50,220 bases of DNA, from assembly GCA_003250475.1 (NCBI GenBank), contig QKGI01000166.1, positions 1-50,220 of the forward strand. Reading direction: 5' to 3'. The DNA comes from Bacteroidota bacterium (GTDB lineage Bacteria; Bacteroidota; Bacteroidia; Bacteroidales; VadinHA17). Shown piece after piece: positions 1 to 50,220 of this stretch. Positions within the stretch are counted from its first letter, which is position 1; every line of letters begins with the position of its first letter. The notes below the pieces were generated by a model, which was not told where the DNA came from, searched no databases, and saw nothing but the letters and a program-made list of their open reading frames with translations. The position numbers and the translations under genes are program-made.

Positions 1-60
1 GACTGTGATAATGTCAGGAATCAGCAGCAGGACAACCCTTACAGGCAGAGGGAGTACTAG
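1..60 (+). CDS. 3' end of an unidentified gene (partial)
   Basis: Frame 1 is open from the window edge to a TAG at 58-60 and reads a short polar tail rich in Gln, Asn, Asp and Arg (ending PYRQREY). The repeat tract begins only a few bases after the stop, as it does behind other genes here. Nineteen residues are too few to assign a family, and an open frame of this length can occur by chance, so this is a tentative call. Confidence 0.4.
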   Translation, partial: DCDNVRNQQQDNPYRQREY

Positions 61-111
61 GGGGGTCGGAAGGTCTGAAGTCTGAAGGTCTGGGGTCTGA
101 AGGTCTGAGGT

Positions 112-183
112 CTTGCAGTCTTGCGGTCATGCAGTCTTGCAGTCTTGCGGTCATGCAGTCTTGCGGTCATGCAGTCATGCAGT
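112..183. repeat. Octamer array, nine units of C(T/A)TGC(A/G)GT
   Basis: Nine contiguous 8-bp units follow each other without gaps: three unit types (CTTGCAGT, CTTGCGGT, CATGCAGT) in varying order. Variation is confined to positions 2 and 6 of the unit. Six units of the same octamer family occur at 44724-44771. No spacers are present, so this is not a CRISPR array. Confidence 0.85.
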
Positions 184-224
184 CATGTCGGAGCGGAGCG
201 GAGATCCTCGACCGGAAGGTCGGG
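178..224 (+). repeat. 47-bp hairpin module C, copy 1
   Basis: This block matches 10196-10242 at 45 of 47 positions. It contains CGACC-GGAA-GGTCG, a 5-bp stem closed by a GNRA-type tetraloop. The other copy has GTAA in the loop, also GNRA. The module ends nine bases before the radA stop codon. Confidence 0.75.
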
Positions 225-232
225 TGGATGAC

Positions 233-1585
233 TCAGGAAAAGAGGAGCCTTACCAGCCCTTCCACCTTGTACACTTTCGATATCTTTACCCCTGGCTGTT
301 CCCTGATATTACGGTGATATCCCGAGATGACCACCTCCCCGAAGCCCATTCTTGCTGCTTCCATGATGCGCTGTTCTATCCTTGCAACCGGTCTTATCTC
401 TCCAGACAGGCCTACTTCGCCGGCGAAGGAGGTATGATGGTCAACGGGTGCGTCAAGGTTTGATGACAGGACAGCACTAACGACGGCCAGGTCTATGGCC
501 GGATCGCTCACTTTCAGTCCCCCGGCTATATTGAGGAAGACATCCTTTACTCCAAGACGGAATCCTGCTCTTTTCTCAAGCACTGCCAGCAGCATGTTAA
601 GTCTCCGGGTATCGAATCCTGTAGAGCTTCGCTGTGGTGTGCCGTATACTGCGCTGCTCACCAGGGCCTGCGTCTCTATCATGAAAGGCCGTAGTCCGTC
701 TACTGTAGCTGCAATAGAAACCCCGCTTGCCGGGTCACGGTCCCGCCGGATGAAGAGCTCCGAGGGGTCAGTCACTTCACGCAGGCCGGTGGCGTCCATC
801 TCAAAGATGCCTATCTCGGCGGTAGAGCCGAAGCGGTTCTTTACAGGCCTCAGTATCCGGAAGAGATAGTTGCCGTCACCTTCGAACTGGAGGACTACAT
901 CGACTATATGTTCCAGCACTTTCGGACCTGCCAGCGTACCGTCCTTGGTGATGTGGCCTATGAGTATCACGGGCACGCCCGACTCCTTGGCATAACGAAG
1001 CATCATTGCTGCGCACTCCCTCACCTGCGACACCGAGCCTGCGGAAGATTCAAGCAGTGAGGAGCTGAGGGTCTGAATTGAGTCGATGATAAGGAGGTCA
1101 GGATTGATGGCGCCAGCCTGTGTTATAACACTCTCAAGTTCTGTCTCGTTGTATATGAAGCAGCTATCGTTCTTCCCCTCCAGTCTCTTAGCCCTCAGCT
1201 TTACCTGTCCCTCGCTCTCCTCTCCCGAGACATAAAGTACCTTTCTGCCCTCTATTGCCAGTGCTACCTGTAATGCCAGTGTCGACTTGCCGATACCGGG
1301 TTCGCCTCCCATGAGTATGAGCGATCCTTTAACCATCCCTCCTCCCAGGATGCGGTCCGCCTCGTTGATCCCGGTAGTCATACGGTCACTGTCGTTCACC
1401 TCTATGCCGGAGAGAAGCTCCGGCTTGCGCCTCGGAGACTCTTTCATCACGGTGGAGGCCGGGGAGAGGCTGACAATCTCCTCGCGGTAGGTGTTCCACT
1501 CCTTGCATGCGGGACAGTGCCCTATCCATTTGGGTGATTCTGCGCCACAGTTCTGGCACACATAGACAGTCTTGTTCTTTGCCAT
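233..1585 (-). CDS. radA: DNA repair protein RadA
   Basis: RadA is a RecA-like ATPase that drives branch migration during recombinational repair. The start at 1585 (MAKNKTVYVCQ) is preferred to an in-frame start six codons upstream because RadA proteins begin directly before the zinc finger. Visible are a C4 zinc finger (Cys10, 13, 24, 27), Walker A GGEPGIGKST at about 93-102, the RadA-specific KNRFG motif near residue 250, and a C-terminal Lon-protease-like domain. The length of 450 aa is normal. It is the last gene of the panC-panD-flippase-radA group, and its stop lies nine bases from repeat tract 1. Confidence 0.96.
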   Translation of the reverse strand: MAKNKTVYVCQNCGAESPKWIGHCPACKEWNTYREEIVSLSPASTVMKESPRRKPELLSGIEVNDSDRMTTGINEADRILGGGMVKGSLILMGGEPGIGKSTLALQVALAIEGRKVLYVSGEESEGQVKLRAKRLEGKNDSCFIYNETELESVITQAGAINPDLLIIDSIQTLSSSLLESSAGSVSQVRECAAMMLRYAKESGVPVILIGHITKDGTLAGPKVLEHIVDVVLQFEGDGNYLFRILRPVKNRFGSTAEIGIFEMDATGLREVTDPSELFIRRDRDPASGVSIAATVDGLRPFMIETQALVSSAVYGTPQRSSTGFDTRRLNMLLAVLEKRAGFRLGVKDVFLNIAGGLKVSDPAIDLAVVSAVLSSNLDAPVDHHTSFAGEVGLSGEIRPVARIEQRIMEAARMGFGEVVISGYHRNIREQPGVKISKVYKVEGLVRLLFS

Positions 1586-1607
1586 AGAGGAAGGATTATG
1601 CAACAGC

Positions 1608-1624
1608 CAAATTTAACAAATGTA
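1608..1624 (-). promoter_or_regulatory. Candidate -7 boxes upstream of radA
   Basis: On the minus strand TACATTTG (1624-1617) and TAAATTTG (1615-1608) both fit the Bacteroidota -7 consensus TAnnTTTG and lie 22-32 bases before the radA start. No clear -33 TTTG is seen, so which box is used, if either, is uncertain. Confidence 0.4.
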
Positions 1625-1629
1625 TGGTA

Positions 1630-2667
1630 TCAGACCTCTTTTTTTGCCACCACGGAGGATAAAACATTTCCCCCTTTTCTTCCGAAGAGAGCGAAGAGGG
1701 AGATTGCGCCGGCAATAGCTATCAGCAGCATCTGGGATTCATGGGAGAGGGTTGCATATGCCAGTCCCTCCTCGAGGGGTATGGCATACGCCACGAGGAG
1801 TCCCCGCGATACTATCCAGTGGTAGGCTCCCAGGCCGCTCTGCACCGGTGCTGCCATGCCGAAGCTTCCGACAACAAGGATGTACATGGCGGCGCTCAGG
1901 CCCAGGTCAGAGGTGGAACCCAGGCACAGGAGGGGGAAGTATGACATAAAAAGATACGAGATCCACAGGAGCAGGGTCAGCAGCAGGAACTCCCACCGTT
2001 TCTTCAGCCTGACAATGGATTTAAGACCGTCGATAATGCCGTCGGTGAAGGCGTAAACACGTCCCAGCAACGGCCATCGCGACAGTCTTTTTCTTTGTGT
2101 AAAGTAAATCACAACAACTAAGACGGCCAGGGCAAAAAGAATGACAACGATAATGGTTACCCGGGTCAACGATGATGAGAGCCTGTCACCTGCAGGGTTA
2201 AAGACATCGTCGTAGAGGAATCTTCCCGCGGCTGTTCCGCCGGCAACAAGTGTCAGCCCGAGGATGACAAGCACGGTGAGGACATCAATAGTGCGTTCAA
2301 CCAGCATGGTTCCTACTATCCTGTCAAACGGTAACTTCTCCTTTCTTGCCAGGGAGGCGCACTTCGCCACTTCGCCCAGCCTGGGGAATATCATGTTGGC
2401 AAAGTAGCCTGTCACCACCGAATGGTAAGCATTAACCAGGGAGGGTTTGTAACCCATGGGCTCAATGAGAAGGTTCCAGCGGCGCGCCCTGATGAGGAAA
2501 CTAAGCAGGGAGACGACAGCGGCAGGAAGGAGCCACATGTAACGTGCCTTTTTCAGGACAGCCCACAGTTCCCTGAAGTCCGTGCCCTTGAATGATAGCC
2601 ACAGGAGAAAAAAGGCCAGAGCAAGGAACACGATGGTCCTTACCGTTTGAGTCAGCCTCTTTTTCAA
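1630..2667 (-). CDS. Lysylphosphatidylglycerol synthase TM-domain (YbhN-like) membrane protein
   Basis: A 345-aa inner-membrane protein of the UPF0104/YbhN family, related to the membrane half of MprF and thought to act in lipid or lipid-linked substrate translocation. Hydrophobic segments are visible near residues 10-24, 45-60, 125-145, 170-190 and in the C-terminal third. The family-typical region FANMIFPRLGEVAKCA lies near residue 90. The reading frame starts at a TTG two bases after the panD stop, which suggests co-translation. No lysyl-transferase domain is attached, so the substrate is unknown. Confidence 0.85.
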   Translation of the reverse strand: MKKRLTQTVRTIVFLALAFFLLWLSFKGTDFRELWAVLKKARYMWLLPAAVVSLLSFLIRARRWNLLIEPMGYKPSLVNAYHSVVTGYFANMIFPRLGEVAKCASLARKEKLPFDRIVGTMLVERTIDVLTVLVILGLTLVAGGTAAGRFLYDDVFNPAGDRLSSSLTRVTIIVVILFALAVLVVVIYFTQRKRLSRWPLLGRVYAFTDGIIDGLKSIVRLKKRWEFLLLTLLLWISYLFMSYFPLLCLGSTSDLGLSAAMYILVVGSFGMAAPVQSGLGAYHWIVSRGLLVAYAIPLEEGLAYATLSHESQMLLIAIAGAISLFALFGRKGGNVLSSVVAKKEV

Positions 2668-2669
2668 TG

Positions 2670-3020
2670 TCAGATGAGTTTATTTGTTTCTGTATCAGGG
2701 AATAAAATGATCGGCTTGAATGTTTTTGCTTCAGCGAAATCAACCATGGCGTATGAAAGGATAATGATCACGTCGCCAACAGCGACTCTCCGCGCAGCAG
2801 GTCCGTTCAGGCATATTTCGCCTGATCCTCTTTTGCCTGTAATGACATATGTTACCAGCCTGTCGCCAGTATTCCTGTTAAGGACATGAACCTTCTCATG
2901 TTCCACCAGGTTGGCGGCATCCATAAGGTCTTCGTCAATGGTTATGCTGCCAACGTAATTCAGGTCGGCCCCGGTGACGGAGGCATTATGTATCTTCGAT
3001 TTTAGTACTTCTATCATCAT
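2670..3020 (-). CDS. panD: Aspartate 1-decarboxylase
   Basis: PanD decarboxylates L-aspartate to beta-alanine for pantothenate synthesis. The 116-aa proenzyme has the self-cleavage site Gly24-Ser25 in YVGSITID, which generates the pyruvoyl cofactor on the new N-terminus. The [10 protein letters not shown] segment is family-typical. It lies directly downstream of panC, whose enzyme consumes beta-alanine, but has a promoter of its own just ahead. Two Met codons are adjacent at the start; the upstream one reproduces the usual Gly24-Ser25 numbering. Confidence 0.97.
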
Positions 3021-3049
3021 TTTCTTATGGATAAATGCTTTTGACGATG

Positions 3050-3079
3050 CAAAGATATATATCCTTTTATTTACCGCAA
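3050..3079 (-). promoter_or_regulatory. Promoter of panD (-33/-7)
   Basis: The minus strand reads TTG at 3079-3077, a 19-base spacer, then TATCTTTG at 3057-3050. This fits the Bacteroidota pattern TTTG-N19-TAnnTTTG. The -33 element lies inside the panC stop region, so panD can be transcribed separately from panC. Confidence 0.65.
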
Positions 3080-3928
3080 CCTAACTTCGATATTGTCTAT
3101 CAGCCTCACCCCGCCGGCAAAGAGTGCAATGCATGCGTAGTAAAGCCTGTCAGGTGACATCTCTTTTCGTGAAGAGACCGGAGCGAGTGTTCCGTCCTCA
3201 ACTATTTCGAAATACTCGATCCTGTAGTCAGGGATCATATTTATCCTGTCAATGACGAACTCTTTTATCTCCACGGGATCATAGTCTTTTATCATTGCCG
3301 CAGCAGCTACCAGTGTCCGGAATATCTCTCCGGCTCTCTCGCGGTGAGAGGGAAGCAGGCGTCTGTTGCGGCTGCTCATTGCCAGCCCGTCACTCTCCCT
3401 GATGATCGGGCAGGAGACGATCTCCGTGCCGGGATAGTAACGGCGGGCCAGCTCCCTGATGATGGTGAGCTGCTGATAGTCTTTCTGTCCGAAGAAGGCC
3501 CTGGAGGGTTTAATGATATCGAAGAGCCTGGATACCACCTGCGCCACCCCGTTGAAATGCCCCTGACGGTGTATCCCTTCCATAACTTTATCGAGATTCC
3601 CGAAGTCGAACACGCGGTTGTCTGGTTCGGGATACATCTCCCCGACAGTGGGAGTAAAAACCAGGTCGTCTTCCCTGAGGAGAGGCGACAGCATCTGCAG
3701 GTCGGCATCGAGTGTCCGCGGATACTTACGCAGGTCTTCAGGGTCATTGAACTGGGTGGGGTTGACAAAAATACTGACTGCAACCATCCGGCACTCCCTT
3801 ACTGCCGTCTCTGCGAGCGACAGGTGACCTTCATGCAGGGCTCCCATCGTGGGCACAAAGCCCGGGTTCATCAGTCCACAGTTACTGTAATGTTCATTTA
3901 CCTCAGCGGCGGTTGAAAACACTTTCAT
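3071..3928 (-). CDS. panC: Pantothenate synthetase
   Basis: PanC joins pantoate and beta-alanine with ATP to form pantothenate. The 285-aa product starts at 3928 ([10 protein letters not shown]). A longer frame reaches 4198 but would read through the divergent gene's promoter and coding start, and its extra 90 residues resemble nothing in PanC. Motifs are [10 protein letters not shown] (26-35, HIGH-like ATP site), [19 protein letters not shown] and AMSSRNRRL (KMSKS-like). It is divergent from the GT5-like gene at 4101. Confidence 0.96.
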
Positions 3929-4056
3929 AACGATACTTTTATTGTAACAACACCTCTCGTGTACCTGAACAGCATACGATCCGACATTACAAAATAACAC
4001 CATTTTGTCAGTAACCCGTTGGATTTTAGCTAGGAAATTAATTGCATTTTTTTTAT

Positions 4057-4095
4057 TATCTTTGCACTTTAAATAATTCAAGGTATATCGGGAGG
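4057..4095 (+). promoter_or_regulatory. -7 box and Shine-Dalgarno for the GT5-like gene
   Basis: TATCTTTG at 4057-4064 matches the Bacteroidota -7 consensus. A strong GGGAGG at 4090-4095 sits five bases before the ATG at 4101. Such a clear Shine-Dalgarno site is unusual among the genes of this window. Confidence 0.55.
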
Positions 4096-4100
4096 TTTTA

Positions 4101-4922
4101 ATGGAAAGCAAGAGGGTATTATTTGTTTCACAGGAGATCATGCCGTATCTTGGTGAGACAAAGCTTTCGAAGATCAGCCGTGATCTGCCGCAGGGCATTC
4201 AGGAAAGGGGGAAGGAGATCCGGACATTCATGCCCCGATATGGTTCCATCAACGAGAGAAGGAATCAGTTGCACGAGGTCATACGTCTTTCTGGTATGAA
4301 CCTTATCATAGATGACACCGACCATCCCCTGATTATCAAGGTAGCTTCCATCCAGTCAGCCCGGATGCAGGTATACTTCATCGACAACGATGATTATTTC
4401 CAGCGTAAACATACCGTGGCCGATGCTTCCGGTAATGAGTACGAGGATAATGATGAGAGGGCCATTTTCTTTGCCAGGGGTGTTATTGAGACAGTACGGA
4501 AACTGAGGTGGAGCCCTGACATAGTGCACTGTCATGGCTGGCTGACCTCACTGGTGCCTCTTTATATACGCAGGATCTACGCCGATGACCCTGTATTCAG
4601 CAAGGTCAAAACGGTATATTCGGTTTACAATAACGGGTTTAAAAAGCCGTTAAAATCTACACTGACCAGCAAGCTTGAAGCAGACGGGATTGAGAGCAAC
4701 ATGCTTAATGCAATAAAGGACAGTGCTGATTTCCCCGGGCTGACAATGCTGGCTGCAGAAAACTCTGACGGTATCATCTTCGGTTGTGATAAGATAGACG
4801 AGCAGGTGAAGAGACAGATCACCGCCATGGGTACACCTCTTCTTGAGTTCCAGGGAGAGGAGAATTATATAGATTCTTACAATGATTTTTATGACAAGCT
4901 CCTTCTGGAATCAAAGAAATAG
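4101..4922 (+). CDS. Short glycogen/starch synthase (GT5) catalytic-domain-like protein
   Basis: A 273-aa protein that aligns by eye with the N-terminal half of GT5 glycogen synthases: VLFVSQEIMPYLGETKLS at the N-terminus, FMPRYGSINER, YFIDNDDYFQR and the HCHGW motif near 145. Full GT5 enzymes are about 480 aa, and the C-terminal nucleotide-sugar-binding domain is absent. The K-T-G-G-L loop that holds ADP-glucose is replaced by GETKLS. Glucosyl transfer is therefore doubtful. Its end overlaps the DUF4270 gene by 41 bases, so the two are probably co-translated. Confidence 0.8.
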   Translation: MESKRVLFVSQEIMPYLGETKLSKISRDLPQGIQERGKEIRTFMPRYGSINERRNQLHEVIRLSGMNLIIDDTDHPLIIKVASIQSARMQVYFIDNDDYFQRKHTVADASGNEYEDNDERAIFFARGVIETVRKLRWSPDIVHCHGWLTSLVPLYIRRIYADDPVFSKVKTVYSVYNNGFKKPLKSTLTSKLEADGIESNMLNAIKDSADFPGLTMLAAENSDGIIFGCDKIDEQVKRQITAMGTPLLEFQGEENYIDSYNDFYDKLLLESKK

Positions 4923-6201
4923 AAACCGCAGCAATGCCCGTTCAGGGCTGCTGAAGACCTTACCGCTTTTCTTAATCCTGCTTACCGCACTGGTTGTATC
5001 ATGCTCCCAGGATCCGACGAAGATCGGACTCGGGCTCCTGCCTGACAGCGACTTCATAGAGATAAAGTCGACGGACACCATCGGTGTAAGGGCATATACA
5101 ATGTACAATGATCACTCGTTGTCGACTGACAGTACCACGATGATTGCAGGTAGTGTCTATGATGACTATTTCGGAAGCACCTACTGCGACTTCGTGACAC
5201 AGCTCAGGCTGATGACAGCCTGGTCAGAGGTCGACTTTGAGATAGACTCAGTGCTCCTGTCTTTTCTGCCGTCAAAAGTCACTGGTGATACAACAGCGAT
5301 ACATTATCTCAGGTTGTGCGAAACCGGCACGCTGCTGACCGATACTACCGATTTTTATTCAGGGCAGGACCCTGATACCATAATGTATCTTGGCGAATAC
5401 GAGTTGCCTGTCATGAGAGCAGGATCGTACTGTACCATCAAGCTGCACAACTGGGTAGGTGAACATCTCCTGCGGGATACGACAATGTTTTACCCGGCAT
5501 CGGAATTTTACAGGGATTATTTCAGGGGGCTCTATTTCAGCATCAAGAGTGTTACCGAGCCTATTCTTGTTGAGATGGATGCATCCAAGGATGTTCTCTA
5601 TGACCCGCTTGCCATCACCGTCTATTATCATGATCCGTCAGAGATATCTTATAACTATTCCTTTGTTGCCACACACAGGGCGGTGAACTATAACCGTTTC
5701 ACACATGACCGCACCACAGCAGATCCGGAGAAGCAGATATTGCATGTCAATGATCTTGTCGCCGACACAGCCGTCTATCTGCAGACTTACCAGGGTGTCT
5801 ATGTGAAGCTCGACCTGCCGTCTCTTGAAGCATTCAGGAGTGACCAGAACCTGGGAGTGAATAAAGCCAGGATCATAGCACCGGTTCACCTCGACGGGGA
5901 GACCTACGTCGATGATGACCTGCCGGCGCATATCTACCTGAGATACCGCGACAGTGAAGACAGGGAACTGGCAATCCCTGACCTGATACACGATGTCTCT
6001 TTCATGGATGGCACCTATCATTCCGACAGTGAAAGCTACTACTTCAACATAACCACGTTTGTCCAGCAATACCTTCAGGGAGAAATTGATAATCCCTCAT
6101 TGGAAATGTTCTTCCCTCTTTCAGCAACGCAAAATGTAATCTTCAAGGCTAATACTAACGTGCCTGCCATCAGGTTTGAGTTTGCGTACACAATATTTTG
6201 A
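4882..6201 (+). CDS. DUF4270 family lipoprotein
   Basis: A 439-aa secreted lipoprotein. A basic N-terminus is followed by a hydrophobic segment and the lipobox LVVSC (Cys about 41, or 38 if the ATG at 4891 is used). The mature region starts SQDPTKIGLGLLPDSDF, characteristic of the DUF4270 family found in Bacteroidota. The rest is beta-rich, with many Asp and Thr and no recognisable catalytic motif. It overlaps the preceding GT5-like gene and precedes glmS by 24 bases. Its function is unknown. Confidence 0.85.
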   Translation: MIFMTSSFWNQRNRNRSNARSGLLKTLPLFLILLTALVVSCSQDPTKIGLGLLPDSDFIEIKSTDTIGVRAYTMYNDHSLSTDSTTMIAGSVYDDYFGSTYCDFVTQLRLMTAWSEVDFEIDSVLLSFLPSKVTGDTTAIHYLRLCETGTLLTDTTDFYSGQDPDTIMYLGEYELPVMRAGSYCTIKLHNWVGEHLLRDTTMFYPASEFYRDYFRGLYFSIKSVTEPILVEMDASKDVLYDPLAITVYYHDPSEISYNYSFVATHRAVNYNRFTHDRTTADPEKQILHVNDLVADTAVYLQTYQGVYVKLDLPSLEAFRSDQNLGVNKARIIAPVHLDGETYVDDDLPAHIYLRYRDSEDRELAIPDLIHDVSFMDGTYHSDSESYYFNITTFVQQYLQGEIDNPSLEMFFPLSATQNVIFKANTNVPAIRFEFAYTIF

Positions 6202-6225
6202 TTTATTAACTATTAAAAATCATTT

Positions 6226-8064
6226 ATGTGTGGAATTGTAGGATATATAGGTTCACGTCCTGGCCGTGATATTGTCATCAACGGGCTTAAAAGGCTGGAA
6301 TACAGGGGATATGATTCGGCGGGGATAGCCATAAGTAACGGAGAGAAGGCGGAGATCTTCAAGTGTGCCGGCAGGGTCCGCGATCTGGAAGAGATGGTTC
6401 GCAGCAAGGACTTCGACGGGACTGTTGCAATGGGTCACACACGGTGGGCCACACACGGCGAGCCCAATGAGATAAACGCTCATCCACAGGTTTCGTACAG
6501 GGGGCACTTTATTGTTGTGCATAACGGCATTATTGAAAACTATGCCCGGATTAAGAAACACCTTGAGAGTCGTGATGTGCTTTTCACCAGCCAGACTGAC
6601 ACGGAGGTTCTGGCCAATCTTATGGAGCATCTTTATCTTGAGGGCGACCTGTCGGCCGAGCAGGCCATAATCATGGCCCTGAACAAGGTTGAGGGCACCT
6701 ATGGTATTGCCGTCTACTGCCGCGATGAGCCCGGCAAACTGTTTGCAGCCAGGCTGGGCTCCCCACTGGTAATAGGAGTGGGTGACGGAGAGAACTTCAT
6801 CGCCTCCGATGCCACACCCATTGTTGAGCATACCCAGAGGGTCATCTATCTGAACGATGACGATCTCGCTGTCATCAGGAAGGATGAGATGGTGCTCAAA
6901 GCCATCAGAAACAAGAGGGTCGAGCCCGAGGTAAAGGAGGTGGACCTGAAGCTTGGCGAGATCGATAAAGAGGGTTTTCCTCATTTCATGCTCAAGGAGA
7001 TATTCGAGCAGCCGCGTGCTATACATGACACCTTCAGGGGAAGGGTGCTGCCCCACCAGTCGGGTCTCATGCTTGGCGGCCTTCATAATGTGTTTGACAC
7101 CATGGCTGCAGCTGACAGGATACTTATTGTTGCATGCGGCACCTCGTGGCATGCCGGCCTGGTGGGCGAGTATATCATAGAGGAGTACTGCCGTATACCG
7201 GTTGAAGTTGAGTATGCTTCGGAATTCAGGTACCGTGACCCGGTCATCAAGAAGGGAGATATTGTCCTGGCGATAAGCCAGAGCGGCGAGACGGCCGACA
7301 CTCTTGCAGCCATCAGGCTGGCAAAAGAACGCGGAGCAATGGTCCTCGGTATATGCAATGTTGTTGGGTCATCCATATCACGCGAGACCAATGCAGGTGT
7401 CTTTACCCATGCGGGACCCGAGATAGGTGTTGCCTCAACAAAAGCATTCACCACCCAGGTGGTGACACTGGCCATGATCTCATTCGAGATAGGCTATCGC
7501 AAAGGACTGCTCGATGAAGCCCGCTATCATGCCCTCATAGGGGAGCTGACCTCCCTGCCCGACAAGGTGGAGGCAGCCCTGCAAATGAATGACAAGGCTC
7601 TTGAGCTGGCCCAGATATACAAAGACTCCTCCAATGCCCTCTACCTGGGAAGGGGACTGCTTTACCCGGTGGCCCTGGAGGGTGCGCTGAAACTCAAGGA
7701 GATATCTTACATCCATGCCGAAGGCTATCCGGCCGCTGAGATGAAACACGGCCCGATAGCCCTGATAGATGAACATATGCCGGTGGTGGTAGTGGCTACC
7801 AGGGAGAGCTCCTATGATAAGATCGTCAGCAATATCCAGGAGGTTAAAGCACGCAAAGGAAAGATAATAGCTATTGTGACGGAAGGCGACCAGGTGATCA
7901 GCCGTATGGCTGATTATGTGATGGAGGTGCCTGAAACGATATCCGTTTTTGCACCGGTACTGGCAGTGGTTCCGTTACAGCTTCTCTCATATCATATTGC
8001 CGTTCTGCGCGGCTGCGATGTTGACCAGCCGAGGAACCTGGCTAAGTCGGTGACTGTGGAATAA
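6226..8064 (+). CDS. glmS: Glutamine-fructose-6-phosphate aminotransferase (isomerizing)
   Basis: GlmS makes glucosamine-6-phosphate from fructose-6-phosphate and glutamine, the entry step to UDP-GlcNAc for peptidoglycan and glycans. The product is 612 aa. Cys2 of MCGIVGYIG is the N-terminal nucleophile of the glutaminase domain, followed by GHTRWATHG and a linker. Two SIS domains show CGTSWHAG and SQSGETADT. The C-terminus DQPRNLAKSVTVE is diagnostic. The hexosamine product is upstream of the wbp pathway encoded further on. Confidence 0.98.
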   Translation: MCGIVGYIGSRPGRDIVINGLKRLEYRGYDSAGIAISNGEKAEIFKCAGRVRDLEEMVRSKDFDGTVAMGHTRWATHGEPNEINAHPQVSYRGHFIVVHNGIIENYARIKKHLESRDVLFTSQTDTEVLANLMEHLYLEGDLSAEQAIIMALNKVEGTYGIAVYCRDEPGKLFAARLGSPLVIGVGDGENFIASDATPIVEHTQRVIYLNDDDLAVIRKDEMVLKAIRNKRVEPEVKEVDLKLGEIDKEGFPHFMLKEIFEQPRAIHDTFRGRVLPHQSGLMLGGLHNVFDTMAAADRILIVACGTSWHAGLVGEYIIEEYCRIPVEVEYASEFRYRDPVIKKGDIVLAISQSGETADTLAAIRLAKERGAMVLGICNVVGSSISRETNAGVFTHAGPEIGVASTKAFTTQVVTLAMISFEIGYRKGLLDEARYHALIGELTSLPDKVEAALQMNDKALELAQIYKDSSNALYLGRGLLYPVALEGALKLKEISYIHAEGYPAAEMKHGPIALIDEHMPVVVVATRESSYDKIVSNIQEVKARKGKIIAIVTEGDQVISRMADYVMEVPETISVFAPVLAVVPLQLLSYHIAVLRGCDVDQPRNLAKSVTVE

Positions 8065-8080
8065 CAAAAAGCTGAGTATT

Positions 8081-10063
8081 ATGGCTGATGGTTACAGAAG
8101 TCTGAGTATCGGAGAGATCCGGGGTCTTGAAGCTGCCGGGTGCCGAAGCAACTCATGGGAAAGTATCTTTGTCAAAGACCCGTTCAATGCCGAGAGGATA
8201 CAAAATGTAACCTTCTCGGGTACTGTCAGGCTTGGCCACTTTAACGGGATAGCCCGCGAGAGATGCGGGCTGCCACTGATGCACGGCATAAGGAACGCAC
8301 ATATACACAACTGTACCATAGCCGACAATGTCACTATCACCGATATCACGGGTTTCATTGCCAATTATGATATAGGCGAGGGTGTCATAATAAGAAACTG
8401 CGGCCACATATCCACCGAAGGGCGTACCTCATTCGGGAACGGCACACGTGTGGCCGTACTCAATGAAACAGGCGGAAGGGAGGTGCCTATCTGGGACCGG
8501 CTGACATCACATATGGCTTATATCATCACTTTGTACAGGCACAGGCCTGCTGCCATAGAGGTGATTGAAAAACTGATATCTGACTACACGGAGAGTGCCA
8601 GGAGTGACCGTGGAGAGATAGGCTCAGGATCATACATCGCCGGATGCGGTACCATAAAGAATGTTAAGATCGGTAACGGGGCAGTGATAGAGGATGTATC
8701 ACGCCTGGCCGAAGGGACGGTGAACAGCTCGTTCAAGGACCCCGTATATATAGGTAATGACGTGATCATGGATCATTTCATCATCTGCTCGGGATCAAAG
8801 GTCAATGATGCTGCAGTGATAGACAAATGCTTCATCGGCCAGGGCTGTACACTGTCAAAACAGTATTCGGCAGAGAACTCTCTGTTCTTCTCCAACTGCG
8901 GAGGATACCATGGCGAGGCGTGCTCCATTTTTGCAGGCCCTTTCACGGTCACCCATCATAAATCGACCCTCCTGATTGCCGGCATATTCTCATTCATGAA
9001 CGCCGGCAGCGGCTCCAACCAGAGCAATCATATGTATAAGCTCGGTCCCATCCATCAGGGGATAATGGAGCGCGGATCAAAAACAACGAGTGACTCGTAC
9101 GTTCTGTGGCCCTCACGTATCGGACCCTTCACACTGGTGGTAGGGCGTCATTACCATAACGTTGATACCACACAGTTCCCCTTCTCCTACCTGACAGAGG
9201 TAAGCTATGAATCACAGCTGATCCCGGGCATTAACCTGCGCAGCGTGGGCACCATACGCGACGCACAGAAATGGCCCAGGAGAGACATGCGCAAAGACCC
9301 GAAAAAGCTTGACCAGGTAAACTATAACCTGCTCAGCCCGTTCACCGTCGGCAAGATGATGAACGGCAGGGAACTGCTGAAACAGCTGCTGAAGGATAAC
9401 CCCGGACAGCCGGTTATATCTTTCGACAGGATGAGCATGAAAACCTCAGCAGCCGAAAGAGGGGTCAACCTTTATCAGATGGGAATAGATAAGTTCATAG
9501 GCAACTCGGTTATCAAACGGCTGGAAGGGATGGCTCCTGGCAATGACGAAGATATCAGGAGGAGGCTTAAACCTGACTTTGACAAGGGTACGGGTGACTG
9601 GATCGACATGTCTGGACTGATAACCCCGCTGAGATCGATCGAGGAGCTGCTTAATGCCATCGAGAACAGGGAGATGAAGACGGCCGATGCCATCAACAAG
9701 AGCTTTGAAAACATTCACAGGCACTATTATGATATGGAGTGGACCTGGGTATATGACAAACTGCCGCAGGAGACAGGCAAGCCGAATGATCAGCTTACCG
9801 CTACCGATATCATTGCAATAGTGGAGAGATGGAAGAAGAGCGTGGTTGACCTTGACAGGATGTTGTACGAGGATGCCCGCAAGGAGTTTACCCTGTCATC
9901 AATGACCGGCTTCGGTATCGATGGTGACGATGAGGTCAAGAAGCGCGATTTCGAGCAGGTGAGGGGCGATTTTGAAAAGAACAGCGTAGTTCTCGCCATC
10001 CTTGATCATATAAAGGTTAAGACAGAGCTGGGCGATGAGCTGATAGGACGTCTGAAGGTCTGA
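8081..10063 (+). CDS. DUF4954 family left-handed beta-helix protein
   Basis: A 660-aa protein, 16 bases after glmS. The N-terminal two-thirds holds imperfect hexapeptide-type turns (IGNGAVIEDVSRL, IGNDVIMDHFIICSG), as in left-handed beta-helix acyltransferases, and the C-terminal third is helical and charged. This matches DUF4954, a Bacteroidota family with no assigned reaction. Position next to glmS suggests, without proof, a role with hexosamines. Its last codons and TGA stop (CGT CTG AAG GTC TGA) are part of the GGTCTGAA repeat that begins repeat tract 2. Confidence 0.85.
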   Translation: MADGYRSLSIGEIRGLEAAGCRSNSWESIFVKDPFNAERIQNVTFSGTVRLGHFNGIARERCGLPLMHGIRNAHIHNCTIADNVTITDITGFIANYDIGEGVIIRNCGHISTEGRTSFGNGTRVAVLNETGGREVPIWDRLTSHMAYIITLYRHRPAAIEVIEKLISDYTESARSDRGEIGSGSYIAGCGTIKNVKIGNGAVIEDVSRLAEGTVNSSFKDPVYIGNDVIMDHFIICSGSKVNDAAVIDKCFIGQGCTLSKQYSAENSLFFSNCGGYHGEACSIFAGPFTVTHHKSTLLIAGIFSFMNAGSGSNQSNHMYKLGPIHQGIMERGSKTTSDSYVLWPSRIGPFTLVVGRHYHNVDTTQFPFSYLTEVSYESQLIPGINLRSVGTIRDAQKWPRRDMRKDPKKLDQVNYNLLSPFTVGKMMNGRELLKQLLKDNPGQPVISFDRMSMKTSAAERGVNLYQMGIDKFIGNSVIKRLEGMAPGNDEDIRRRLKPDFDKGTGDWIDMSGLITPLRSIEELLNAIENREMKTADAINKSFENIHRHYYDMEWTWVYDKLPQETGKPNDQLTATDIIAIVERWKKSVVDLDRMLYEDARKEFTLSSMTGFGIDGDDEVKKRDFEQVRGDFEKNSVVLAILDHIKVKTELGDELIGRLKV

Positions 10064-10119
10064 AGGCCCCGACACTTCGTGTGCGGGGTTTCAGAGCTTC
10101 GCTCTTCAATCTGAAGGTC
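10057..10119 (+). repeat. 63-bp module B, copy 1
   Basis: Identical at all 63 positions to 44824-44886. It carries two hairpins with a TTC loop: CCCCG-ACAC-TTC-GTGT-G-CGGGG and AGAGC-TTC-GCTCT. Outer TTCAGA and TCTGAA arms could alternatively enclose the second hairpin. Confidence 0.85.
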
Positions 10120-10149
10120 TGAGGTCTGAAGGTCATGCGGTCTTGTGGT

Positions 10150-10173
10150 TCCCGACATGCTTTGCTGTCGGGA
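10150..10173. repeat. Perfect 8-bp inverted repeat in tract 2
   Basis: TCCCGACA (10150-10157) pairs with TGTCGGGA (10166-10173). An inner GC-TTT-GC extends the stem past a single bulged T. It is a strong hairpin on either strand between converging genes and could end transcription, but no T-run follows it. Confidence 0.6.
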
Positions 10174-10195
10174 CTTCGTCGTTTCACTCCTTGCT

Positions 10196-10242
10196 TGCAG
10201 TCATGTCGGAGCGAAGCGGAGATCCTCGACCGTAAGGTCGGG
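10196..10242 (+). repeat. 47-bp hairpin module C, copy 2
   Basis: It differs from 178-224 at two positions. One change is in the unpaired 5' part (G to A). The other is in the second loop base of CGACC-GTAA-GGTCG, leaving a GNRA-type loop and the stem intact. Confidence 0.75.
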
Positions 10243-10285
10243 ATGGTCAGTTTTTACATGGTATGAGGTGACGGCTGTGTTGTCC

Positions 10286-11347
10286 TTACCTGTTCCCGTA
10301 CATCTCCTCGTAGTATTTTGAATATTCACCGGATATGATGGTGTCCATCCATTTCCTGTTGGCGAGGTACCAGTCAACAGTCAGTCCCAGCCCCTGCTCA
10401 AAGGTGACTGACGGCTTCCACCCCAGTTCCTTCTGCAGCTTGCTGCTGTCGATGGCATAACGCAGGTCATGCCCGGCCCGGTCTGTAACAAACGTGATCA
10501 GTTCACGGGAGCTGCCGGCTCTTCTGCCGAGCTTCTCATCCATGATACGGCAGAGCAGCAGCACAAGGTCAATATTCTTCCATTCGTTGTCACCGCCTAC
10601 ATTATATGTCTCACCGGGTGTTCCGCTATGAAAGATTACATCTATGGCAGCCGCATGATCCTCAACATAGAGCCAGTCTCGTATGTTCTCCCCCTTTCCG
10701 TAAACCGGGATGGGTTTCATCGTTTCAATATTATTGATGGTCAGGGGAATGAGTTTTTCCGGGAACTGGTTGGGACCGTAGTTGTTAGAGCAGTTGGAGA
10801 TCACGAAAGGCATACCGTAGGTGTTGCCGAAGGCTCTTACCATATGGTCTGAGCTGGCCTTGGATGCTGAATAGGGGCTCCGCGGATCGTAAGACGTCTG
10901 CTCTGTGAAAAAGCCCCCCTGTTCCAGTGAACCGTATACCTCATCCGTCGACACGTGATAGAAGAGCTTTTTCACATCATTAACAGGGGTGGTCTCCCGG
11001 AAGGCCTTGAGCAGGTTGACGGTCCCGATGATGTTGGTGTAGATGAACTCGTCAGGAGAGGTGATCGATCTGTCAACATGTGTTTCAGCAGCGAGGTGGA
11101 TGACACCGTCAAACCTGAATTCACCGAAGAGTGCCTCAACGGCCTGCCTGTCAACGATGTCTGTCTTGCGGAACAGGTAGTTCGGTTCATTACCTATGTC
11201 AGCCAGGTTACCCAGGTTGCCGGCATAGGTCAGCTTGTCGGCATTGACTATGGTGTACTCCGGATATGTCCGTACAAAACGCCTGACAACATGTGAACCG
11301 ATAAATCCTGCTCCTCCGGTAATGAGAATGACTCTTTTCATTTTCAT
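10286..11347 (-). CDS. rfbB: dTDP-glucose 4,6-dehydratase
   Basis: RfbB converts dTDP-glucose to dTDP-4-keto-6-deoxyglucose, the first committed step to dTDP-rhamnose and related 6-deoxysugars. The chosen start (MKMKRVILITGG) overlaps the galE stop as ATGA; a frame extending to 11371 is less likely. Visible are GGAGFIGSH (NAD binding), STDEVYGSL, and YSASK with the catalytic Tyr and Lys. Length 353 aa is normal. The partner genes rfbA, rfbC and rfbD are not in the window. It is the last gene of the wbp-galE-rfbB operon. Confidence 0.95.
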   Translation of the reverse strand: MKMKRVILITGGAGFIGSHVVRRFVRTYPEYTIVNADKLTYAGNLGNLADIGNEPNYLFRKTDIVDRQAVEALFGEFRFDGVIHLAAETHVDRSITSPDEFIYTNIIGTVNLLKAFRETTPVNDVKKLFYHVSTDEVYGSLEQGGFFTEQTSYDPRSPYSASKASSDHMVRAFGNTYGMPFVISNCSNNYGPNQFPEKLIPLTINNIETMKPIPVYGKGENIRDWLYVEDHAAAIDVIFHSGTPGETYNVGGDNEWKNIDLVLLLCRIMDEKLGRRAGSSRELITFVTDRAGHDLRYAIDSSKLQKELGWKPSVTFEQGLGLTVDWYLANRKWMDTIISGEYSKYYEEMYGNR

Positions 11348-12369
11348 CTGTTTTTTAACTTGTTTTCCCATCGCCAGGCTGTCTCCATGGCCTCCTCAAT
11401 GCTTATTTCCGTCTTCCAGTGCAACTCCCTGTTAGCGAGTGACGGGTCAGCCCATATCTTTTCGATGTCTCCGGCCCGGCGCCCGGTGACGGAGTACTTT
11501 AGTCTGACACCCGTTGCTTTCTCGAATGCCGTTATTGCTTCCAGCACAGAGACGCCTTTTCCCATGCCGAGGTTAAAGACTTCATAGTTAGCCTTGTTTT
11601 TCCCCTCAAGCATCCTTTGCAGGGCCATGACGTGAGCCCTGGCCAGGTCGACCACATGAAGGTAATCGCGTATGCATGATCCGTCAGGTGTATCGTAGTC
11701 ATTGCCGAAGACCTTCAGCTCGTCCCTGATTCCTATTGCTGTCTGGGTGATGAAAGGCACCAGGTTCTCTGGGACCCCGTGGGGCTGTTCACCTATCAGG
11801 GCAGTAGGATGGGCCCCGATAGGGTTAAAGTACCTGAGTGAGACCGCCGTCTGTGAAGGTCTGGCAGCCATGGTGTCACGTATGATTATCTCTCCGGCCT
11901 GTTTTGTATAGCCGTAGGGAGATGCAGCCTCCTTTACCTGTGACAGTTCCGTCACGGGAAGCTCATCGGGCTGCCCGTAGACGGTGCATGACGAGGAAAA
12001 GACCAGGGCAGGCGTGTTATGGCGCTCCATCATGTCAAGGAGATTCATGAGCGATACAAGGTTGTTCCTGTAGTACTCAAGAGGCTTCCTGACAGATTCT
12101 CCCACTGCCTTGTATGCAGCGAAGTGAATGATGGCATCAACCTGTCCTTCGGCAGCAAATACCGACTCAAGCTGCGTCAGGTCACAGATATCATAATCAT
12201 AAAACCTGGGCCTTACCCCGGTGATGGCATGAATGCCATCCAGAACTGTGATGTCGGAGTTAAACAGGTTGTCAATGATCACCACATCGAAGCCTGAAGC
12301 TACCAGCTCCACTACAGTGTGTGACCCGATGTAACCTGTTCCCCCGGTAACGACTATCTTTTTTCTCAT
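11344..12369 (-). CDS. galE: UDP-glucose 4-epimerase
   Basis: GalE interconverts UDP-glucose and UDP-galactose (some members also the N-acetyl forms). The 341-aa product has GGTGYIGSH, SSSCTVYG and YGYTK with the catalytic Tyr-x-x-x-Lys. The start MRKKIVVTGG at 12369 shares one base with the TAA of wbpA; an in-frame start eight codons upstream is less likely. It sits inside the nucleotide-sugar operon. Confidence 0.93.
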   Translation of the reverse strand: MRKKIVVTGGTGYIGSHTVVELVASGFDVVIIDNLFNSDITVLDGIHAITGVRPRFYDYDICDLTQLESVFAAEGQVDAIIHFAAYKAVGESVRKPLEYYRNNLVSLMNLLDMMERHNTPALVFSSSCTVYGQPDELPVTELSQVKEAASPYGYTKQAGEIIIRDTMAARPSQTAVSLRYFNPIGAHPTALIGEQPHGVPENLVPFITQTAIGIRDELKVFGNDYDTPDGSCIRDYLHVVDLARAHVMALQRMLEGKNKANYEVFNLGMGKGVSVLEAITAFEKATGVRLKYSVTGRRAGDIEKIWADPSLANRELHWKTEISIEEAMETAWRWENKLKNR

Positions 12370-13658
12370 TACAGACTCCAGTATGTGAGCCACTTCATCC
12401 TGTTCCTGTAAATACCCTTGAGATCCACCAGTATGCCTTTCTCATTCAGCAGGTCAAGGAAAAACTTTTCATCAAGGTCCTTGTATTCTTTATGGGCTAC
12501 TGCCACTATTATGGCGTCATACTTTCCCGTGGGGGCTTTTTTGAGGTCTATACCGTATTCGTGGGCTACCTCTTCATGTGATGCACCCGGGTCAATCACG
12601 TCGACCTCAACGCCAAAATCACGCAGCTCGTTAACCACGTCGATGACCTTTGAGTTGCGTATATCCGTCACATCCTCCTTAAAGGTCATGCCCATGACCA
12701 GCACCCTGGCCTTATCCGGGCTCTTGTGGGCGGCAATGATCTTCTTAACTGTCTCTTTGCCCGCATAGGCGCCCATACTGTCATTGGTGAACCTGCCGGA
12801 GTCTATCATCTGCGGGTGGTAACCCATAGCCTTGGCCCTGTAGGAGAGATAATAGGGATCGACACCTATGCAATGGCCTCCTACCAGGCCGGGGTAAAAT
12901 TTAAGGAAGTTCCATTTTGTGCCTGCGGCTTCAAGCACCTCATATGTGTTTATGCCCATCCTGTTGAAGATGATGGAGAGCTCGTTCATAAAGGCGATGT
13001 TGATGTCGCGCTGGGTGTTCTCAATGATCTTTGCTGCCTCGGCCACTTTTATTGATGATGCGCGGTGTACCCCTGCTTCTATTATCAGCTCGTAGGTAAG
13101 CGCAATGTTCTCTGCTGACTCGGCGTCACACCCGCTGGTCACTTTTACGATCTTGGTCAGGGTATGGTTCCTGTCACCCGGGTTGATACGTTCAGGGGAG
13201 AAGCCCACCTTGAAGTCAGCCGGGCACTTCAGTCCCGAGTACCTCTCCAGGACCGGGATGCAGTCCTCTTCGGTACAACCCGGGTAGACTGTTGACTCAT
13301 ACACAACATAGTCGCCCTTCTTGAGTATGCGTCCCACGGTCTCCGATGCCTTGAGCACAGGGGTGAGGTCGGGGAGATTGTGTTTGGTCACAGGGGTCGG
13401 GACAGCTATTATATGGAATGAAGCCTCACTGAGGTCCTGCGGGTCTGAGGTATATTTTATGTCTGTACCCTCAAAGGCCTCATGGTCAAGCTCATTGCTC
13501 GGGTCAACGCCATTCTTCATCATCTCGACGCGGTCAGGTCTTATGTCAAAGCCAATGACGCTGATCTTTTTTGCGAATTCGAGGGCGATCGGGAGGCCGA
13601 CATAACCGAGGCCTATGAGAGATAGTTTGGTCTCTCTTTTTAAAAGTTTATCGTACAT
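12369..13658 (-). CDS. wbpA: UDP-N-acetylhexosamine 6-dehydrogenase (WbpA/TviB type)
   Basis: A 429-aa NAD-dependent nucleotide-sugar dehydrogenase expected to oxidise C6 of UDP-GlcNAc (or UDP-GalNAc) in two steps to the uronic acid. Visible are the N-terminal Rossmann site IGLGYVGLP, TPVTKHNLPDL, YESTVYPGCTE, and catalytic Cys263 in GGHCIGVDPYYL. TPVTKHN is typical of the TviB/WbpO/WbpA side of the family rather than UDP-glucose dehydrogenase. Adjacent wbpB, wbpD and wbpE argue for the WbpA role on UDP-GlcNAc. One base separates it from wbpB. Confidence 0.88.
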   Translation of the reverse strand: MYDKLLKRETKLSLIGLGYVGLPIALEFAKKISVIGFDIRPDRVEMMKNGVDPSNELDHEAFEGTDIKYTSDPQDLSEASFHIIAVPTPVTKHNLPDLTPVLKASETVGRILKKGDYVVYESTVYPGCTEEDCIPVLERYSGLKCPADFKVGFSPERINPGDRNHTLTKIVKVTSGCDAESAENIALTYELIIEAGVHRASSIKVAEAAKIIENTQRDINIAFMNELSIIFNRMGINTYEVLEAAGTKWNFLKFYPGLVGGHCIGVDPYYLSYRAKAMGYHPQMIDSGRFTNDSMGAYAGKETVKKIIAAHKSPDKARVLVMGMTFKEDVTDIRNSKVIDVVNELRDFGVEVDVIDPGASHEEVAHEYGIDLKKAPTGKYDAIIVAVAHKEYKDLDEKFFLDLLNEKGILVDLKGIYRNRMKWLTYWSL

Positions 13659-13659
13659 T

Positions 13660-14610
13660 TTATTTTTTTATTAGAGGATGATATTCACCTGTTAATACTG
13701 AGAGTGCGGAGTTTCTTATCTGGTATACTGTTTCTATGCTCTGGCGGGCATCTTCCAGGCCGTAGCCTTTCCCGTCAAGTATCTCGCGGTAAGTTACGGT
13801 GTGCAGGTCTGTGAATCCTTCGGAGAACTCCAGTTCCTCACCGTCAACGGTGATATTCCTGTAGGTCCGCTTACCCTTTTCCCTTGCAGCGGCTGGGAGG
13901 TCGTTGCTGTCGATACTCAGGAACCATCTTACGCGTGCGCGTTCGAGTTCGAGGAAGCCTGATGCCTTGTCACGCTCAAGCAGGTGCACCCTGTTTGAGA
14001 TGACAGGGCCGAAGATCCACCCCAGCATGTCGAAGAAGTGAACGCCGATATTGGTGGCTATGCCTCCGGACTTGTTGACATCGCCCTTCCATGAGATATA
14101 ATACCAGTTACCGCGGCTGGTGATATAGGTAAGGTCTATATCGTGCTTCTTATCCCCGGGGAGGGCTGCTATCTTATCGCGGAGCTCTGTTATCACAGGG
14201 TGGTACCTGAGCTGGAGGATGTTATATATCCTTCGTCCCGTCTCCTTCTCAATCTCCTGCAGGGCATCTATGTTCCAGGGGTTCAGCACCACAGGTTTTT
14301 CACATATGGCATCTGCATGGTGACGCAGGGCAAATCTGATGTGTGAGTCATGAAGGTAATTGGGTGAGCATATGCTGACATAATCAAGCTGCACCCCGCT
14401 TCTCTTCAGCTTATCGACATGCCTGTCGAATCTCTCAAATTCAACGAAGAAATCGCTCCCGGGAAAGTAGTTGTCTATCTTGCCTACACTGTCAAATTTG
14501 TCGAGGCTGGCCAGCAGCCGGTTTCCCGTATCCTTGATGGCTCTCAGGTGCCGCTCGGCAATATAACCTGCAATACCTATGAGTCCGAAGTTTTTAGGGG
14601 CGTCTTTCAT
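13660..14610 (-). CDS. wbpB: UDP-GlcNAcA 3-dehydrogenase, Gfo/Idh/MocA family (WbpB type)
   Basis: This enzyme oxidises C3 of UDP-N-acetylglucosaminuronate with NAD to give the 3-keto sugar used by WbpE. The 316-aa product has a degenerate nucleotide-binding start (NFGLIGIAGYIAERH), the CEKPVVLNP motif holding the family Lys, and a C-terminal alpha/beta substrate domain with GGIATNIGVHFFDML. The start at 14610 gives MKDAPKNFGLIG; a frame to 14643 adds an unrelated hydrophobic stretch. Size and neighbours match WbpB of Pseudomonas aeruginosa. Confidence 0.9.
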   Translation of the reverse strand: MKDAPKNFGLIGIAGYIAERHLRAIKDTGNRLLASLDKFDSVGKIDNYFPGSDFFVEFERFDRHVDKLKRSGVQLDYVSICSPNYLHDSHIRFALRHHADAICEKPVVLNPWNIDALQEIEKETGRRIYNILQLRYHPVITELRDKIAALPGDKKHDIDLTYITSRGNWYYISWKGDVNKSGGIATNIGVHFFDMLGWIFGPVISNRVHLLERDKASGFLELERARVRWFLSIDSNDLPAAAREKGKRTYRNITVDGEELEFSEGFTDLHTVTYREILDGKGYGLEDARQSIETVYQIRNSALSVLTGEYHPLIKK

Positions 14611-14639
14611 CAGAATGAGTTTAAAAAGGCATACTATTA

Positions 14640-15218
14640 TCAAACAATTTTTGTGACCTCCTGCCCGGAGAGCCTGTATCGCTGTTTACTTTCCGGGCAT
14701 ATGGCGATACCGTCAGCGCCGAAGTCAAGCCTGTGCCCGTATTCGGATACCCAGCCTGTCTGGCGGCCCGGGTTGCCAACAACCAGTGCATATGGCCTGA
14801 CATCTCTGGTTATCACGGCGCCGGCACCGATGAGCGAGTATTCACCTATCTCGTTACCGCATATGATAGTTGCGTTGGCACCTATGGAGGCCCCGCGCCT
14901 CACCATGGTGGTGACGTACTGGTCGCGCCTGATAACTGCACTGCGTGGATTTGTGATATTTGTAAACACCATTGAAGGGCCCAGGAAAACATCGTCTTCA
15001 CATATAACTCCGGTATATATCGATACATTGTTCTGGACCTTGACATTTTTTCCCAGCTTCACTCCCGGGGAGATAACGACGTTTTGCCCTATGTTGCAAT
15101 GTTCACCGATTTCGGCATCTGTCATGATGTGGCTGAAGTGCCATATCCTGGTACCGCGGCCGATGGTGCACCCTTCATCAATCACAGCGGTCTCGTGTGC
15201 AAAATAGTCTTTTTCCAT
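14640..15218 (-). CDS. wbpD: UDP-3-amino sugar N-acetyltransferase (WbpD type)
   Basis: A 192-aa left-handed beta-helix acetyltransferase that should acetylate the C3 amino group of UDP-GlcNAc(3NH2)A from acetyl-CoA. Hexapeptide turns run from about residue 10 to 150 (IGRGTRIWHFSHI, IGEHCNIGQNVVI, IGANATIICGNEIG). A short tail (CPESKQRYRLSG) follows. The start MEKDYFAHETAVID at 15218 is chosen because an upstream extension reads through the end of wbpE. It lies seven bases after wbpE. Confidence 0.92.
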   Translation of the reverse strand: MEKDYFAHETAVIDEGCTIGRGTRIWHFSHIMTDAEIGEHCNIGQNVVISPGVKLGKNVKVQNNVSIYTGVICEDDVFLGPSMVFTNITNPRSAVIRRDQYVTTMVRRGASIGANATIICGNEIGEYSLIGAGAVITRDVRPYALVVGNPGRQTGWVSEYGHRLDFGADGIAICPESKQRYRLSGQEVTKIV

Positions 15219-15225
15219 ACTTCGG

Positions 15226-16356
15226 TTATTGGTTATACTTCGACCGGATGCAACCGGTGATGTACTCCAGTTGTTCGTCGTCAAGCTCGGTGTGCATGGG
15301 GAGTGACAGCACTTCGCCGGAGAGGCGTGTTGTCACAGGGAAGCCGTCAGCCGGGTACCCCAGGTGCGCATAGGCTTTCTGCATATGCAGAGGCACCGGA
15401 TAGTAGATCATTGACGGTATCCCCTCATTCTCAAGGCATTCACGAAGGTCATTCCTTCTGTCGTCTGCTATGCGCAGGGTATACTGGTGAAATATGTGGG
15501 ATGAGTATGGTGACCTCACGGGAAGGGTGATTCCTGTGAGCCCTGACAGCTCCCGGTCATACCAGGCAGCAGCTTTCTGACGGGCTTCGTTGAACTCATC
15601 GAGATGGCGCAGCTTAACTCTCAGTATGGCGGCCTGGATAGTGTCAAGACGCGAGTTGACACCTATCGTGTCATGATAATACCTGACTCTCATGCCGTGG
15701 TTGGTGATGCTTCTTATCATTGCGGCAAGCTCGTCATTGTCTGTGAACAGGGCGCCGCCGTCACCATAGCAGCCAAGGTTTTTGGACGGGAAGAACGAGG
15801 TGCAGCCTATGATGCCCATGGTGCCGGCTTTCTTTACGGTGCCGTCGGCGAACCGGTATTCAGCTCCCGTGGCCTGTGCCACGTCCTCGATGACATGCAG
15901 CCCGTGACGCCTTGCAAGGTCGTTTATCGGCTCCATGTCAGCGCACTGGCCGAAGAGATGCACCGGCACTATCGCTTTCGTACGGGGTGTTATGGCTTTC
16001 TCGATGGCACTGACACTTATATTGAATGTATCAGGGTCAGGATCAACAAGGACAAGCCGGAGCCCGAGCAGCTCTATGACCTCAACGGTGGCTATGAATG
16101 TGAAGTTGGTGGTTATAACCTCATCACCCGGCTTAAGGCCGAGGGCCATCATGGCTATCTGAAGGGCATCGGTGCCGTTGCCACAGGCTATTACATGACG
16201 GACTCCCAGGTAACGCTGGAGCTCCTCCTCGAAAAGACGCACATCAGGGCCTTTTATGAAAGCCGTCGAGTTTATGACCCCGGCAACGGCGCTGTCAAGA
16301 TCAGCCTTAAGCCTCTCATACTGTGACCGAAGGTCAACCATTTCAATCTTTTGCAT
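15226..16356 (-). CDS. wbpE: UDP-3-keto sugar aminotransferase, DegT/DnrJ/EryC1 family (WbpE/PorR type)
   Basis: A PLP enzyme of 376 aa that transfers an amino group from glutamate to C3 of the WbpB product. Visible are the N-terminal MVDLRSQYERLK, Asp158 in EDVAQATGA (pyridine nitrogen contact), and Lys192 in FFPSKNLGCYGDGG (Schiff base). It is the first gene of the minus-strand operon wbpE-wbpD-wbpB-wbpA-galE-rfbB. In P. gingivalis the equivalent enzyme is PorR, needed for A-LPS and attachment of type IX secreted proteins. Other sugar aminotransferase roles are possible but the neighbours favour this one. Confidence 0.92.
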   Translation of the reverse strand: MQKIEMVDLRSQYERLKADLDSAVAGVINSTAFIKGPDVRLFEEELQRYLGVRHVIACGNGTDALQIAMMALGLKPGDEVITTNFTFIATVEVIELLGLRLVLVDPDPDTFNISVSAIEKAITPRTKAIVPVHLFGQCADMEPINDLARRHGLHVIEDVAQATGAEYRFADGTVKKAGTMGIIGCTSFFPSKNLGCYGDGGALFTDNDELAAMIRSITNHGMRVRYYHDTIGVNSRLDTIQAAILRVKLRHLDEFNEARQKAAAWYDRELSGLTGITLPVRSPYSSHIFHQYTLRIADDRRNDLRECLENEGIPSMIYYPVPLHMQKAYAHLGYPADGFPVTTRLSGEVLSLPMHTELDDEQLEYITGCIRSKYNQ

Positions 16357-16435
16357 AGGAATATGGTCTCTGTCAGGCGAAGATAATAGATTTTATTTTA
16401 ACCTTTTTTCTGGCCAATGAATCGGGTTTCTTTTT

Positions 16436-16443
16436 TATCTTTG
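16436..16443 (+). promoter_or_regulatory. -7 box of the HU/SPOR gene
   Basis: TATCTTTG matches TAnnTTTG and lies 17 bases before the ATG at 16460, in the 103-base gap divergent from wbpE. The leader would be very short. On the other strand TATCTTCG (16388-16381) is a weaker candidate for the wbp operon promoter. Confidence 0.45.
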
Positions 16444-16459
16444 TTCTTTATTCTGTTTT

Positions 16460-17521
16460 ATGGCGAGGGATATCAGCGGATACATCAAGGAACTGCTTTT
16501 CAGGCACGATTGTGTGATTATTCCGGGCTTCGGCGCGTTTATCGGCAATTATTTTCCGGCGCGTGCCGACCGGAAGGAAGGGCTTTTTCAGCCGCCATCA
16601 AGGAAGATAACCTTCAACCGTCATCTTACCGGTAACGACGGTTTGCTTATAGGCCATATCTCCTCGGTCCTGGGCACCGGTTACGGTGAAGCCCGTGATA
16701 TTCTCAGCGACTGGTCCGGTGAGCTCAGAAGGAAGATCATGACGGGTAACCCGGTATCCATAGATCATCTCGGCATCTTTTCACTCAACTATGAAGGGGT
16801 GATTGTCTTCGAGCCTGACCTGACAGTCAACTACCTCCTCTCATCATACGGGCTGAGCGCCTATCACCGCCATCCGGTGACAGGGTTCGATGTCAGGAAG
16901 AAGGCTCTTGAAAAGCGTCCCGAGCCCTCTGTCAGCCAGCCAACAGTAAGAAGCCTGCTTACACGGGCCGCCGTGATCATCCCCGTGCTTGTGGCTCTTG
17001 CCCTTGTGCCTTTCAATGACCGGATATTCAAAAGCCATATCGAGGAATCGACCCTCAATCCGCTTGCCAGGGCAGAGCTGGAGTTCAACCGCGAACAGAT
17101 AGATGCCGGCAGGGAGGCTGTTACGCCTGCTGCAGAAGAGACAAGGGAGGTTCCCTCACAGGGTGAGGCAGAGGCCGGGGACCCTTTCAGCACTGATCCG
17201 GAGATATCACCGGCAACTGACAGACAGGCAGCTCCTGCTGCCATGCAACAGGTGAGCCGGACAGTCAGCCAGCCATCGACGGCAGTGGTGGTGGAAGAGT
17301 ACAGGTATATGATCATCATCGGCAGTTTCCAGGGAGAAGACAATGCCCTGGTCATGATGGACAAGCTTCGCCGCCGTGGCTTTGACCCGGAGGTTGCAGG
17401 AGGCCCCGACGGTTTCCTGCGCGTCAGTGCCCAGTCTTTCGCGACACTTGACGAAGCCAAGGCCGGCCTCAGCAAGGTGATCAAAGACTTCCCCGGTGCA
17501 TGGGTTTTCAAGAGCAGGTGA
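16460..17521 (+). CDS. HU/CCDC81-like and SPOR domain membrane protein
   Basis: A 353-aa protein in three parts. Residues 1-130 resemble the HU/CCDC81 N-terminal domain (MARDISGYIKELL, IIPGFGAFIGNY, HLGIFSLNYEG). A single hydrophobic helix (AAVIIPVLVALALVPF) lies near 170-185, and an acidic, Ser/Pro-rich linker leads to a C-terminal SPOR domain (YMIIIGSFQGEDNA to PGAWVFKSR). SPOR domains bind denuded peptidoglycan at division sites. The protein is thus likely anchored in the inner membrane with SPOR in the periplasm. A division or envelope role is inferred. Confidence 0.88.
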   Translation: MARDISGYIKELLFRHDCVIIPGFGAFIGNYFPARADRKEGLFQPPSRKITFNRHLTGNDGLLIGHISSVLGTGYGEARDILSDWSGELRRKIMTGNPVSIDHLGIFSLNYEGVIVFEPDLTVNYLLSSYGLSAYHRHPVTGFDVRKKALEKRPEPSVSQPTVRSLLTRAAVIIPVLVALALVPFNDRIFKSHIEESTLNPLARAELEFNREQIDAGREAVTPAAEETREVPSQGEAEAGDPFSTDPEISPATDRQAAPAAMQQVSRTVSQPSTAVVVEEYRYMIIIGSFQGEDNALVMMDKLRRRGFDPEVAGGPDGFLRVSAQSFATLDEAKAGLSKVIKDFPGAWVFKSR

Positions 17522-17555
17522 TCAGTAACCCTCTTTTATGAAGGATACGGAGGTC

Positions 17556-19589
17556 TTACCTTACAGGACTTCCGTTTTTTATTTTCTGTTCGGGCACCAT
17601 AAACACCAGCCTGCCCTGCTCATCCTCAGCCAGGAGCACCATGCCTTTCGATTCAATGCCCTTGATGGTACGGGGAGCCAGGTTAACAATGACTGAGATG
17701 GTTTTTCCCGGCAGTTCCTCAGGAGTGAAGTGCCCGGCAATACCTGACACTATCGTGCGCACATCGATGCCTGTATCTACTTTCAGCCTGATAAGCTTGT
17801 TGGTCTTGGGAACCTTCTCTGCCTCAAGGATGGTGGCCGTACGTATATCCATCCTGGTAAACTCCTCGAAGGTGACGTCCTCTTTACGGTCAGTGGCTTC
17901 AGCCTCGCTCTCCTCATTGGCTTTGCGCGTGTCATGAAGCTTGCTTATCTGTCTCTCTATCTCCGCGTCCTCTACCTTGGAGAACATCAGCTCTCCCGAA
18001 GAAACAAGATGTCCCGGGGCAAGCAGATCAGATCTTCCTGCAGCATCCCAGTGAAGCCCGGTAATGCCGAGCCATCCTCTCAGCTTGTCCATAGAGAAAG
18101 GAAGGAACGGCTCAAGAATGATGGCCAGGTTGGCTGTGATCTGAAGAGATATATATATTATCGTTTTTACGCGTTCGGGATCGCTCTTTATGACTTTCCA
18201 CGGTTCGGTGTCGGCCAGGTACTTATTGCCCAGGCGTGCGAGGTTCATGGCTTCAGCGAGCGCCTGCCGGAACCTGAAGGCTTCCAGGTTGCTTTCCACA
18301 TTTTTTCTGCACTCCATGACAGCACTTAATGTGTCACTGTCAGGTCCGCTCATAGCTCCCGGGGCGGGCACCACTCCCTGGTAGTAGTTGTTTGTCAGCA
18401 CCAGCGTACGGTTGACGAAGTTACCGAGGATAGCCACCAGCTCATTGTTGTTACGTGCCTGGAATTCTTTCCAGGTAAAGTCGTTGTCTTTGGTCTCGGG
18501 AGCGCTGGCACAGAGGGCATAACGAAGCGAATCCTGCTTGCCGGGAAAATCCACCAGGTATTCGTGCAGCCAGACGGCCCAGTTCCTGGAAGTGGAGATC
18601 TTGTCGTTCTCCAGGTTGAGAAATTCGTTTGCAGGCACATTGTCAGGCAGGATATAGCTTCCCTCGGCCTTAAGCATAGCCGGGAAGATGATACAGTGGA
18701 AGACGATGTTATCCTTACCGATAAAGTGGATCATGCGTGTTTCGGGATCTTTCCAGTACTTCTCCCAGTCAGGGGTCAGTTCCCTGGTGGCCGAGATATA
18801 TCCTATGGGGGCGTCAAACCATACGTAGAGCACTTTCCCTTCGGCACCCTCTACGGGTACGGGCACTCCCCAGTCGAGGTCACGGCTGACAGCCCTGGGT
18901 TGCAGCCCCTGGTCGAGCCATGATTTACACTGGCCGTACACATTTGTCTTCCACTCTGTATGCTCTTCGAGGATCCACTTTCTCAGCCACGGTTCATAGG
19001 TGTCGAGTGGCAGGTACCAGTGCAGCGTATCGCGCATGACCGGTGCGCTGCCGCTGATGGTTGAGCGGGGGCTTATCAGATCGGTAGGGCTGAGTGAAGT
19101 GCCGCACTTTTCGCACTGGTCACCGTAGGCATTCTCGTTGCCGCAGTGCGGGCATGTGCCGGTGATGTACCTGTCAGCAAGGAAACAACCGGCCTCCTCA
19201 TCGTAATACTGGCTGGATGTCTTCTCTACAAATTCCCCCTGGTCATACAACTTCCGGAAGAACCCGGAGGCTGTCTCGTAATGTATTTTGTTGGAGGTGC
19301 GTGAATAGATGTCAAAGGCAATGCCGAAGTCGCTGAACGCCTTCTTATTGAGCTCATGATAGCGGTCAACAACCTCCTGCGGTGTGATGCCCTCCCTGCG
19401 CGCCTTGAGGGTGATGGGAACGCCATGTTCGTCAGAGCCGCAGATGGAGATCACATCCTCGCCCCGCATCCTGAGGTAGCGCGTATAGATGTCGGAAGGC
19501 ACGTACACTCCGGCAAGATGACCTATATGAATGGGTCCGTTGGCATACGGAAGGGCTGATGTAATAAGATGACGCTTATATTTCTTCAT
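17556..19589 (-). CDS. metG: Methionyl-tRNA synthetase
   Basis: MetRS charges tRNA-Met. The 677-aa product has the HIGH motif (PIHIGHLAG), a zinc-binding insertion ([18 protein letters not shown], about 142-160), the KMSKS equivalent as DKISTS, and a C-terminal tRNA-binding OB fold (about 570-677, [18 protein letters not shown]). The start [10 protein letters not shown] at 19589 is favoured over an ATG four codons upstream. It converges on the HU/SPOR gene with 34 bases between the stops. Confidence 0.97.
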
Positions 19590-19619
19590 CTGTAGAGACA
19601 ATTGATGATTTTAACGCCG

Positions 19620-19627
19620 CAAAGATA
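19620..19627 (-). promoter_or_regulatory. -7 box of metG
   Basis: The minus strand reads TATCTTTG followed by CGG, a close match to TAnnTTTGC, about 30 bases before the metG start. Confidence 0.5.
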
Positions 19628-19656
19628 ATGATTTTAGATGTCTGCCGTAATGCCTC

Positions 19657-20508
19657 TTATTCAACATGTCCGAAGGCTGCCAGCACATCATTCATATAGG
19701 TACGTGATACCGGTACCGACGAAGAGGGTGAGCTGTCGAGCTCGAGAAGCAGTCCTTCCTTTTCCCTGCGTATCAGTTTGACCTTGCCTATGTTGACAAG
19801 AAATGAACGGTGACACCTTATGATAGCCTCCTCCTTAAGTTCCTCCTCCAGTGCATGGAGGGTGTTACGCAGCATGAAACGGGTAAGCTTGTTCTGTGCC
19901 TGGTAACAGACGGTTACGTAGTTGTCGCTTCCCTGAATATATAGTATGTCAGAGTGCTTCAGCGATATCCTGAGGACCCCCTTTTCATCCCTCAGGTGTA
20001 CCATAGGCCGTTGTCCTGATATGTCAGGCTGCTCCCTTATCACTGTGAGTTTCATCTTGCTGTCGCGCCATGAGAACCAGAGCCACAGGATAATGTACGG
20101 CAGGAGAAGGGTAAGCGAGGTGTTCTGAACCGATACGCCCAGCAGATAGGTGAAGGAGCGCTGGTCGTCAAGTATGACTATCTCGAACAGGGTAAAAAAG
20201 AGGGCCATGGATAATATCTCTGCGGCAACCCACAACAGATACTGCCAGATGCAAAGTGTCTTACCCCTGCGGACGGCATGATACATGATCACCCTGCTGA
20301 AGGCAACGATGAGAACACCTGCAAGTATCACGCCGCTGGCATAAACCAGGAGGGTGGGCTTCGATACTTCAAACCAGGTGGCTACCCCGAAGGGTGTGTA
20401 AAGGTTCAGGAAGAGCAGCGCAAACCCTGCCGTAAACAGGATCGTGGTTACTATGTTCCCCTTTTCGGTATGATACCCGGGAAGCTTTTTATTCAGGTCG
20501 ATATTCAT
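19657..20508 (-). CDS. LytTR-type DNA-binding regulator with membrane N-terminus
   Basis: A 283-aa regulator. Four hydrophobic helices fill about residues 20-150. A C-terminal LytTR domain (about 180-283) shows ILYIQGSDNYVTVCY and IRCHRSFLVNIGKVKLIRRE. The start MNIDLNKKLP at 20508 is used; an open frame extends much further but crosses the divergent promoter region and neighbouring gene. No receiver domain is present, so signals may be sensed through the membrane part. Its targets are unknown; the divergent hydrolase-like gene is one candidate. Confidence 0.85.
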   Translation of the reverse strand: MNIDLNKKLPGYHTEKGNIVTTILFTAGFALLFLNLYTPFGVATWFEVSKPTLLVYASGVILAGVLIVAFSRVIMYHAVRRGKTLCIWQYLLWVAAEILSMALFFTLFEIVILDDQRSFTYLLGVSVQNTSLTLLLPYIILWLWFSWRDSKMKLTVIREQPDISGQRPMVHLRDEKGVLRISLKHSDILYIQGSDNYVTVCYQAQNKLTRFMLRNTLHALEEELKEEAIIRCHRSFLVNIGKVKLIRREKEGLLLELDSSPSSSVPVSRTYMNDVLAAFGHVE

Positions 20509-20523
20509 TGCGATGCTCAACTG

Positions 20524-20531
20524 CAAAAATA
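20524..20531 (-). promoter_or_regulatory. -7 box of the LytTR regulator gene
   Basis: Minus-strand TATTTTTG followed by C lies 15 bases before the start codon and fits TAnnTTTG. The remaining divergent gap (to 20697) holds the palindrome CCCTGCAGGG (20584-20593) and GGGCCG/CGGCCC arms at 20591-20596 and 20621-20626. Confidence 0.45.
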
Positions 20532-20697
20532 ATACTTTTAGCGACCTGTTGTTTTCCGGTGACAGGAGGCAGTTATATTTCACCCCTGCAGGGCCGATTT
20601 GACCCCCAATAAAGGGTTTCCGGCCCAACGGGGGGCAGAAGACACCTATTTTTTTGCGACCCGCCCGGTAACTGTTTTGTTTGCAGAAAAAACAGTC

Positions 20698-21849
20698 ATG
20701 GGATATACTTGCAGCGAGAAAGAGATTACAGCACATTTCAGGGCAGGGATAACAGAAGGTCTTATTCCCGGGACGGGGGTAAGCATTTCTTCGGAGGTTT
20801 TTCATTCTTCGGGAGGATATTCCGTTTCTGACAGCAAGAATGTGGCTGACATATTCTGTTCCCTGTTCAGGTCGAAGGAGCTTGAACGCGCGAACAACAA
20901 CTTCAGTTATTATATCATGAAGCCGGGTGAGAGCACAGGGAGGGGTGCCATCATCCTTCTCCACGGCCTTAATGAGCGCAGCTGGGGAAAGTACATGCAG
21001 TGGGGTATAAGGCTTGCTTCAGGTACCGGCAGGCCGGTCGTACTTTTTCCTACGGCATATCATATGAACCGTTCGCCACGCACATGGGTAGACAGGCATA
21101 TCATGATGCCCCTGGTCACGGCACGCACCTCGCTGATGCCCGACACCCGTCTGTCTTCATTTATCAATGTGGCTCTCAGCACACGTATGACAGCGTCGCC
21201 TCATCGCTTTATGCTTTCAGGATATCAGACCATCAGGGATGTGTCATCCCTCATAAACTCGATAAGGGATGGGGAGCATCCCGGTCTGCCGGGTGGAGGG
21301 CCGGTTGATATTTTTGCCTATTCAATAGGGGCGCTGGCCACCCAGGTGATGATGCTGTCGAAACCCTCACCCCTGCCGGACGAAAGCCGCATCATGCTCT
21401 TCTGTGGCGGCAGCACCTTCGGAATGATGAACGGTACCTCAAAGCTGATCATGGACAGCAGGGCTTTTGACAGGCTGCTTTCATTTTATCTCGAATGGAA
21501 AGACATGGGTAAAGTGACCGACGGTGACAGTTTCCTGAAGCTGACGCAGGACACCCCTGAGGGAGAGGCGTTTTTTGCAATGACATCGATGGCGCGGCTC
21601 AGGTCTCTCCGGGGAGCTCCTTTCAGTCGCATGGACGGCAGGTTCATGGCTGTCACTCTTGCAGGCGACACCGTCATCCCTCCCGGCGCGGTGAGCGAGA
21701 CGCTTGAGGGCGCTCATGCCGAGGTATGGGACCCGGGCTATGCCTGCACCCATGAGGTCCCCTTCCCTGTCCTGCCGGGGGAGAAGTCACAGGCTGTAGA
21801 CCGCACCTTCGACAAGCTCTTTGACACTGCCTGCGCTTTTCTTTCCTAA
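20698..21849 (+). CDS. Alpha/beta-hydrolase-like protein (possibly DUF6051)
   Basis: A 383-aa protein. The central part resembles an alpha/beta hydrolase: IILLHGLNERSWGKYM (oxyanion-type HG, about 100), DIFAYSIGALATQVM (nucleophile-elbow-like, Ser in AYSIGA), a late Asp in LAGDTVIPP and a His in TCTHEVPF. I believe it matches DUF6051 of Bacteroidota but cannot confirm. There is no signal peptide. The start at 20698 (MGYTCSEKE) is chosen; an upstream frame covers the divergent promoter area. It is followed by the LD-carboxypeptidase gene. The substrate is unknown. Confidence 0.7.
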   Translation: MGYTCSEKEITAHFRAGITEGLIPGTGVSISSEVFHSSGGYSVSDSKNVADIFCSLFRSKELERANNNFSYYIMKPGESTGRGAIILLHGLNERSWGKYMQWGIRLASGTGRPVVLFPTAYHMNRSPRTWVDRHIMMPLVTARTSLMPDTRLSSFINVALSTRMTASPHRFMLSGYQTIRDVSSLINSIRDGEHPGLPGGGPVDIFAYSIGALATQVMMLSKPSPLPDESRIMLFCGGSTFGMMNGTSKLIMDSRAFDRLLSFYLEWKDMGKVTDGDSFLKLTQDTPEGEAFFAMTSMARLRSLRGAPFSRMDGRFMAVTLAGDTVIPPGAVSETLEGAHAEVWDPGYACTHEVPFPVLPGEKSQAVDRTFDKLFDTACAFLS

Positions 21850-21889
21850 AATGACTACTTTTGGTCGTGTCACTCTAACTTACCCTGAT

Positions 21890-22801
21890 ATGAGACCACT
21901 GATCATCCCGCCTTACCTGAAGGAAGGCGACCAGATAGCCGTTATCTCTCCCGCCAGCCACATAGACCGGGAGGTAGTCATGCCTGCGATAAAGATGCTT
22001 GAGGATTCCGGATTCAGGGTGACAGCCGGCGAACATCTCTTCTCCCGTAGCGGTCCTTTTGCCGGGAGTGACGAAGAACGGCTGGCAGACATCCAGAGGG
22101 CGACAGATGACCCCGGGGTCAGTGCTGTTCTCTGCTCCCGCGGCGGATACGGTATGTCAAGGATAGTTGACAGGATAGACTTCTCCGCACTGAAAAAGAA
22201 TCCGAAATGGTATGTGGGTTACAGCGATATCACCTCACTGCATCTCTGGCTGAACGAGGTATGCGGGCTGGTATCGCTGCATGCCGAGATGCCCCTGAAC
22301 TACACCAACCCCCAATACCTGTCGCGTTGTTATGAGACGATGGTAAGTGCGCTTAAGGGTGAATATGAGAGTATCGTATGGAGCCCGCCGCACGAGGCTT
22401 CTTTTGAGGTGTCAGGCAGGGTAACGGGAGGAAACATATCGCTTATTTACAGTCTCAACGGGACTCCAGCCCAGCCCGACACGGAAGGGGCCATACTGTT
22501 CATAGAGGAGATAGGGGAGCCGTTCTACCACCTCGACCGCATGCTTACCTCCATGCGTATGACAGGTATGTTGAAGGATCTCTCTGCGCTGGTTGTCGGG
22601 GGCATGGAGAAGATCACAGAAGGGGAGCATGTCTTTAACCAGACTGTCGGCGAGGTTGTTATGAATGTTGCAGGCGCGTACGGATATCCTGTTCTCTTCA
22701 ATTTCCCGGCAGGACACATCAGCGATAACAGGGCTCTCTACCTGGGGCGCAGAGCGTCGCTCAGGCAGGCCGGTCATACGGCTGCCCTCACATGGCAGTA
22801 G
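21890..22801 (+). CDS. LD-carboxypeptidase (peptidase family S66)
   Basis: S66 enzymes remove the terminal D-alanine from tetrapeptides during murein recycling. The start MRPLIIPPYLKEGD at 21890 gives 303 aa, the usual size; an ATG at 21851 directly behind the previous stop is possible. Visible are SRGGYGMSRI, VGYSDITSLH with the nucleophilic Ser, IEEIGEPFYHLDRML with the Glu, and PAGHISDN with the His. There is no signal peptide, so it acts in the cytoplasm. It converges on the alanine dehydrogenase gene, with six bases between. Confidence 0.92.
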   Translation: MRPLIIPPYLKEGDQIAVISPASHIDREVVMPAIKMLEDSGFRVTAGEHLFSRSGPFAGSDEERLADIQRATDDPGVSAVLCSRGGYGMSRIVDRIDFSALKKNPKWYVGYSDITSLHLWLNEVCGLVSLHAEMPLNYTNPQYLSRCYETMVSALKGEYESIVWSPPHEASFEVSGRVTGGNISLIYSLNGTPAQPDTEGAILFIEEIGEPFYHLDRMLTSMRMTGMLKDLSALVVGGMEKITEGEHVFNQTVGEVVMNVAGAYGYPVLFNFPAGHISDNRALYLGRRASLRQAGHTAALTWQ

Positions 22802-22807
22802 GTCTTC

Positions 22808-24004
22808 TCAGAAGGCTGCCAGCAGAAGATTGATATCTTTTGAGAGGATCCCGAATTTCTGACCCAGCACCTCGTTGGTGAGAATACCGTTATAGATGTA
22901 TACCCCGCTGCGCAGGCCGTTGTTGAACTTGAGCATAGGTGTTATGCCTCCGGCGTCGGCGATCTCCTGCAACAGCGGCCTGAAGACATTACTGAGGGCT
23001 ATTGACGCCGTCTTGGGTACCCGTGACGGCAGGTTCCAGGCTGAGTAGTGTACCACGCCATGCTTCTCATATATCGGATCACGGAGGGCCCTCGGTTCTG
23101 ACGTCTCGACGCAGCCTCCGGTATCGATGCTGAGGTCAATGATTACCGACCCGCGTTTCATTCCCCTGACCATCTCCTCGGTAACATAAAACCAGGGCAT
23201 GAGTATGTCTGTTGACAGGGCTCCGATAAGGACATCGGCTGACCTGAGGGCTTTCTGAAGCACCTGGGGGTGGAAGGTGGAAGTATAAAGCCGCTGTCCG
23301 AGCAGGTTCTGAAAATTACGCAGACGGTGAACGGAAGTGTCGAATATCCTGACTATCGCACCCAGTCCGAGTGCTGCCCGTGCTGCATATTCGCCGGCAG
23401 TGTTTGCACCTATGATAACCACCTCTGTGGGAGTCACGCCTGTCACGCCGCCCAGCATCACGCCCTTGCCTCCCGAGGTGGTGCTCAGATATTCGGAAGC
23501 AAGCAGCACGGAAGTGATACCGCTGATCTCACTCATTGACTCCACCACAGGCAGCATACCGTCGGCGTCACTTATCTTTTCACTAGCCATGGCCGTCACC
23601 CTCCGTCGCATGAGAAGAGAAAGGGTCTCCTCGCTCATCGTGGCGGCATTCATGAAGGAGATGACGGTCTGTCCTCCCTTAAGCATTGAGGCTTCCTTCT
23701 GCGTAAAGGGAGCTATCTTGATTACAATGTCACAGTCAAATATTCTCTGGGTGGTATCAGCCACAATGGCACCGTTATCACTGTATTCCCTGTCAGTAAA
23801 GCCGGCATTTTCACCGGCGCCGGCCTCCATGAATACCTCGTTGCCTGCATCGGTGATGATCTTGACGGCCTCAGGGGTGAGCCCTATACGCTTCTCGTCA
23901 TCCTGAACATCATGTGGTATACCTATTGACATCTGCCGCCTGCCTACGGTTTTATCTATCAGCTCTTCCCTGGGCATGAAGGCGCTTCTGGCCGGTTCAT
24001 TCAT
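22808..24004 (-). CDS. ald: Alanine dehydrogenase (AlaDH/PNT family)
   Basis: A 398-aa NAD-dependent dehydrogenase of the alanine dehydrogenase/transhydrogenase-alpha family, which interconverts L-alanine and pyruvate. Visible are the N-terminal IGIPHDVQDDEKRIGLTPE, the internal Rossmann site VIIGANTAGEYAARAALGLGA and DLSIDTGGCVETSEP. A transhydrogenase alpha subunit is less likely because no PntB gene is adjacent. It is the last gene of porW-porX-tsaE-ald, 91 bases after tsaE. Confidence 0.85.
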   Translation of the reverse strand: MNEPARSAFMPREELIDKTVGRRQMSIGIPHDVQDDEKRIGLTPEAVKIITDAGNEVFMEAGAGENAGFTDREYSDNGAIVADTTQRIFDCDIVIKIAPFTQKEASMLKGGQTVISFMNAATMSEETLSLLMRRRVTAMASEKISDADGMLPVVESMSEISGITSVLLASEYLSTTSGGKGVMLGGVTGVTPTEVVIIGANTAGEYAARAALGLGAIVRIFDTSVHRLRNFQNLLGQRLYTSTFHPQVLQKALRSADVLIGALSTDILMPWFYVTEEMVRGMKRGSVIIDLSIDTGGCVETSEPRALRDPIYEKHGVVHYSAWNLPSRVPKTASIALSNVFRPLLQEIADAGGITPMLKFNNGLRSGVYIYNGILTNEVLGQKFGILSKDINLLLAAF

Positions 24005-24095
24005 CTGGCGTGGTATTAACGGTTAAACGGACGCTAAACATCAGCAGATCAAAATTAAGATTTTAATCGGAGAGACAACAGGATGGAGGGATAAA

Positions 24096-24536
24096 TCAGA
24101 GAGAAGGGGTGACAGGATCGTTTCCGACAGTCTGGATGACCCTGCTGCCGCCATCGGTAACGGTTATCGACACTTTGAGCGTATCAGGAGGAAGGAGCGG
24201 CTCTATAAGCTCAGGCCACTCCATGAAACAGGGAGAGTCGGAGTCAAAGTATTCTTCTATGCCGAAGTCAAGCACCTCGGTGATCTTTTTTATCCTGTAG
24301 AAATCGAAGTGATATACCGGCGGATGGCCCGGACGCCTGTATTCGTTGATGAGGGTGAAGGTAGGGCTGGTGACGGTATCGGCTACGCCCAGCACGCTGC
24401 AAAGAGCCCTGATGAAGGTGGTTTTCCCGGAACCCATCTGGCCGTAAAAAGCGAACAGCCTTATGCCTGCCGTCTCCTTCAGGAAGTGTCTGGCTGCATC
24501 AAGCAACCGGCTTTTGTCACTGACAACGATCTTCAT
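24096..24536 (-). CDS. tsaE: tRNA threonylcarbamoyladenosine biosynthesis ATPase TsaE
   Basis: TsaE is the small ATPase that works with TsaB/TsaD to form t6A37 in ANN-decoding tRNAs. The 146-aa product has Walker A (FYGQMGSGKTTF, about 30-41), VTSPTFTLINEY (the family Thr/Ser switch) and the C-terminal FMEWPE with the conserved Glu and Trp. It lies 17 bases after porX in the same operon. Length is typical. Confidence 0.95.
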   Translation of the reverse strand: MKIVVSDKSRLLDAARHFLKETAGIRLFAFYGQMGSGKTTFIRALCSVLGVADTVTSPTFTLINEYRRPGHPPVYHFDFYRIKKITEVLDFGIEEYFDSDSPCFMEWPELIEPLLPPDTLKVSITVTDGGSRVIQTVGNDPVTPSL

Positions 24537-24553
24537 AAAGCAAAAGTAATATT

Positions 24554-26107
24554 TCAGATCGGTTCAAGCGATACCAGCGGAAGCATCATCTCATGGAGCG
24601 AGATGCCCCCGTGCTGGAAGGAGTCACGGTAATAGGCCACCACCTGGTTGTAGTTGTTGGGGTATACCAGGAAATCGTTGCCGCAGGCAAAGATGTACCT
24701 GGATGTAATGTTTGTCATCGGCAGCCCTGCTTTGTTCGGGGCGGTGATCTCAAACACATCCCTGGCATTATAGTCGAGATTTCTTCCTGTCTTGTAGCGC
24801 AGGTTCATGGATGTTTGCCTGTCGCCCACCACCCTGACAGGCTTCTGCACCTTCACAGAGCCGTGATCGGTGGTTATTACCACACGTGCTCCCCTGGCAG
24901 CTACCATTTTCAGCAGCTCAAAGAGAGGTGAGTGAATGAACCATGAATGGGTGAGGGAGAGCCACGAGGCTTCATCGCCGGTCATCTGCCGGATCACATT
25001 AACCTCGGTTCTGGCATGACTGAGAAGATCGACGAAATTATAAACCAGCACATTAAGATCATTGGTCATGAGCTGCGACACCTTTTCGTTCAGGTTCCTG
25101 CCCTCCGTGTCAGAGCTGATCTTGGTGTATGACCACTTGCAGCTGAGACCTGCTCTCTGCAGGTTCTTTGCCAGCAGCTTCTCCTCGTTGAGGTTCTTGC
25201 CCTCCTCTTCATGGTCGCTGATCCAGTATTCCGGCATCAGCTCGTCGATAGCGGCAGGCATCAGCCCGGCAAACAGAGCATTACGCGAATATTGCGTGGT
25301 GGTAGGCAGGATGCTGAGATAGAGCTCTTCATAGACCGTACGCATAATCTGCCTCAGGTCACCGGCGATGGTCTGCCACTGATCAAAGCGCATATTATCG
25401 ACAACGATAAAAAAAAGCGGCGATCCCTTACTTATGAGCGGGAAGATCCTCCTGGACATAACTGCCGGTGAGAGGAGCGGTCTTTCGGAAGCGTCGGCTG
25501 ACATCCATGTCATGTAGTTGCCCGAGATATATTTTGCGAATCCTCTGTTGGCGTCGGTCTCCTGCATACGGAGCACCTCCCTCATCCCCGTGTCGGATGA
25601 TCTTATCAGCTCGCCCTGCCAGAAGGTGAGGTGGCGGTAAAGCTCACACCACTGCTCGAAGGAGGAGGCTGACGATATCATGCCGGCGATGTTACCGAAC
25701 TCCTCCCTGAAGACCGTGGTGGTCTGGCGGGAGACAATCTCCCCTATGTCGAGTATGCGCTTCAGGGAGAGGAGTATCTGCTGGGGTTTCACCGGTTTGA
25801 TGAGATAGTCGGCTATCTGTGATCCTATGGCGGCATCCATGATATCCTCCTCCTCGCTCTTGGTTATCATCACCACGGGAATGGACGGGGTGATTGCCTT
25901 GATACGGCGCAATGTCTCAATGCCGCTAAGCCCTGGCATATATTCATCAAGGAAGATGATATCATATGGTTTCTCCTTTACCATTTGTATGGCATCGTTG
26001 CCCGAATGGCAGGTGTCGGTCTCAAAACCCTTCTCCTGGAGGAACAGGATGTGTGACCTGAGTACACCCACCTCGTCATCGACCCATAATATCCTTATCT
26101 GTCTCAT
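24554..26107 (-). CDS. porX: Type IX secretion regulator PorX (response regulator with PglZ/phosphatase domain)
   Basis: PorX controls type IX secretion (T9SS) genes and has a C-terminal alkaline-phosphatase-superfamily domain. The 517-aa product has a receiver domain (1-120) with acidic pair Asp10/Asp11, phospho-acceptor Asp54 in FLDEYMPG and Lys104 in LIKPVK. A helical linker follows, then the PglZ domain (about 210-517) with IVVDNMRFDQW, TTTQYSRNALFAG and VITTDHGSVKV, whose Asp, Thr and His residues fit metal and phosphate binding. No DNA-binding domain is fused. The ATG overlaps the porW stop. Confidence 0.95.
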   Translation of the reverse strand: MRQIRILWVDDEVGVLRSHILFLQEKGFETDTCHSGNDAIQMVKEKPYDIIFLDEYMPGLSGIETLRRIKAITPSIPVVMITKSEEEDIMDAAIGSQIADYLIKPVKPQQILLSLKRILDIGEIVSRQTTTVFREEFGNIAGMISSASSFEQWCELYRHLTFWQGELIRSSDTGMREVLRMQETDANRGFAKYISGNYMTWMSADASERPLLSPAVMSRRIFPLISKGSPLFFIVVDNMRFDQWQTIAGDLRQIMRTVYEELYLSILPTTTQYSRNALFAGLMPAAIDELMPEYWISDHEEEGKNLNEEKLLAKNLQRAGLSCKWSYTKISSDTEGRNLNEKVSQLMTNDLNVLVYNFVDLLSHARTEVNVIRQMTGDEASWLSLTHSWFIHSPLFELLKMVAARGARVVITTDHGSVKVQKPVRVVGDRQTSMNLRYKTGRNLDYNARDVFEITAPNKAGLPMTNITSRYIFACGNDFLVYPNNYNQVVAYYRDSFQHGGISLHEMMLPLVSLEPI

Positions 26108-28764
26108 CTTATGTTCCCGTACTCTTTCCCATAGAAGATTGCATACCTGTCCCTGTCTTTGTCTTCGCGGAACTTCTGGAGGTTATCGCGGCTGATGAGG
26201 AACAGTGTCAGTGAGGCTGAGGCTGCCTCCCTTATCTGTTTCTGCGGATCGAAGGCCCTGAGCCAGGCAGCTGCCGATGATGCATTTTCAAAGGGTCCCG
26301 TGGTGATCAGTATATAGTCCCTGTCAACGGCCGCTCCCTGTGTGCTATAGTTTTTAGCTGCAAAATTATCGAGGTTGTAATTGATGACATCGAACACTAT
26401 CTGGTTCATGTTTGCTCTCGGGTTTGCCGCTATCATCATCACATAATGAGGCTGGATGGTGTCAGCATGGTAGATCTCCTCTGCTATACGGGTGTCTTCG
26501 GCTATCCGGATTGCGGGCACTTCTCTTCTCAGGAAGTCAGTTATCTCCGCTGCCCTCTTCCCCTCGGGTGTCCCGGGGTATTTTGCTATCAATGAATCGA
26601 GCCTGACCTTGTAAGCCATCTGTCCTTCCGAGGCACCTGCCGCCATGGCATCAAGAAGCATGAATTTCGGTACCAGGCTATCTTCCGGGTAGAGACCTAT
26701 GGCTTCACTGCAAAGGGCCATCGCCTCTGTGTAGCGTTCTTCGGTGAATGCCTGGTAGGCATCTTCATAGCTTCTCATGGCCCGTGCCGACATCTCCTGG
26801 TGTTTTCTGATATAATCGGGGTCGGAGAGGATGAGAGCATATTCCGAATCGGGGTATGCTGCTATAAGTTCTGCCCTGCGTCTCTCGGCCCTGGCCGGGT
26901 CGCTGTTGCGAAGGAGCTTATAGAGCTCGTAAAGAGCCTCGGTCTTTATCCTGGGGTTGTCACCTGTCCTGGCGGCCTGCTCCAGTGATGATGCTGCTGC
27001 GAGGGTATCGCCCAGGCGTGTTGCCAGTATCTTACCCTCGCCGAGCAGTGCCTCGGCGCTTTTGCTTACTGACAGCTCCATCTGTGAGTCTGTCAGAGGG
27101 ACGTTCCTGAGATAGTAATCTTTTGTCAGTGCCGGGTTGACGCCTGCACTGTCAGCCTGCTGCCCTTCCTCCGTATCTTCTGAGGGTGATCCGTTGGCGA
27201 AGGCAGCATGCGCCTTGTTGGAGCGGCGCCAGTTATCTTCCAGCCTCCTGTCACCCCACCGGCGCCGGAACTCCGTACGTCCGAAAGTCAGTGCCGCCTG
27301 GTTGTAAAAATACCAGCTTCCTTCCGCAGAGATTGTGCTTCTGTTACGCTGTTCATTCTCATAGTATTGCCCCATATTATAACGGTCACTGCCGTCGCCT
27401 GCCGCTGCCTTTGCCTGCTCCTCCTGCACAGAACGTATTATGCCTGCAATAAGGGCATCACGATCAGCCGTGCTCATGCCGGCAACCATACGCAGGCTGT
27501 CTTCGGTGATCACCACGGAGTGAAATTTCGCATATTCATCAAGGTCTGATGCCCGGCTCCTGATGATGTCATAGTCAGGGAAACGCTCATCGATAATGTA
27601 CGATGCGCTGTCATAATAAAGCCAGGCTTTCATGTATTCCGGAAGCTGGTAGTAATGGCTGGCAAGAGCGAGATATGACCTTGCCCGCTGGTGTGTGTTA
27701 ACCGTGCTGCCGGCAGCGGAGAGCGACCAGAACCTTAGCGCCTCATCGGTGTTACCCATGCGTTTCTCCAGCTCACCAAGGGCGAAATAGATCTGATCAA
27801 GATAGTCCTTGTTCTTTGAATCACGCAGCATCCTGTTCAGCGACTTCATGATATCTTCAGCGTCGCCGTGCGATATGTCAGCCACACCCGCAAGGTTAAT
27901 GCCGGCATTGAACTCGAGGTCATAGGGCGGGTTCATATTCATCACCTCGGTGAAGTAGCGTGTTGAAAGGGCGTTGTTGCCGGCCTCCCTGCATACCTGT
28001 GCCAGAAGATAGGTAAGACGTACCCTGGTATCTTTATCGCCGGTATTTTCCACGGCTCTCGTCAGTGGCACCACGGCATCGCCGTAACGCTTCTGACGGA
28101 GAATTATGTCAGCCTGGGTTGAGTAATACATTGCCTTCAGTGCCCGCGGAAAGTCGTCCGGCACACCTGCCTCCTGCAGCAGGCGGGAGGCTTCAGAGTA
28201 GTTACCCTCTTCAGTCTGTATACGTGCCATCCATATTTCCGCCTCCCTGGCAAGGTCGGTATCGGTGGTTATGGTTGACGCAAAGGAGAAGGAGGAGCGG
28301 GCAGCCATGAAATTCTTCTGGTAGAACTGGGCTTTCCCTAAAAGCATGTAGGAGTCATCTACCCATTCATTATACTCACGCCTGTTATAGAATTCGTCAT
28401 TACGCCCGTTGCTTCCCCTGCGGCCTTTCTCATCCGGCCTGGCAGTGATGGAGTGCAGGGCAATGACCTTCGAAGCTTTCTGGGCAGCTCTTTCCATGTC
28501 GGAAGCTGCGGCCACGGAAGATTCCCCGGCGGAATATTCGAATACAGGGATGATGGAGCTGTAATCATCACGGTATGACGACTTTACCTTTTTTACACCG
28601 GCCTTATAGGCCTCATTGCCATTGAACCAGATATTGTATTTTGAGATCAGTGAATTGTAAAAACGACTTGCACCGGTGTTTTTCTCGACGGAACAACCGG
28701 CAATCACCAGGGTGATCATTATGATCACCGCTGCAGAAACGTTTTTATGCCGCAATCTCAACAA
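26104..28764 (-). CDS. porW: Type IX secretion lipoprotein PorW/SprE (TPR repeats)
   Basis: PorW (SprE in Flavobacterium) is an outer-membrane lipoprotein needed for type IX secretion. The 886-aa product begins at a TTG. It has a short basic N-terminus, a hydrophobic segment and the lipobox VIAGC (about 20-24). The start of the mature part, FYNSLISKYNIWFNGNEAYKAG, is the family signature. Tetratricopeptide-like helical pairs run through much of the length, with a Glu/Arg-rich middle. It overlaps porX by four bases (ATGA). Confidence 0.92.
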   Translation of the reverse strand: MLRLRHKNVSAAVIIMITLVIAGCSVEKNTGASRFYNSLISKYNIWFNGNEAYKAGVKKVKSSYRDDYSSIIPVFEYSAGESSVAAASDMERAAQKASKVIALHSITARPDEKGRRGSNGRNDEFYNRREYNEWVDDSYMLLGKAQFYQKNFMAARSSFSFASTITTDTDLAREAEIWMARIQTEEGNYSEASRLLQEAGVPDDFPRALKAMYYSTQADIILRQKRYGDAVVPLTRAVENTGDKDTRVRLTYLLAQVCREAGNNALSTRYFTEVMNMNPPYDLEFNAGINLAGVADISHGDAEDIMKSLNRMLRDSKNKDYLDQIYFALGELEKRMGNTDEALRFWSLSAAGSTVNTHQRARSYLALASHYYQLPEYMKAWLYYDSASYIIDERFPDYDIIRSRASDLDEYAKFHSVVITEDSLRMVAGMSTADRDALIAGIIRSVQEEQAKAAAGDGSDRYNMGQYYENEQRNRSTISAEGSWYFYNQAALTFGRTEFRRRWGDRRLEDNWRRSNKAHAAFANGSPSEDTEEGQQADSAGVNPALTKDYYLRNVPLTDSQMELSVSKSAEALLGEGKILATRLGDTLAAASSLEQAARTGDNPRIKTEALYELYKLLRNSDPARAERRRAELIAAYPDSEYALILSDPDYIRKHQEMSARAMRSYEDAYQAFTEERYTEAMALCSEAIGLYPEDSLVPKFMLLDAMAAGASEGQMAYKVRLDSLIAKYPGTPEGKRAAEITDFLRREVPAIRIAEDTRIAEEIYHADTIQPHYVMMIAANPRANMNQIVFDVINYNLDNFAAKNYSTQGAAVDRDYILITTGPFENASSAAAWLRAFDPQKQIREAASASLTLFLISRDNLQKFREDKDRDRYAIFYGKEYGNIR

Positions 28765-28869
28765 GGATCTTTATACTCTTAATAACTGAACAGTCGGCTT
28801 AAAAGTATTCAAATTTAAGAAAAAGAGGTAAAACGGGGCCGGCGGAAGAGGAGCACCGCGGTAGCAGGC

Positions 28870-29970
28870 TCACTTCATCTCGACTCTTTTCGTGGGGGCC
28901 ATCTCTGCGTTACGTTTCTCCACCTGTCGTACTATAGTCCTGCCCAGCTCCATAAAGGCCTGGCCTGTAGCATTTTCGTCCAGTGCCGCAGGTTTTCCGG
29001 CATCACCTCCGTCACATATGCTCTCCACGATGGGTATTTGTCCGAGCAGGTCGGTGCCTGTCTCCGCAGCAAGCCTGCTGCCGCCGTCCCTGCCGAACAG
29101 GTAGAATTTTTTGCCGGGCAGCTCGGGAGATTCGAAGTATGACATGTTCTCTACCAGGCCGAGCACCGGGACGTTGATCGATTCGCTACGGAACATCGCT
29201 ATTCCCTTGCGGGCGTCAGCCAGCGCCACCTCCTGCGGAGTGGTTACCACTACGGCCCCGGTGACGGGCACCTCCTGCACCAGGGTGAGATGTATGTCAC
29301 TGGTCCCGGGGGGGAGGTCAAAGATGAGATAATCAAGCTCACCCCAGTCGCCCTGGCTGATGAGCTGTTTCAGAAAACTGCTTGCCATGGGGCCGCGCCA
29401 GATAACTGCATCGGAGCCTTTTACAAAGAAGCCGATGGATAGTATCCTGACGCCATACCTGGTCATGGGTATGATCAGGTCGGTTCCATTCTCCTGGCGT
29501 ACCTCGGGACGGTAGTCTTCAGCGTCGAACATCCTGGGTACCGAAGGCCCGAAGATATCTGCGTCAAGCAGTCCTGTGGCATATCCCTGGCGCGCCAGCG
29601 CCACTGCCAGATTTACAGCAACGGTTGATTTGCCCACCCCTCCCTTGCCGGAAGAGACGGCTATAATATTTTTGACACCGGGAAGGACATCCCTCTTTGG
29701 GGCCGACATCTTTTCGACCACTATCCTGGGTTTTACCTCTATCGAAGAGATGACGGCATCAGACCCCAACACCTCCTTTACGGCCCTGACACAGTTGCTC
29801 TTTATTGATGCCAGGAAAGGGTCGTTTGACTTTTCCGGGACGAGGACTATGGCTATTCCTTCCTCAGAAACCTTGATGTCTCCCACCATTCCCAGTGTTA
29901 CTATGTCGCTTCCCTTTTCCGGATGGGTTACCATCCTCAGGGCTTTAAGAACTTCTTCCTTGATCTGCAT
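28870..29970 (-). CDS. Mrp/ApbC-type P-loop ATPase, iron-sulfur carrier family
   Basis: A 366-aa protein with an N-terminal MIP18/DUF59-like domain (about 1-90) and a Mrp/NBP35 ATPase domain with the deviant Walker A SSGKGGVGKST (about 107-117). The C-x-x-C that binds the bridging [4Fe-4S] cluster in ApbC and Nbp35 would follow VENMSYF, but here the sequence is ESPELPGKKFYLFG without cysteine. A cluster-carrier role is therefore less certain than the family name suggests. It is followed by 105 bases with no gene before porW. Confidence 0.9.
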   Translation of the reverse strand: MQIKEEVLKALRMVTHPEKGSDIVTLGMVGDIKVSEEGIAIVLVPEKSNDPFLASIKSNCVRAVKEVLGSDAVISSIEVKPRIVVEKMSAPKRDVLPGVKNIIAVSSGKGGVGKSTVAVNLAVALARQGYATGLLDADIFGPSVPRMFDAEDYRPEVRQENGTDLIIPMTRYGVRILSIGFFVKGSDAVIWRGPMASSFLKQLISQGDWGELDYLIFDLPPGTSDIHLTLVQEVPVTGAVVVTTPQEVALADARKGIAMFRSESINVPVLGLVENMSYFESPELPGKKFYLFGRDGGSRLAAETGTDLLGQIPIVESICDGGDAGKPAALDENATGQAFMELGRTIVRQVEKRNAEMAPTKRVEMK

Positions 29971-30001
29971 ATTGTCTCTTTCCTGATTTTTACATTCGTT
30001 T

Positions 30002-30015
30002 GATACTGTAGTATC
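30002..30015. promoter_or_regulatory. 14-bp inverted repeat upstream of the Mrp gene
   Basis: GATACT-GT-AGTATC is a perfect 6+6 inverted repeat, 32 bases before the Mrp start codon. Its position would suit an operator, but no family of regulators is recognised by this sequence and one such site could be chance. Confidence 0.25.
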
Positions 30016-30042
30016 GTTTTATTGATTAACAGCCTCACCGGC

Positions 30043-30399
30043 CTATAGTTCAACTGAGGGGTCCCAGAACCGTTCCCTGAATTCCAGCACCTTATCGTCT
30101 GTTACTGTGAATCCCTCATTCTCCAGCAGCTGCTGCATCGTCGACGAGTTTCCGAAGTGACGTTTGCCGGTAAGCAGTCCGTTACGGTTTACCACACGAT
30201 GTGCAGGGATAAAACCGTGACTGTGGTGTGAGGAGTTGAGTGCCCACCCGACCATCCTTGCGGAGCCGGCCGTGCCGAGATATCTGGCGATGGCACCGTA
30301 GGAGGTTATCCTCCCGCGGGGTATCATCCTCGTGACATCGTAGACACGATTGAAAAAACCCTCATTGTCCGTCACCGGGGCTGATGATCTCCTTTCCAT
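30043..30399 (-). CDS. Alkyltransferase-like protein (ATL; MGMT fold without the catalytic Cys)
   Basis: A 118-aa protein with the O6-alkylguanine-DNA alkyltransferase C-terminal fold: VTRMIPRGRITSYGAIARYLG with the nucleotide-flipping Tyr34, GSARMVGWAL with the arginine finger Arg48, and HGFIPAHRVVNRNG. In MGMT the active motif is PCHRV. Here Ala66 replaces the Cys, so alkyl transfer is impossible. ATL proteins bind alkylated bases and pass them to nucleotide excision repair. Its first 38 bases overlap the end of trmB. Confidence 0.92.
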   Translation of the reverse strand: MERRSSAPVTDNEGFFNRVYDVTRMIPRGRITSYGAIARYLGTAGSARMVGWALNSSHHSHGFIPAHRVVNRNGLLTGKRHFGNSSTMQQLLENEGFTVTDDKVLEFRERFWDPSVEL

Positions 30400-31066
30400 T
30401 TGGTAGTCTGAATGAAAGATATGTTATGGGAATACCGCGACTGAGAAAGATCTCTTCGTAATGAGTCCTGATAGAGAGCAGGGGATCATCCGGCATGTCC
30501 CTGTAAAGGTCCGTCGCTGAGGATATTATCTCCAGTCCGTTGACCTTCAGCAGCGACAGTGTATAATCATACAGTTCCCTGCAGTCTGTCTTCAGATGGA
30601 CTATACCGTTGTCATTAAGGTACTGCCTGTATAGGTTCAGGAAGTACGGACCGGAGAGCCGTTTCTTTTCTCTCTGCCGTTTCATCTGCGGGTCAGGGAA
30701 GGTGAGCCATATCTCATTCACCTCCCCGGGAGCAAAAAAGGAGCCGGTAAATTCTATCCGTGTACGGAGGAAAGTAGCATTGGGAAGTTGCATGTTGTGA
30801 GACTCTTTGGCCCCTCTCCACATCCTGGCACCCTTGATGTCTATGCCTATGATATTTTTCCCCGGGTACCTGGAGGCAAGGCCCACGGTATACTCACCTT
30901 TGCCGCAGCCGAGTTCAAGGACGATGGGATTGTTGTTACCGAACCATTCATCGTGCCACCTGCCCTTCAGCCCGTGATCACGTCTGAAGACCTCCTCGAA
31001 CGGCGGCTCGATCACATGGTCGAAACCTTTCATCTCAGCCCACCGTGCATGTTTATTCTTTCCCAA
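30362..31066 (-). CDS. trmB: tRNA (guanine-N7-)-methyltransferase TrmB
   Basis: TrmB places m7G at position 46 of tRNA using S-adenosylmethionine. The 234-aa product starts at a TTG (MGKNKHARWAEM), supported by family N-termini of the form MGKNK. An ATG 11 codons further would cut off this conserved start. Motifs include LELGCGKGEYTVGLA (SAM loop), NIIGIDIKGARMW and WLTFPDPQMKRQREKKRL. It lies eight bases after gldH. Confidence 0.95.
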   Translation of the reverse strand: MGKNKHARWAEMKGFDHVIEPPFEEVFRRDHGLKGRWHDEWFGNNNPIVLELGCGKGEYTVGLASRYPGKNIIGIDIKGARMWRGAKESHNMQLPNATFLRTRIEFTGSFFAPGEVNEIWLTFPDPQMKRQREKKRLSGPYFLNLYRQYLNDNGIVHLKTDCRELYDYTLSLLKVNGLEIISSATDLYRDMPDDPLLSIRTHYEEIFLSRGIPITYLSFRLPNGKEIISPGDGQ

Positions 31067-31074
31067 GGCAAAGC

Positions 31075-31563
31075 TTATTTTTGCTGATCGTCTCTCAGCG
31101 ATATTCTCATCCCGATGTCATACACACCCTTAAGTACCGTGTCTCTCATGCCATGTATCACACGGAAGTGATACTCCCCCTTCTCAGGGAAGAAGACATT
31201 TGATTTATACGGGATGGTAAGCTCGCGAAGGTCGCCGGCACCTTTACCCTGCCACCTGCCTTTCTCATCAGTCACCGTGGCATTGAGCGTATCGGTCACA
31301 GTTGTTCCGGAGGGGAAGGAGGTGACGATGAAGAGGTACATATTACGGTAAGGATAGTCGGTTGATGTCCGCAATGAAAAAACTATGTCACAGGTAGTTA
31401 TTGTGTCATCTATTGAGCAGACAAAGTTGGCCGGGTCATACATACTCCATTTCTCATCTCCTATCCTGTGGCTGTCCGAATAGACAGTATGGTTGTCGCA
31501 AGATGTTACGGCAAGAGCAAGCAGCAGGCCGGTTACAAGTATCTTACTTATGTTTCCTGTCAT
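31075..31563 (-). CDS. gldH: Gliding motility-associated lipoprotein GldH
   Basis: A 162-aa lipoprotein with a signal peptide and lipobox AVTSC (Cys22). The mature region (DNHTVYSDSHRIGDEKW, then TSTDYPYRNMYLFI, and MRDTVLKGVYDIGMRI at the end) is the GldH pattern. GldH is needed for gliding in Flavobacterium and is also kept in non-gliding Bacteroidota. The gene overlaps the upstream PSP1/RicT gene by 20 bases. No other gld gene is in the window. Confidence 0.9.
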   Translation of the reverse strand: MTGNISKILVTGLLLALAVTSCDNHTVYSDSHRIGDEKWSMYDPANFVCSIDDTITTCDIVFSLRTSTDYPYRNMYLFIVTSFPSGTTVTDTLNATVTDEKGRWQGKGAGDLRELTIPYKSNVFFPEKGEYHFRVIHGMRDTVLKGVYDIGMRISLRDDQQK

Positions 31564-32686
31564 TTTTCCTGTGAAATGGTCTGTGTTTTCCTTTACCCTC
31601 GCGGCTGTTGCTTTTTGATTCGAACCGTGTCAGGCCGCTGTTTTGCAGCAGCAGGTCATTACCTTTGCCTATGGGGTTGCCGGGAGGTCCTGCCAGCAGG
31701 TTATCCGGTTTGATACCTTTCCTGTTGAGATGGATGATCTCACGCACACGTGACACCGGCACGGGTGTCAGGTTAACGGCCATCCGGGGATCAGATGAGT
31801 ACCAGTATATTCCTGTATGCACTTCCATCTTGGTGAAATAGGCCGTGCTGCCGGCCAGTTCAAGAGGGACCTCCTTTGATGGGAACTCCTTCTGTGCATC
31901 AATATAACAGTCGAGCTCATAGTTCAGACAGCACTTGAGCTTGCCACACTGGCCGGCAAGCTTCTGGGGGTTGAGCGACAGGTCCTGGTATCGCGCATGT
32001 GAGGTGGTGACAGAGACAAAATTGGTCACATGTGATGAGCAGCAGAGTTCCCGCCCGCAGGTACCTATACCGCCGATCCTCCCTGCCTCCTGGCGTGCAC
32101 CTATCTGTCTCATCTCTATCCTAATATGAAACTCCTCAGCCAGCACCTTTATCAGCTGACGGAAGTCAACCCTCTCGTCTGCCAGGTAGTAAAAGATAGC
32201 TTTGGTCTTGTCACCCTGGTACTCCACGTCGCCTATCTTCATTGCCAGGCCGAGGTTCTCAGCTATCTTCCTTGACCTGAGCATGGTAGTCACCTCCAGC
32301 TTCTTTGCCTCCTCCCACTTCTGGAGATCAACAGACCTGGCTTTTCTGTAGACCTTCTTCATCTCATCAATGACGGGTCTGATCTTCAGCTTCTTCAACT
32401 GCTCATGGACAAGGAACCCGGTCATGGAGACATATCCGATGTCATGACCGGGAGAGGCCTCAACGGCAACAATATCGTCTACCTCGAGCTTCAAACCATT
32501 GACATTGCGGTAGAAGCCCTTGCGGGTATTCTTGAAGCGAACCTCTATCACTTCATTATAGCGGGGATCGAAAGGAAGATCGGCAAGCCAGTTATATTCA
32601 TTAAGCTTACTGGCTCCGATGTGGTATTTTATTTCAGGCTTTTGAGGTTCTTCTCCTCCCGGGACCTGTATATCTTCGTTAGTCAT
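31544..32686 (-). CDS. PSP1 domain protein (RicT/YaaT-like)
   Basis: A 380-aa cytoplasmic protein with the PSP1 C-terminal domain (about 70-260), similar to Bacillus RicT (YaaT), which acts in the Ric complex that modulates RNase Y and may carry a [4Fe-4S] cluster. Cysteine-rich stretches GTCGRELCCSSH and GQCGKLKCCLNYELDCY are typical. The C-terminal tail is basic and low in complexity (KGKHRPFHRKNDRKHK). It is coupled to gldH by overlap. Function in Bacteroidota is not established. Confidence 0.88.
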   Translation of the reverse strand: MTNEDIQVPGGEEPQKPEIKYHIGASKLNEYNWLADLPFDPRYNEVIEVRFKNTRKGFYRNVNGLKLEVDDIVAVEASPGHDIGYVSMTGFLVHEQLKKLKIRPVIDEMKKVYRKARSVDLQKWEEAKKLEVTTMLRSRKIAENLGLAMKIGDVEYQGDKTKAIFYYLADERVDFRQLIKVLAEEFHIRIEMRQIGARQEAGRIGGIGTCGRELCCSSHVTNFVSVTTSHARYQDLSLNPQKLAGQCGKLKCCLNYELDCYIDAQKEFPSKEVPLELAGSTAYFTKMEVHTGIYWYSSDPRMAVNLTPVPVSRVREIIHLNRKGIKPDNLLAGPPGNPIGKGNDLLLQNSGLTRFESKSNSREGKGKHRPFHRKNDRKHK

Positions 32687-32790
32687 TACATCAGTTTACA
32701 CTTTCCGGTGGTCATTACTGAAAGGTATTATCCCGGAAGGTGAATGCAAAATTAGGAATAAATGAGCTATTTTCAAGCGATTCCCTGCAG

Positions 32791-33918
32791 TTACCTGATA
32801 AGTCTCATTGTCTTCAATGCCAGATCAAGAAATATCATTTTTGTGTTGCCGTTGCTCTCAACGTGTGCGTATGCAAGGTTGAACTCACGGTTCAGGGCAT
32901 TGATATTACTTTCATTAATGAAGGGATGGAATTTGAGAGAGAAGCTGTCTTCATCCCTGGTGAGGTGGACCATTTTTTTCTCTTTTCCCCCGAAGTTCAT
33001 AACAAAATTCTCACGTATCATTCTCAGGGAGTAGGAGAGAAAGCTCTTTTGTCTCTCCCTTCCCAGGGCAGCAGTCTCCTCCGACCATGTCACCAGTGAG
33101 TGTATGTCGCGTGTGTAGGCTGTACGCATAAGGCGTGTAAAACGGTCGAGAAGCACACCGGTGTTGTCATCATCGCGGGCAAGAGCCATTGCCTTTACCA
33201 TGTTACCGTTGGCTATGGCGGCTATCTCCGATGCTTTCACCGGGTCCATCCCTGTAACGTTTGTAAGGTGGCCGGTGAGTGCTTCAGCGGATATGGAAGG
33301 TATCCTGATATGCTGACATCTTGAGGTGATGGTGGGGAGAAGCTTATCATCCTCCTCGGAAACAAGTATGAAGAGGGTTCTTGCCGGCGGCTCTTCAATG
33401 ATCTTAAGCAGTTTGTTTGCTGTCTCGGCGTTCATCTTTTCAGGCAGCCAGATGATCATAATCTTGAAATCGGACTCAAACGACTTCAGGCTCAGCTTGC
33501 GCACTATCTCTGCCGCCTCGGCAACAGGTATCAGTGCCTGTTCGTTCGCCACCTCCATAGCTTCTGTCCAGTTGTTGAGCGAGAACCAGGGCGATTTAAG
33601 GACCATAGAGCGCCACTGTGATATATAAGTGTCGCTTACCGGCTCGGTCCCCGACTTCTTCTTAATTACCGGGAACACGAAATGCAGGTCGGGATGGATC
33701 AGCTTGTCATACTTGACACATGACGGGCATACGCCGCAGGCATCTTCGGCGGTACGACTCTCACAGCTTATATAACGGGCGAAGGCCAGTGCAATGGCAA
33801 ACTTACCGGCACCTTCAGGGCCGTACAGGAGCATAGCATGACTGACCCGGTTTTCCGCCACGGAGCACCTCAGCCTGTCAATTACTGCTTCCTGTCCCGG
33901 TATCTGTGAGAAATTCAT
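32791..33918 (-). CDS. holB: DNA polymerase III subunit delta'
   Basis: Delta' is a structural member of the clamp loader. The 375-aa product has an N-terminal AAA+ fold with a degenerate Walker A (GPEGAGKFAIAL), a zinc-binding CGVCPSC, and SRC in TSRCQHIRIP (sensor/arginine-finger region). The first residues MNFSQIPGQEAVIDRL are typical. A small CTTCG/CGAAG hairpin (33925-33939) lies in its short leader. Confidence 0.92.
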   Translation of the reverse strand: MNFSQIPGQEAVIDRLRCSVAENRVSHAMLLYGPEGAGKFAIALAFARYISCESRTAEDACGVCPSCVKYDKLIHPDLHFVFPVIKKKSGTEPVSDTYISQWRSMVLKSPWFSLNNWTEAMEVANEQALIPVAEAAEIVRKLSLKSFESDFKIMIIWLPEKMNAETANKLLKIIEEPPARTLFILVSEEDDKLLPTITSRCQHIRIPSISAEALTGHLTNVTGMDPVKASEIAAIANGNMVKAMALARDDDNTGVLLDRFTRLMRTAYTRDIHSLVTWSEETAALGRERQKSFLSYSLRMIRENFVMNFGGKEKKMVHLTRDEDSFSLKFHPFINESNINALNREFNLAYAHVESNGNTKMIFLDLALKTMRLIR

Positions 33919-33941
33919 TTTACCCTTCGCCTGACGAAGAG

Positions 33942-33949
33942 CAAAAATA
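33942..33949 (-). promoter_or_regulatory. -7 box of holB
   Basis: Minus-strand TATTTTTG followed by C fits TAnnTTTG and lies 23 bases before the holB start codon. Confidence 0.45.
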
Positions 33950-33974
33950 GTAAAAATAAAGAGAATGACCCTGC

Positions 33975-34472
33975 TCAGAGAGCTGCAAGAGCACTGTCGT
34001 AATCCGGCTCGGTGGCTATCTCGGGAACCAGCTCCGTATACACAACCCTGCCGGTTTCATCAACGACGACAATGGTGCGGGCATATAATCCCTTAAAAAG
34101 ACCATCGGTCAGCTCAACACCGTAAGCTCTACCGAACTCTGCATTGCGGAAGCCTGACAGGGTGACCACATTTTCGATGCCCTCGGTGGTGCAGAAACGG
34201 CCGTGGGCAAAGGGAAGATCCCTGGTGATGGCCAGGACGATGACATCATCCCTGCCGGCAGCAAGCTGGTTGAACTTCCTGGCCGCGGTGGCACATATTG
34301 AGGTGTCAAGACTGGGTGAGATATCCAATATCACTTTTTTCCCCTTGAGCTCGCTGAGAGTTAATTCACTCAGGTCTGACCTGACGAGTGAAAAATCGGG
34401 AGCTTCCGAACCCAATGCCGGAAGATTGCCGGTGGTGTTGACCGGATTACCTTTGAGTGTAACTTTTGCCAT
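33975..34472 (-). CDS. tpx: Thiol peroxidase
   Basis: Tpx is an atypical 2-Cys peroxiredoxin that reduces hydroperoxides with thioredoxin. The 165-aa product shows the peroxidatic Cys60 in PSLDTSICATAARKFN and the resolving Cys94 in FAHGRFCTTEGI. APDFSLV and the C-terminal ATEPDYDSALAAL are typical. It is divergent from the pgk unit across a 118-base gap. Confidence 0.97.
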   Translation of the reverse strand: MAKVTLKGNPVNTTGNLPALGSEAPDFSLVRSDLSELTLSELKGKKVILDISPSLDTSICATAARKFNQLAAGRDDVIVLAITRDLPFAHGRFCTTEGIENVVTLSGFRNAEFGRAYGVELTDGLFKGLYARTIVVVDETGRVVYTELVPEIATEPDYDSALAAL

Positions 34473-34546
34473 ATTTTTATTTTAAAATTAAGCTATTCAT
34501 TTTGATCAATGAACAATCGGATGCCCATAAGGTTTTCCAAATTAGT

Positions 34547-34554
34547 TAACTTTG
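34547..34554 (+). promoter_or_regulatory. -7 box of the pgk transcription unit
   Basis: TAACTTTG followed by TAC fits TAnnTTTG. A start near 34561 would give pgk a leader of about 150 nt, long for this genome, which contains a small open frame and competing stems. Confidence 0.5.
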
Positions 34555-34590
34555 TACTCCCGCAGACAGGAAAATATGCCGGGATAAACT

Positions 34591-34713
34591 ATGAAACACC
34601 CATGTAACATCAAATACAACCGGGATTGGGAGCTATGCGAAGCCATACGGCTTTGTATTGAAACAGGAGACAGGGGTGTTGTATCATACCTAATAAATCA
34701 AAATCCATTATGA
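34591..34713 (+). CDS. Possible 40-aa small protein upstream of pgk
   Basis: An ATG about 30 bases after the predicted transcription start opens a 40-codon frame (begins [19 protein letters not shown], ends LINQNPL) with three cysteines. Its TGA (34711-34713) overlaps the ATGATG at the pgk start, which would allow translational coupling. I recognise no family. An open frame of this length is not improbable by chance, and the same bases can form alternative stems, so the coding call is weak. Confidence 0.35.
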
Positions 34714-35975
34714 TGAAAATGATTGACAGTTTTAATTTTAAGGGACTCAAAGCAATTGTGAGGGTTGATTTTAATGTTCCGCTTGACAAGCAGACACGCG
34801 AAGTGACGGATGATACCCGGATCAGGGGAGCACTGAAAACGATAAAGAAAATTATTGGCGACGGGGGATCTGCCATTCTCATGTCACATCTGGGCCGTCC
34901 TGACGGGGTGATGGAAAAGTATTCACTGAAGCCGGTACTGCCGGTTCTTGAAAAGTATCTCGGCGTCAGCGTCGCCTTTGCTCCTGATGCCCTTGGTGAT
35001 GAGGCAGTGGCCATGGCAAGGGATATCAAACCCGGTGAGGTGATGATGCTTGAGAACGTCAGGTTTTACCCCGAGGAAGAGGGCAAGCCGAAGCTGCCCG
35101 AGACGGCTACCGATGAAGAGAAAAAGGCTGCCAAGGCTGAGCTGAAAGCCAGGCAGAAAAAGATGGCGGAGAAACTGTCGACCTATGCCGATATATATGT
35201 TAATGACGCTTTCGGCACTGCACACAGGGCACATGCAACAACGGCGGTGATAGCCGGATTCTTTCCCGAGGAGAAAAGGATGTTCGGATTCCTTATCAAC
35301 AGTGAGCTGGCAGCAATGGACAAGGTGCTCAGCAGCGCCCAGAAACCTTTTACAGCTGTCATGGGTGGGGCTAAGGTGTCAGATAAGATCCTGATAATAG
35401 AAAACCTGCTCGACAGGGTTGACAACCTGATCATAGGAGGGGGTATGACCTACACATTCATCAAGGCACAGGGGGGCAGGATAGGCAACTCTCTGTGCGA
35501 GGAGGATAAGCTTGACATAGCAAGGGATATTATTGAGAAGGCAAAAGAGAAAGGGGTCAGCCTGTTATTCCCTACCGACGGGATCAACGCTGACAAATTT
35601 GATGCCGCAGCAGACACCTATGTGTCTGCCATTGACGATGTTAAGGATGGCTGGATGGGTCTTGATATCGGCCCCGGGAGCATAGCGCTGTTTGAGAAGG
35701 TCATAATGGAGTCAAAGACTATCCTCTGGAACGGCCCCATGGGGGTGTTTGAGATGGATAAGTTCTCCGCAGGCACTACTGCGATAGCCAGGGCAGTGGC
35801 AAAAGCCACGGAGCAGGGAGCCTTCTCGCTTATTGGCGGAGGAGACTCTGTTGCAGCCATAAACAAGAACGGGCTGGCTGACAGGGTAAGCTATGTATCC
35901 ACCGGTGGAGGTGCCATGCTTGAATATATGGAAGGCAAGAAACTGCCGGGTATTACGGCTATCAGGGGAGAATAA
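34710..35975 (+). CDS. pgk: Phosphoglycerate kinase
   Basis: Pgk transfers phosphate from 1,3-bisphosphoglycerate to ADP in glycolysis. The 421-aa product has [10 protein letters not shown] (about 18-27), [34 protein letters not shown] and [13 protein letters not shown] near the C-terminus. ATG codons at 34710 and 34713 are both possible; the second ([11 protein letters not shown]) is equally typical. Its stop shares a base with the start of the following lipoprotein gene. Confidence 0.97.
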
Positions 35976-36514
35976 TGAAAAGGTGGTTCATACCGGCGCT
36001 GACCGTCATCTCCCTTCTTGCAGGCTGTGACGGAAAAGATCAGAAGAACTCGGGAACGATAACGCTGACAAATGAGCTGTTCGGAACCACCGTTTATTAC
36101 TCCATGGGATTGTCTTTCAGGGAGGGAAAGGCCATCTCTTCGCTCACCACACCGGGACCTGATGTTTTTGTGGAGGCTGGTTCACTGGCTGAAGGCAGTG
36201 CTGTTGAACCATTCTTTTCTGCAAATACTCTTGAACCCGCCTTCGGCTTTGCAGGAGAATATATGACCGAAAGCGCTGCCATAGATGCCTTCAGGGCACT
36301 TACCGATGTAAGCCCTCTCTCATCGGGACTGTCATACAGCTACCTTGCCGCACCGCTGAAAAAAAACCAGGTATGGGTCGTGAGGGCACGCGACAATACA
36401 TATGCAAAGATCAGGACCATTGAAGTTGTCCTTGACACTGACGCCAGCCCTGATTTTTCCTCATGTAAGCTTGAGTGGGTCTGGCAACCTGACGGATCGG
36501 CAACCTTCCCATAG
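35975..36514 (+). CDS. Hypothetical lipoprotein
   Basis: A 179-aa protein with a signal peptide and lipobox SLLAGC (Cys18), then a Lys/Asp-rich stretch and a beta-rich body (TITLTNELFGTTVYY, QVWVVRARDNTYAKI). I do not recognise a family. Translational coupling to pgk (TAATG) suggests co-expression rather than shared function. It is followed five bases later by the LuxE-like gene. Confidence 0.75.
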   Translation: MKRWFIPALTVISLLAGCDGKDQKNSGTITLTNELFGTTVYYSMGLSFREGKAISSLTTPGPDVFVEAGSLAEGSAVEPFFSANTLEPAFGFAGEYMTESAAIDAFRALTDVSPLSSGLSYSYLAAPLKKNQVWVVRARDNTYAKIRTIEVVLDTDASPDFSSCKLEWVWQPDGSATFP

Positions 36515-36519
36515 AGAAC

Positions 36520-37506
36520 ATGAGAACCGAAATAACAGAAAAGATCTTCAGTGTCGCCGGTGATAGCGTTTTTCAGGAGGCGGCCCTGGAGATCTTTCGT
36601 TTTCAGGCGTCAGAGTGTCCGCTGTATAACGAATATATCAGGCTGCTGGGAATTGACGCAGGGAGAGTTGACAATATCCTTTCCATCCCCTTCATGCCCA
36701 TATCGTTCTTCAGGGAACATACGGTGATGACCGGGGGCAAAGAGCCTGAGGCAATATTTCTCAGCAGCGGCACCGCGGGAATGAGGAGGAGCCGCCATGC
36801 CGTCGCGGACATGAGACTTTATGACGAGAGCCTGGAGCGCACCTTCAGGATATTCTACGGTAGCCCGGAACAGTATGTCATCATAGGCCTTCTTCCTTCC
36901 TACCTGGAGAGGGAGGGGTCGTCACTCATATATATGGTTAACAGGCTGATGACGCTGTCGGGTAACAGCCTGGGCGGATTTCTCCTTGATGACTACCCTG
37001 CTCTTTTCAGGGCTGTTGACCGGGCAAGGGGAGCCGGACTGAAGGTCATGATCATAGGGGTGACCTTCGCCCTGCTTGACCTGGCGGAGAGAGGCCCCGC
37101 CGACCTGCATGACGTTATCGTCATCGAGACAGGAGGAATGAAAGGGAGAAGACATGAGATGATCAGGGATGAAGTGCATGAAATATTAAAGGGAGCCTTC
37201 AGCCTGCCTGCCGTTCATTCAGAGTACGGGATGACCGAGCTGCTCAGCCAGGCCTATTCCGCGGGGGAGGGTTTGTTTTCCACCCCGCCGTGGATGAAGG
37301 TGCTGATACGTGACAGCCATGATCCCATGGCACATACATGTGAGGAAGGGGCGTCGGGCGGTATTAGCATCATTGACCTTGCCAATATCTGGTCATGCTC
37401 CTTCATAGCCACAGATGACCTTGGCAGGATGCATCACGGCGGCACTTTTGAGGTATCCGGCAGGTATGACAATTCAGATATAAGAGGGTGTAGCCTTCTT
37501 ATTTAG
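36520..37506 (+). CDS. LuxE-like acyl-protein synthetase domain protein
   Basis: A 328-aa protein resembling the LuxE/acyl-protein synthetase family, adenylate-forming enzymes that activate a carboxylic acid. Visible are FMPISFFREHTVMTG, FLSSGTAGMRRSRH (P-loop-like Ser/Thr/Gly motif near 85-98), LLPSYLEREGSSLIYM, VIETGGMKGRRHEM and VHSEYGMTELLSQAY. There is no luxC reductase or carrier protein nearby, so the acid and acceptor are unknown. It converges on the first Stealth gene with six bases between the stops. Confidence 0.8.
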   Translation: MRTEITEKIFSVAGDSVFQEAALEIFRFQASECPLYNEYIRLLGIDAGRVDNILSIPFMPISFFREHTVMTGGKEPEAIFLSSGTAGMRRSRHAVADMRLYDESLERTFRIFYGSPEQYVIIGLLPSYLEREGSSLIYMVNRLMTLSGNSLGGFLLDDYPALFRAVDRARGAGLKVMIIGVTFALLDLAERGPADLHDVIVIETGGMKGRRHEMIRDEVHEILKGAFSLPAVHSEYGMTELLSQAYSAGEGLFSTPPWMKVLIRDSHDPMAHTCEEGASGGISIIDLANIWSCSFIATDDLGRMHHGGTFEVSGRYDNSDIRGCSLLI

Positions 37507-37512
37507 GGCAAT

Positions 37513-38526
37513 CTACTGAAGCTGAAGGATCTTTTCCAGCCAGCCAAACACTTTCTCCTGCTCTTCCCGGCTGCACATATCGAGGCTTTGAACACACATG
37601 AACTTGATACCAGGGTCGGACTCACACAGGTTAATCTTTTTATCTATATAGCCGGCAGGGCGGTTAAAGGGCTTCAGATAGACTGAGCCGGGCCTGGCAA
37701 TGTACCTGTTGCCGTTGAGAAGCTGCAGGTGGTTTGCCAGGGAGATAAAAGTGAACTGAGAATAATCGCGGAACCTGAATGAGATGTTTCTCTTAAGCAG
37801 TTCCGGTCTCTGTCCGAAGAACTCTTCTACCGTTTTACGATTCACCGTATGGGGAGTATGGCTGTTGGTGAAATACCTGAACCTGAAGCCCAGCAACGAC
37901 GCTGAATTCCACTGTCCCATGTGAAAGGAGGCCCTGGGCTGATAATCAGCCTTTCCAGGCAGGTGATTGTTAACATATTTCCTGAGATGACCCGCCAGGA
38001 TCCTGAGACCCGGCACCGGCACCCATTTGCCCCTGATAACGGGTTTGTTGTCAACAAACCAGTCTTCGGGCTGCATCTCCCTGACCAGGAAGGTATCATC
38101 ATTGAAATAGATGAAATTCCCGGACAGGCCCTTGATCCTCCAGATCATATTTGCTATGGAGATACTGTTGAAAGTAGGCAGGTACTCTTCAAATCCCTCA
38201 AAGATTTCTTTATGATCGACAATCCTGACAGACTTCACCCTCTCAGGGAAATAGGTCCGGATTTCTTCGTCAAGGCCTGGGTCCTGGCCGTCTGTAACAA
38301 TAAAGATATTTCTGATAAAGGGAGCAAACCGCATGATAGAAAGGACACAATACCTGATTTCATTGGAAGATGCAAACCGTGTTGAGTGTGCACCGGAGCT
38401 CAGGCTTGTACTGTCACCCTTGATATATTTCTGTCTCTTTGCAGCCAGCAGCGGATCGTTGCCGTCAACCCATGCTATAACCGCATCAATCGGTTGGTTA
38501 CTGTCAGATGAGTTATTCCCAGTCAT
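37513..38526 (-). CDS. Stealth family sugar-phosphate transferase, paralogue 1
   Basis: Stealth proteins transfer sugar-1-phosphate units in capsule or surface polysaccharide synthesis. The 337-aa product shows conserved region 1 (IDAVIAWVDGNDP, about 13-25), region 2 (RFASSNEIRYCVLSIMRFAPFIRNIFIVTD), region 3 (NFIYFNDDTFLV) and a C-terminal region 4 (CVQSLDMCSREEQEKVFGWL). It is the downstream member of a tandem pair with the next gene, to which it is clearly similar along its length. No signal peptide or membrane helix is seen. Confidence 0.9.
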   Translation of the reverse strand: MTGNNSSDSNQPIDAVIAWVDGNDPLLAAKRQKYIKGDSTSLSSGAHSTRFASSNEIRYCVLSIMRFAPFIRNIFIVTDGQDPGLDEEIRTYFPERVKSVRIVDHKEIFEGFEEYLPTFNSISIANMIWRIKGLSGNFIYFNDDTFLVREMQPEDWFVDNKPVIRGKWVPVPGLRILAGHLRKYVNNHLPGKADYQPRASFHMGQWNSASLLGFRFRYFTNSHTPHTVNRKTVEEFFGQRPELLKRNISFRFRDYSQFTFISLANHLQLLNGNRYIARPGSVYLKPFNRPAGYIDKKINLCESDPGIKFMCVQSLDMCSREEQEKVFGWLEKILQLQ

Positions 38527-38543
38527 TGTTATCGGTCCTCAGG

Positions 38544-38579
38544 CAAAAATATAATTTATAAGCCCGGTTTGGTCCGGGC
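38544..38579 (-). promoter_or_regulatory. Hairpin and -7 box between the two Stealth genes
   Basis: The 104-base gap holds a perfect hairpin GCCCGG-TTTGGT-CCGGGC (38562-38579). Reading along the minus strand it is followed by an A/T-rich run that contains TATTTTTG (38551-38544), a -7-like box 17 bases before the paralogue 1 start. The pair could act as a terminator for paralogue 2 and a promoter for paralogue 1. Confidence 0.45.
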
Positions 38580-38630
38580 CGTTATCCAACTTTTCATTTT
38601 AAAGATAAACCAAATCAGGAGCCAAAGCAA

Positions 38631-39653
38631 TTACGTGCGGGCCTGAAGGTTCAAAACACTGTCCATCCATGTGAAAATTTTCTCCTGCAACGGCCGGCTG
38701 AGCATTTCAATGCTCTGGACACAAACGGACTTGATGCCGTACTCCCTGTCGCAATGAGCCATCTTCTTGTGCAGACGTTTTTCGGAGTAATAGGGATGCA
38801 GATACTCCAGGTTGAGTTTTGACAGCTGCCTGTTTCCATCCCTGATCTCAAGATGGTTGGCCAGCGATGTTATTATAAACTGGGTATGGTTTCGAAACCG
38901 GTAGGCAATATTCTTTTCAAGCAGTTCCCTGTTTTCAGAGAAATATTTCTCCAGTGTGCTCCTGTTCAGAGGGTGTGGTGTATGACAATGGAAGAAGTAC
39001 CTTGACCTGTACCCTGCCAGTGAAGCTGTCTGCCACTGCCGGATATAGAAGGAGATTTTAGGCTTAAAGTCGGGGTTATGCCGCAGTTTTGTGTTAACAA
39101 AGGCTTTGAGATAGTTCCCGAGTATCTTGTGAAAAGGGGGAATGAGCCATTTGCCCCTGAGAACAGGCCTGCCATCTATGAACCAGTCTTGCGGTTCAAC
39201 CCTGCGGATCAGGAAAACATCGTCGTTAAAATAGATGAAGTTTTCAGAGAGACCTTCTATTCTCCATATCAGCGATTGTATTGATGAGCTGTTAAAGCTT
39301 GGCAGGTACTGCTCATAGCCCCTGTAAATCTCTTTGTGGTCAACTATTTTCAGTATTCCCTCCCTCTCCGGGAAAAAGGTCTTTAATTCACCATAAAGGT
39401 CAGGGTCCTGCCCGTCTGTTACTATAAAGATGTTTCTTACGAAGGGAGCAAAGGTCAGAATGGAGAAAACACAGTACCTTATCTCGTTTGATGAGGCAAA
39501 ACGCAAAGGGAGGGCACCAGGATCGCTGGCGGACTTGTTCTCCTTTTTCAGATAAAGGTTCCGTTTTTCTGCCAGTACAGGATCGTTACCGTCAACCCAC
39601 AGGATAACTGCATCTATAGGATAACTCATCCCGGAATGGATGTTCTCTGACAT
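38631..39653 (-). CDS. Stealth family sugar-phosphate transferase, paralogue 2
   Basis: A 340-aa Stealth protein. Region 1 is IDAVILWVDGNDP, region 2 RFASSNEIRYCVFSILTFAPF, region 3 NFIYFNDDVFLI, and region 4 CVQSIEMLSRPLQEKIFTWM. The motifs match the neighbouring paralogue closely, while the segments between (substrate side, about 150-260) have diverged. It presumably acts on a different sugar or acceptor of the same glycan. Its promoter region is shared with the divergent glycosyltransferase gene. Confidence 0.9.
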   Translation of the reverse strand: MSENIHSGMSYPIDAVILWVDGNDPVLAEKRNLYLKKENKSASDPGALPLRFASSNEIRYCVFSILTFAPFVRNIFIVTDGQDPDLYGELKTFFPEREGILKIVDHKEIYRGYEQYLPSFNSSSIQSLIWRIEGLSENFIYFNDDVFLIRRVEPQDWFIDGRPVLRGKWLIPPFHKILGNYLKAFVNTKLRHNPDFKPKISFYIRQWQTASLAGYRSRYFFHCHTPHPLNRSTLEKYFSENRELLEKNIAYRFRNHTQFIITSLANHLEIRDGNRQLSKLNLEYLHPYYSEKRLHKKMAHCDREYGIKSVCVQSIEMLSRPLQEKIFTWMDSVLNLQART

Positions 39654-39681
39654 TGTTTTATGGTAAATGTATTGCTTTTAA

Positions 39682-39711
39682 TATTTTTGTGCAATTTTAA
39701 ACTAAAATTGC
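39682..39711 (+). promoter_or_regulatory. -7 box and 21-bp inverted repeat between Stealth and glycosyltransferase genes
   Basis: TATTTTTG (39682-39689) fits the -7 consensus for the glycosyltransferase gene. Directly after it, GCAATTTTA-AAC-TAAAATTGC (39691-39711) is a perfect inverted repeat with 9-bp arms, nine bases before the ATG. Its place in a divergent gap suits an operator; as RNA it would be a weak hairpin in the leader. Confidence 0.45.
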
Positions 39712-39720
39712 TTGATATCC

Positions 39721-40569
39721 ATGGCCAATAATACCCCCAAAAGAATCGGAGTAGTTTCCATGGTAAGGAATGACAGTTTTTTTATTCCAAAGTGGATCAA
39801 TTATTATAGCGAGCAGATCGGTCAGGAGAATCTTTTTCTCATCCTTGACGGGCTTGACCAGGCTCTGCCCGAGGGATTCGGGCACATCAACATCATCAGG
39901 CTACCACAGCGGACGTTAAGCCGGACCAGGGGAGACAGGAACCGGGCAAGGCTGATATCATACTTTGCACGGCTGTTGTTTCACAGGTATGACATCGTCA
40001 TTGCACACGATATTGATGAATACCTGGTTGTTGATCCTGATGCCGGGCAGACTTTTACCGGGTTTTTCCAGAAACCGATAAGGTATGCATCCCTTTCCGC
40101 ACTGGGCCTGGATGTGGGGCAGCATCTCAGGCTGGAGCATCCGATCGACCCTGGCATTCCCTTCCTTGAACAGAGGAGTTATGCCCATGTATCAGCGAGG
40201 TATACCAAATCAATTGTTGCTACCCGGCCGCTCACCTGGGGTTCGGGCTTTCACCGTGTAAAGGGTAAAAACTTTCACATTGACCCTGATTTGTACCTGT
40301 TTCATTTTGGGATGGTTGATTATGACATATCAAAAGCAAAACTCGGTGACCAGTCCCTGGTGGAGGCCGGCTGGCAGGGGCACCTGGGAAGAAGATATGA
40401 GCTTTTTGACCTGATATTGAATAATCCCGTGATTGAAGATGAGAATTTCCTGAAACGGGCAAGGATGAGACAGAGCCTTTTCCGTCCGTTTTATGCAATA
40501 AACAAACCCGGCATGCTCAGCGAGAAGCCGATCATTAAAATCCCGGAAAGATTCAGATCAGTTTTGTAG
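39721..40569 (+). CDS. Glycosyltransferase family 2-like protein
   Basis: A 282-aa cytoplasmic protein resembling small GT2-like transferases that lack the long Rossmann core. RIGVVSMVRNDSFFIPKWINYY opens the fold, and FLILDGLDQALP and AHDIDEYLVVD (DxD-type, metal and nucleotide-sugar binding, near 95-105) follow. TWGSGFHRVKG and LYLFHFGMVDYD lie further on. The ATG at 39721 is preferred to a TTG three codons earlier. Sugar specificity cannot be read. It is part of the Stealth/ligase glycan module. Confidence 0.78.
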   Translation: MANNTPKRIGVVSMVRNDSFFIPKWINYYSEQIGQENLFLILDGLDQALPEGFGHINIIRLPQRTLSRTRGDRNRARLISYFARLLFHRYDIVIAHDIDEYLVVDPDAGQTFTGFFQKPIRYASLSALGLDVGQHLRLEHPIDPGIPFLEQRSYAHVSARYTKSIVATRPLTWGSGFHRVKGKNFHIDPDLYLFHFGMVDYDISKAKLGDQSLVEAGWQGHLGRRYELFDLILNNPVIEDENFLKRARMRQSLFRPFYAINKPGMLSEKPIIKIPERFRSVL

Positions 40570-40613
40570 ACAGAAATTTGAATAATATTTTCGACATCCG
40601 TACCCGACGCTCC

Positions 40614-40675
40614 TTACCCGGGAAAATGAGCTGTGTGGCATGCCCGGGTAAAAGTGCGCAGCCGGTTCGCCCGGG
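40614..40675 (+). promoter_or_regulatory. Leader with three mutually complementary CCCGGG elements
   Basis: TTACCCGGG (40614-40622) and CCCGGGTAA (40643-40651) form a perfect 9-bp stem with a 20-base loop. A third CCCGGG (40670-40675), followed by AAAAT as is the first, lies 14 bases before the ATG and can pair with either other element. The pairings exclude each other, so this leader may adjust expression of the O-antigen ligase gene. A -7-like box was not found. Confidence 0.45.
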
Positions 40676-40689
40676 AAAATAAATTGCCA

Positions 40690-42285
40690 ATGACAACCAG
40701 GGACAGTTCATCAGGAGAATCATTTCACTTCCGGGTTTATTATGCCTCCCTGTGCCTGTTTGCCGTCGCACTGCCGGCATCACGGTTTCTGATGACCCTG
40801 AGCCTGATAGTGATGTTTGCCAACTGGCTGGCAGAGGGTGACTTCGGGAATAAGTTCAGGACATTTTCAGCCAGCAGGCCCGCCATAGCCTTTACACTAA
40901 TCTATTTCATATCTGTTGTGGGGCTCCTGTGGTCTGAAGATGTCAGGTATGCATTCCATAATGACCTGTTGCATAAGCTGCCCACCCTGTTTTTACCCAT
41001 GATCTTCGTTACCTCTCCGGCGCTCAATGATAAACAGATACGGCTGCTTCTGCTCTCTTTTATATCTTCAGTGGTGATAGTTTCGTTTATCGGGTTCTTC
41101 TACAGGGTAATTCAACCTGATGCCGGGTTCAGGCAGGCATCGCCTTTTGTCCCCGGTATCTATTTCGGGATAATGCTGATACTGGCAGCCTTCCAGCTGC
41201 CCCTCCTGATAAGGCAGACAGGCAACAGCAGGGTCCTGCTCCTGTCAGGCATTGCCGTATCTGCCTGGCTGATATTTTTCCTGTTCTATATAAGGGCATT
41301 GTCCGGGGTATTATCATTTACGGGTGTTTTAATCTTCATCGGGATACTTCTTGTTCAGAGGCTTAAAACAATGACCTTTAAGATATCAGCCGTCACCTTA
41401 CTCCTGGTACTCTCCGGGCTGGCGCTGGCACCTGTTATCAGTATCTACAGGCAGACTCATTCCGAGCTTTATACGGATTACAGCACGCTCGATAACTTTA
41501 CGGAATCGGGCAACCCTTATTTTCATGATACAATCGATATCCTGAGGGAGAACGGGTACCCCGTTTACATCTACCTGGCGGATGAGGAGCTCAGGCAGGC
41601 CTGGAATGAAAGAAGCAACCTCGACTATGAGGGGAATGACCTCTCCGGTAACCCGTTAAGATACACGCTGTACAGATACCTTTCCTCGAAAGGACTGAGG
41701 AAAGACAGGCATGATCTTATGCTGCTGCCTGACAACGAGATACGTGCCGTTGAGAGGGGGACAACCAATTACCGCAACCTGAAAAGACCGGGATTCTACG
41801 TAAGGATCTACGAAGAGATGATGGGTCTGTATATCTATAACAAGAGCTCGTATAAAGATGTTTCCTGGGGCTCGGTAACCAAGAGGATAGACCTGTGGCG
41901 GGCTTCCTGGAAAGCCTTCAGGAAGAAACCACTGGCAGGATGGGGCACGGGCAGTATTCTGCAGGCTGTAGGTTATGGCCTGGAGGAAAACGGATCTCCG
42001 CTGTCAGGGTTGAATATGAAGCCCCACAGTCAGTATCTGTACCTGTTACTTACAGCGGGCCTGACCGGACTGGTTGTCTTTCTGCTGTTGTACTCTTTCG
42101 TGATAACGGCAACGGGAGCCTGGAGACAATTCATGTTCGTTGTTTTCCTTATTGTTTTCGTCATTAATTTCCTTGGCAACAACTCCCTGGAATCTCAGCC
42201 GGGACAGAATCTGTTTGTGTTTTTTTCACTCTTTTACTGCTTTTACTATCCACGGCTGAATAAAAAACAGGAGTTTATATATTGA
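40690..42285 (+). CDS. O-antigen ligase/polymerase-like membrane protein (Wzy_C)
   Basis: A 531-aa polytopic membrane protein. About ten hydrophobic segments are visible, with a large hydrophilic loop between about residues 265 and 425. The Wzy_C-type signature sits at the end of the loop: RIDLWRASWKAFRKKPLAGW, then GTGS and PHSQYLYLLLTAGLTGL. Such proteins join or polymerise lipid-linked glycans on the periplasmic side. Ligase and polymerase cannot be told apart by eye. The ATG at 40690 is used; a GTG at 40633 would run through the hairpin leader. Confidence 0.82.
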   Translation: MTTRDSSSGESFHFRVYYASLCLFAVALPASRFLMTLSLIVMFANWLAEGDFGNKFRTFSASRPAIAFTLIYFISVVGLLWSEDVRYAFHNDLLHKLPTLFLPMIFVTSPALNDKQIRLLLLSFISSVVIVSFIGFFYRVIQPDAGFRQASPFVPGIYFGIMLILAAFQLPLLIRQTGNSRVLLLSGIAVSAWLIFFLFYIRALSGVLSFTGVLIFIGILLVQRLKTMTFKISAVTLLLVLSGLALAPVISIYRQTHSELYTDYSTLDNFTESGNPYFHDTIDILRENGYPVYIYLADEELRQAWNERSNLDYEGNDLSGNPLRYTLYRYLSSKGLRKDRHDLMLLPDNEIRAVERGTTNYRNLKRPGFYVRIYEEMMGLYIYNKSSYKDVSWGSVTKRIDLWRASWKAFRKKPLAGWGTGSILQAVGYGLEENGSPLSGLNMKPHSQYLYLLLTAGLTGLVVFLLLYSFVITATGAWRQFMFVVFLIVFVINFLGNNSLESQPGQNLFVFFSLFYCFYYPRLNKKQEFIY

Positions 42286-42320
42286 CCATCGAAGAAATCC
42301 GGACAGCACGGTATTATATA

Positions 42321-42354
42321 AAAGAAGCTTCCCCCTGCAGGGAAGCTTTCTTTT
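42321..42354. terminator. Bidirectional intrinsic terminator
   Basis: AAAGAAGCTTCCC pairs with GGGAAGCTTTCTTT across a six-base loop (CCTGCA), with one bulged T. T-rich sequence follows on the plus strand and the A-rich 5' arm gives U-runs on the minus strand. It separates the converging ligase and C1 peptidase genes. Confidence 0.8.
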
Positions 42355-42384
42355 ATCAGATGTATTTGCCGCGATGGGTATCTT

Positions 42385-43587
42385 TTATAAACCCAGTTTT
42401 GCTTTGATCTCAGGCGGGATTGCATCCCTGTGGACCATTATGAAGATCGTCTTGGCCCTCACATAGCTCTCTGACATGTACAGGAATCCTTCATAAGGAC
42501 CCCTGGCGGGACCGGATGAGTTTTTTGTAAAATAGTATCTGGTGCCGTTCTGGTCTTCTGCAAGGCCTGTTATGTGCATCAGGTGGTCATCGGTAGTAAC
42601 AAAGGTCTCGTAGCCGTTCTGGCGTATCTCCTGTGTGACATCAATTTCAGGGCATGGCTTGTCAAAAGTACCCGGGAAAGGTGTCCTGTCAGGCATCATC
42701 ATCTCGGGGCGCGACCTGTCATTCATAGCGGAGAGGTTCATCTTTGACGGGTCAGGATTGACAGCCAATCCTTTTGAGCCGGAGAATCCACGCTCACTCA
42801 CATCACCGTCCCAGTCAATTGTGTAGCCCTTATCCAGTGAATAGTCCATGACCTGTATGAGCTCGTCGAGCGGGAGGTTGTAAAAACGGTTCATCTCCCA
42901 GTTGTCTGGTATCTCAAGCACTTTCTTCGTATAGAAGGGAAAGTGATTAAAAGAGGTGAGATAGACATAGTCGTTCATGTTCAGCCCCAGGCTGGCAGCG
43001 AACGATTTAGGTGTATAGGCCTGGCCTTTGTAGGTGAATGTTTCCGGAACCTCCCCGAGGTAGATATCGAGGATGGCTTCTGTCACCTCTTCCGACTCCT
43101 TGCTCATACGCTTCGCCTTGACAGGCACTGTCGTGACCACATTGATATATGCCTGCAGCTCACGGTGGTTGTGAGTCTTTGAGTCATAGCTGATGCCGGA
43201 ATAGGCTTCCTGTGGCATTATACCGTCTTCATCGAAGACCCTGAGCCAGGAGGTGGAGAGGCTTCCCTCGCCGAGGTTACCTTTGCCGAGACGCAGGTAG
43301 TTATCTTTTATCCGGTTCTTGTATGTCTTCCTCACAACAAACATTTCAGAGAGGTCATATTCGCCCTTGCCCATGCGCAGAAGCTCGGATTCCATGAAGG
43401 AGGTGGTTGCAAAGCACCAGCAGGTACCTGTTGCGGCCTGGTTTTTGGCCGGGGTGGCAGGTAAAGAGACAAGGGTGGTGAACCTGTAGCCTTCAGGCTC
43501 TGCCGCTGCCTGTTTTTTACCCTTCTGTGCATGAAGGGATGCCAGCGCAAATATCAGGGCAACAAGAATAAACAGTGTCTTTTTCAT
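42385..43587 (-). CDS. Secreted C1-family (bleomycin hydrolase-like) aminopeptidase
   Basis: A 400-aa papain-fold peptidase of the PepC/bleomycin hydrolase branch. The N-terminus MKKTLFILVALIFALASLHAQ is a signal peptide, unlike cytoplasmic PepC. The catalytic Cys56 is in GTCWCFA, the His in DDHLMHITGL, and the Asn in YYFTKNSSG. The start at 43587 is four codons inside the longest frame. No type IX C-terminal domain is seen, so periplasmic location is likely. Neighbours give no hint of substrate. Confidence 0.9.
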   Translation of the reverse strand: MKKTLFILVALIFALASLHAQKGKKQAAAEPEGYRFTTLVSLPATPAKNQAATGTCWCFATTSFMESELLRMGKGEYDLSEMFVVRKTYKNRIKDNYLRLGKGNLGEGSLSTSWLRVFDEDGIMPQEAYSGISYDSKTHNHRELQAYINVVTTVPVKAKRMSKESEEVTEAILDIYLGEVPETFTYKGQAYTPKSFAASLGLNMNDYVYLTSFNHFPFYTKKVLEIPDNWEMNRFYNLPLDELIQVMDYSLDKGYTIDWDGDVSERGFSGSKGLAVNPDPSKMNLSAMNDRSRPEMMMPDRTPFPGTFDKPCPEIDVTQEIRQNGYETFVTTDDHLMHITGLAEDQNGTRYYFTKNSSGPARGPYEGFLYMSESYVRAKTIFIMVHRDAIPPEIKAKLGL

Positions 43588-43624
43588 CTGTATGGTCATT
43601 TAAATTTTGGTTTTCAGCACTACT

Positions 43625-43632
43625 CAAAATTA
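43625..43632 (-). promoter_or_regulatory. -7 box of the C1 peptidase gene
   Basis: Minus-strand TAATTTTG fits TAnnTTTG, 37 bases before the start codon. It is embedded in the A/T palindrome ATTATTTAAATAAT. Confidence 0.45.
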
Positions 43633-43689
43633 TTTAAATAATCTGAAAGGGGAAATGTTATTGAGCAGATGAGATTTTCAGCCCAGGAG

Positions 43690-44052
43690 TCACATGGTAG
43701 GATAATAAGCGTTTTCTATATGGTCGATACGGGGACCGTTTCCACCCATGACGATTGTTATTATATCAAACCTGGCCTCTTTGGAGATGTGGTATCTGCT
43801 TATATAATTTGATGCTGCATTGATTATCGTCCTCTGTTTCGGCACGTTGACCGCCTCGGTAGGATGAACCGCGAAGTCGGCCGAGCGGGTCTTGACCTCG
43901 ACAAAGATTATGAATTCAGGGTTTTCGGCTACGATATCGATCTCGGTGCGTCCCGAACGCCAGTTCCTGTCCCGGACCATATATCCCCTGCTCCGAAGGT
44001 AACCGGCAGCCAGCTCTTCGCCTCTTGTTCCCAGTGCAGCGACGTCATTCAT
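43690..44052 (-). CDS. YraN/UPF0102 family endonuclease-fold protein
   Basis: A 120-aa protein with the PD-(D/E)XK-like core of UPF0102: GTRGEELAAGYLRSRGY, EIDIVAENPEFIIFVEVKTR with the E-x-D and E-V-K residues, and FDIITIV near the end. The family is widespread and its role is not settled; it is often linked to DNA processing. It lies one base after the response regulator gene and is probably co-transcribed with it. Confidence 0.92.
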   Translation of the reverse strand: MNDVAALGTRGEELAAGYLRSRGYMVRDRNWRSGRTEIDIVAENPEFIIFVEVKTRSADFAVHPTEAVNVPKQRTIINAASNYISRYHISKEARFDIITIVMGGNGPRIDHIENAYYPTM

Positions 44053-44053
44053 G

Positions 44054-44695
44054 TCAGACCTCGATGAGCCTGTTTTTTATTGCATAGAGGATGAGGCTTG
44101 CAGTATTCTTGGACCCGGTTTTTGCAAGTAGGTTTGCCCGGTGCTTGTCTACAGTACGTTTGCTGATGAACAGTGCATTGGCTATCTCGTGGTTTGACAG
44201 TCCCTCGCAGATCTTCAGGAGTATCTCCTTCTCACGCTTTGACAGGCTCGAGCTCTTTTCCTCCTGTTCCCTGTTTTTTATTCTCCTGATGACATGGTAC
44301 AGCAGCTCCTGTGAAAAATAGTTACCACCCCGGTGGACGGCAATGATGGCATCATATACATCGGAGATGTCAGAGTCCTTAAGGATAAACCCCTTGGCAC
44401 CGGCCTCGACCATACGGTAGTAATATTCCTCCTCACCGTACATCGAGAGGGCAATCACGTTTGATGACGGCATCAGGCGTGTAACCTGGGCTGTGGCTTC
44501 GGCGCCGTCCATTTCAGGCATGCTGATGTCCATCAGGATGATATCGGCAGGGCAATCCTCCAGCATCTTCAGCAGCTCAACGCCGTTGGAGGCTTCGGCC
44601 ACCACCTCGAATTCACTGTAAGCACCTAGCAGAATCTTCAGTCCGTTGCGGAAGAGCTGATGGTCATCAGCAAGTGCTATCCTTATTATTTCCAT
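44054..44695 (-). CDS. NarL/FixJ-family response regulator
   Basis: A 213-aa two-component regulator. The receiver domain (1-120) has acidic pocket Asp10/Asp11, phospho-acceptor Asp56 in ILMDISMPEMDG and Lys in FILKDSD. The LuxR-type helix-turn-helix (about 145-210) reads LSKREKEILLKICEGLSNHEIA and KRTVDKHRANLL. The histidine kinase encoded upstream is the likely partner, but 233 bases of mostly repeat DNA separate the two genes. Confidence 0.95.
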   Translation of the reverse strand: MEIIRIALADDHQLFRNGLKILLGAYSEFEVVAEASNGVELLKMLEDCPADIILMDISMPEMDGAEATAQVTRLMPSSNVIALSMYGEEEYYYRMVEAGAKGFILKDSDISDVYDAIIAVHRGGNYFSQELLYHVIRRIKNREQEEKSSSLSKREKEILLKICEGLSNHEIANALFISKRTVDKHRANLLAKTGSKNTASLILYAIKNRLIEV

Positions 44696-44723
44696 GGTAT
44701 GCCGTTCGTTATGTTGTTATAGT

Positions 44724-44886
44724 CTTGCGGTCATGCAGTCATGCGGTCATGCAGTCATGCGGTCATGCAGTCAATATCTCCCCTGCAGTCTGGCTACTTC
44801 TCCGCCAGCTGGCGGATCGGCCCGGTCTGAAGGCCCCGACACTTCGTGTGCGGGGTTTCAGAGCTTCGCTCTTCAATCTGAAGGTC
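44724..44886. repeat. Intergenic repeat tract 3 (modular)
   Basis: Three repeat modules lie between the kinase and regulator genes. There are six gapless octamers C(T/A)TGC(A/G)GT (44724-44771), a perfect 16-bp palindrome TCCGCCAGCTGGCGGA (44801-44816), and the 63-bp module B (44824-44886), identical to 10057-10119. Order and content differ from tracts 1 and 2, which shows that modules are assembled combinatorially. Confidence 0.85.
44824..44886 (+). repeat. 63-bp module B, copy 2
   Basis: Matches 10057-10119 at every position. Two TTC-loop hairpins are present. It ends 42 bases before the kinase stop codon, and its orientation relative to the flanking gene is opposite to that at tract 2, so orientation follows the chromosome strand and not the gene. 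Confidence 0.85.
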
Positions 44887-44928
44887 ATTGGAGATGTTTA
44901 TGGAATACTGATGGTCAGCCATTTCCTT

Positions 44929-45876
44929 CTACTTGTCAACCCTTATCAGGGCGCTTGTACCTTTGCCCTTTGCACTCTCAATGACAAACACTCCGTCAAC
45001 CGATCTCACCCTGGTCTCGATATTTGGTATTCCCATTCCCACAGCCTCCTCCGAAGAGAGCTTCTCCATGTCAAATCCCCGCCCGTTGTCAAGGTACTGC
45101 AATGTAATGATTTTTTGGTGGCGGTGGAGTTCCATCTCGATCTTTGATGCTCCTGAGTGCTTCATTCCGTTATTAATCAGTTCACAGGCGACCCTGTAGA
45201 TAACCACCTCCTTGTCAGTCTCGAACCGTTCTCCTTCCATGTTGGTCCTGAAATCAATAGTAACACTGCGGGTTGTATTTACCTTCTTTGCAAAAGCCGT
45301 GATGGCACTGGCCACTCCAAGGTTGGTCAGTACATGGGGACTCATGTTGTTGGATATCTCTTTTATAGTGCTCAGGGCTTCATTGACCACATGATTTGTA
45401 TTGTTAATGATATCCTTTCCCACAGGGTCGGTGACCCTGGTGTTCAGGGCCGACAGTGACATCTTGACTGTCGACAGCAGTGGCCCCAGCCCGTCATGCA
45501 GATCCTTGGCAAATCTCTTTTTCTCGGTCTCCTCGGTATTGATAATGGCATTGAGAAGTCTTCTCTCAGACCTCATCCTGTCTGTCTCGGCCCTTTTGAG
45601 GGAATAGAACAGCTCCCTGATCAGTACGACACCGGTAATTATCATAACCGATATCAGGACATTCATCCACTCATCAACCATCATGAGCTCAAACGAAGGT
45701 TTGCCGTGAAAGTATTCGATGAGCTGAATCAGTGTCCGCACTGCCATCAGCACGAATGAGGTTGAAAGCAGTATCCAGGAGAGGCGGTACCTGGTGATTT
45801 TCATGAACCTCAGAGCAATGGAGGCGGCAACTATTTGCAGTACCACGGAAATGAAGAGAGCTATCAGCCGTATCAT
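44929..45876 (-). CDS. Sensor histidine kinase (HisKA_3 type)
   Basis: A 315-aa membrane kinase. Three hydrophobic helices fill about residues 3-92 with very short external loops, so a ligand-binding domain is lacking. The dimerisation domain has the phospho-acceptor His127 in FAKDLHDGLGPLLSTVK (HisKA_3), followed by a HATPase domain with the N box ELINNGMKHSG and YLDNGRGFDM. It should phosphorylate the NarL-type regulator downstream. Confidence 0.94.
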   Translation of the reverse strand: MIRLIALFISVVLQIVAASIALRFMKITRYRLSWILLSTSFVLMAVRTLIQLIEYFHGKPSFELMMVDEWMNVLISVMIITGVVLIRELFYSLKRAETDRMRSERRLLNAIINTEETEKKRFAKDLHDGLGPLLSTVKMSLSALNTRVTDPVGKDIINNTNHVVNEALSTIKEISNNMSPHVLTNLGVASAITAFAKKVNTTRSVTIDFRTNMEGERFETDKEVVIYRVACELINNGMKHSGASKIEMELHRHQKIITLQYLDNGRGFDMEKLSSEEAVGMGIPNIETRVRSVDGVFVIESAKGKGTSALIRVDK

Positions 45877-45898
45877 TGTAACAAAAATTTAATTCATA

Positions 45899-45906
45899 CA
45901 AAATTA
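45899..45906 (-). promoter_or_regulatory. -7 box of the histidine kinase gene
   Basis: Minus-strand TAATTTTG followed by TATG fits TAnnTTTG, 22 bases before the kinase start. It lies only nine bases from a plus-strand box at 45916-45923. Confidence 0.45.
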
Positions 45907-45915
45907 GGAGTTTAT

Positions 45916-45923
45916 TACCTTTG
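45916..45923 (+). promoter_or_regulatory. -7 box facing the structured intergenic region
   Basis: TACCTTTG fits TAnnTTTG. A start about seven bases downstream (near 45930) would place the first strong hairpin (45939-45967) at the 5' end of the transcript. No convincing -33 element was found. Confidence 0.4.
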
Positions 45924-45929
45924 GAGTAC

Positions 45930-46271
45930 CAGACCTGGAGAATGAAGACCAGTTAACCTTTCATTCTTTCACCTCGGAGCATCTTTGAAGAGGCATGGCA
46001 GCTCCGCCCCTTGAGGGTATTGCACGATTCACGGATTAAGAAAATTGTTGTTGTGAAAGGGTGATGGGGCCGGTCAGAAGAAGACTTTTACCCACCGCAG
46101 GTGTACCGTGACCGGCCTGTTGCAACCCGGCACAGATGGCACAAACTGCACACGGGAGGGAATATTGTCACCAGGATCGGAGCCTGCTCTTTCAACAACA
46201 GGGGAACTTGCTCCGCGATTGTTGAAAAATATCCGGCCACAGAACCGGTTATCGGGGAGCAGGTGTTTTTT
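45930..46271 (+). ncRNA. Candidate structured RNA (about 340 nt, unrecognised)
   Basis: This is part of a 653-base gap with no credible gene. Five stems follow each other: 45939-45946 with 45960-45967 (8 bp), 45975-45980 with 46001-46006 (6 bp), 46028-46032 with 46053-46057 (5 bp), 46068-46076 with 46109-46117 (9 bp, enclosing CACC-GCA-GGTG), and a branched end. In the end part, 46183-46189 pairs with 46257-46263 around a 9-bp stem (46190-46198 with 46219-46227) and a CCGG hairpin, then T6 at 46266-46271. A -7 box precedes it. It lacks tmRNA, RNase P or SRP signatures. Confidence 0.45.
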
Positions 46272-46529
46272 AACCTTCGCATGTATCAGGTAATGAGAAT
46301 ATTAGCAATTGGGTAAGCTGAATACTATTGAGGGGAATATTATGATGAAATTATCTTCAAAACGCGTTAAAAACTTGTTAATAATTACGAAATGTCAATC
46401 CCGGCTAATTCATCACGTAAATGTAATTTAACATTCTCCCGCGGAGACACATAAATCTGAACTTAACTACCTAAAGATCAATACCTTTAAAAAGAGAAAT
46501 AACCATAAACTTTCTAACTCTACTTAATT
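46272..46529 (+). promoter_or_regulatory. Leader/promoter region of the TonB receptor gene
   Basis: An A/T-rich stretch without open frames of note. TACCTTTA (46481-46488) is a one-mismatch -7 candidate. The pyrimidine-rich end (CTTTCTAACTCTACTTAATT before the ATG) resembles leaders of TonB receptor genes in Bacteroidota and has no Shine-Dalgarno site. Confidence 0.35.
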
Positions 46530-49500
46530 ATGCGAAAACTTAAATTCATTTCCATCCTGTTAACACTGTTCATCGGGACAGCCACCATGATGGGACAGGT
46601 GACAACCTCTTCGCTCAACGGAAAGGTTACCGAGAACAATGGCGATGCATTGCCGGGAGCAACGATTGTGGCCACGCACGTTCCTTCAGGAACCCTGTAT
46701 GGTGCTACTGCAAACAGCCAGGGTCTCTATACAATTCAGGGGATGCGCCCCGGTGGGCCCTATACGGTAAATGTAACTTTCATTGGTTACCAGACCGAAA
46801 CCTATACCGAGATTAACCTGTTACTCGGGGAAAACACTACCCTGAACTCAAGCCTGACACCAAGCACGACCGAGATGGCAACGGTTACGGTGGTCGGGTA
46901 CGCTACATCAAAATTCAATACCACGCAAACCGGTGCAGTTACGAATATCTCAAATGCACAGATAGCTAATTTGCCTACAGTGAACCGCAGCGTTGCTGAC
47001 CTTACGAGCCTTTCACCTTACGGAGGGAATGGGATGAGCTTTGCCGGTACAGATGGTCGTACGGCTAACTTTACAGTGGATGGAGCTAACTTTAACAACA
47101 ACTTTGGATTGAGTGACAGACTGCCGGGAGGAGGCAACCCGATTTCCATTGAATCTATTGAAGAATTACAGATTGTAATCGCTCCATATGATGTTCGTCA
47201 GACTAACTTTATAGGTGGTGGTGTAAACGCTATTACAAAATCCGGCACAAATACCTTTAAAGCCAGTGTCTATACTTTCCACAAAAATGAAAACATGCGC
47301 GGTGACGATATTGCTGGTACGCTGATCGAGAGTGCGCGTGATAAAGACCGTCTTACAACTTATGGATTCACTCTGGGCGGACCTATTATCAAAAACAAAC
47401 TGTTCTTTTTTGTAAATGGTGAAATGGTTAAATCACCAACCGTGGTCAATCGTTGGAGAGCTTCAACGGATGGTGTCGCCGATGCCGACAATTTTATTTC
47501 CCGCACAACAGAAAGCGATCTTCAGGCAGTTTCTGATTATGTGAGAAGTAAGTATGGATATGAAACGGGATCTTACACAAGTTTCCCCGCTGATGAAAGC
47601 AACTATAAACTTCTTGCGCGTCTGGATTGGAATATCACAGACAAACATCGTCTGGCCCTGCGTTATAACTATACAAAAAACCTCTACTACAACCCGCCAA
47701 ATGCTTCATCTATGGACGGAGGTACCCGTATGTCTGAGGCAAGAATGTCACAAGCCTCAATGTCGTATGCAAACTCGATGTATTCGATGAACAATCTTGT
47801 TCATTCATTCTCTTTTGACTTGAACAGCCGATTGTCCGATAACTTATCCAACCAGTTTCTGGCAACATTCTCAAAACTTGACGATCTCCGCGGATCTACT
47901 TCCGATGAATTCCCTTTCATCGATATTTTGAAAGACGGGCAAGCCTATCTGTCTCTGGGGTATGAGCTTTTCACCTGGAACAATGCTGTTCACAACAATG
48001 TTGTGAATGTCAAAGACGAACTTTCTTACTATTTAGGCAGTCATAAAATTGTAGGTGGAGTAGCCTACGAATATAAAATGGCAGATAATGCTTATATGCG
48101 TAATGGTACAGGATACTATCGCTACACAAGTCTTGACGACTTCTTAAACGAAGGAACACCTGAAGTTGTGAACTTAACATATGGTTATGGCGGTGAAACC
48201 AATCCTGCAGCCCGCATAAGAACCAACAAAATCGGAGTTTACGGGCAAGATGACTGGAGCGTTACCAATAACTTCAAACTTTCGTATGGACTTCGTATAG
48301 ATGGGCTTTTCTTCGATAATAGTGACCTGATAACCAACCAGGCTATCTTTGACCTTGACTATGACGGTCGTCATATCGATACAGGAGAATGGCCTGCAGC
48401 AAATCTCATAATTTCTCCCCGCATAGGTTTTGCGTGGGATACATTTGGCGATAAGAGCCTGAAAGTACGTGGAGGTACCGGTCTTTTCTCGGGTAATTTA
48501 CCTCTTGTATTCTTCACCAATATGCCTACCAACGGTGGTATGGTACAGTATCAGGCACAGATAAATGCTAACACCAAAGTCTTTGATGGGTACACCGGTC
48601 CTTATGTTGAGAGTGGTGTTAACAGATATATTGATATGACTCAATTTGACGGCGGTCTTGTAACTGATGCCAACGGAAATGCTAATATTGCTGCCCTTTA
48701 TGGTATGTTGACATCGATAGGATATCCTTCAACGATTTCTCCGGAAGATGGGACAGTTCCTTCTGCTATCGCGGCTGTTGATCCGAAATTCAAAATGCCG
48801 CAGGTATGGAAAACGTCACTTGCTGTTGATTATAATTTCAAAACATCTTTTCCATTCTCTGTAACGGTAGAAGGAATTTACAGCAAAACAATCAACGGTG
48901 TCTCTATTTCTGACTGGAGTATTCCCAATGTAGGTGGTTTCGCCCGTTTCAACGGTGTTGACAATCGTCCGATTTATCCTGCCGGTTATCGTACCAACAC
49001 AAAAGCCTTTGTACTGGAAAACACAAGCCTCGGTTATGGCTGGTCAGGCAACATTACTTTCAATGCTCAGCCGACAAAATGGATCAATGTGATGGCTGCC
49101 TATACACACATAGTATCTAAAGATGTAACAGGTATGCCGGGATCCAATGCAGAATCTGCATTTACATACGTGCCCACGGTGGAAGGCCCCAACTACATCA
49201 GATTGCACAATTCACAATACACCACACCCGATCGTGTTGTGGCTGTAGTTACTGCCCACGATAAGAGCGGCAACCATTTCAGCCTTATCTACGAAGGATG
49301 GTACGGTGGATGGAAATATTCATTTATGACGGTAAACGACATGAATAGTGACGGTTATAACTACGATGCAATCTATATTCCAACTGACGATGAAGTGGCA
49401 AGCAACGAGTTCCGCTTTGTTTCAACAGACGATAAAACCCGCTTTATGGATTATGTTCATGCCAATAGTTATCTGAAAAATCACCAGGGGGAATATGCAG

Positions 49501-49841
49501 AGCCCTATAGCCTTTACTCTAACTGGGTAAATCGCTTCGACTTCAGCTACAAGCATGATTTTGCCATAAAAACAGGTAAGAGCGAACACAAACTGCAGCT
49601 TAGCCTTGATATCAAAAACGCAGGGAACCTGTTCAACTCCAGCTGGGGCGTAAGTACACAGCTGAACCCGGCAATTGGTTCGGATGCCCGTATCCTCAAA
49701 TACGAAGGTGTTGATGTTGACGGCGTGGCAACATTCTCCACTCCCTCTTCTATCCATGGTGATACCCAGACATTCAAACCGGCAGTTGATTTGAGTCAGG
49801 CCTGGTTTGCATTGATCGGTATCAAATATATTTTCAACTAA
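46530..49841 (+). CDS. TonB-dependent receptor with carboxypeptidase-like regulatory domain (Oar-like)
   Basis: An 1103-aa outer-membrane receptor. A signal peptide (about 1-22) is followed by a CarboxypepD_reg-like domain (SSLNGKVTENNGDALPGATI to about 110). A plug domain (about 115-260) shows NLPTVNRSVADLTSLSP and FTVDGANFNNNFG, and a long beta-barrel ends in WFALIGIKYIFN. The plug is of the Oar type rather than the SusC type. Arginine codons are mainly CGT/CGC, not AGG, and the gene is more A/T-rich than its neighbours. A BACON lipoprotein gene follows 17 bases later. Cargo is unknown. Confidence 0.92.
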   Translation: MRKLKFISILLTLFIGTATMMGQVTTSSLNGKVTENNGDALPGATIVATHVPSGTLYGATANSQGLYTIQGMRPGGPYTVNVTFIGYQTETYTEINLLLGENTTLNSSLTPSTTEMATVTVVGYATSKFNTTQTGAVTNISNAQIANLPTVNRSVADLTSLSPYGGNGMSFAGTDGRTANFTVDGANFNNNFGLSDRLPGGGNPISIESIEELQIVIAPYDVRQTNFIGGGVNAITKSGTNTFKASVYTFHKNENMRGDDIAGTLIESARDKDRLTTYGFTLGGPIIKNKLFFFVNGEMVKSPTVVNRWRASTDGVADADNFISRTTESDLQAVSDYVRSKYGYETGSYTSFPADESNYKLLARLDWNITDKHRLALRYNYTKNLYYNPPNASSMDGGTRMSEARMSQASMSYANSMYSMNNLVHSFSFDLNSRLSDNLSNQFLATFSKLDDLRGSTSDEFPFIDILKDGQAYLSLGYELFTWNNAVHNNVVNVKDELSYYLGSHKIVGGVAYEYKMADNAYMRNGTGYYRYTSLDDFLNEGTPEVVNLTYGYGGETNPAARIRTNKIGVYGQDDWSVTNNFKLSYGLRIDGLFFDNSDLITNQAIFDLDYDGRHIDTGEWPAANLIISPRIGFAWDTFGDKSLKVRGGTGLFSGNLPLVFFTNMPTNGGMVQYQAQINANTKVFDGYTGPYVESGVNRYIDMTQFDGGLVTDANGNANIAALYGMLTSIGYPSTISPEDGTVPSAIAAVDPKFKMPQVWKTSLAVDYNFKTSFPFSVTVEGIYSKTINGVSISDWSIPNVGGFARFNGVDNRPIYPAGYRTNTKAFVLENTSLGYGWSGNITFNAQPTKWINVMAAYTHIVSKDVTGMPGSNAESAFTYVPTVEGPNYIRLHNSQYTTPDRVVAVVTAHDKSGNHFSLIYEGWYGGWKYSFMTVNDMNSDGYNYDAIYIPTDDEVASNEFRFVSTDDKTRFMDYVHANSYLKNHQGEYAEPYSLYSNWVNRFDFSYKHDFAIKTGKSEHKLQLSLDIKNAGNLFNSSWGVSTQLNPAIGSDARILKYEGVDVDGVATFSTPSSIHGDTQTFKPAVDLSQAWFALIGIKYIFN

Positions 49842-49858
49842 TATAAAGTACAGGCAAT

Positions 49859-50220
49859 ATGAAATTAAAATACTTTTTCCCATTAATAATCGCGACAGTT
49901 GCCCTGATGGTTAGCTGTAACGAAGAATTCACTGAGACGTTGCTTGATGAAATTCAGGTATCGTCGTCATACGTGTCTATCCCGGTAGAGGGTGGTTCTA
50001 CATCCATTACCGTAACAGCTACTGACAGCTGGACAGTGGAGAACAGTCTGCAATGGCTTACTGTCTCTACAACCACCGGCAGTGCAGGTGAATCAACGCT
50101 TTCGTTTTCAGCTTCATCTACCCTGGATGGTCGCACCGGAGAGGTAAAAATTCAATGTGGAGACAAAACTCAGAGAGTAAACGTCATCCAGGGCCTGGCA
50201 GTAATTGCAACCGCCACCTG
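49859..50220 (+). CDS. BACON-domain lipoprotein (5' part, runs off the window)
   Basis: An open frame from the ATG at 49859 to the window edge, 120 codons. The signal peptide ends in the lipobox ALMVSC (Cys20). Residues about 32-110 form a BACON domain (WTVENSLQWLTVSTTTG, DGRTGEVKIQCG), an Ig-like fold often thought to bind carbohydrate or mucin. It takes the place where a SusD-like gene often follows a TonB receptor. The C-terminal function lies outside the window. Confidence 0.88.
   Translation, partial: MKLKYFFPLIIATVALMVSCNEEFTETLLDEIQVSSSYVSIPVEGGSTSITVTATDSWTVENSLQWLTVSTTTGSAGESTLSFSASSTLDGRTGEVKIQCGDKTQRVNVIQGLAVIATAT

What the first reader, a model, noticed from the sequence alone, without database searches (positions are those of the whole stretch)
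10057..44886. A perfectly identical 63-bp intergenic module occurs twice, 34.8 kb apart
Positions 10057-10119 and 44824-44886 agree at all 63 bases although both lie in non-coding DNA. The module folds into two TTC-loop hairpins (CCCCG-ACAC-TTC-GTGT-G-CGGGG; AGAGC-TTC-GCTCT). Perfect identity outside genes implies recent spreading, gene conversion or strong selection. No transposase or terminal structure is nearby.
Basis: seen in the sequence. Interest (0 to 1): 0.75.

Follow-up and report, generated by a model that had tools for sequence, protein, structure and literature searches.

The report
Genus-specific double-hairpin repeats in octamer arrays
The repeated 63-base stretch belongs to a family of small two-hairpin repeats, set in runs of an eight-base unit and often just after genes, in one group of uncultured bacteria; its copies are nearly identical within this genome but differ from those of related species, so it looks like small spreading DNA, not a gene or an assembly error.

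Summary
In detail: window 10057-10119 and 44824-44886 agree at 63 of 63 bases. They are not a two-copy accident: the genome holds 8 copies, and a covariance model finds 131 matches in 20 of 22 genomes of the genus but none in 118 sampled genomes of other genera of the order. The unit is a two-hairpin core between octamer arms, TCTGAAGG...TCTGAAGG, often inside longer (GGTCTGAA)n arrays; sister cores sit in other arrays. Hairpin tips are swapped within a fixed frame, and the closing pair of hairpin 1 covaries (77 of 79 paired). Hairpin 2 is the same in these 8 own copies and in 0 of 94 copies from other species; at four sites shared with other species it differs in 6 of 6 comparisons: concerted evolution, weaker in the other genomes. 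Copies on a gene's strand tend to start just after its stop codon (27 of 47 within 15 nt). No terminator-like site, Rfam match or Y1 transposase fits. Best reading: a small non-autonomous dispersed repeat, copied and homogenised through its octamer arms. The copying mechanism is inferred. It works like REPs and cyanobacterial small repeats but fails the REP features tested.

The parts
10057..10119 (+). Copy 1 of the 63-bp two-hairpin element, octamer arm to octamer arm; overlaps the last 7 bases of ORF 8081-10063
10067..10088 (+). Hairpin 1 of copy 1 (CCCCG-ACAC-TTC-GTGT-G-CGGGG); closing pair covaries C-G/T-A across the genus
10093..10105 (+). Hairpin 2 inverted repeat of copy 1 (AGAGC-TTC-GCTCT); same in the 8 own copies, 0 of 94 copies of other species; not in the minimum-energy fold
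10110..10135 (+). Right octamer arm and short (GGTCTGAA)n array
10149..10199 (+). Likely diverged sister core of the GTCATGCA-array type (TTCCCGA..TCGGGA..CTCCTTG-CTTGCA), 29 bases after copy 1
   Evidence: read beside the B-type cores; not among the model matches
10196..10242 (+). Another stem-loop module in phase with GTC (TCGGAGCGAAGCGGAGATCC...GACCGTAAGGTC), 96% identical to 178-224
   Evidence: family D5
44722..44773 (+). (GTC[A/T]TGC[A/G])n octamer array upstream of copy 2
44780..44823 (+). Further module (CCCCTGCAGTCTGG...TCCGCCAGCTGGCGGATCGGCCC) abutting copy 2
44824..44886 (+). Copy 2 of the element, antisense to and between a histidine kinase gene (44929-45876, -) and a response regulator gene (44054-44695, -)
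44834..44855 (+). Hairpin 1 of copy 2
44860..44872 (+). Hairpin 2 inverted repeat of copy 2
86..224 (+). Third array in the window: GGTCTGAA-type units, then GTC[N]TGC[R] units, ending in the module shared with 10196-10242; no two-hairpin core

Best explanation
The 63-bp module is a copy of a genus-specific, non-autonomous small dispersed repeat: a two-hairpin core flanked by direct octamer arms and set in a mosaic of octamer arrays and other stem-loop modules. It spreads and is homogenised within a genome by copying between arrays: arrays start where a gene end happens to resemble the unit, cores are carried from array to array by recombination or template switching through the octamer arms, and hairpin tips are exchanged by template switching inside the palindromes. 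The space just after stop codons tolerates or favours it. Shown by pattern: family, copy number, genus limit as far as sampled, array context, tip exchange, homogenisation in this genome, stop-codon bias. Inferred: how arrays start, the copying mechanism, and that no dedicated enzyme is needed.
For: 8 copies in the own genome; 131 model matches in 20 of 22 genomes of the genus, 0 of 118 sampled others of the order (stricter filters); a frame pattern scanned over genome contigs (84,980 species genomes) hit 11 contigs, all 11 equal in length to contigs of six congeners. Period-8 arrays: 23 in 400,749 sampled bases of the own genome, 0 in one mononucleotide shuffle (the sampled contigs were mostly ones known to hold copies). 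Arms mostly match the surrounding array type: GGTCTGAA, GTCATGCA or CGACTGC (read). Homogenisation: hairpin 2 identical in the 8 own copies, 0 of 94 copies elsewhere; differs in 6 of 6 comparisons at four shared sites; there own cores are 0.83-1.0 like their best own paralogue and 0.43-0.80 like the orthologue. Same-species pairs of the same hairpin-2 class 63 against 24.0 in shuffles, 0 of 5000 reach it; without the own genome 35 against 20.9, 37 of 5000 reach it. Turnover: at the copy-1 site G013, G017 and G018 show octamer arrays without a core in the stretch viewed, others no such array. No orientation bias between co-directional genes (23 sense, 24 antisense).
Against: No movement was observed; there is one genome per species, and the named ones are assemblies from metagenomes. 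The 8 own copies were found by likeness to the query; the model search added a ninth, diverged copy with another hairpin 2. 5 of 25 hand-picked orthologous pairs are closer to each other than to any paralogue, so part of the family descends vertically; best-paralogue values are maxima over several copies, and the shuffles treat related copies as independent. Without the own genome homogenisation is weaker. No precise filled/empty pair with near-identical flanks was obtained: at the closest sites the whole spacer is replaced, or the array runs to a contig end. The start close after stop codons could mean a function.
Confidence: 0.62

Rival explanations
1. A REP-like functional 3'-end element: the hairpins act in mRNA just after stop codons (ribosome stalling, 3'-end protection or decay), and selection keeps them there.
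For: Left edge within 15 nt of the upstream stop codon in 27 of 47 copies with the gene on the same strand, against 13 of 48, 4 of 33 and 2 of 32 for the other three edge types. In 24 convergent pairs the left side is nearer in 17 (sign test 0.064, Wilcoxon 0.010). Closing pair kept in 77 of 79. In E. coli, REPs fewer than 16 nt from a stop codon can lower translation (passages of PMC12306157).
Against: Between co-directional genes sense and antisense are equal (23, 24). No terminator-like site at either copy; a hairpin-plus-T-run already stands before the element at one site in two species (L004, L024). Rfam: 0 in the window. Orthologous genes in several congeners lack it.
Confidence: 0.2
2. 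A transposon relic or MITE moved by an unrecognised or lost enzyme, making 7-8-bp target duplications (TCTGAAGG, ACTGCCG, CTTGCAG) that account for the arms.
For: Direct repeats at both ends, a fixed frame, and in-register position in different arrays (read).
Against: The arms belong to a few array families, not random targets; no terminal inverted repeats seen; the Y1 (IS200/IS605, RAYT) family PF01797 is absent from the own genome and from 14 of the 22 genomes of the genus, own included, among them carriers of many copies G003, G010, G016, G021; but it is present in 8, among them G002, G007 and G019. Other transposase families were not searched.
Confidence: 0.13
3. Assembly artefact or one recent segmental duplication in the window.
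Against: 8 copies on 7 contigs in different surroundings and diverged relatives in 20 of 22 genomes.
Confidence: 0.01

Closest known systems
Repetitive extragenic palindromes (REP/BIME, REPIN) with RAYT transposases (PMC2817692, PMC3116915)
   Same: Small intergenic palindromes in several copies, often near stop codons, compensated stems, mosaic arrangement
   Different: No GTAG tag, no Y1 transposase found in the own genome, few copies, arms in direct orientation
CGTC-tagged REPs without a dedicated transposase (PMC3733652, passages read)
   Same: Small palindromic repeats apparently lacking a dedicated transposase
   Different: CGTC follows the hairpin-1 stem in only 15 of 103 copies, not in the 8 own copies
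Very small mobile repeats (SDRs) of cyanobacteria, Elhai et al. 2008 (paper not held; known here through a passage of PMC4390886, and recall)
   Same: Tiny modules; SDR5 enters the octamer HIP1 at a precise place; recalled: association with heptamer arrays
   Different: Other phylum and sequence; here two-hairpin cores with exchangeable tips
Intergenic heptamer direct repeats (TAACTGA) of Beggiatoaceae, Cyanobacteria and five Bacteroidetes (PMC4679880, passages)
   Same: Short tandem units between genes, sporadic distribution, no mechanism evident
   Different: In Maribeggiatoa mostly just before start codons; here octamers with stem-loop modules in phase, biased to stop codons
Double-hairpin elements of Allomyces mitochondria (cited in PMC7218506, passages; primary paper not read)
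   Same: Two-hairpin elements for which mobility was argued
   Different: Mitochondrial; whether they have arrays was not checked

Membership tests
REP / REPIN with RAYT | GTAG-type tag at the foot of the palindrome | tested here: not met
   GTAG in the first 14 bases in 0 of 103 copies
REP / REPIN with RAYT | Y1 tyrosine transposase (PF01797) in the genome | tested here: not met
   0 in own genome, 97.8% complete; in 8 of 22 genomes of the genus, not following copy number
REP / REPIN with RAYT | Palindromes paired as inverted doublets | tested here: not met
   By reading: the two hairpins differ in sequence and the arms are direct repeats
CGTC-tagged REP | CGTC tag at one end of the stem | tested here: not met
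   15 of 103 copies show CGTC after the hairpin-1 stem; not a family-wide tag
MITE | Terminal inverted repeats and target-site duplication | tested here: inconclusive
   By reading: no terminal inverted repeats; direct arms could be duplications or array units
Small dispersed repeats of the cyanobacterial SDR kind | Small repeat placed at a precise point of a short repeated unit, without its own enzyme (definition from the passage and recall) | tested here: met
   By reading: in-register position in octamer/heptamer arrays; homology to cyanobacterial SDRs was not tested
Structured RNA families (Rfam) | Match above gathering score | tested here: not met
   0 in the window
Intrinsic terminator | GC stem followed by a T run | tested here: not met
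   None at either copy; the one site found, 10337-10349, lies outside
REP-like 3' regulator | Effect on expression of the upstream gene | not testable with these tools
   needs expression data

The most novel reading that the evidence does not exclude
A self-organising intergenic repeat system: octamer arrays act as a phased landing frame into which several stem-loop modules plug, each with an interchangeable hairpin tip, and a genome-wide copying process (hairpin-guided template switching or an unknown hairpin-recognising enzyme) rewrites the copies in a genome to the same tip, so that intergenic DNA is replaced faster than the genes around it diverge.
Probability: 0.3. Interest if true: 0.72.

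Novelty: new variant of a known kind. Interest (0 to 1): 0.47.

Why it matters
Small palindromic repeats are common in bacteria, but how those without a known transposase spread is open. Here several congeners share sites at which the core, the array, or both differ, and in one genome the eight close copies carry the same hairpin tip. That makes gene conversion, template switching and enzyme-driven transposition separable by comparison, and shows how thoroughly the DNA between conserved genes can be rewritten.

Tried and rejected
Two-copy artefact or segmental duplication: rejected. Known RNA family: Rfam 0 in the window. Intrinsic terminator: none at the copies. RAYT/IS200 mobilisation: PF01797 absent in the own genome and not following copy number; other transposases, reverse transcriptases and integrases were not searched. 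Exact 24-mer scan of genome contigs: 0, probably because hairpin 2 is specific to this genome and its own record may be left out there; a frame pattern then found 11 contigs.

The RNAalifold consensus supports only hairpin 1 (7 pairs, one with changes on both sides); hairpin 2, whose sequence and length vary, was not recovered. Fold z-scores over copies are moderate (median -2.35; 54 of 103 below -2; 60 mononucleotide shuffles each).

The gene-context count used a simple ORF caller: 8 copies at contig edges and 15 inside long ORFs, some probably spurious, were dropped, leaving 80 of 103. The background (36 spacers from the same loci) is small and biased and was not used. 103 of 131 model matches were examined closely; the other 28 were left. 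The 25 orthologous pairs were picked by hand from the flank matches; most match on both sides, some on one, and several one-sided or partial matches were left out. Only up to 150 first-look candidates a genome were scored and 42, so copy numbers are lower bounds.

Literature: no paper on this element was seen in the listings (19 of 19 listed; 12 of 1,040; 13 of 13; 15 of 198; 15 of 152; 10 of 2,783; 2 of 2). These partial listings are no proof of absence.
Full report
OBSERVATION. The two stretches are identical at 63 of 63 bases, 34,767 bases apart, and the flanks differ from the next base outward. Copy 1 begins inside the last codons of the 660-aa ORF 8081-10063 (DUF4954/DUF6819); the stop codon TGA at 10061-10063 lies in its left arm. 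Copy 2 lies antisense between a histidine kinase gene and a LuxR-type response regulator gene. The 63-mer folds better than shuffles as RNA (-28.1 kcal/mol, z -3.53), but the minimum-energy fold keeps hairpin 1 and not hairpin 2 as drawn.

HOW MANY AND WHERE. The own genome (3.47 Mb in 168 contigs, 97.8% complete; the window is contig C14) has 8 copies by sequence and a ninth, diverged one by covariance model. The model, built from 21 copies, finds 131 matches at E<=0.01 in 20 of 22 genomes of the genus and none in 118 sampled genomes of other genera of the order, there with stricter filters. A plain sequence search had found 16 of 40 genomes, all in the genus. The pattern CGGGRTT-N{14,44}-CTCAATCTGAAGGTC scanned over genome contigs (84,980 species genomes) hit 11 contigs, all titled as Bacteroidales or Bacteroidetes assemblies from metagenomes; all 11 contig lengths equal those of contigs in six congeners. 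The frame is therefore genus-specific as far as tested.

ANATOMY. Listing 103 of the 131 matches shows a frame: left arm TCTGAAGG, base of hairpin 1 (Y)CCCG...CGGG(R), TT, hairpin 2, CTCAA, right arm TCTGAAGG, each with variants. The tips are exchanged: hairpin 1 carries ACACTTCGTGT, ATACACTTCGTTAT, ATCCGCCAGCTGGCGGAT, CACCCTTCGGGCAT and others; hairpin 2 carries AGAGC..GCTCT, GACCC..GGGTC, TCTCCGCC..GGCGGA and others. Some copies hold a further palindrome inside hairpin 1 or between the hairpins (L129, L112, L126, L138). The closing pair of hairpin 1 is T-A in 47, C-G in 30 and unpaired in 2 of the 79 copies with an exact frame (24 of 103 lack it); shuffled mean 59.2 paired, 0 of 5000 reach 77, copies being treated as independent. 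Related cores sit in two other arrays with matching arms: CAG-TTCCCG...CAA-CTTGCAGTC in GTCATGCA arrays, and GACTGCC-GTCCCG...CAA-ACTGCCGACT in CGACTGC arrays (read).

THE MOSAIC. In 400,749 bases of the own genome (window plus 20 stretches, mostly of contigs known to hold copies) period-8 tandem arrays number 23 against 0 in one mononucleotide shuffle; of the other periods from 2 to 15 only 15 (8 against 0) and 7 (3 against 1) exceed two, and both are partly mixed units of the same array. The main units are GGTCTGAA and GTC[N]TGC[R]. Other stem-loop modules sit in the same arrays, for example GTCTGTCGC-[TTC or CCCGCGGGGCGGG]-GCTCCGTC, again one frame with two tips (read). The window holds three such array regions, with two cores, a likely diverged sister core at 10149-10199 and two copies of another module.

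CONCERTED EVOLUTION. Flank matches identify orthologous sites in different species. Of 25 orthologous pairs picked from them, 5 are closer to each other than to any paralogue; in 20 at least one member is closer to a copy elsewhere in its own genome, with the caution that the best paralogue is a maximum over several. For the own genome the pattern is strong: hairpin 2 is AGAGCTTCGCTCT in the 8 copies (not in the diverged ninth) and in 0 of 94 copies of other species; 6 of the 8 cores are identical; at four own sites with counterparts (one of them inverted) the hairpin-2 class differs in 6 of 6 comparisons. The 8 were first found by likeness to the query, but the model search added only the ninth. 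Within-species core identity is 0.686 against 0.637 between species, 0 of 2000 label shuffles reach it. Without the own genome the class test is weaker, 37 of 5000 shuffles reach it, and several genomes (G003, G010, G015) show no excess likeness within. At one site the element follows directly on the T run of the same terminator in two species, with different hairpin 2 (L004 and L024).

TURNOVER. At the copy-1 site the gene end is found in 19 of 22 genomes. Where GGTCTGAA-type arrays are present they usually continue the last codons (CGTCTGAAGG in G000, G018, G020); G013, G017 and G018 show such arrays without a core in the 330 bases viewed; G014 has a diverged core, G011 an array with a fragment like the start of a core, and the arrays of G020 and G001 run to a contig end or into N; the rest have no such array, many with different heptamer arrays. 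The copy-2 site, matched in 15 of 22 genomes with one cut at a contig edge, is equally variable, with a sister core in G014. At a third site G006 and G021 are 98% identical over 801 bases of flank while the spacer is wholly different.

POSITION. Of the 80 copies with usable context, 24 lie between convergent genes, 47 between co-directional genes (23 sense, 24 antisense) and 9 between divergent genes. Where the neighbouring gene upstream is on the element's strand the left edge lies within 15 nt of its stop codon in 27 of 47 (median 8), against 13 of 48, 4 of 33 and 2 of 32 for the other edges. In 8 copies the stop codon lies inside the left arm (distance -8); whether the arm brought it or grew on it cannot be told in each case.

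MECHANISM. Best reading: a non-autonomous dispersed repeat, copied between arrays through its octamer arms, with tips exchanged inside the palindromes, in spacers that tolerate it. The family, the in-register position, the tip exchange and the homogenisation in this genome are seen; how arrays start and how cores are copied are inferred. The main rival, a REP-like role just after stop codons, is kept open by the position bias. A Y1-type transposon is made unlikely, though 8 of 22 genomes do hold the family and other enzymes were not searched.

COMPARISON AND VERDICT. It works like REP elements and like the very small repeats of cyanobacteria, but GTAG and CGTC tags and a Y1 enzyme were tested and not met. 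Papers: passages of PMC4679880, PMC3733652, PMC2817692, PMC7218506, PMC4390886 and PMC12306157, and the abstract and outline of PMC3116915 were seen. It is a new variant of a known kind: moderately surprising, well supported as a family, with a mechanism still to be shown.

Noticed in passing
window 178-224 and 10196-10242: A second dispersed stem-loop module, 96% identical over 47 bases, next to GTC octamers.
   Followed up: partly
L199, L109 (G021, G006): Two species with 98% identical gene flank over 801 bases but a wholly different spacer, made of different short tandem arrays.
   Followed up: partly
L163-L180, L183-L196: At the same intergenic place different congeners carry different 7-8-base arrays (GGCAGTA, CAGTCTT, CGACTGC, GCAAATC, AATTCTT), so filling spacers with such arrays seems a habit of the genus while the unit changes.
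   Followed up: partly
L186, L189, L191, L192: Another repeated module in congeners, roughly ACAATNCTT followed by a small palindrome, two or three copies within one spacer.
   Followed up: no
own-genome sample: In GTC[N]TGC[R] arrays the five commonest units differ only at unit positions 4 and 8.
   Followed up: partly
L169, L200 (G020), L174 (G001): Octamer arrays end contigs or run into N, so these assemblies may under-count them.
   Followed up: no
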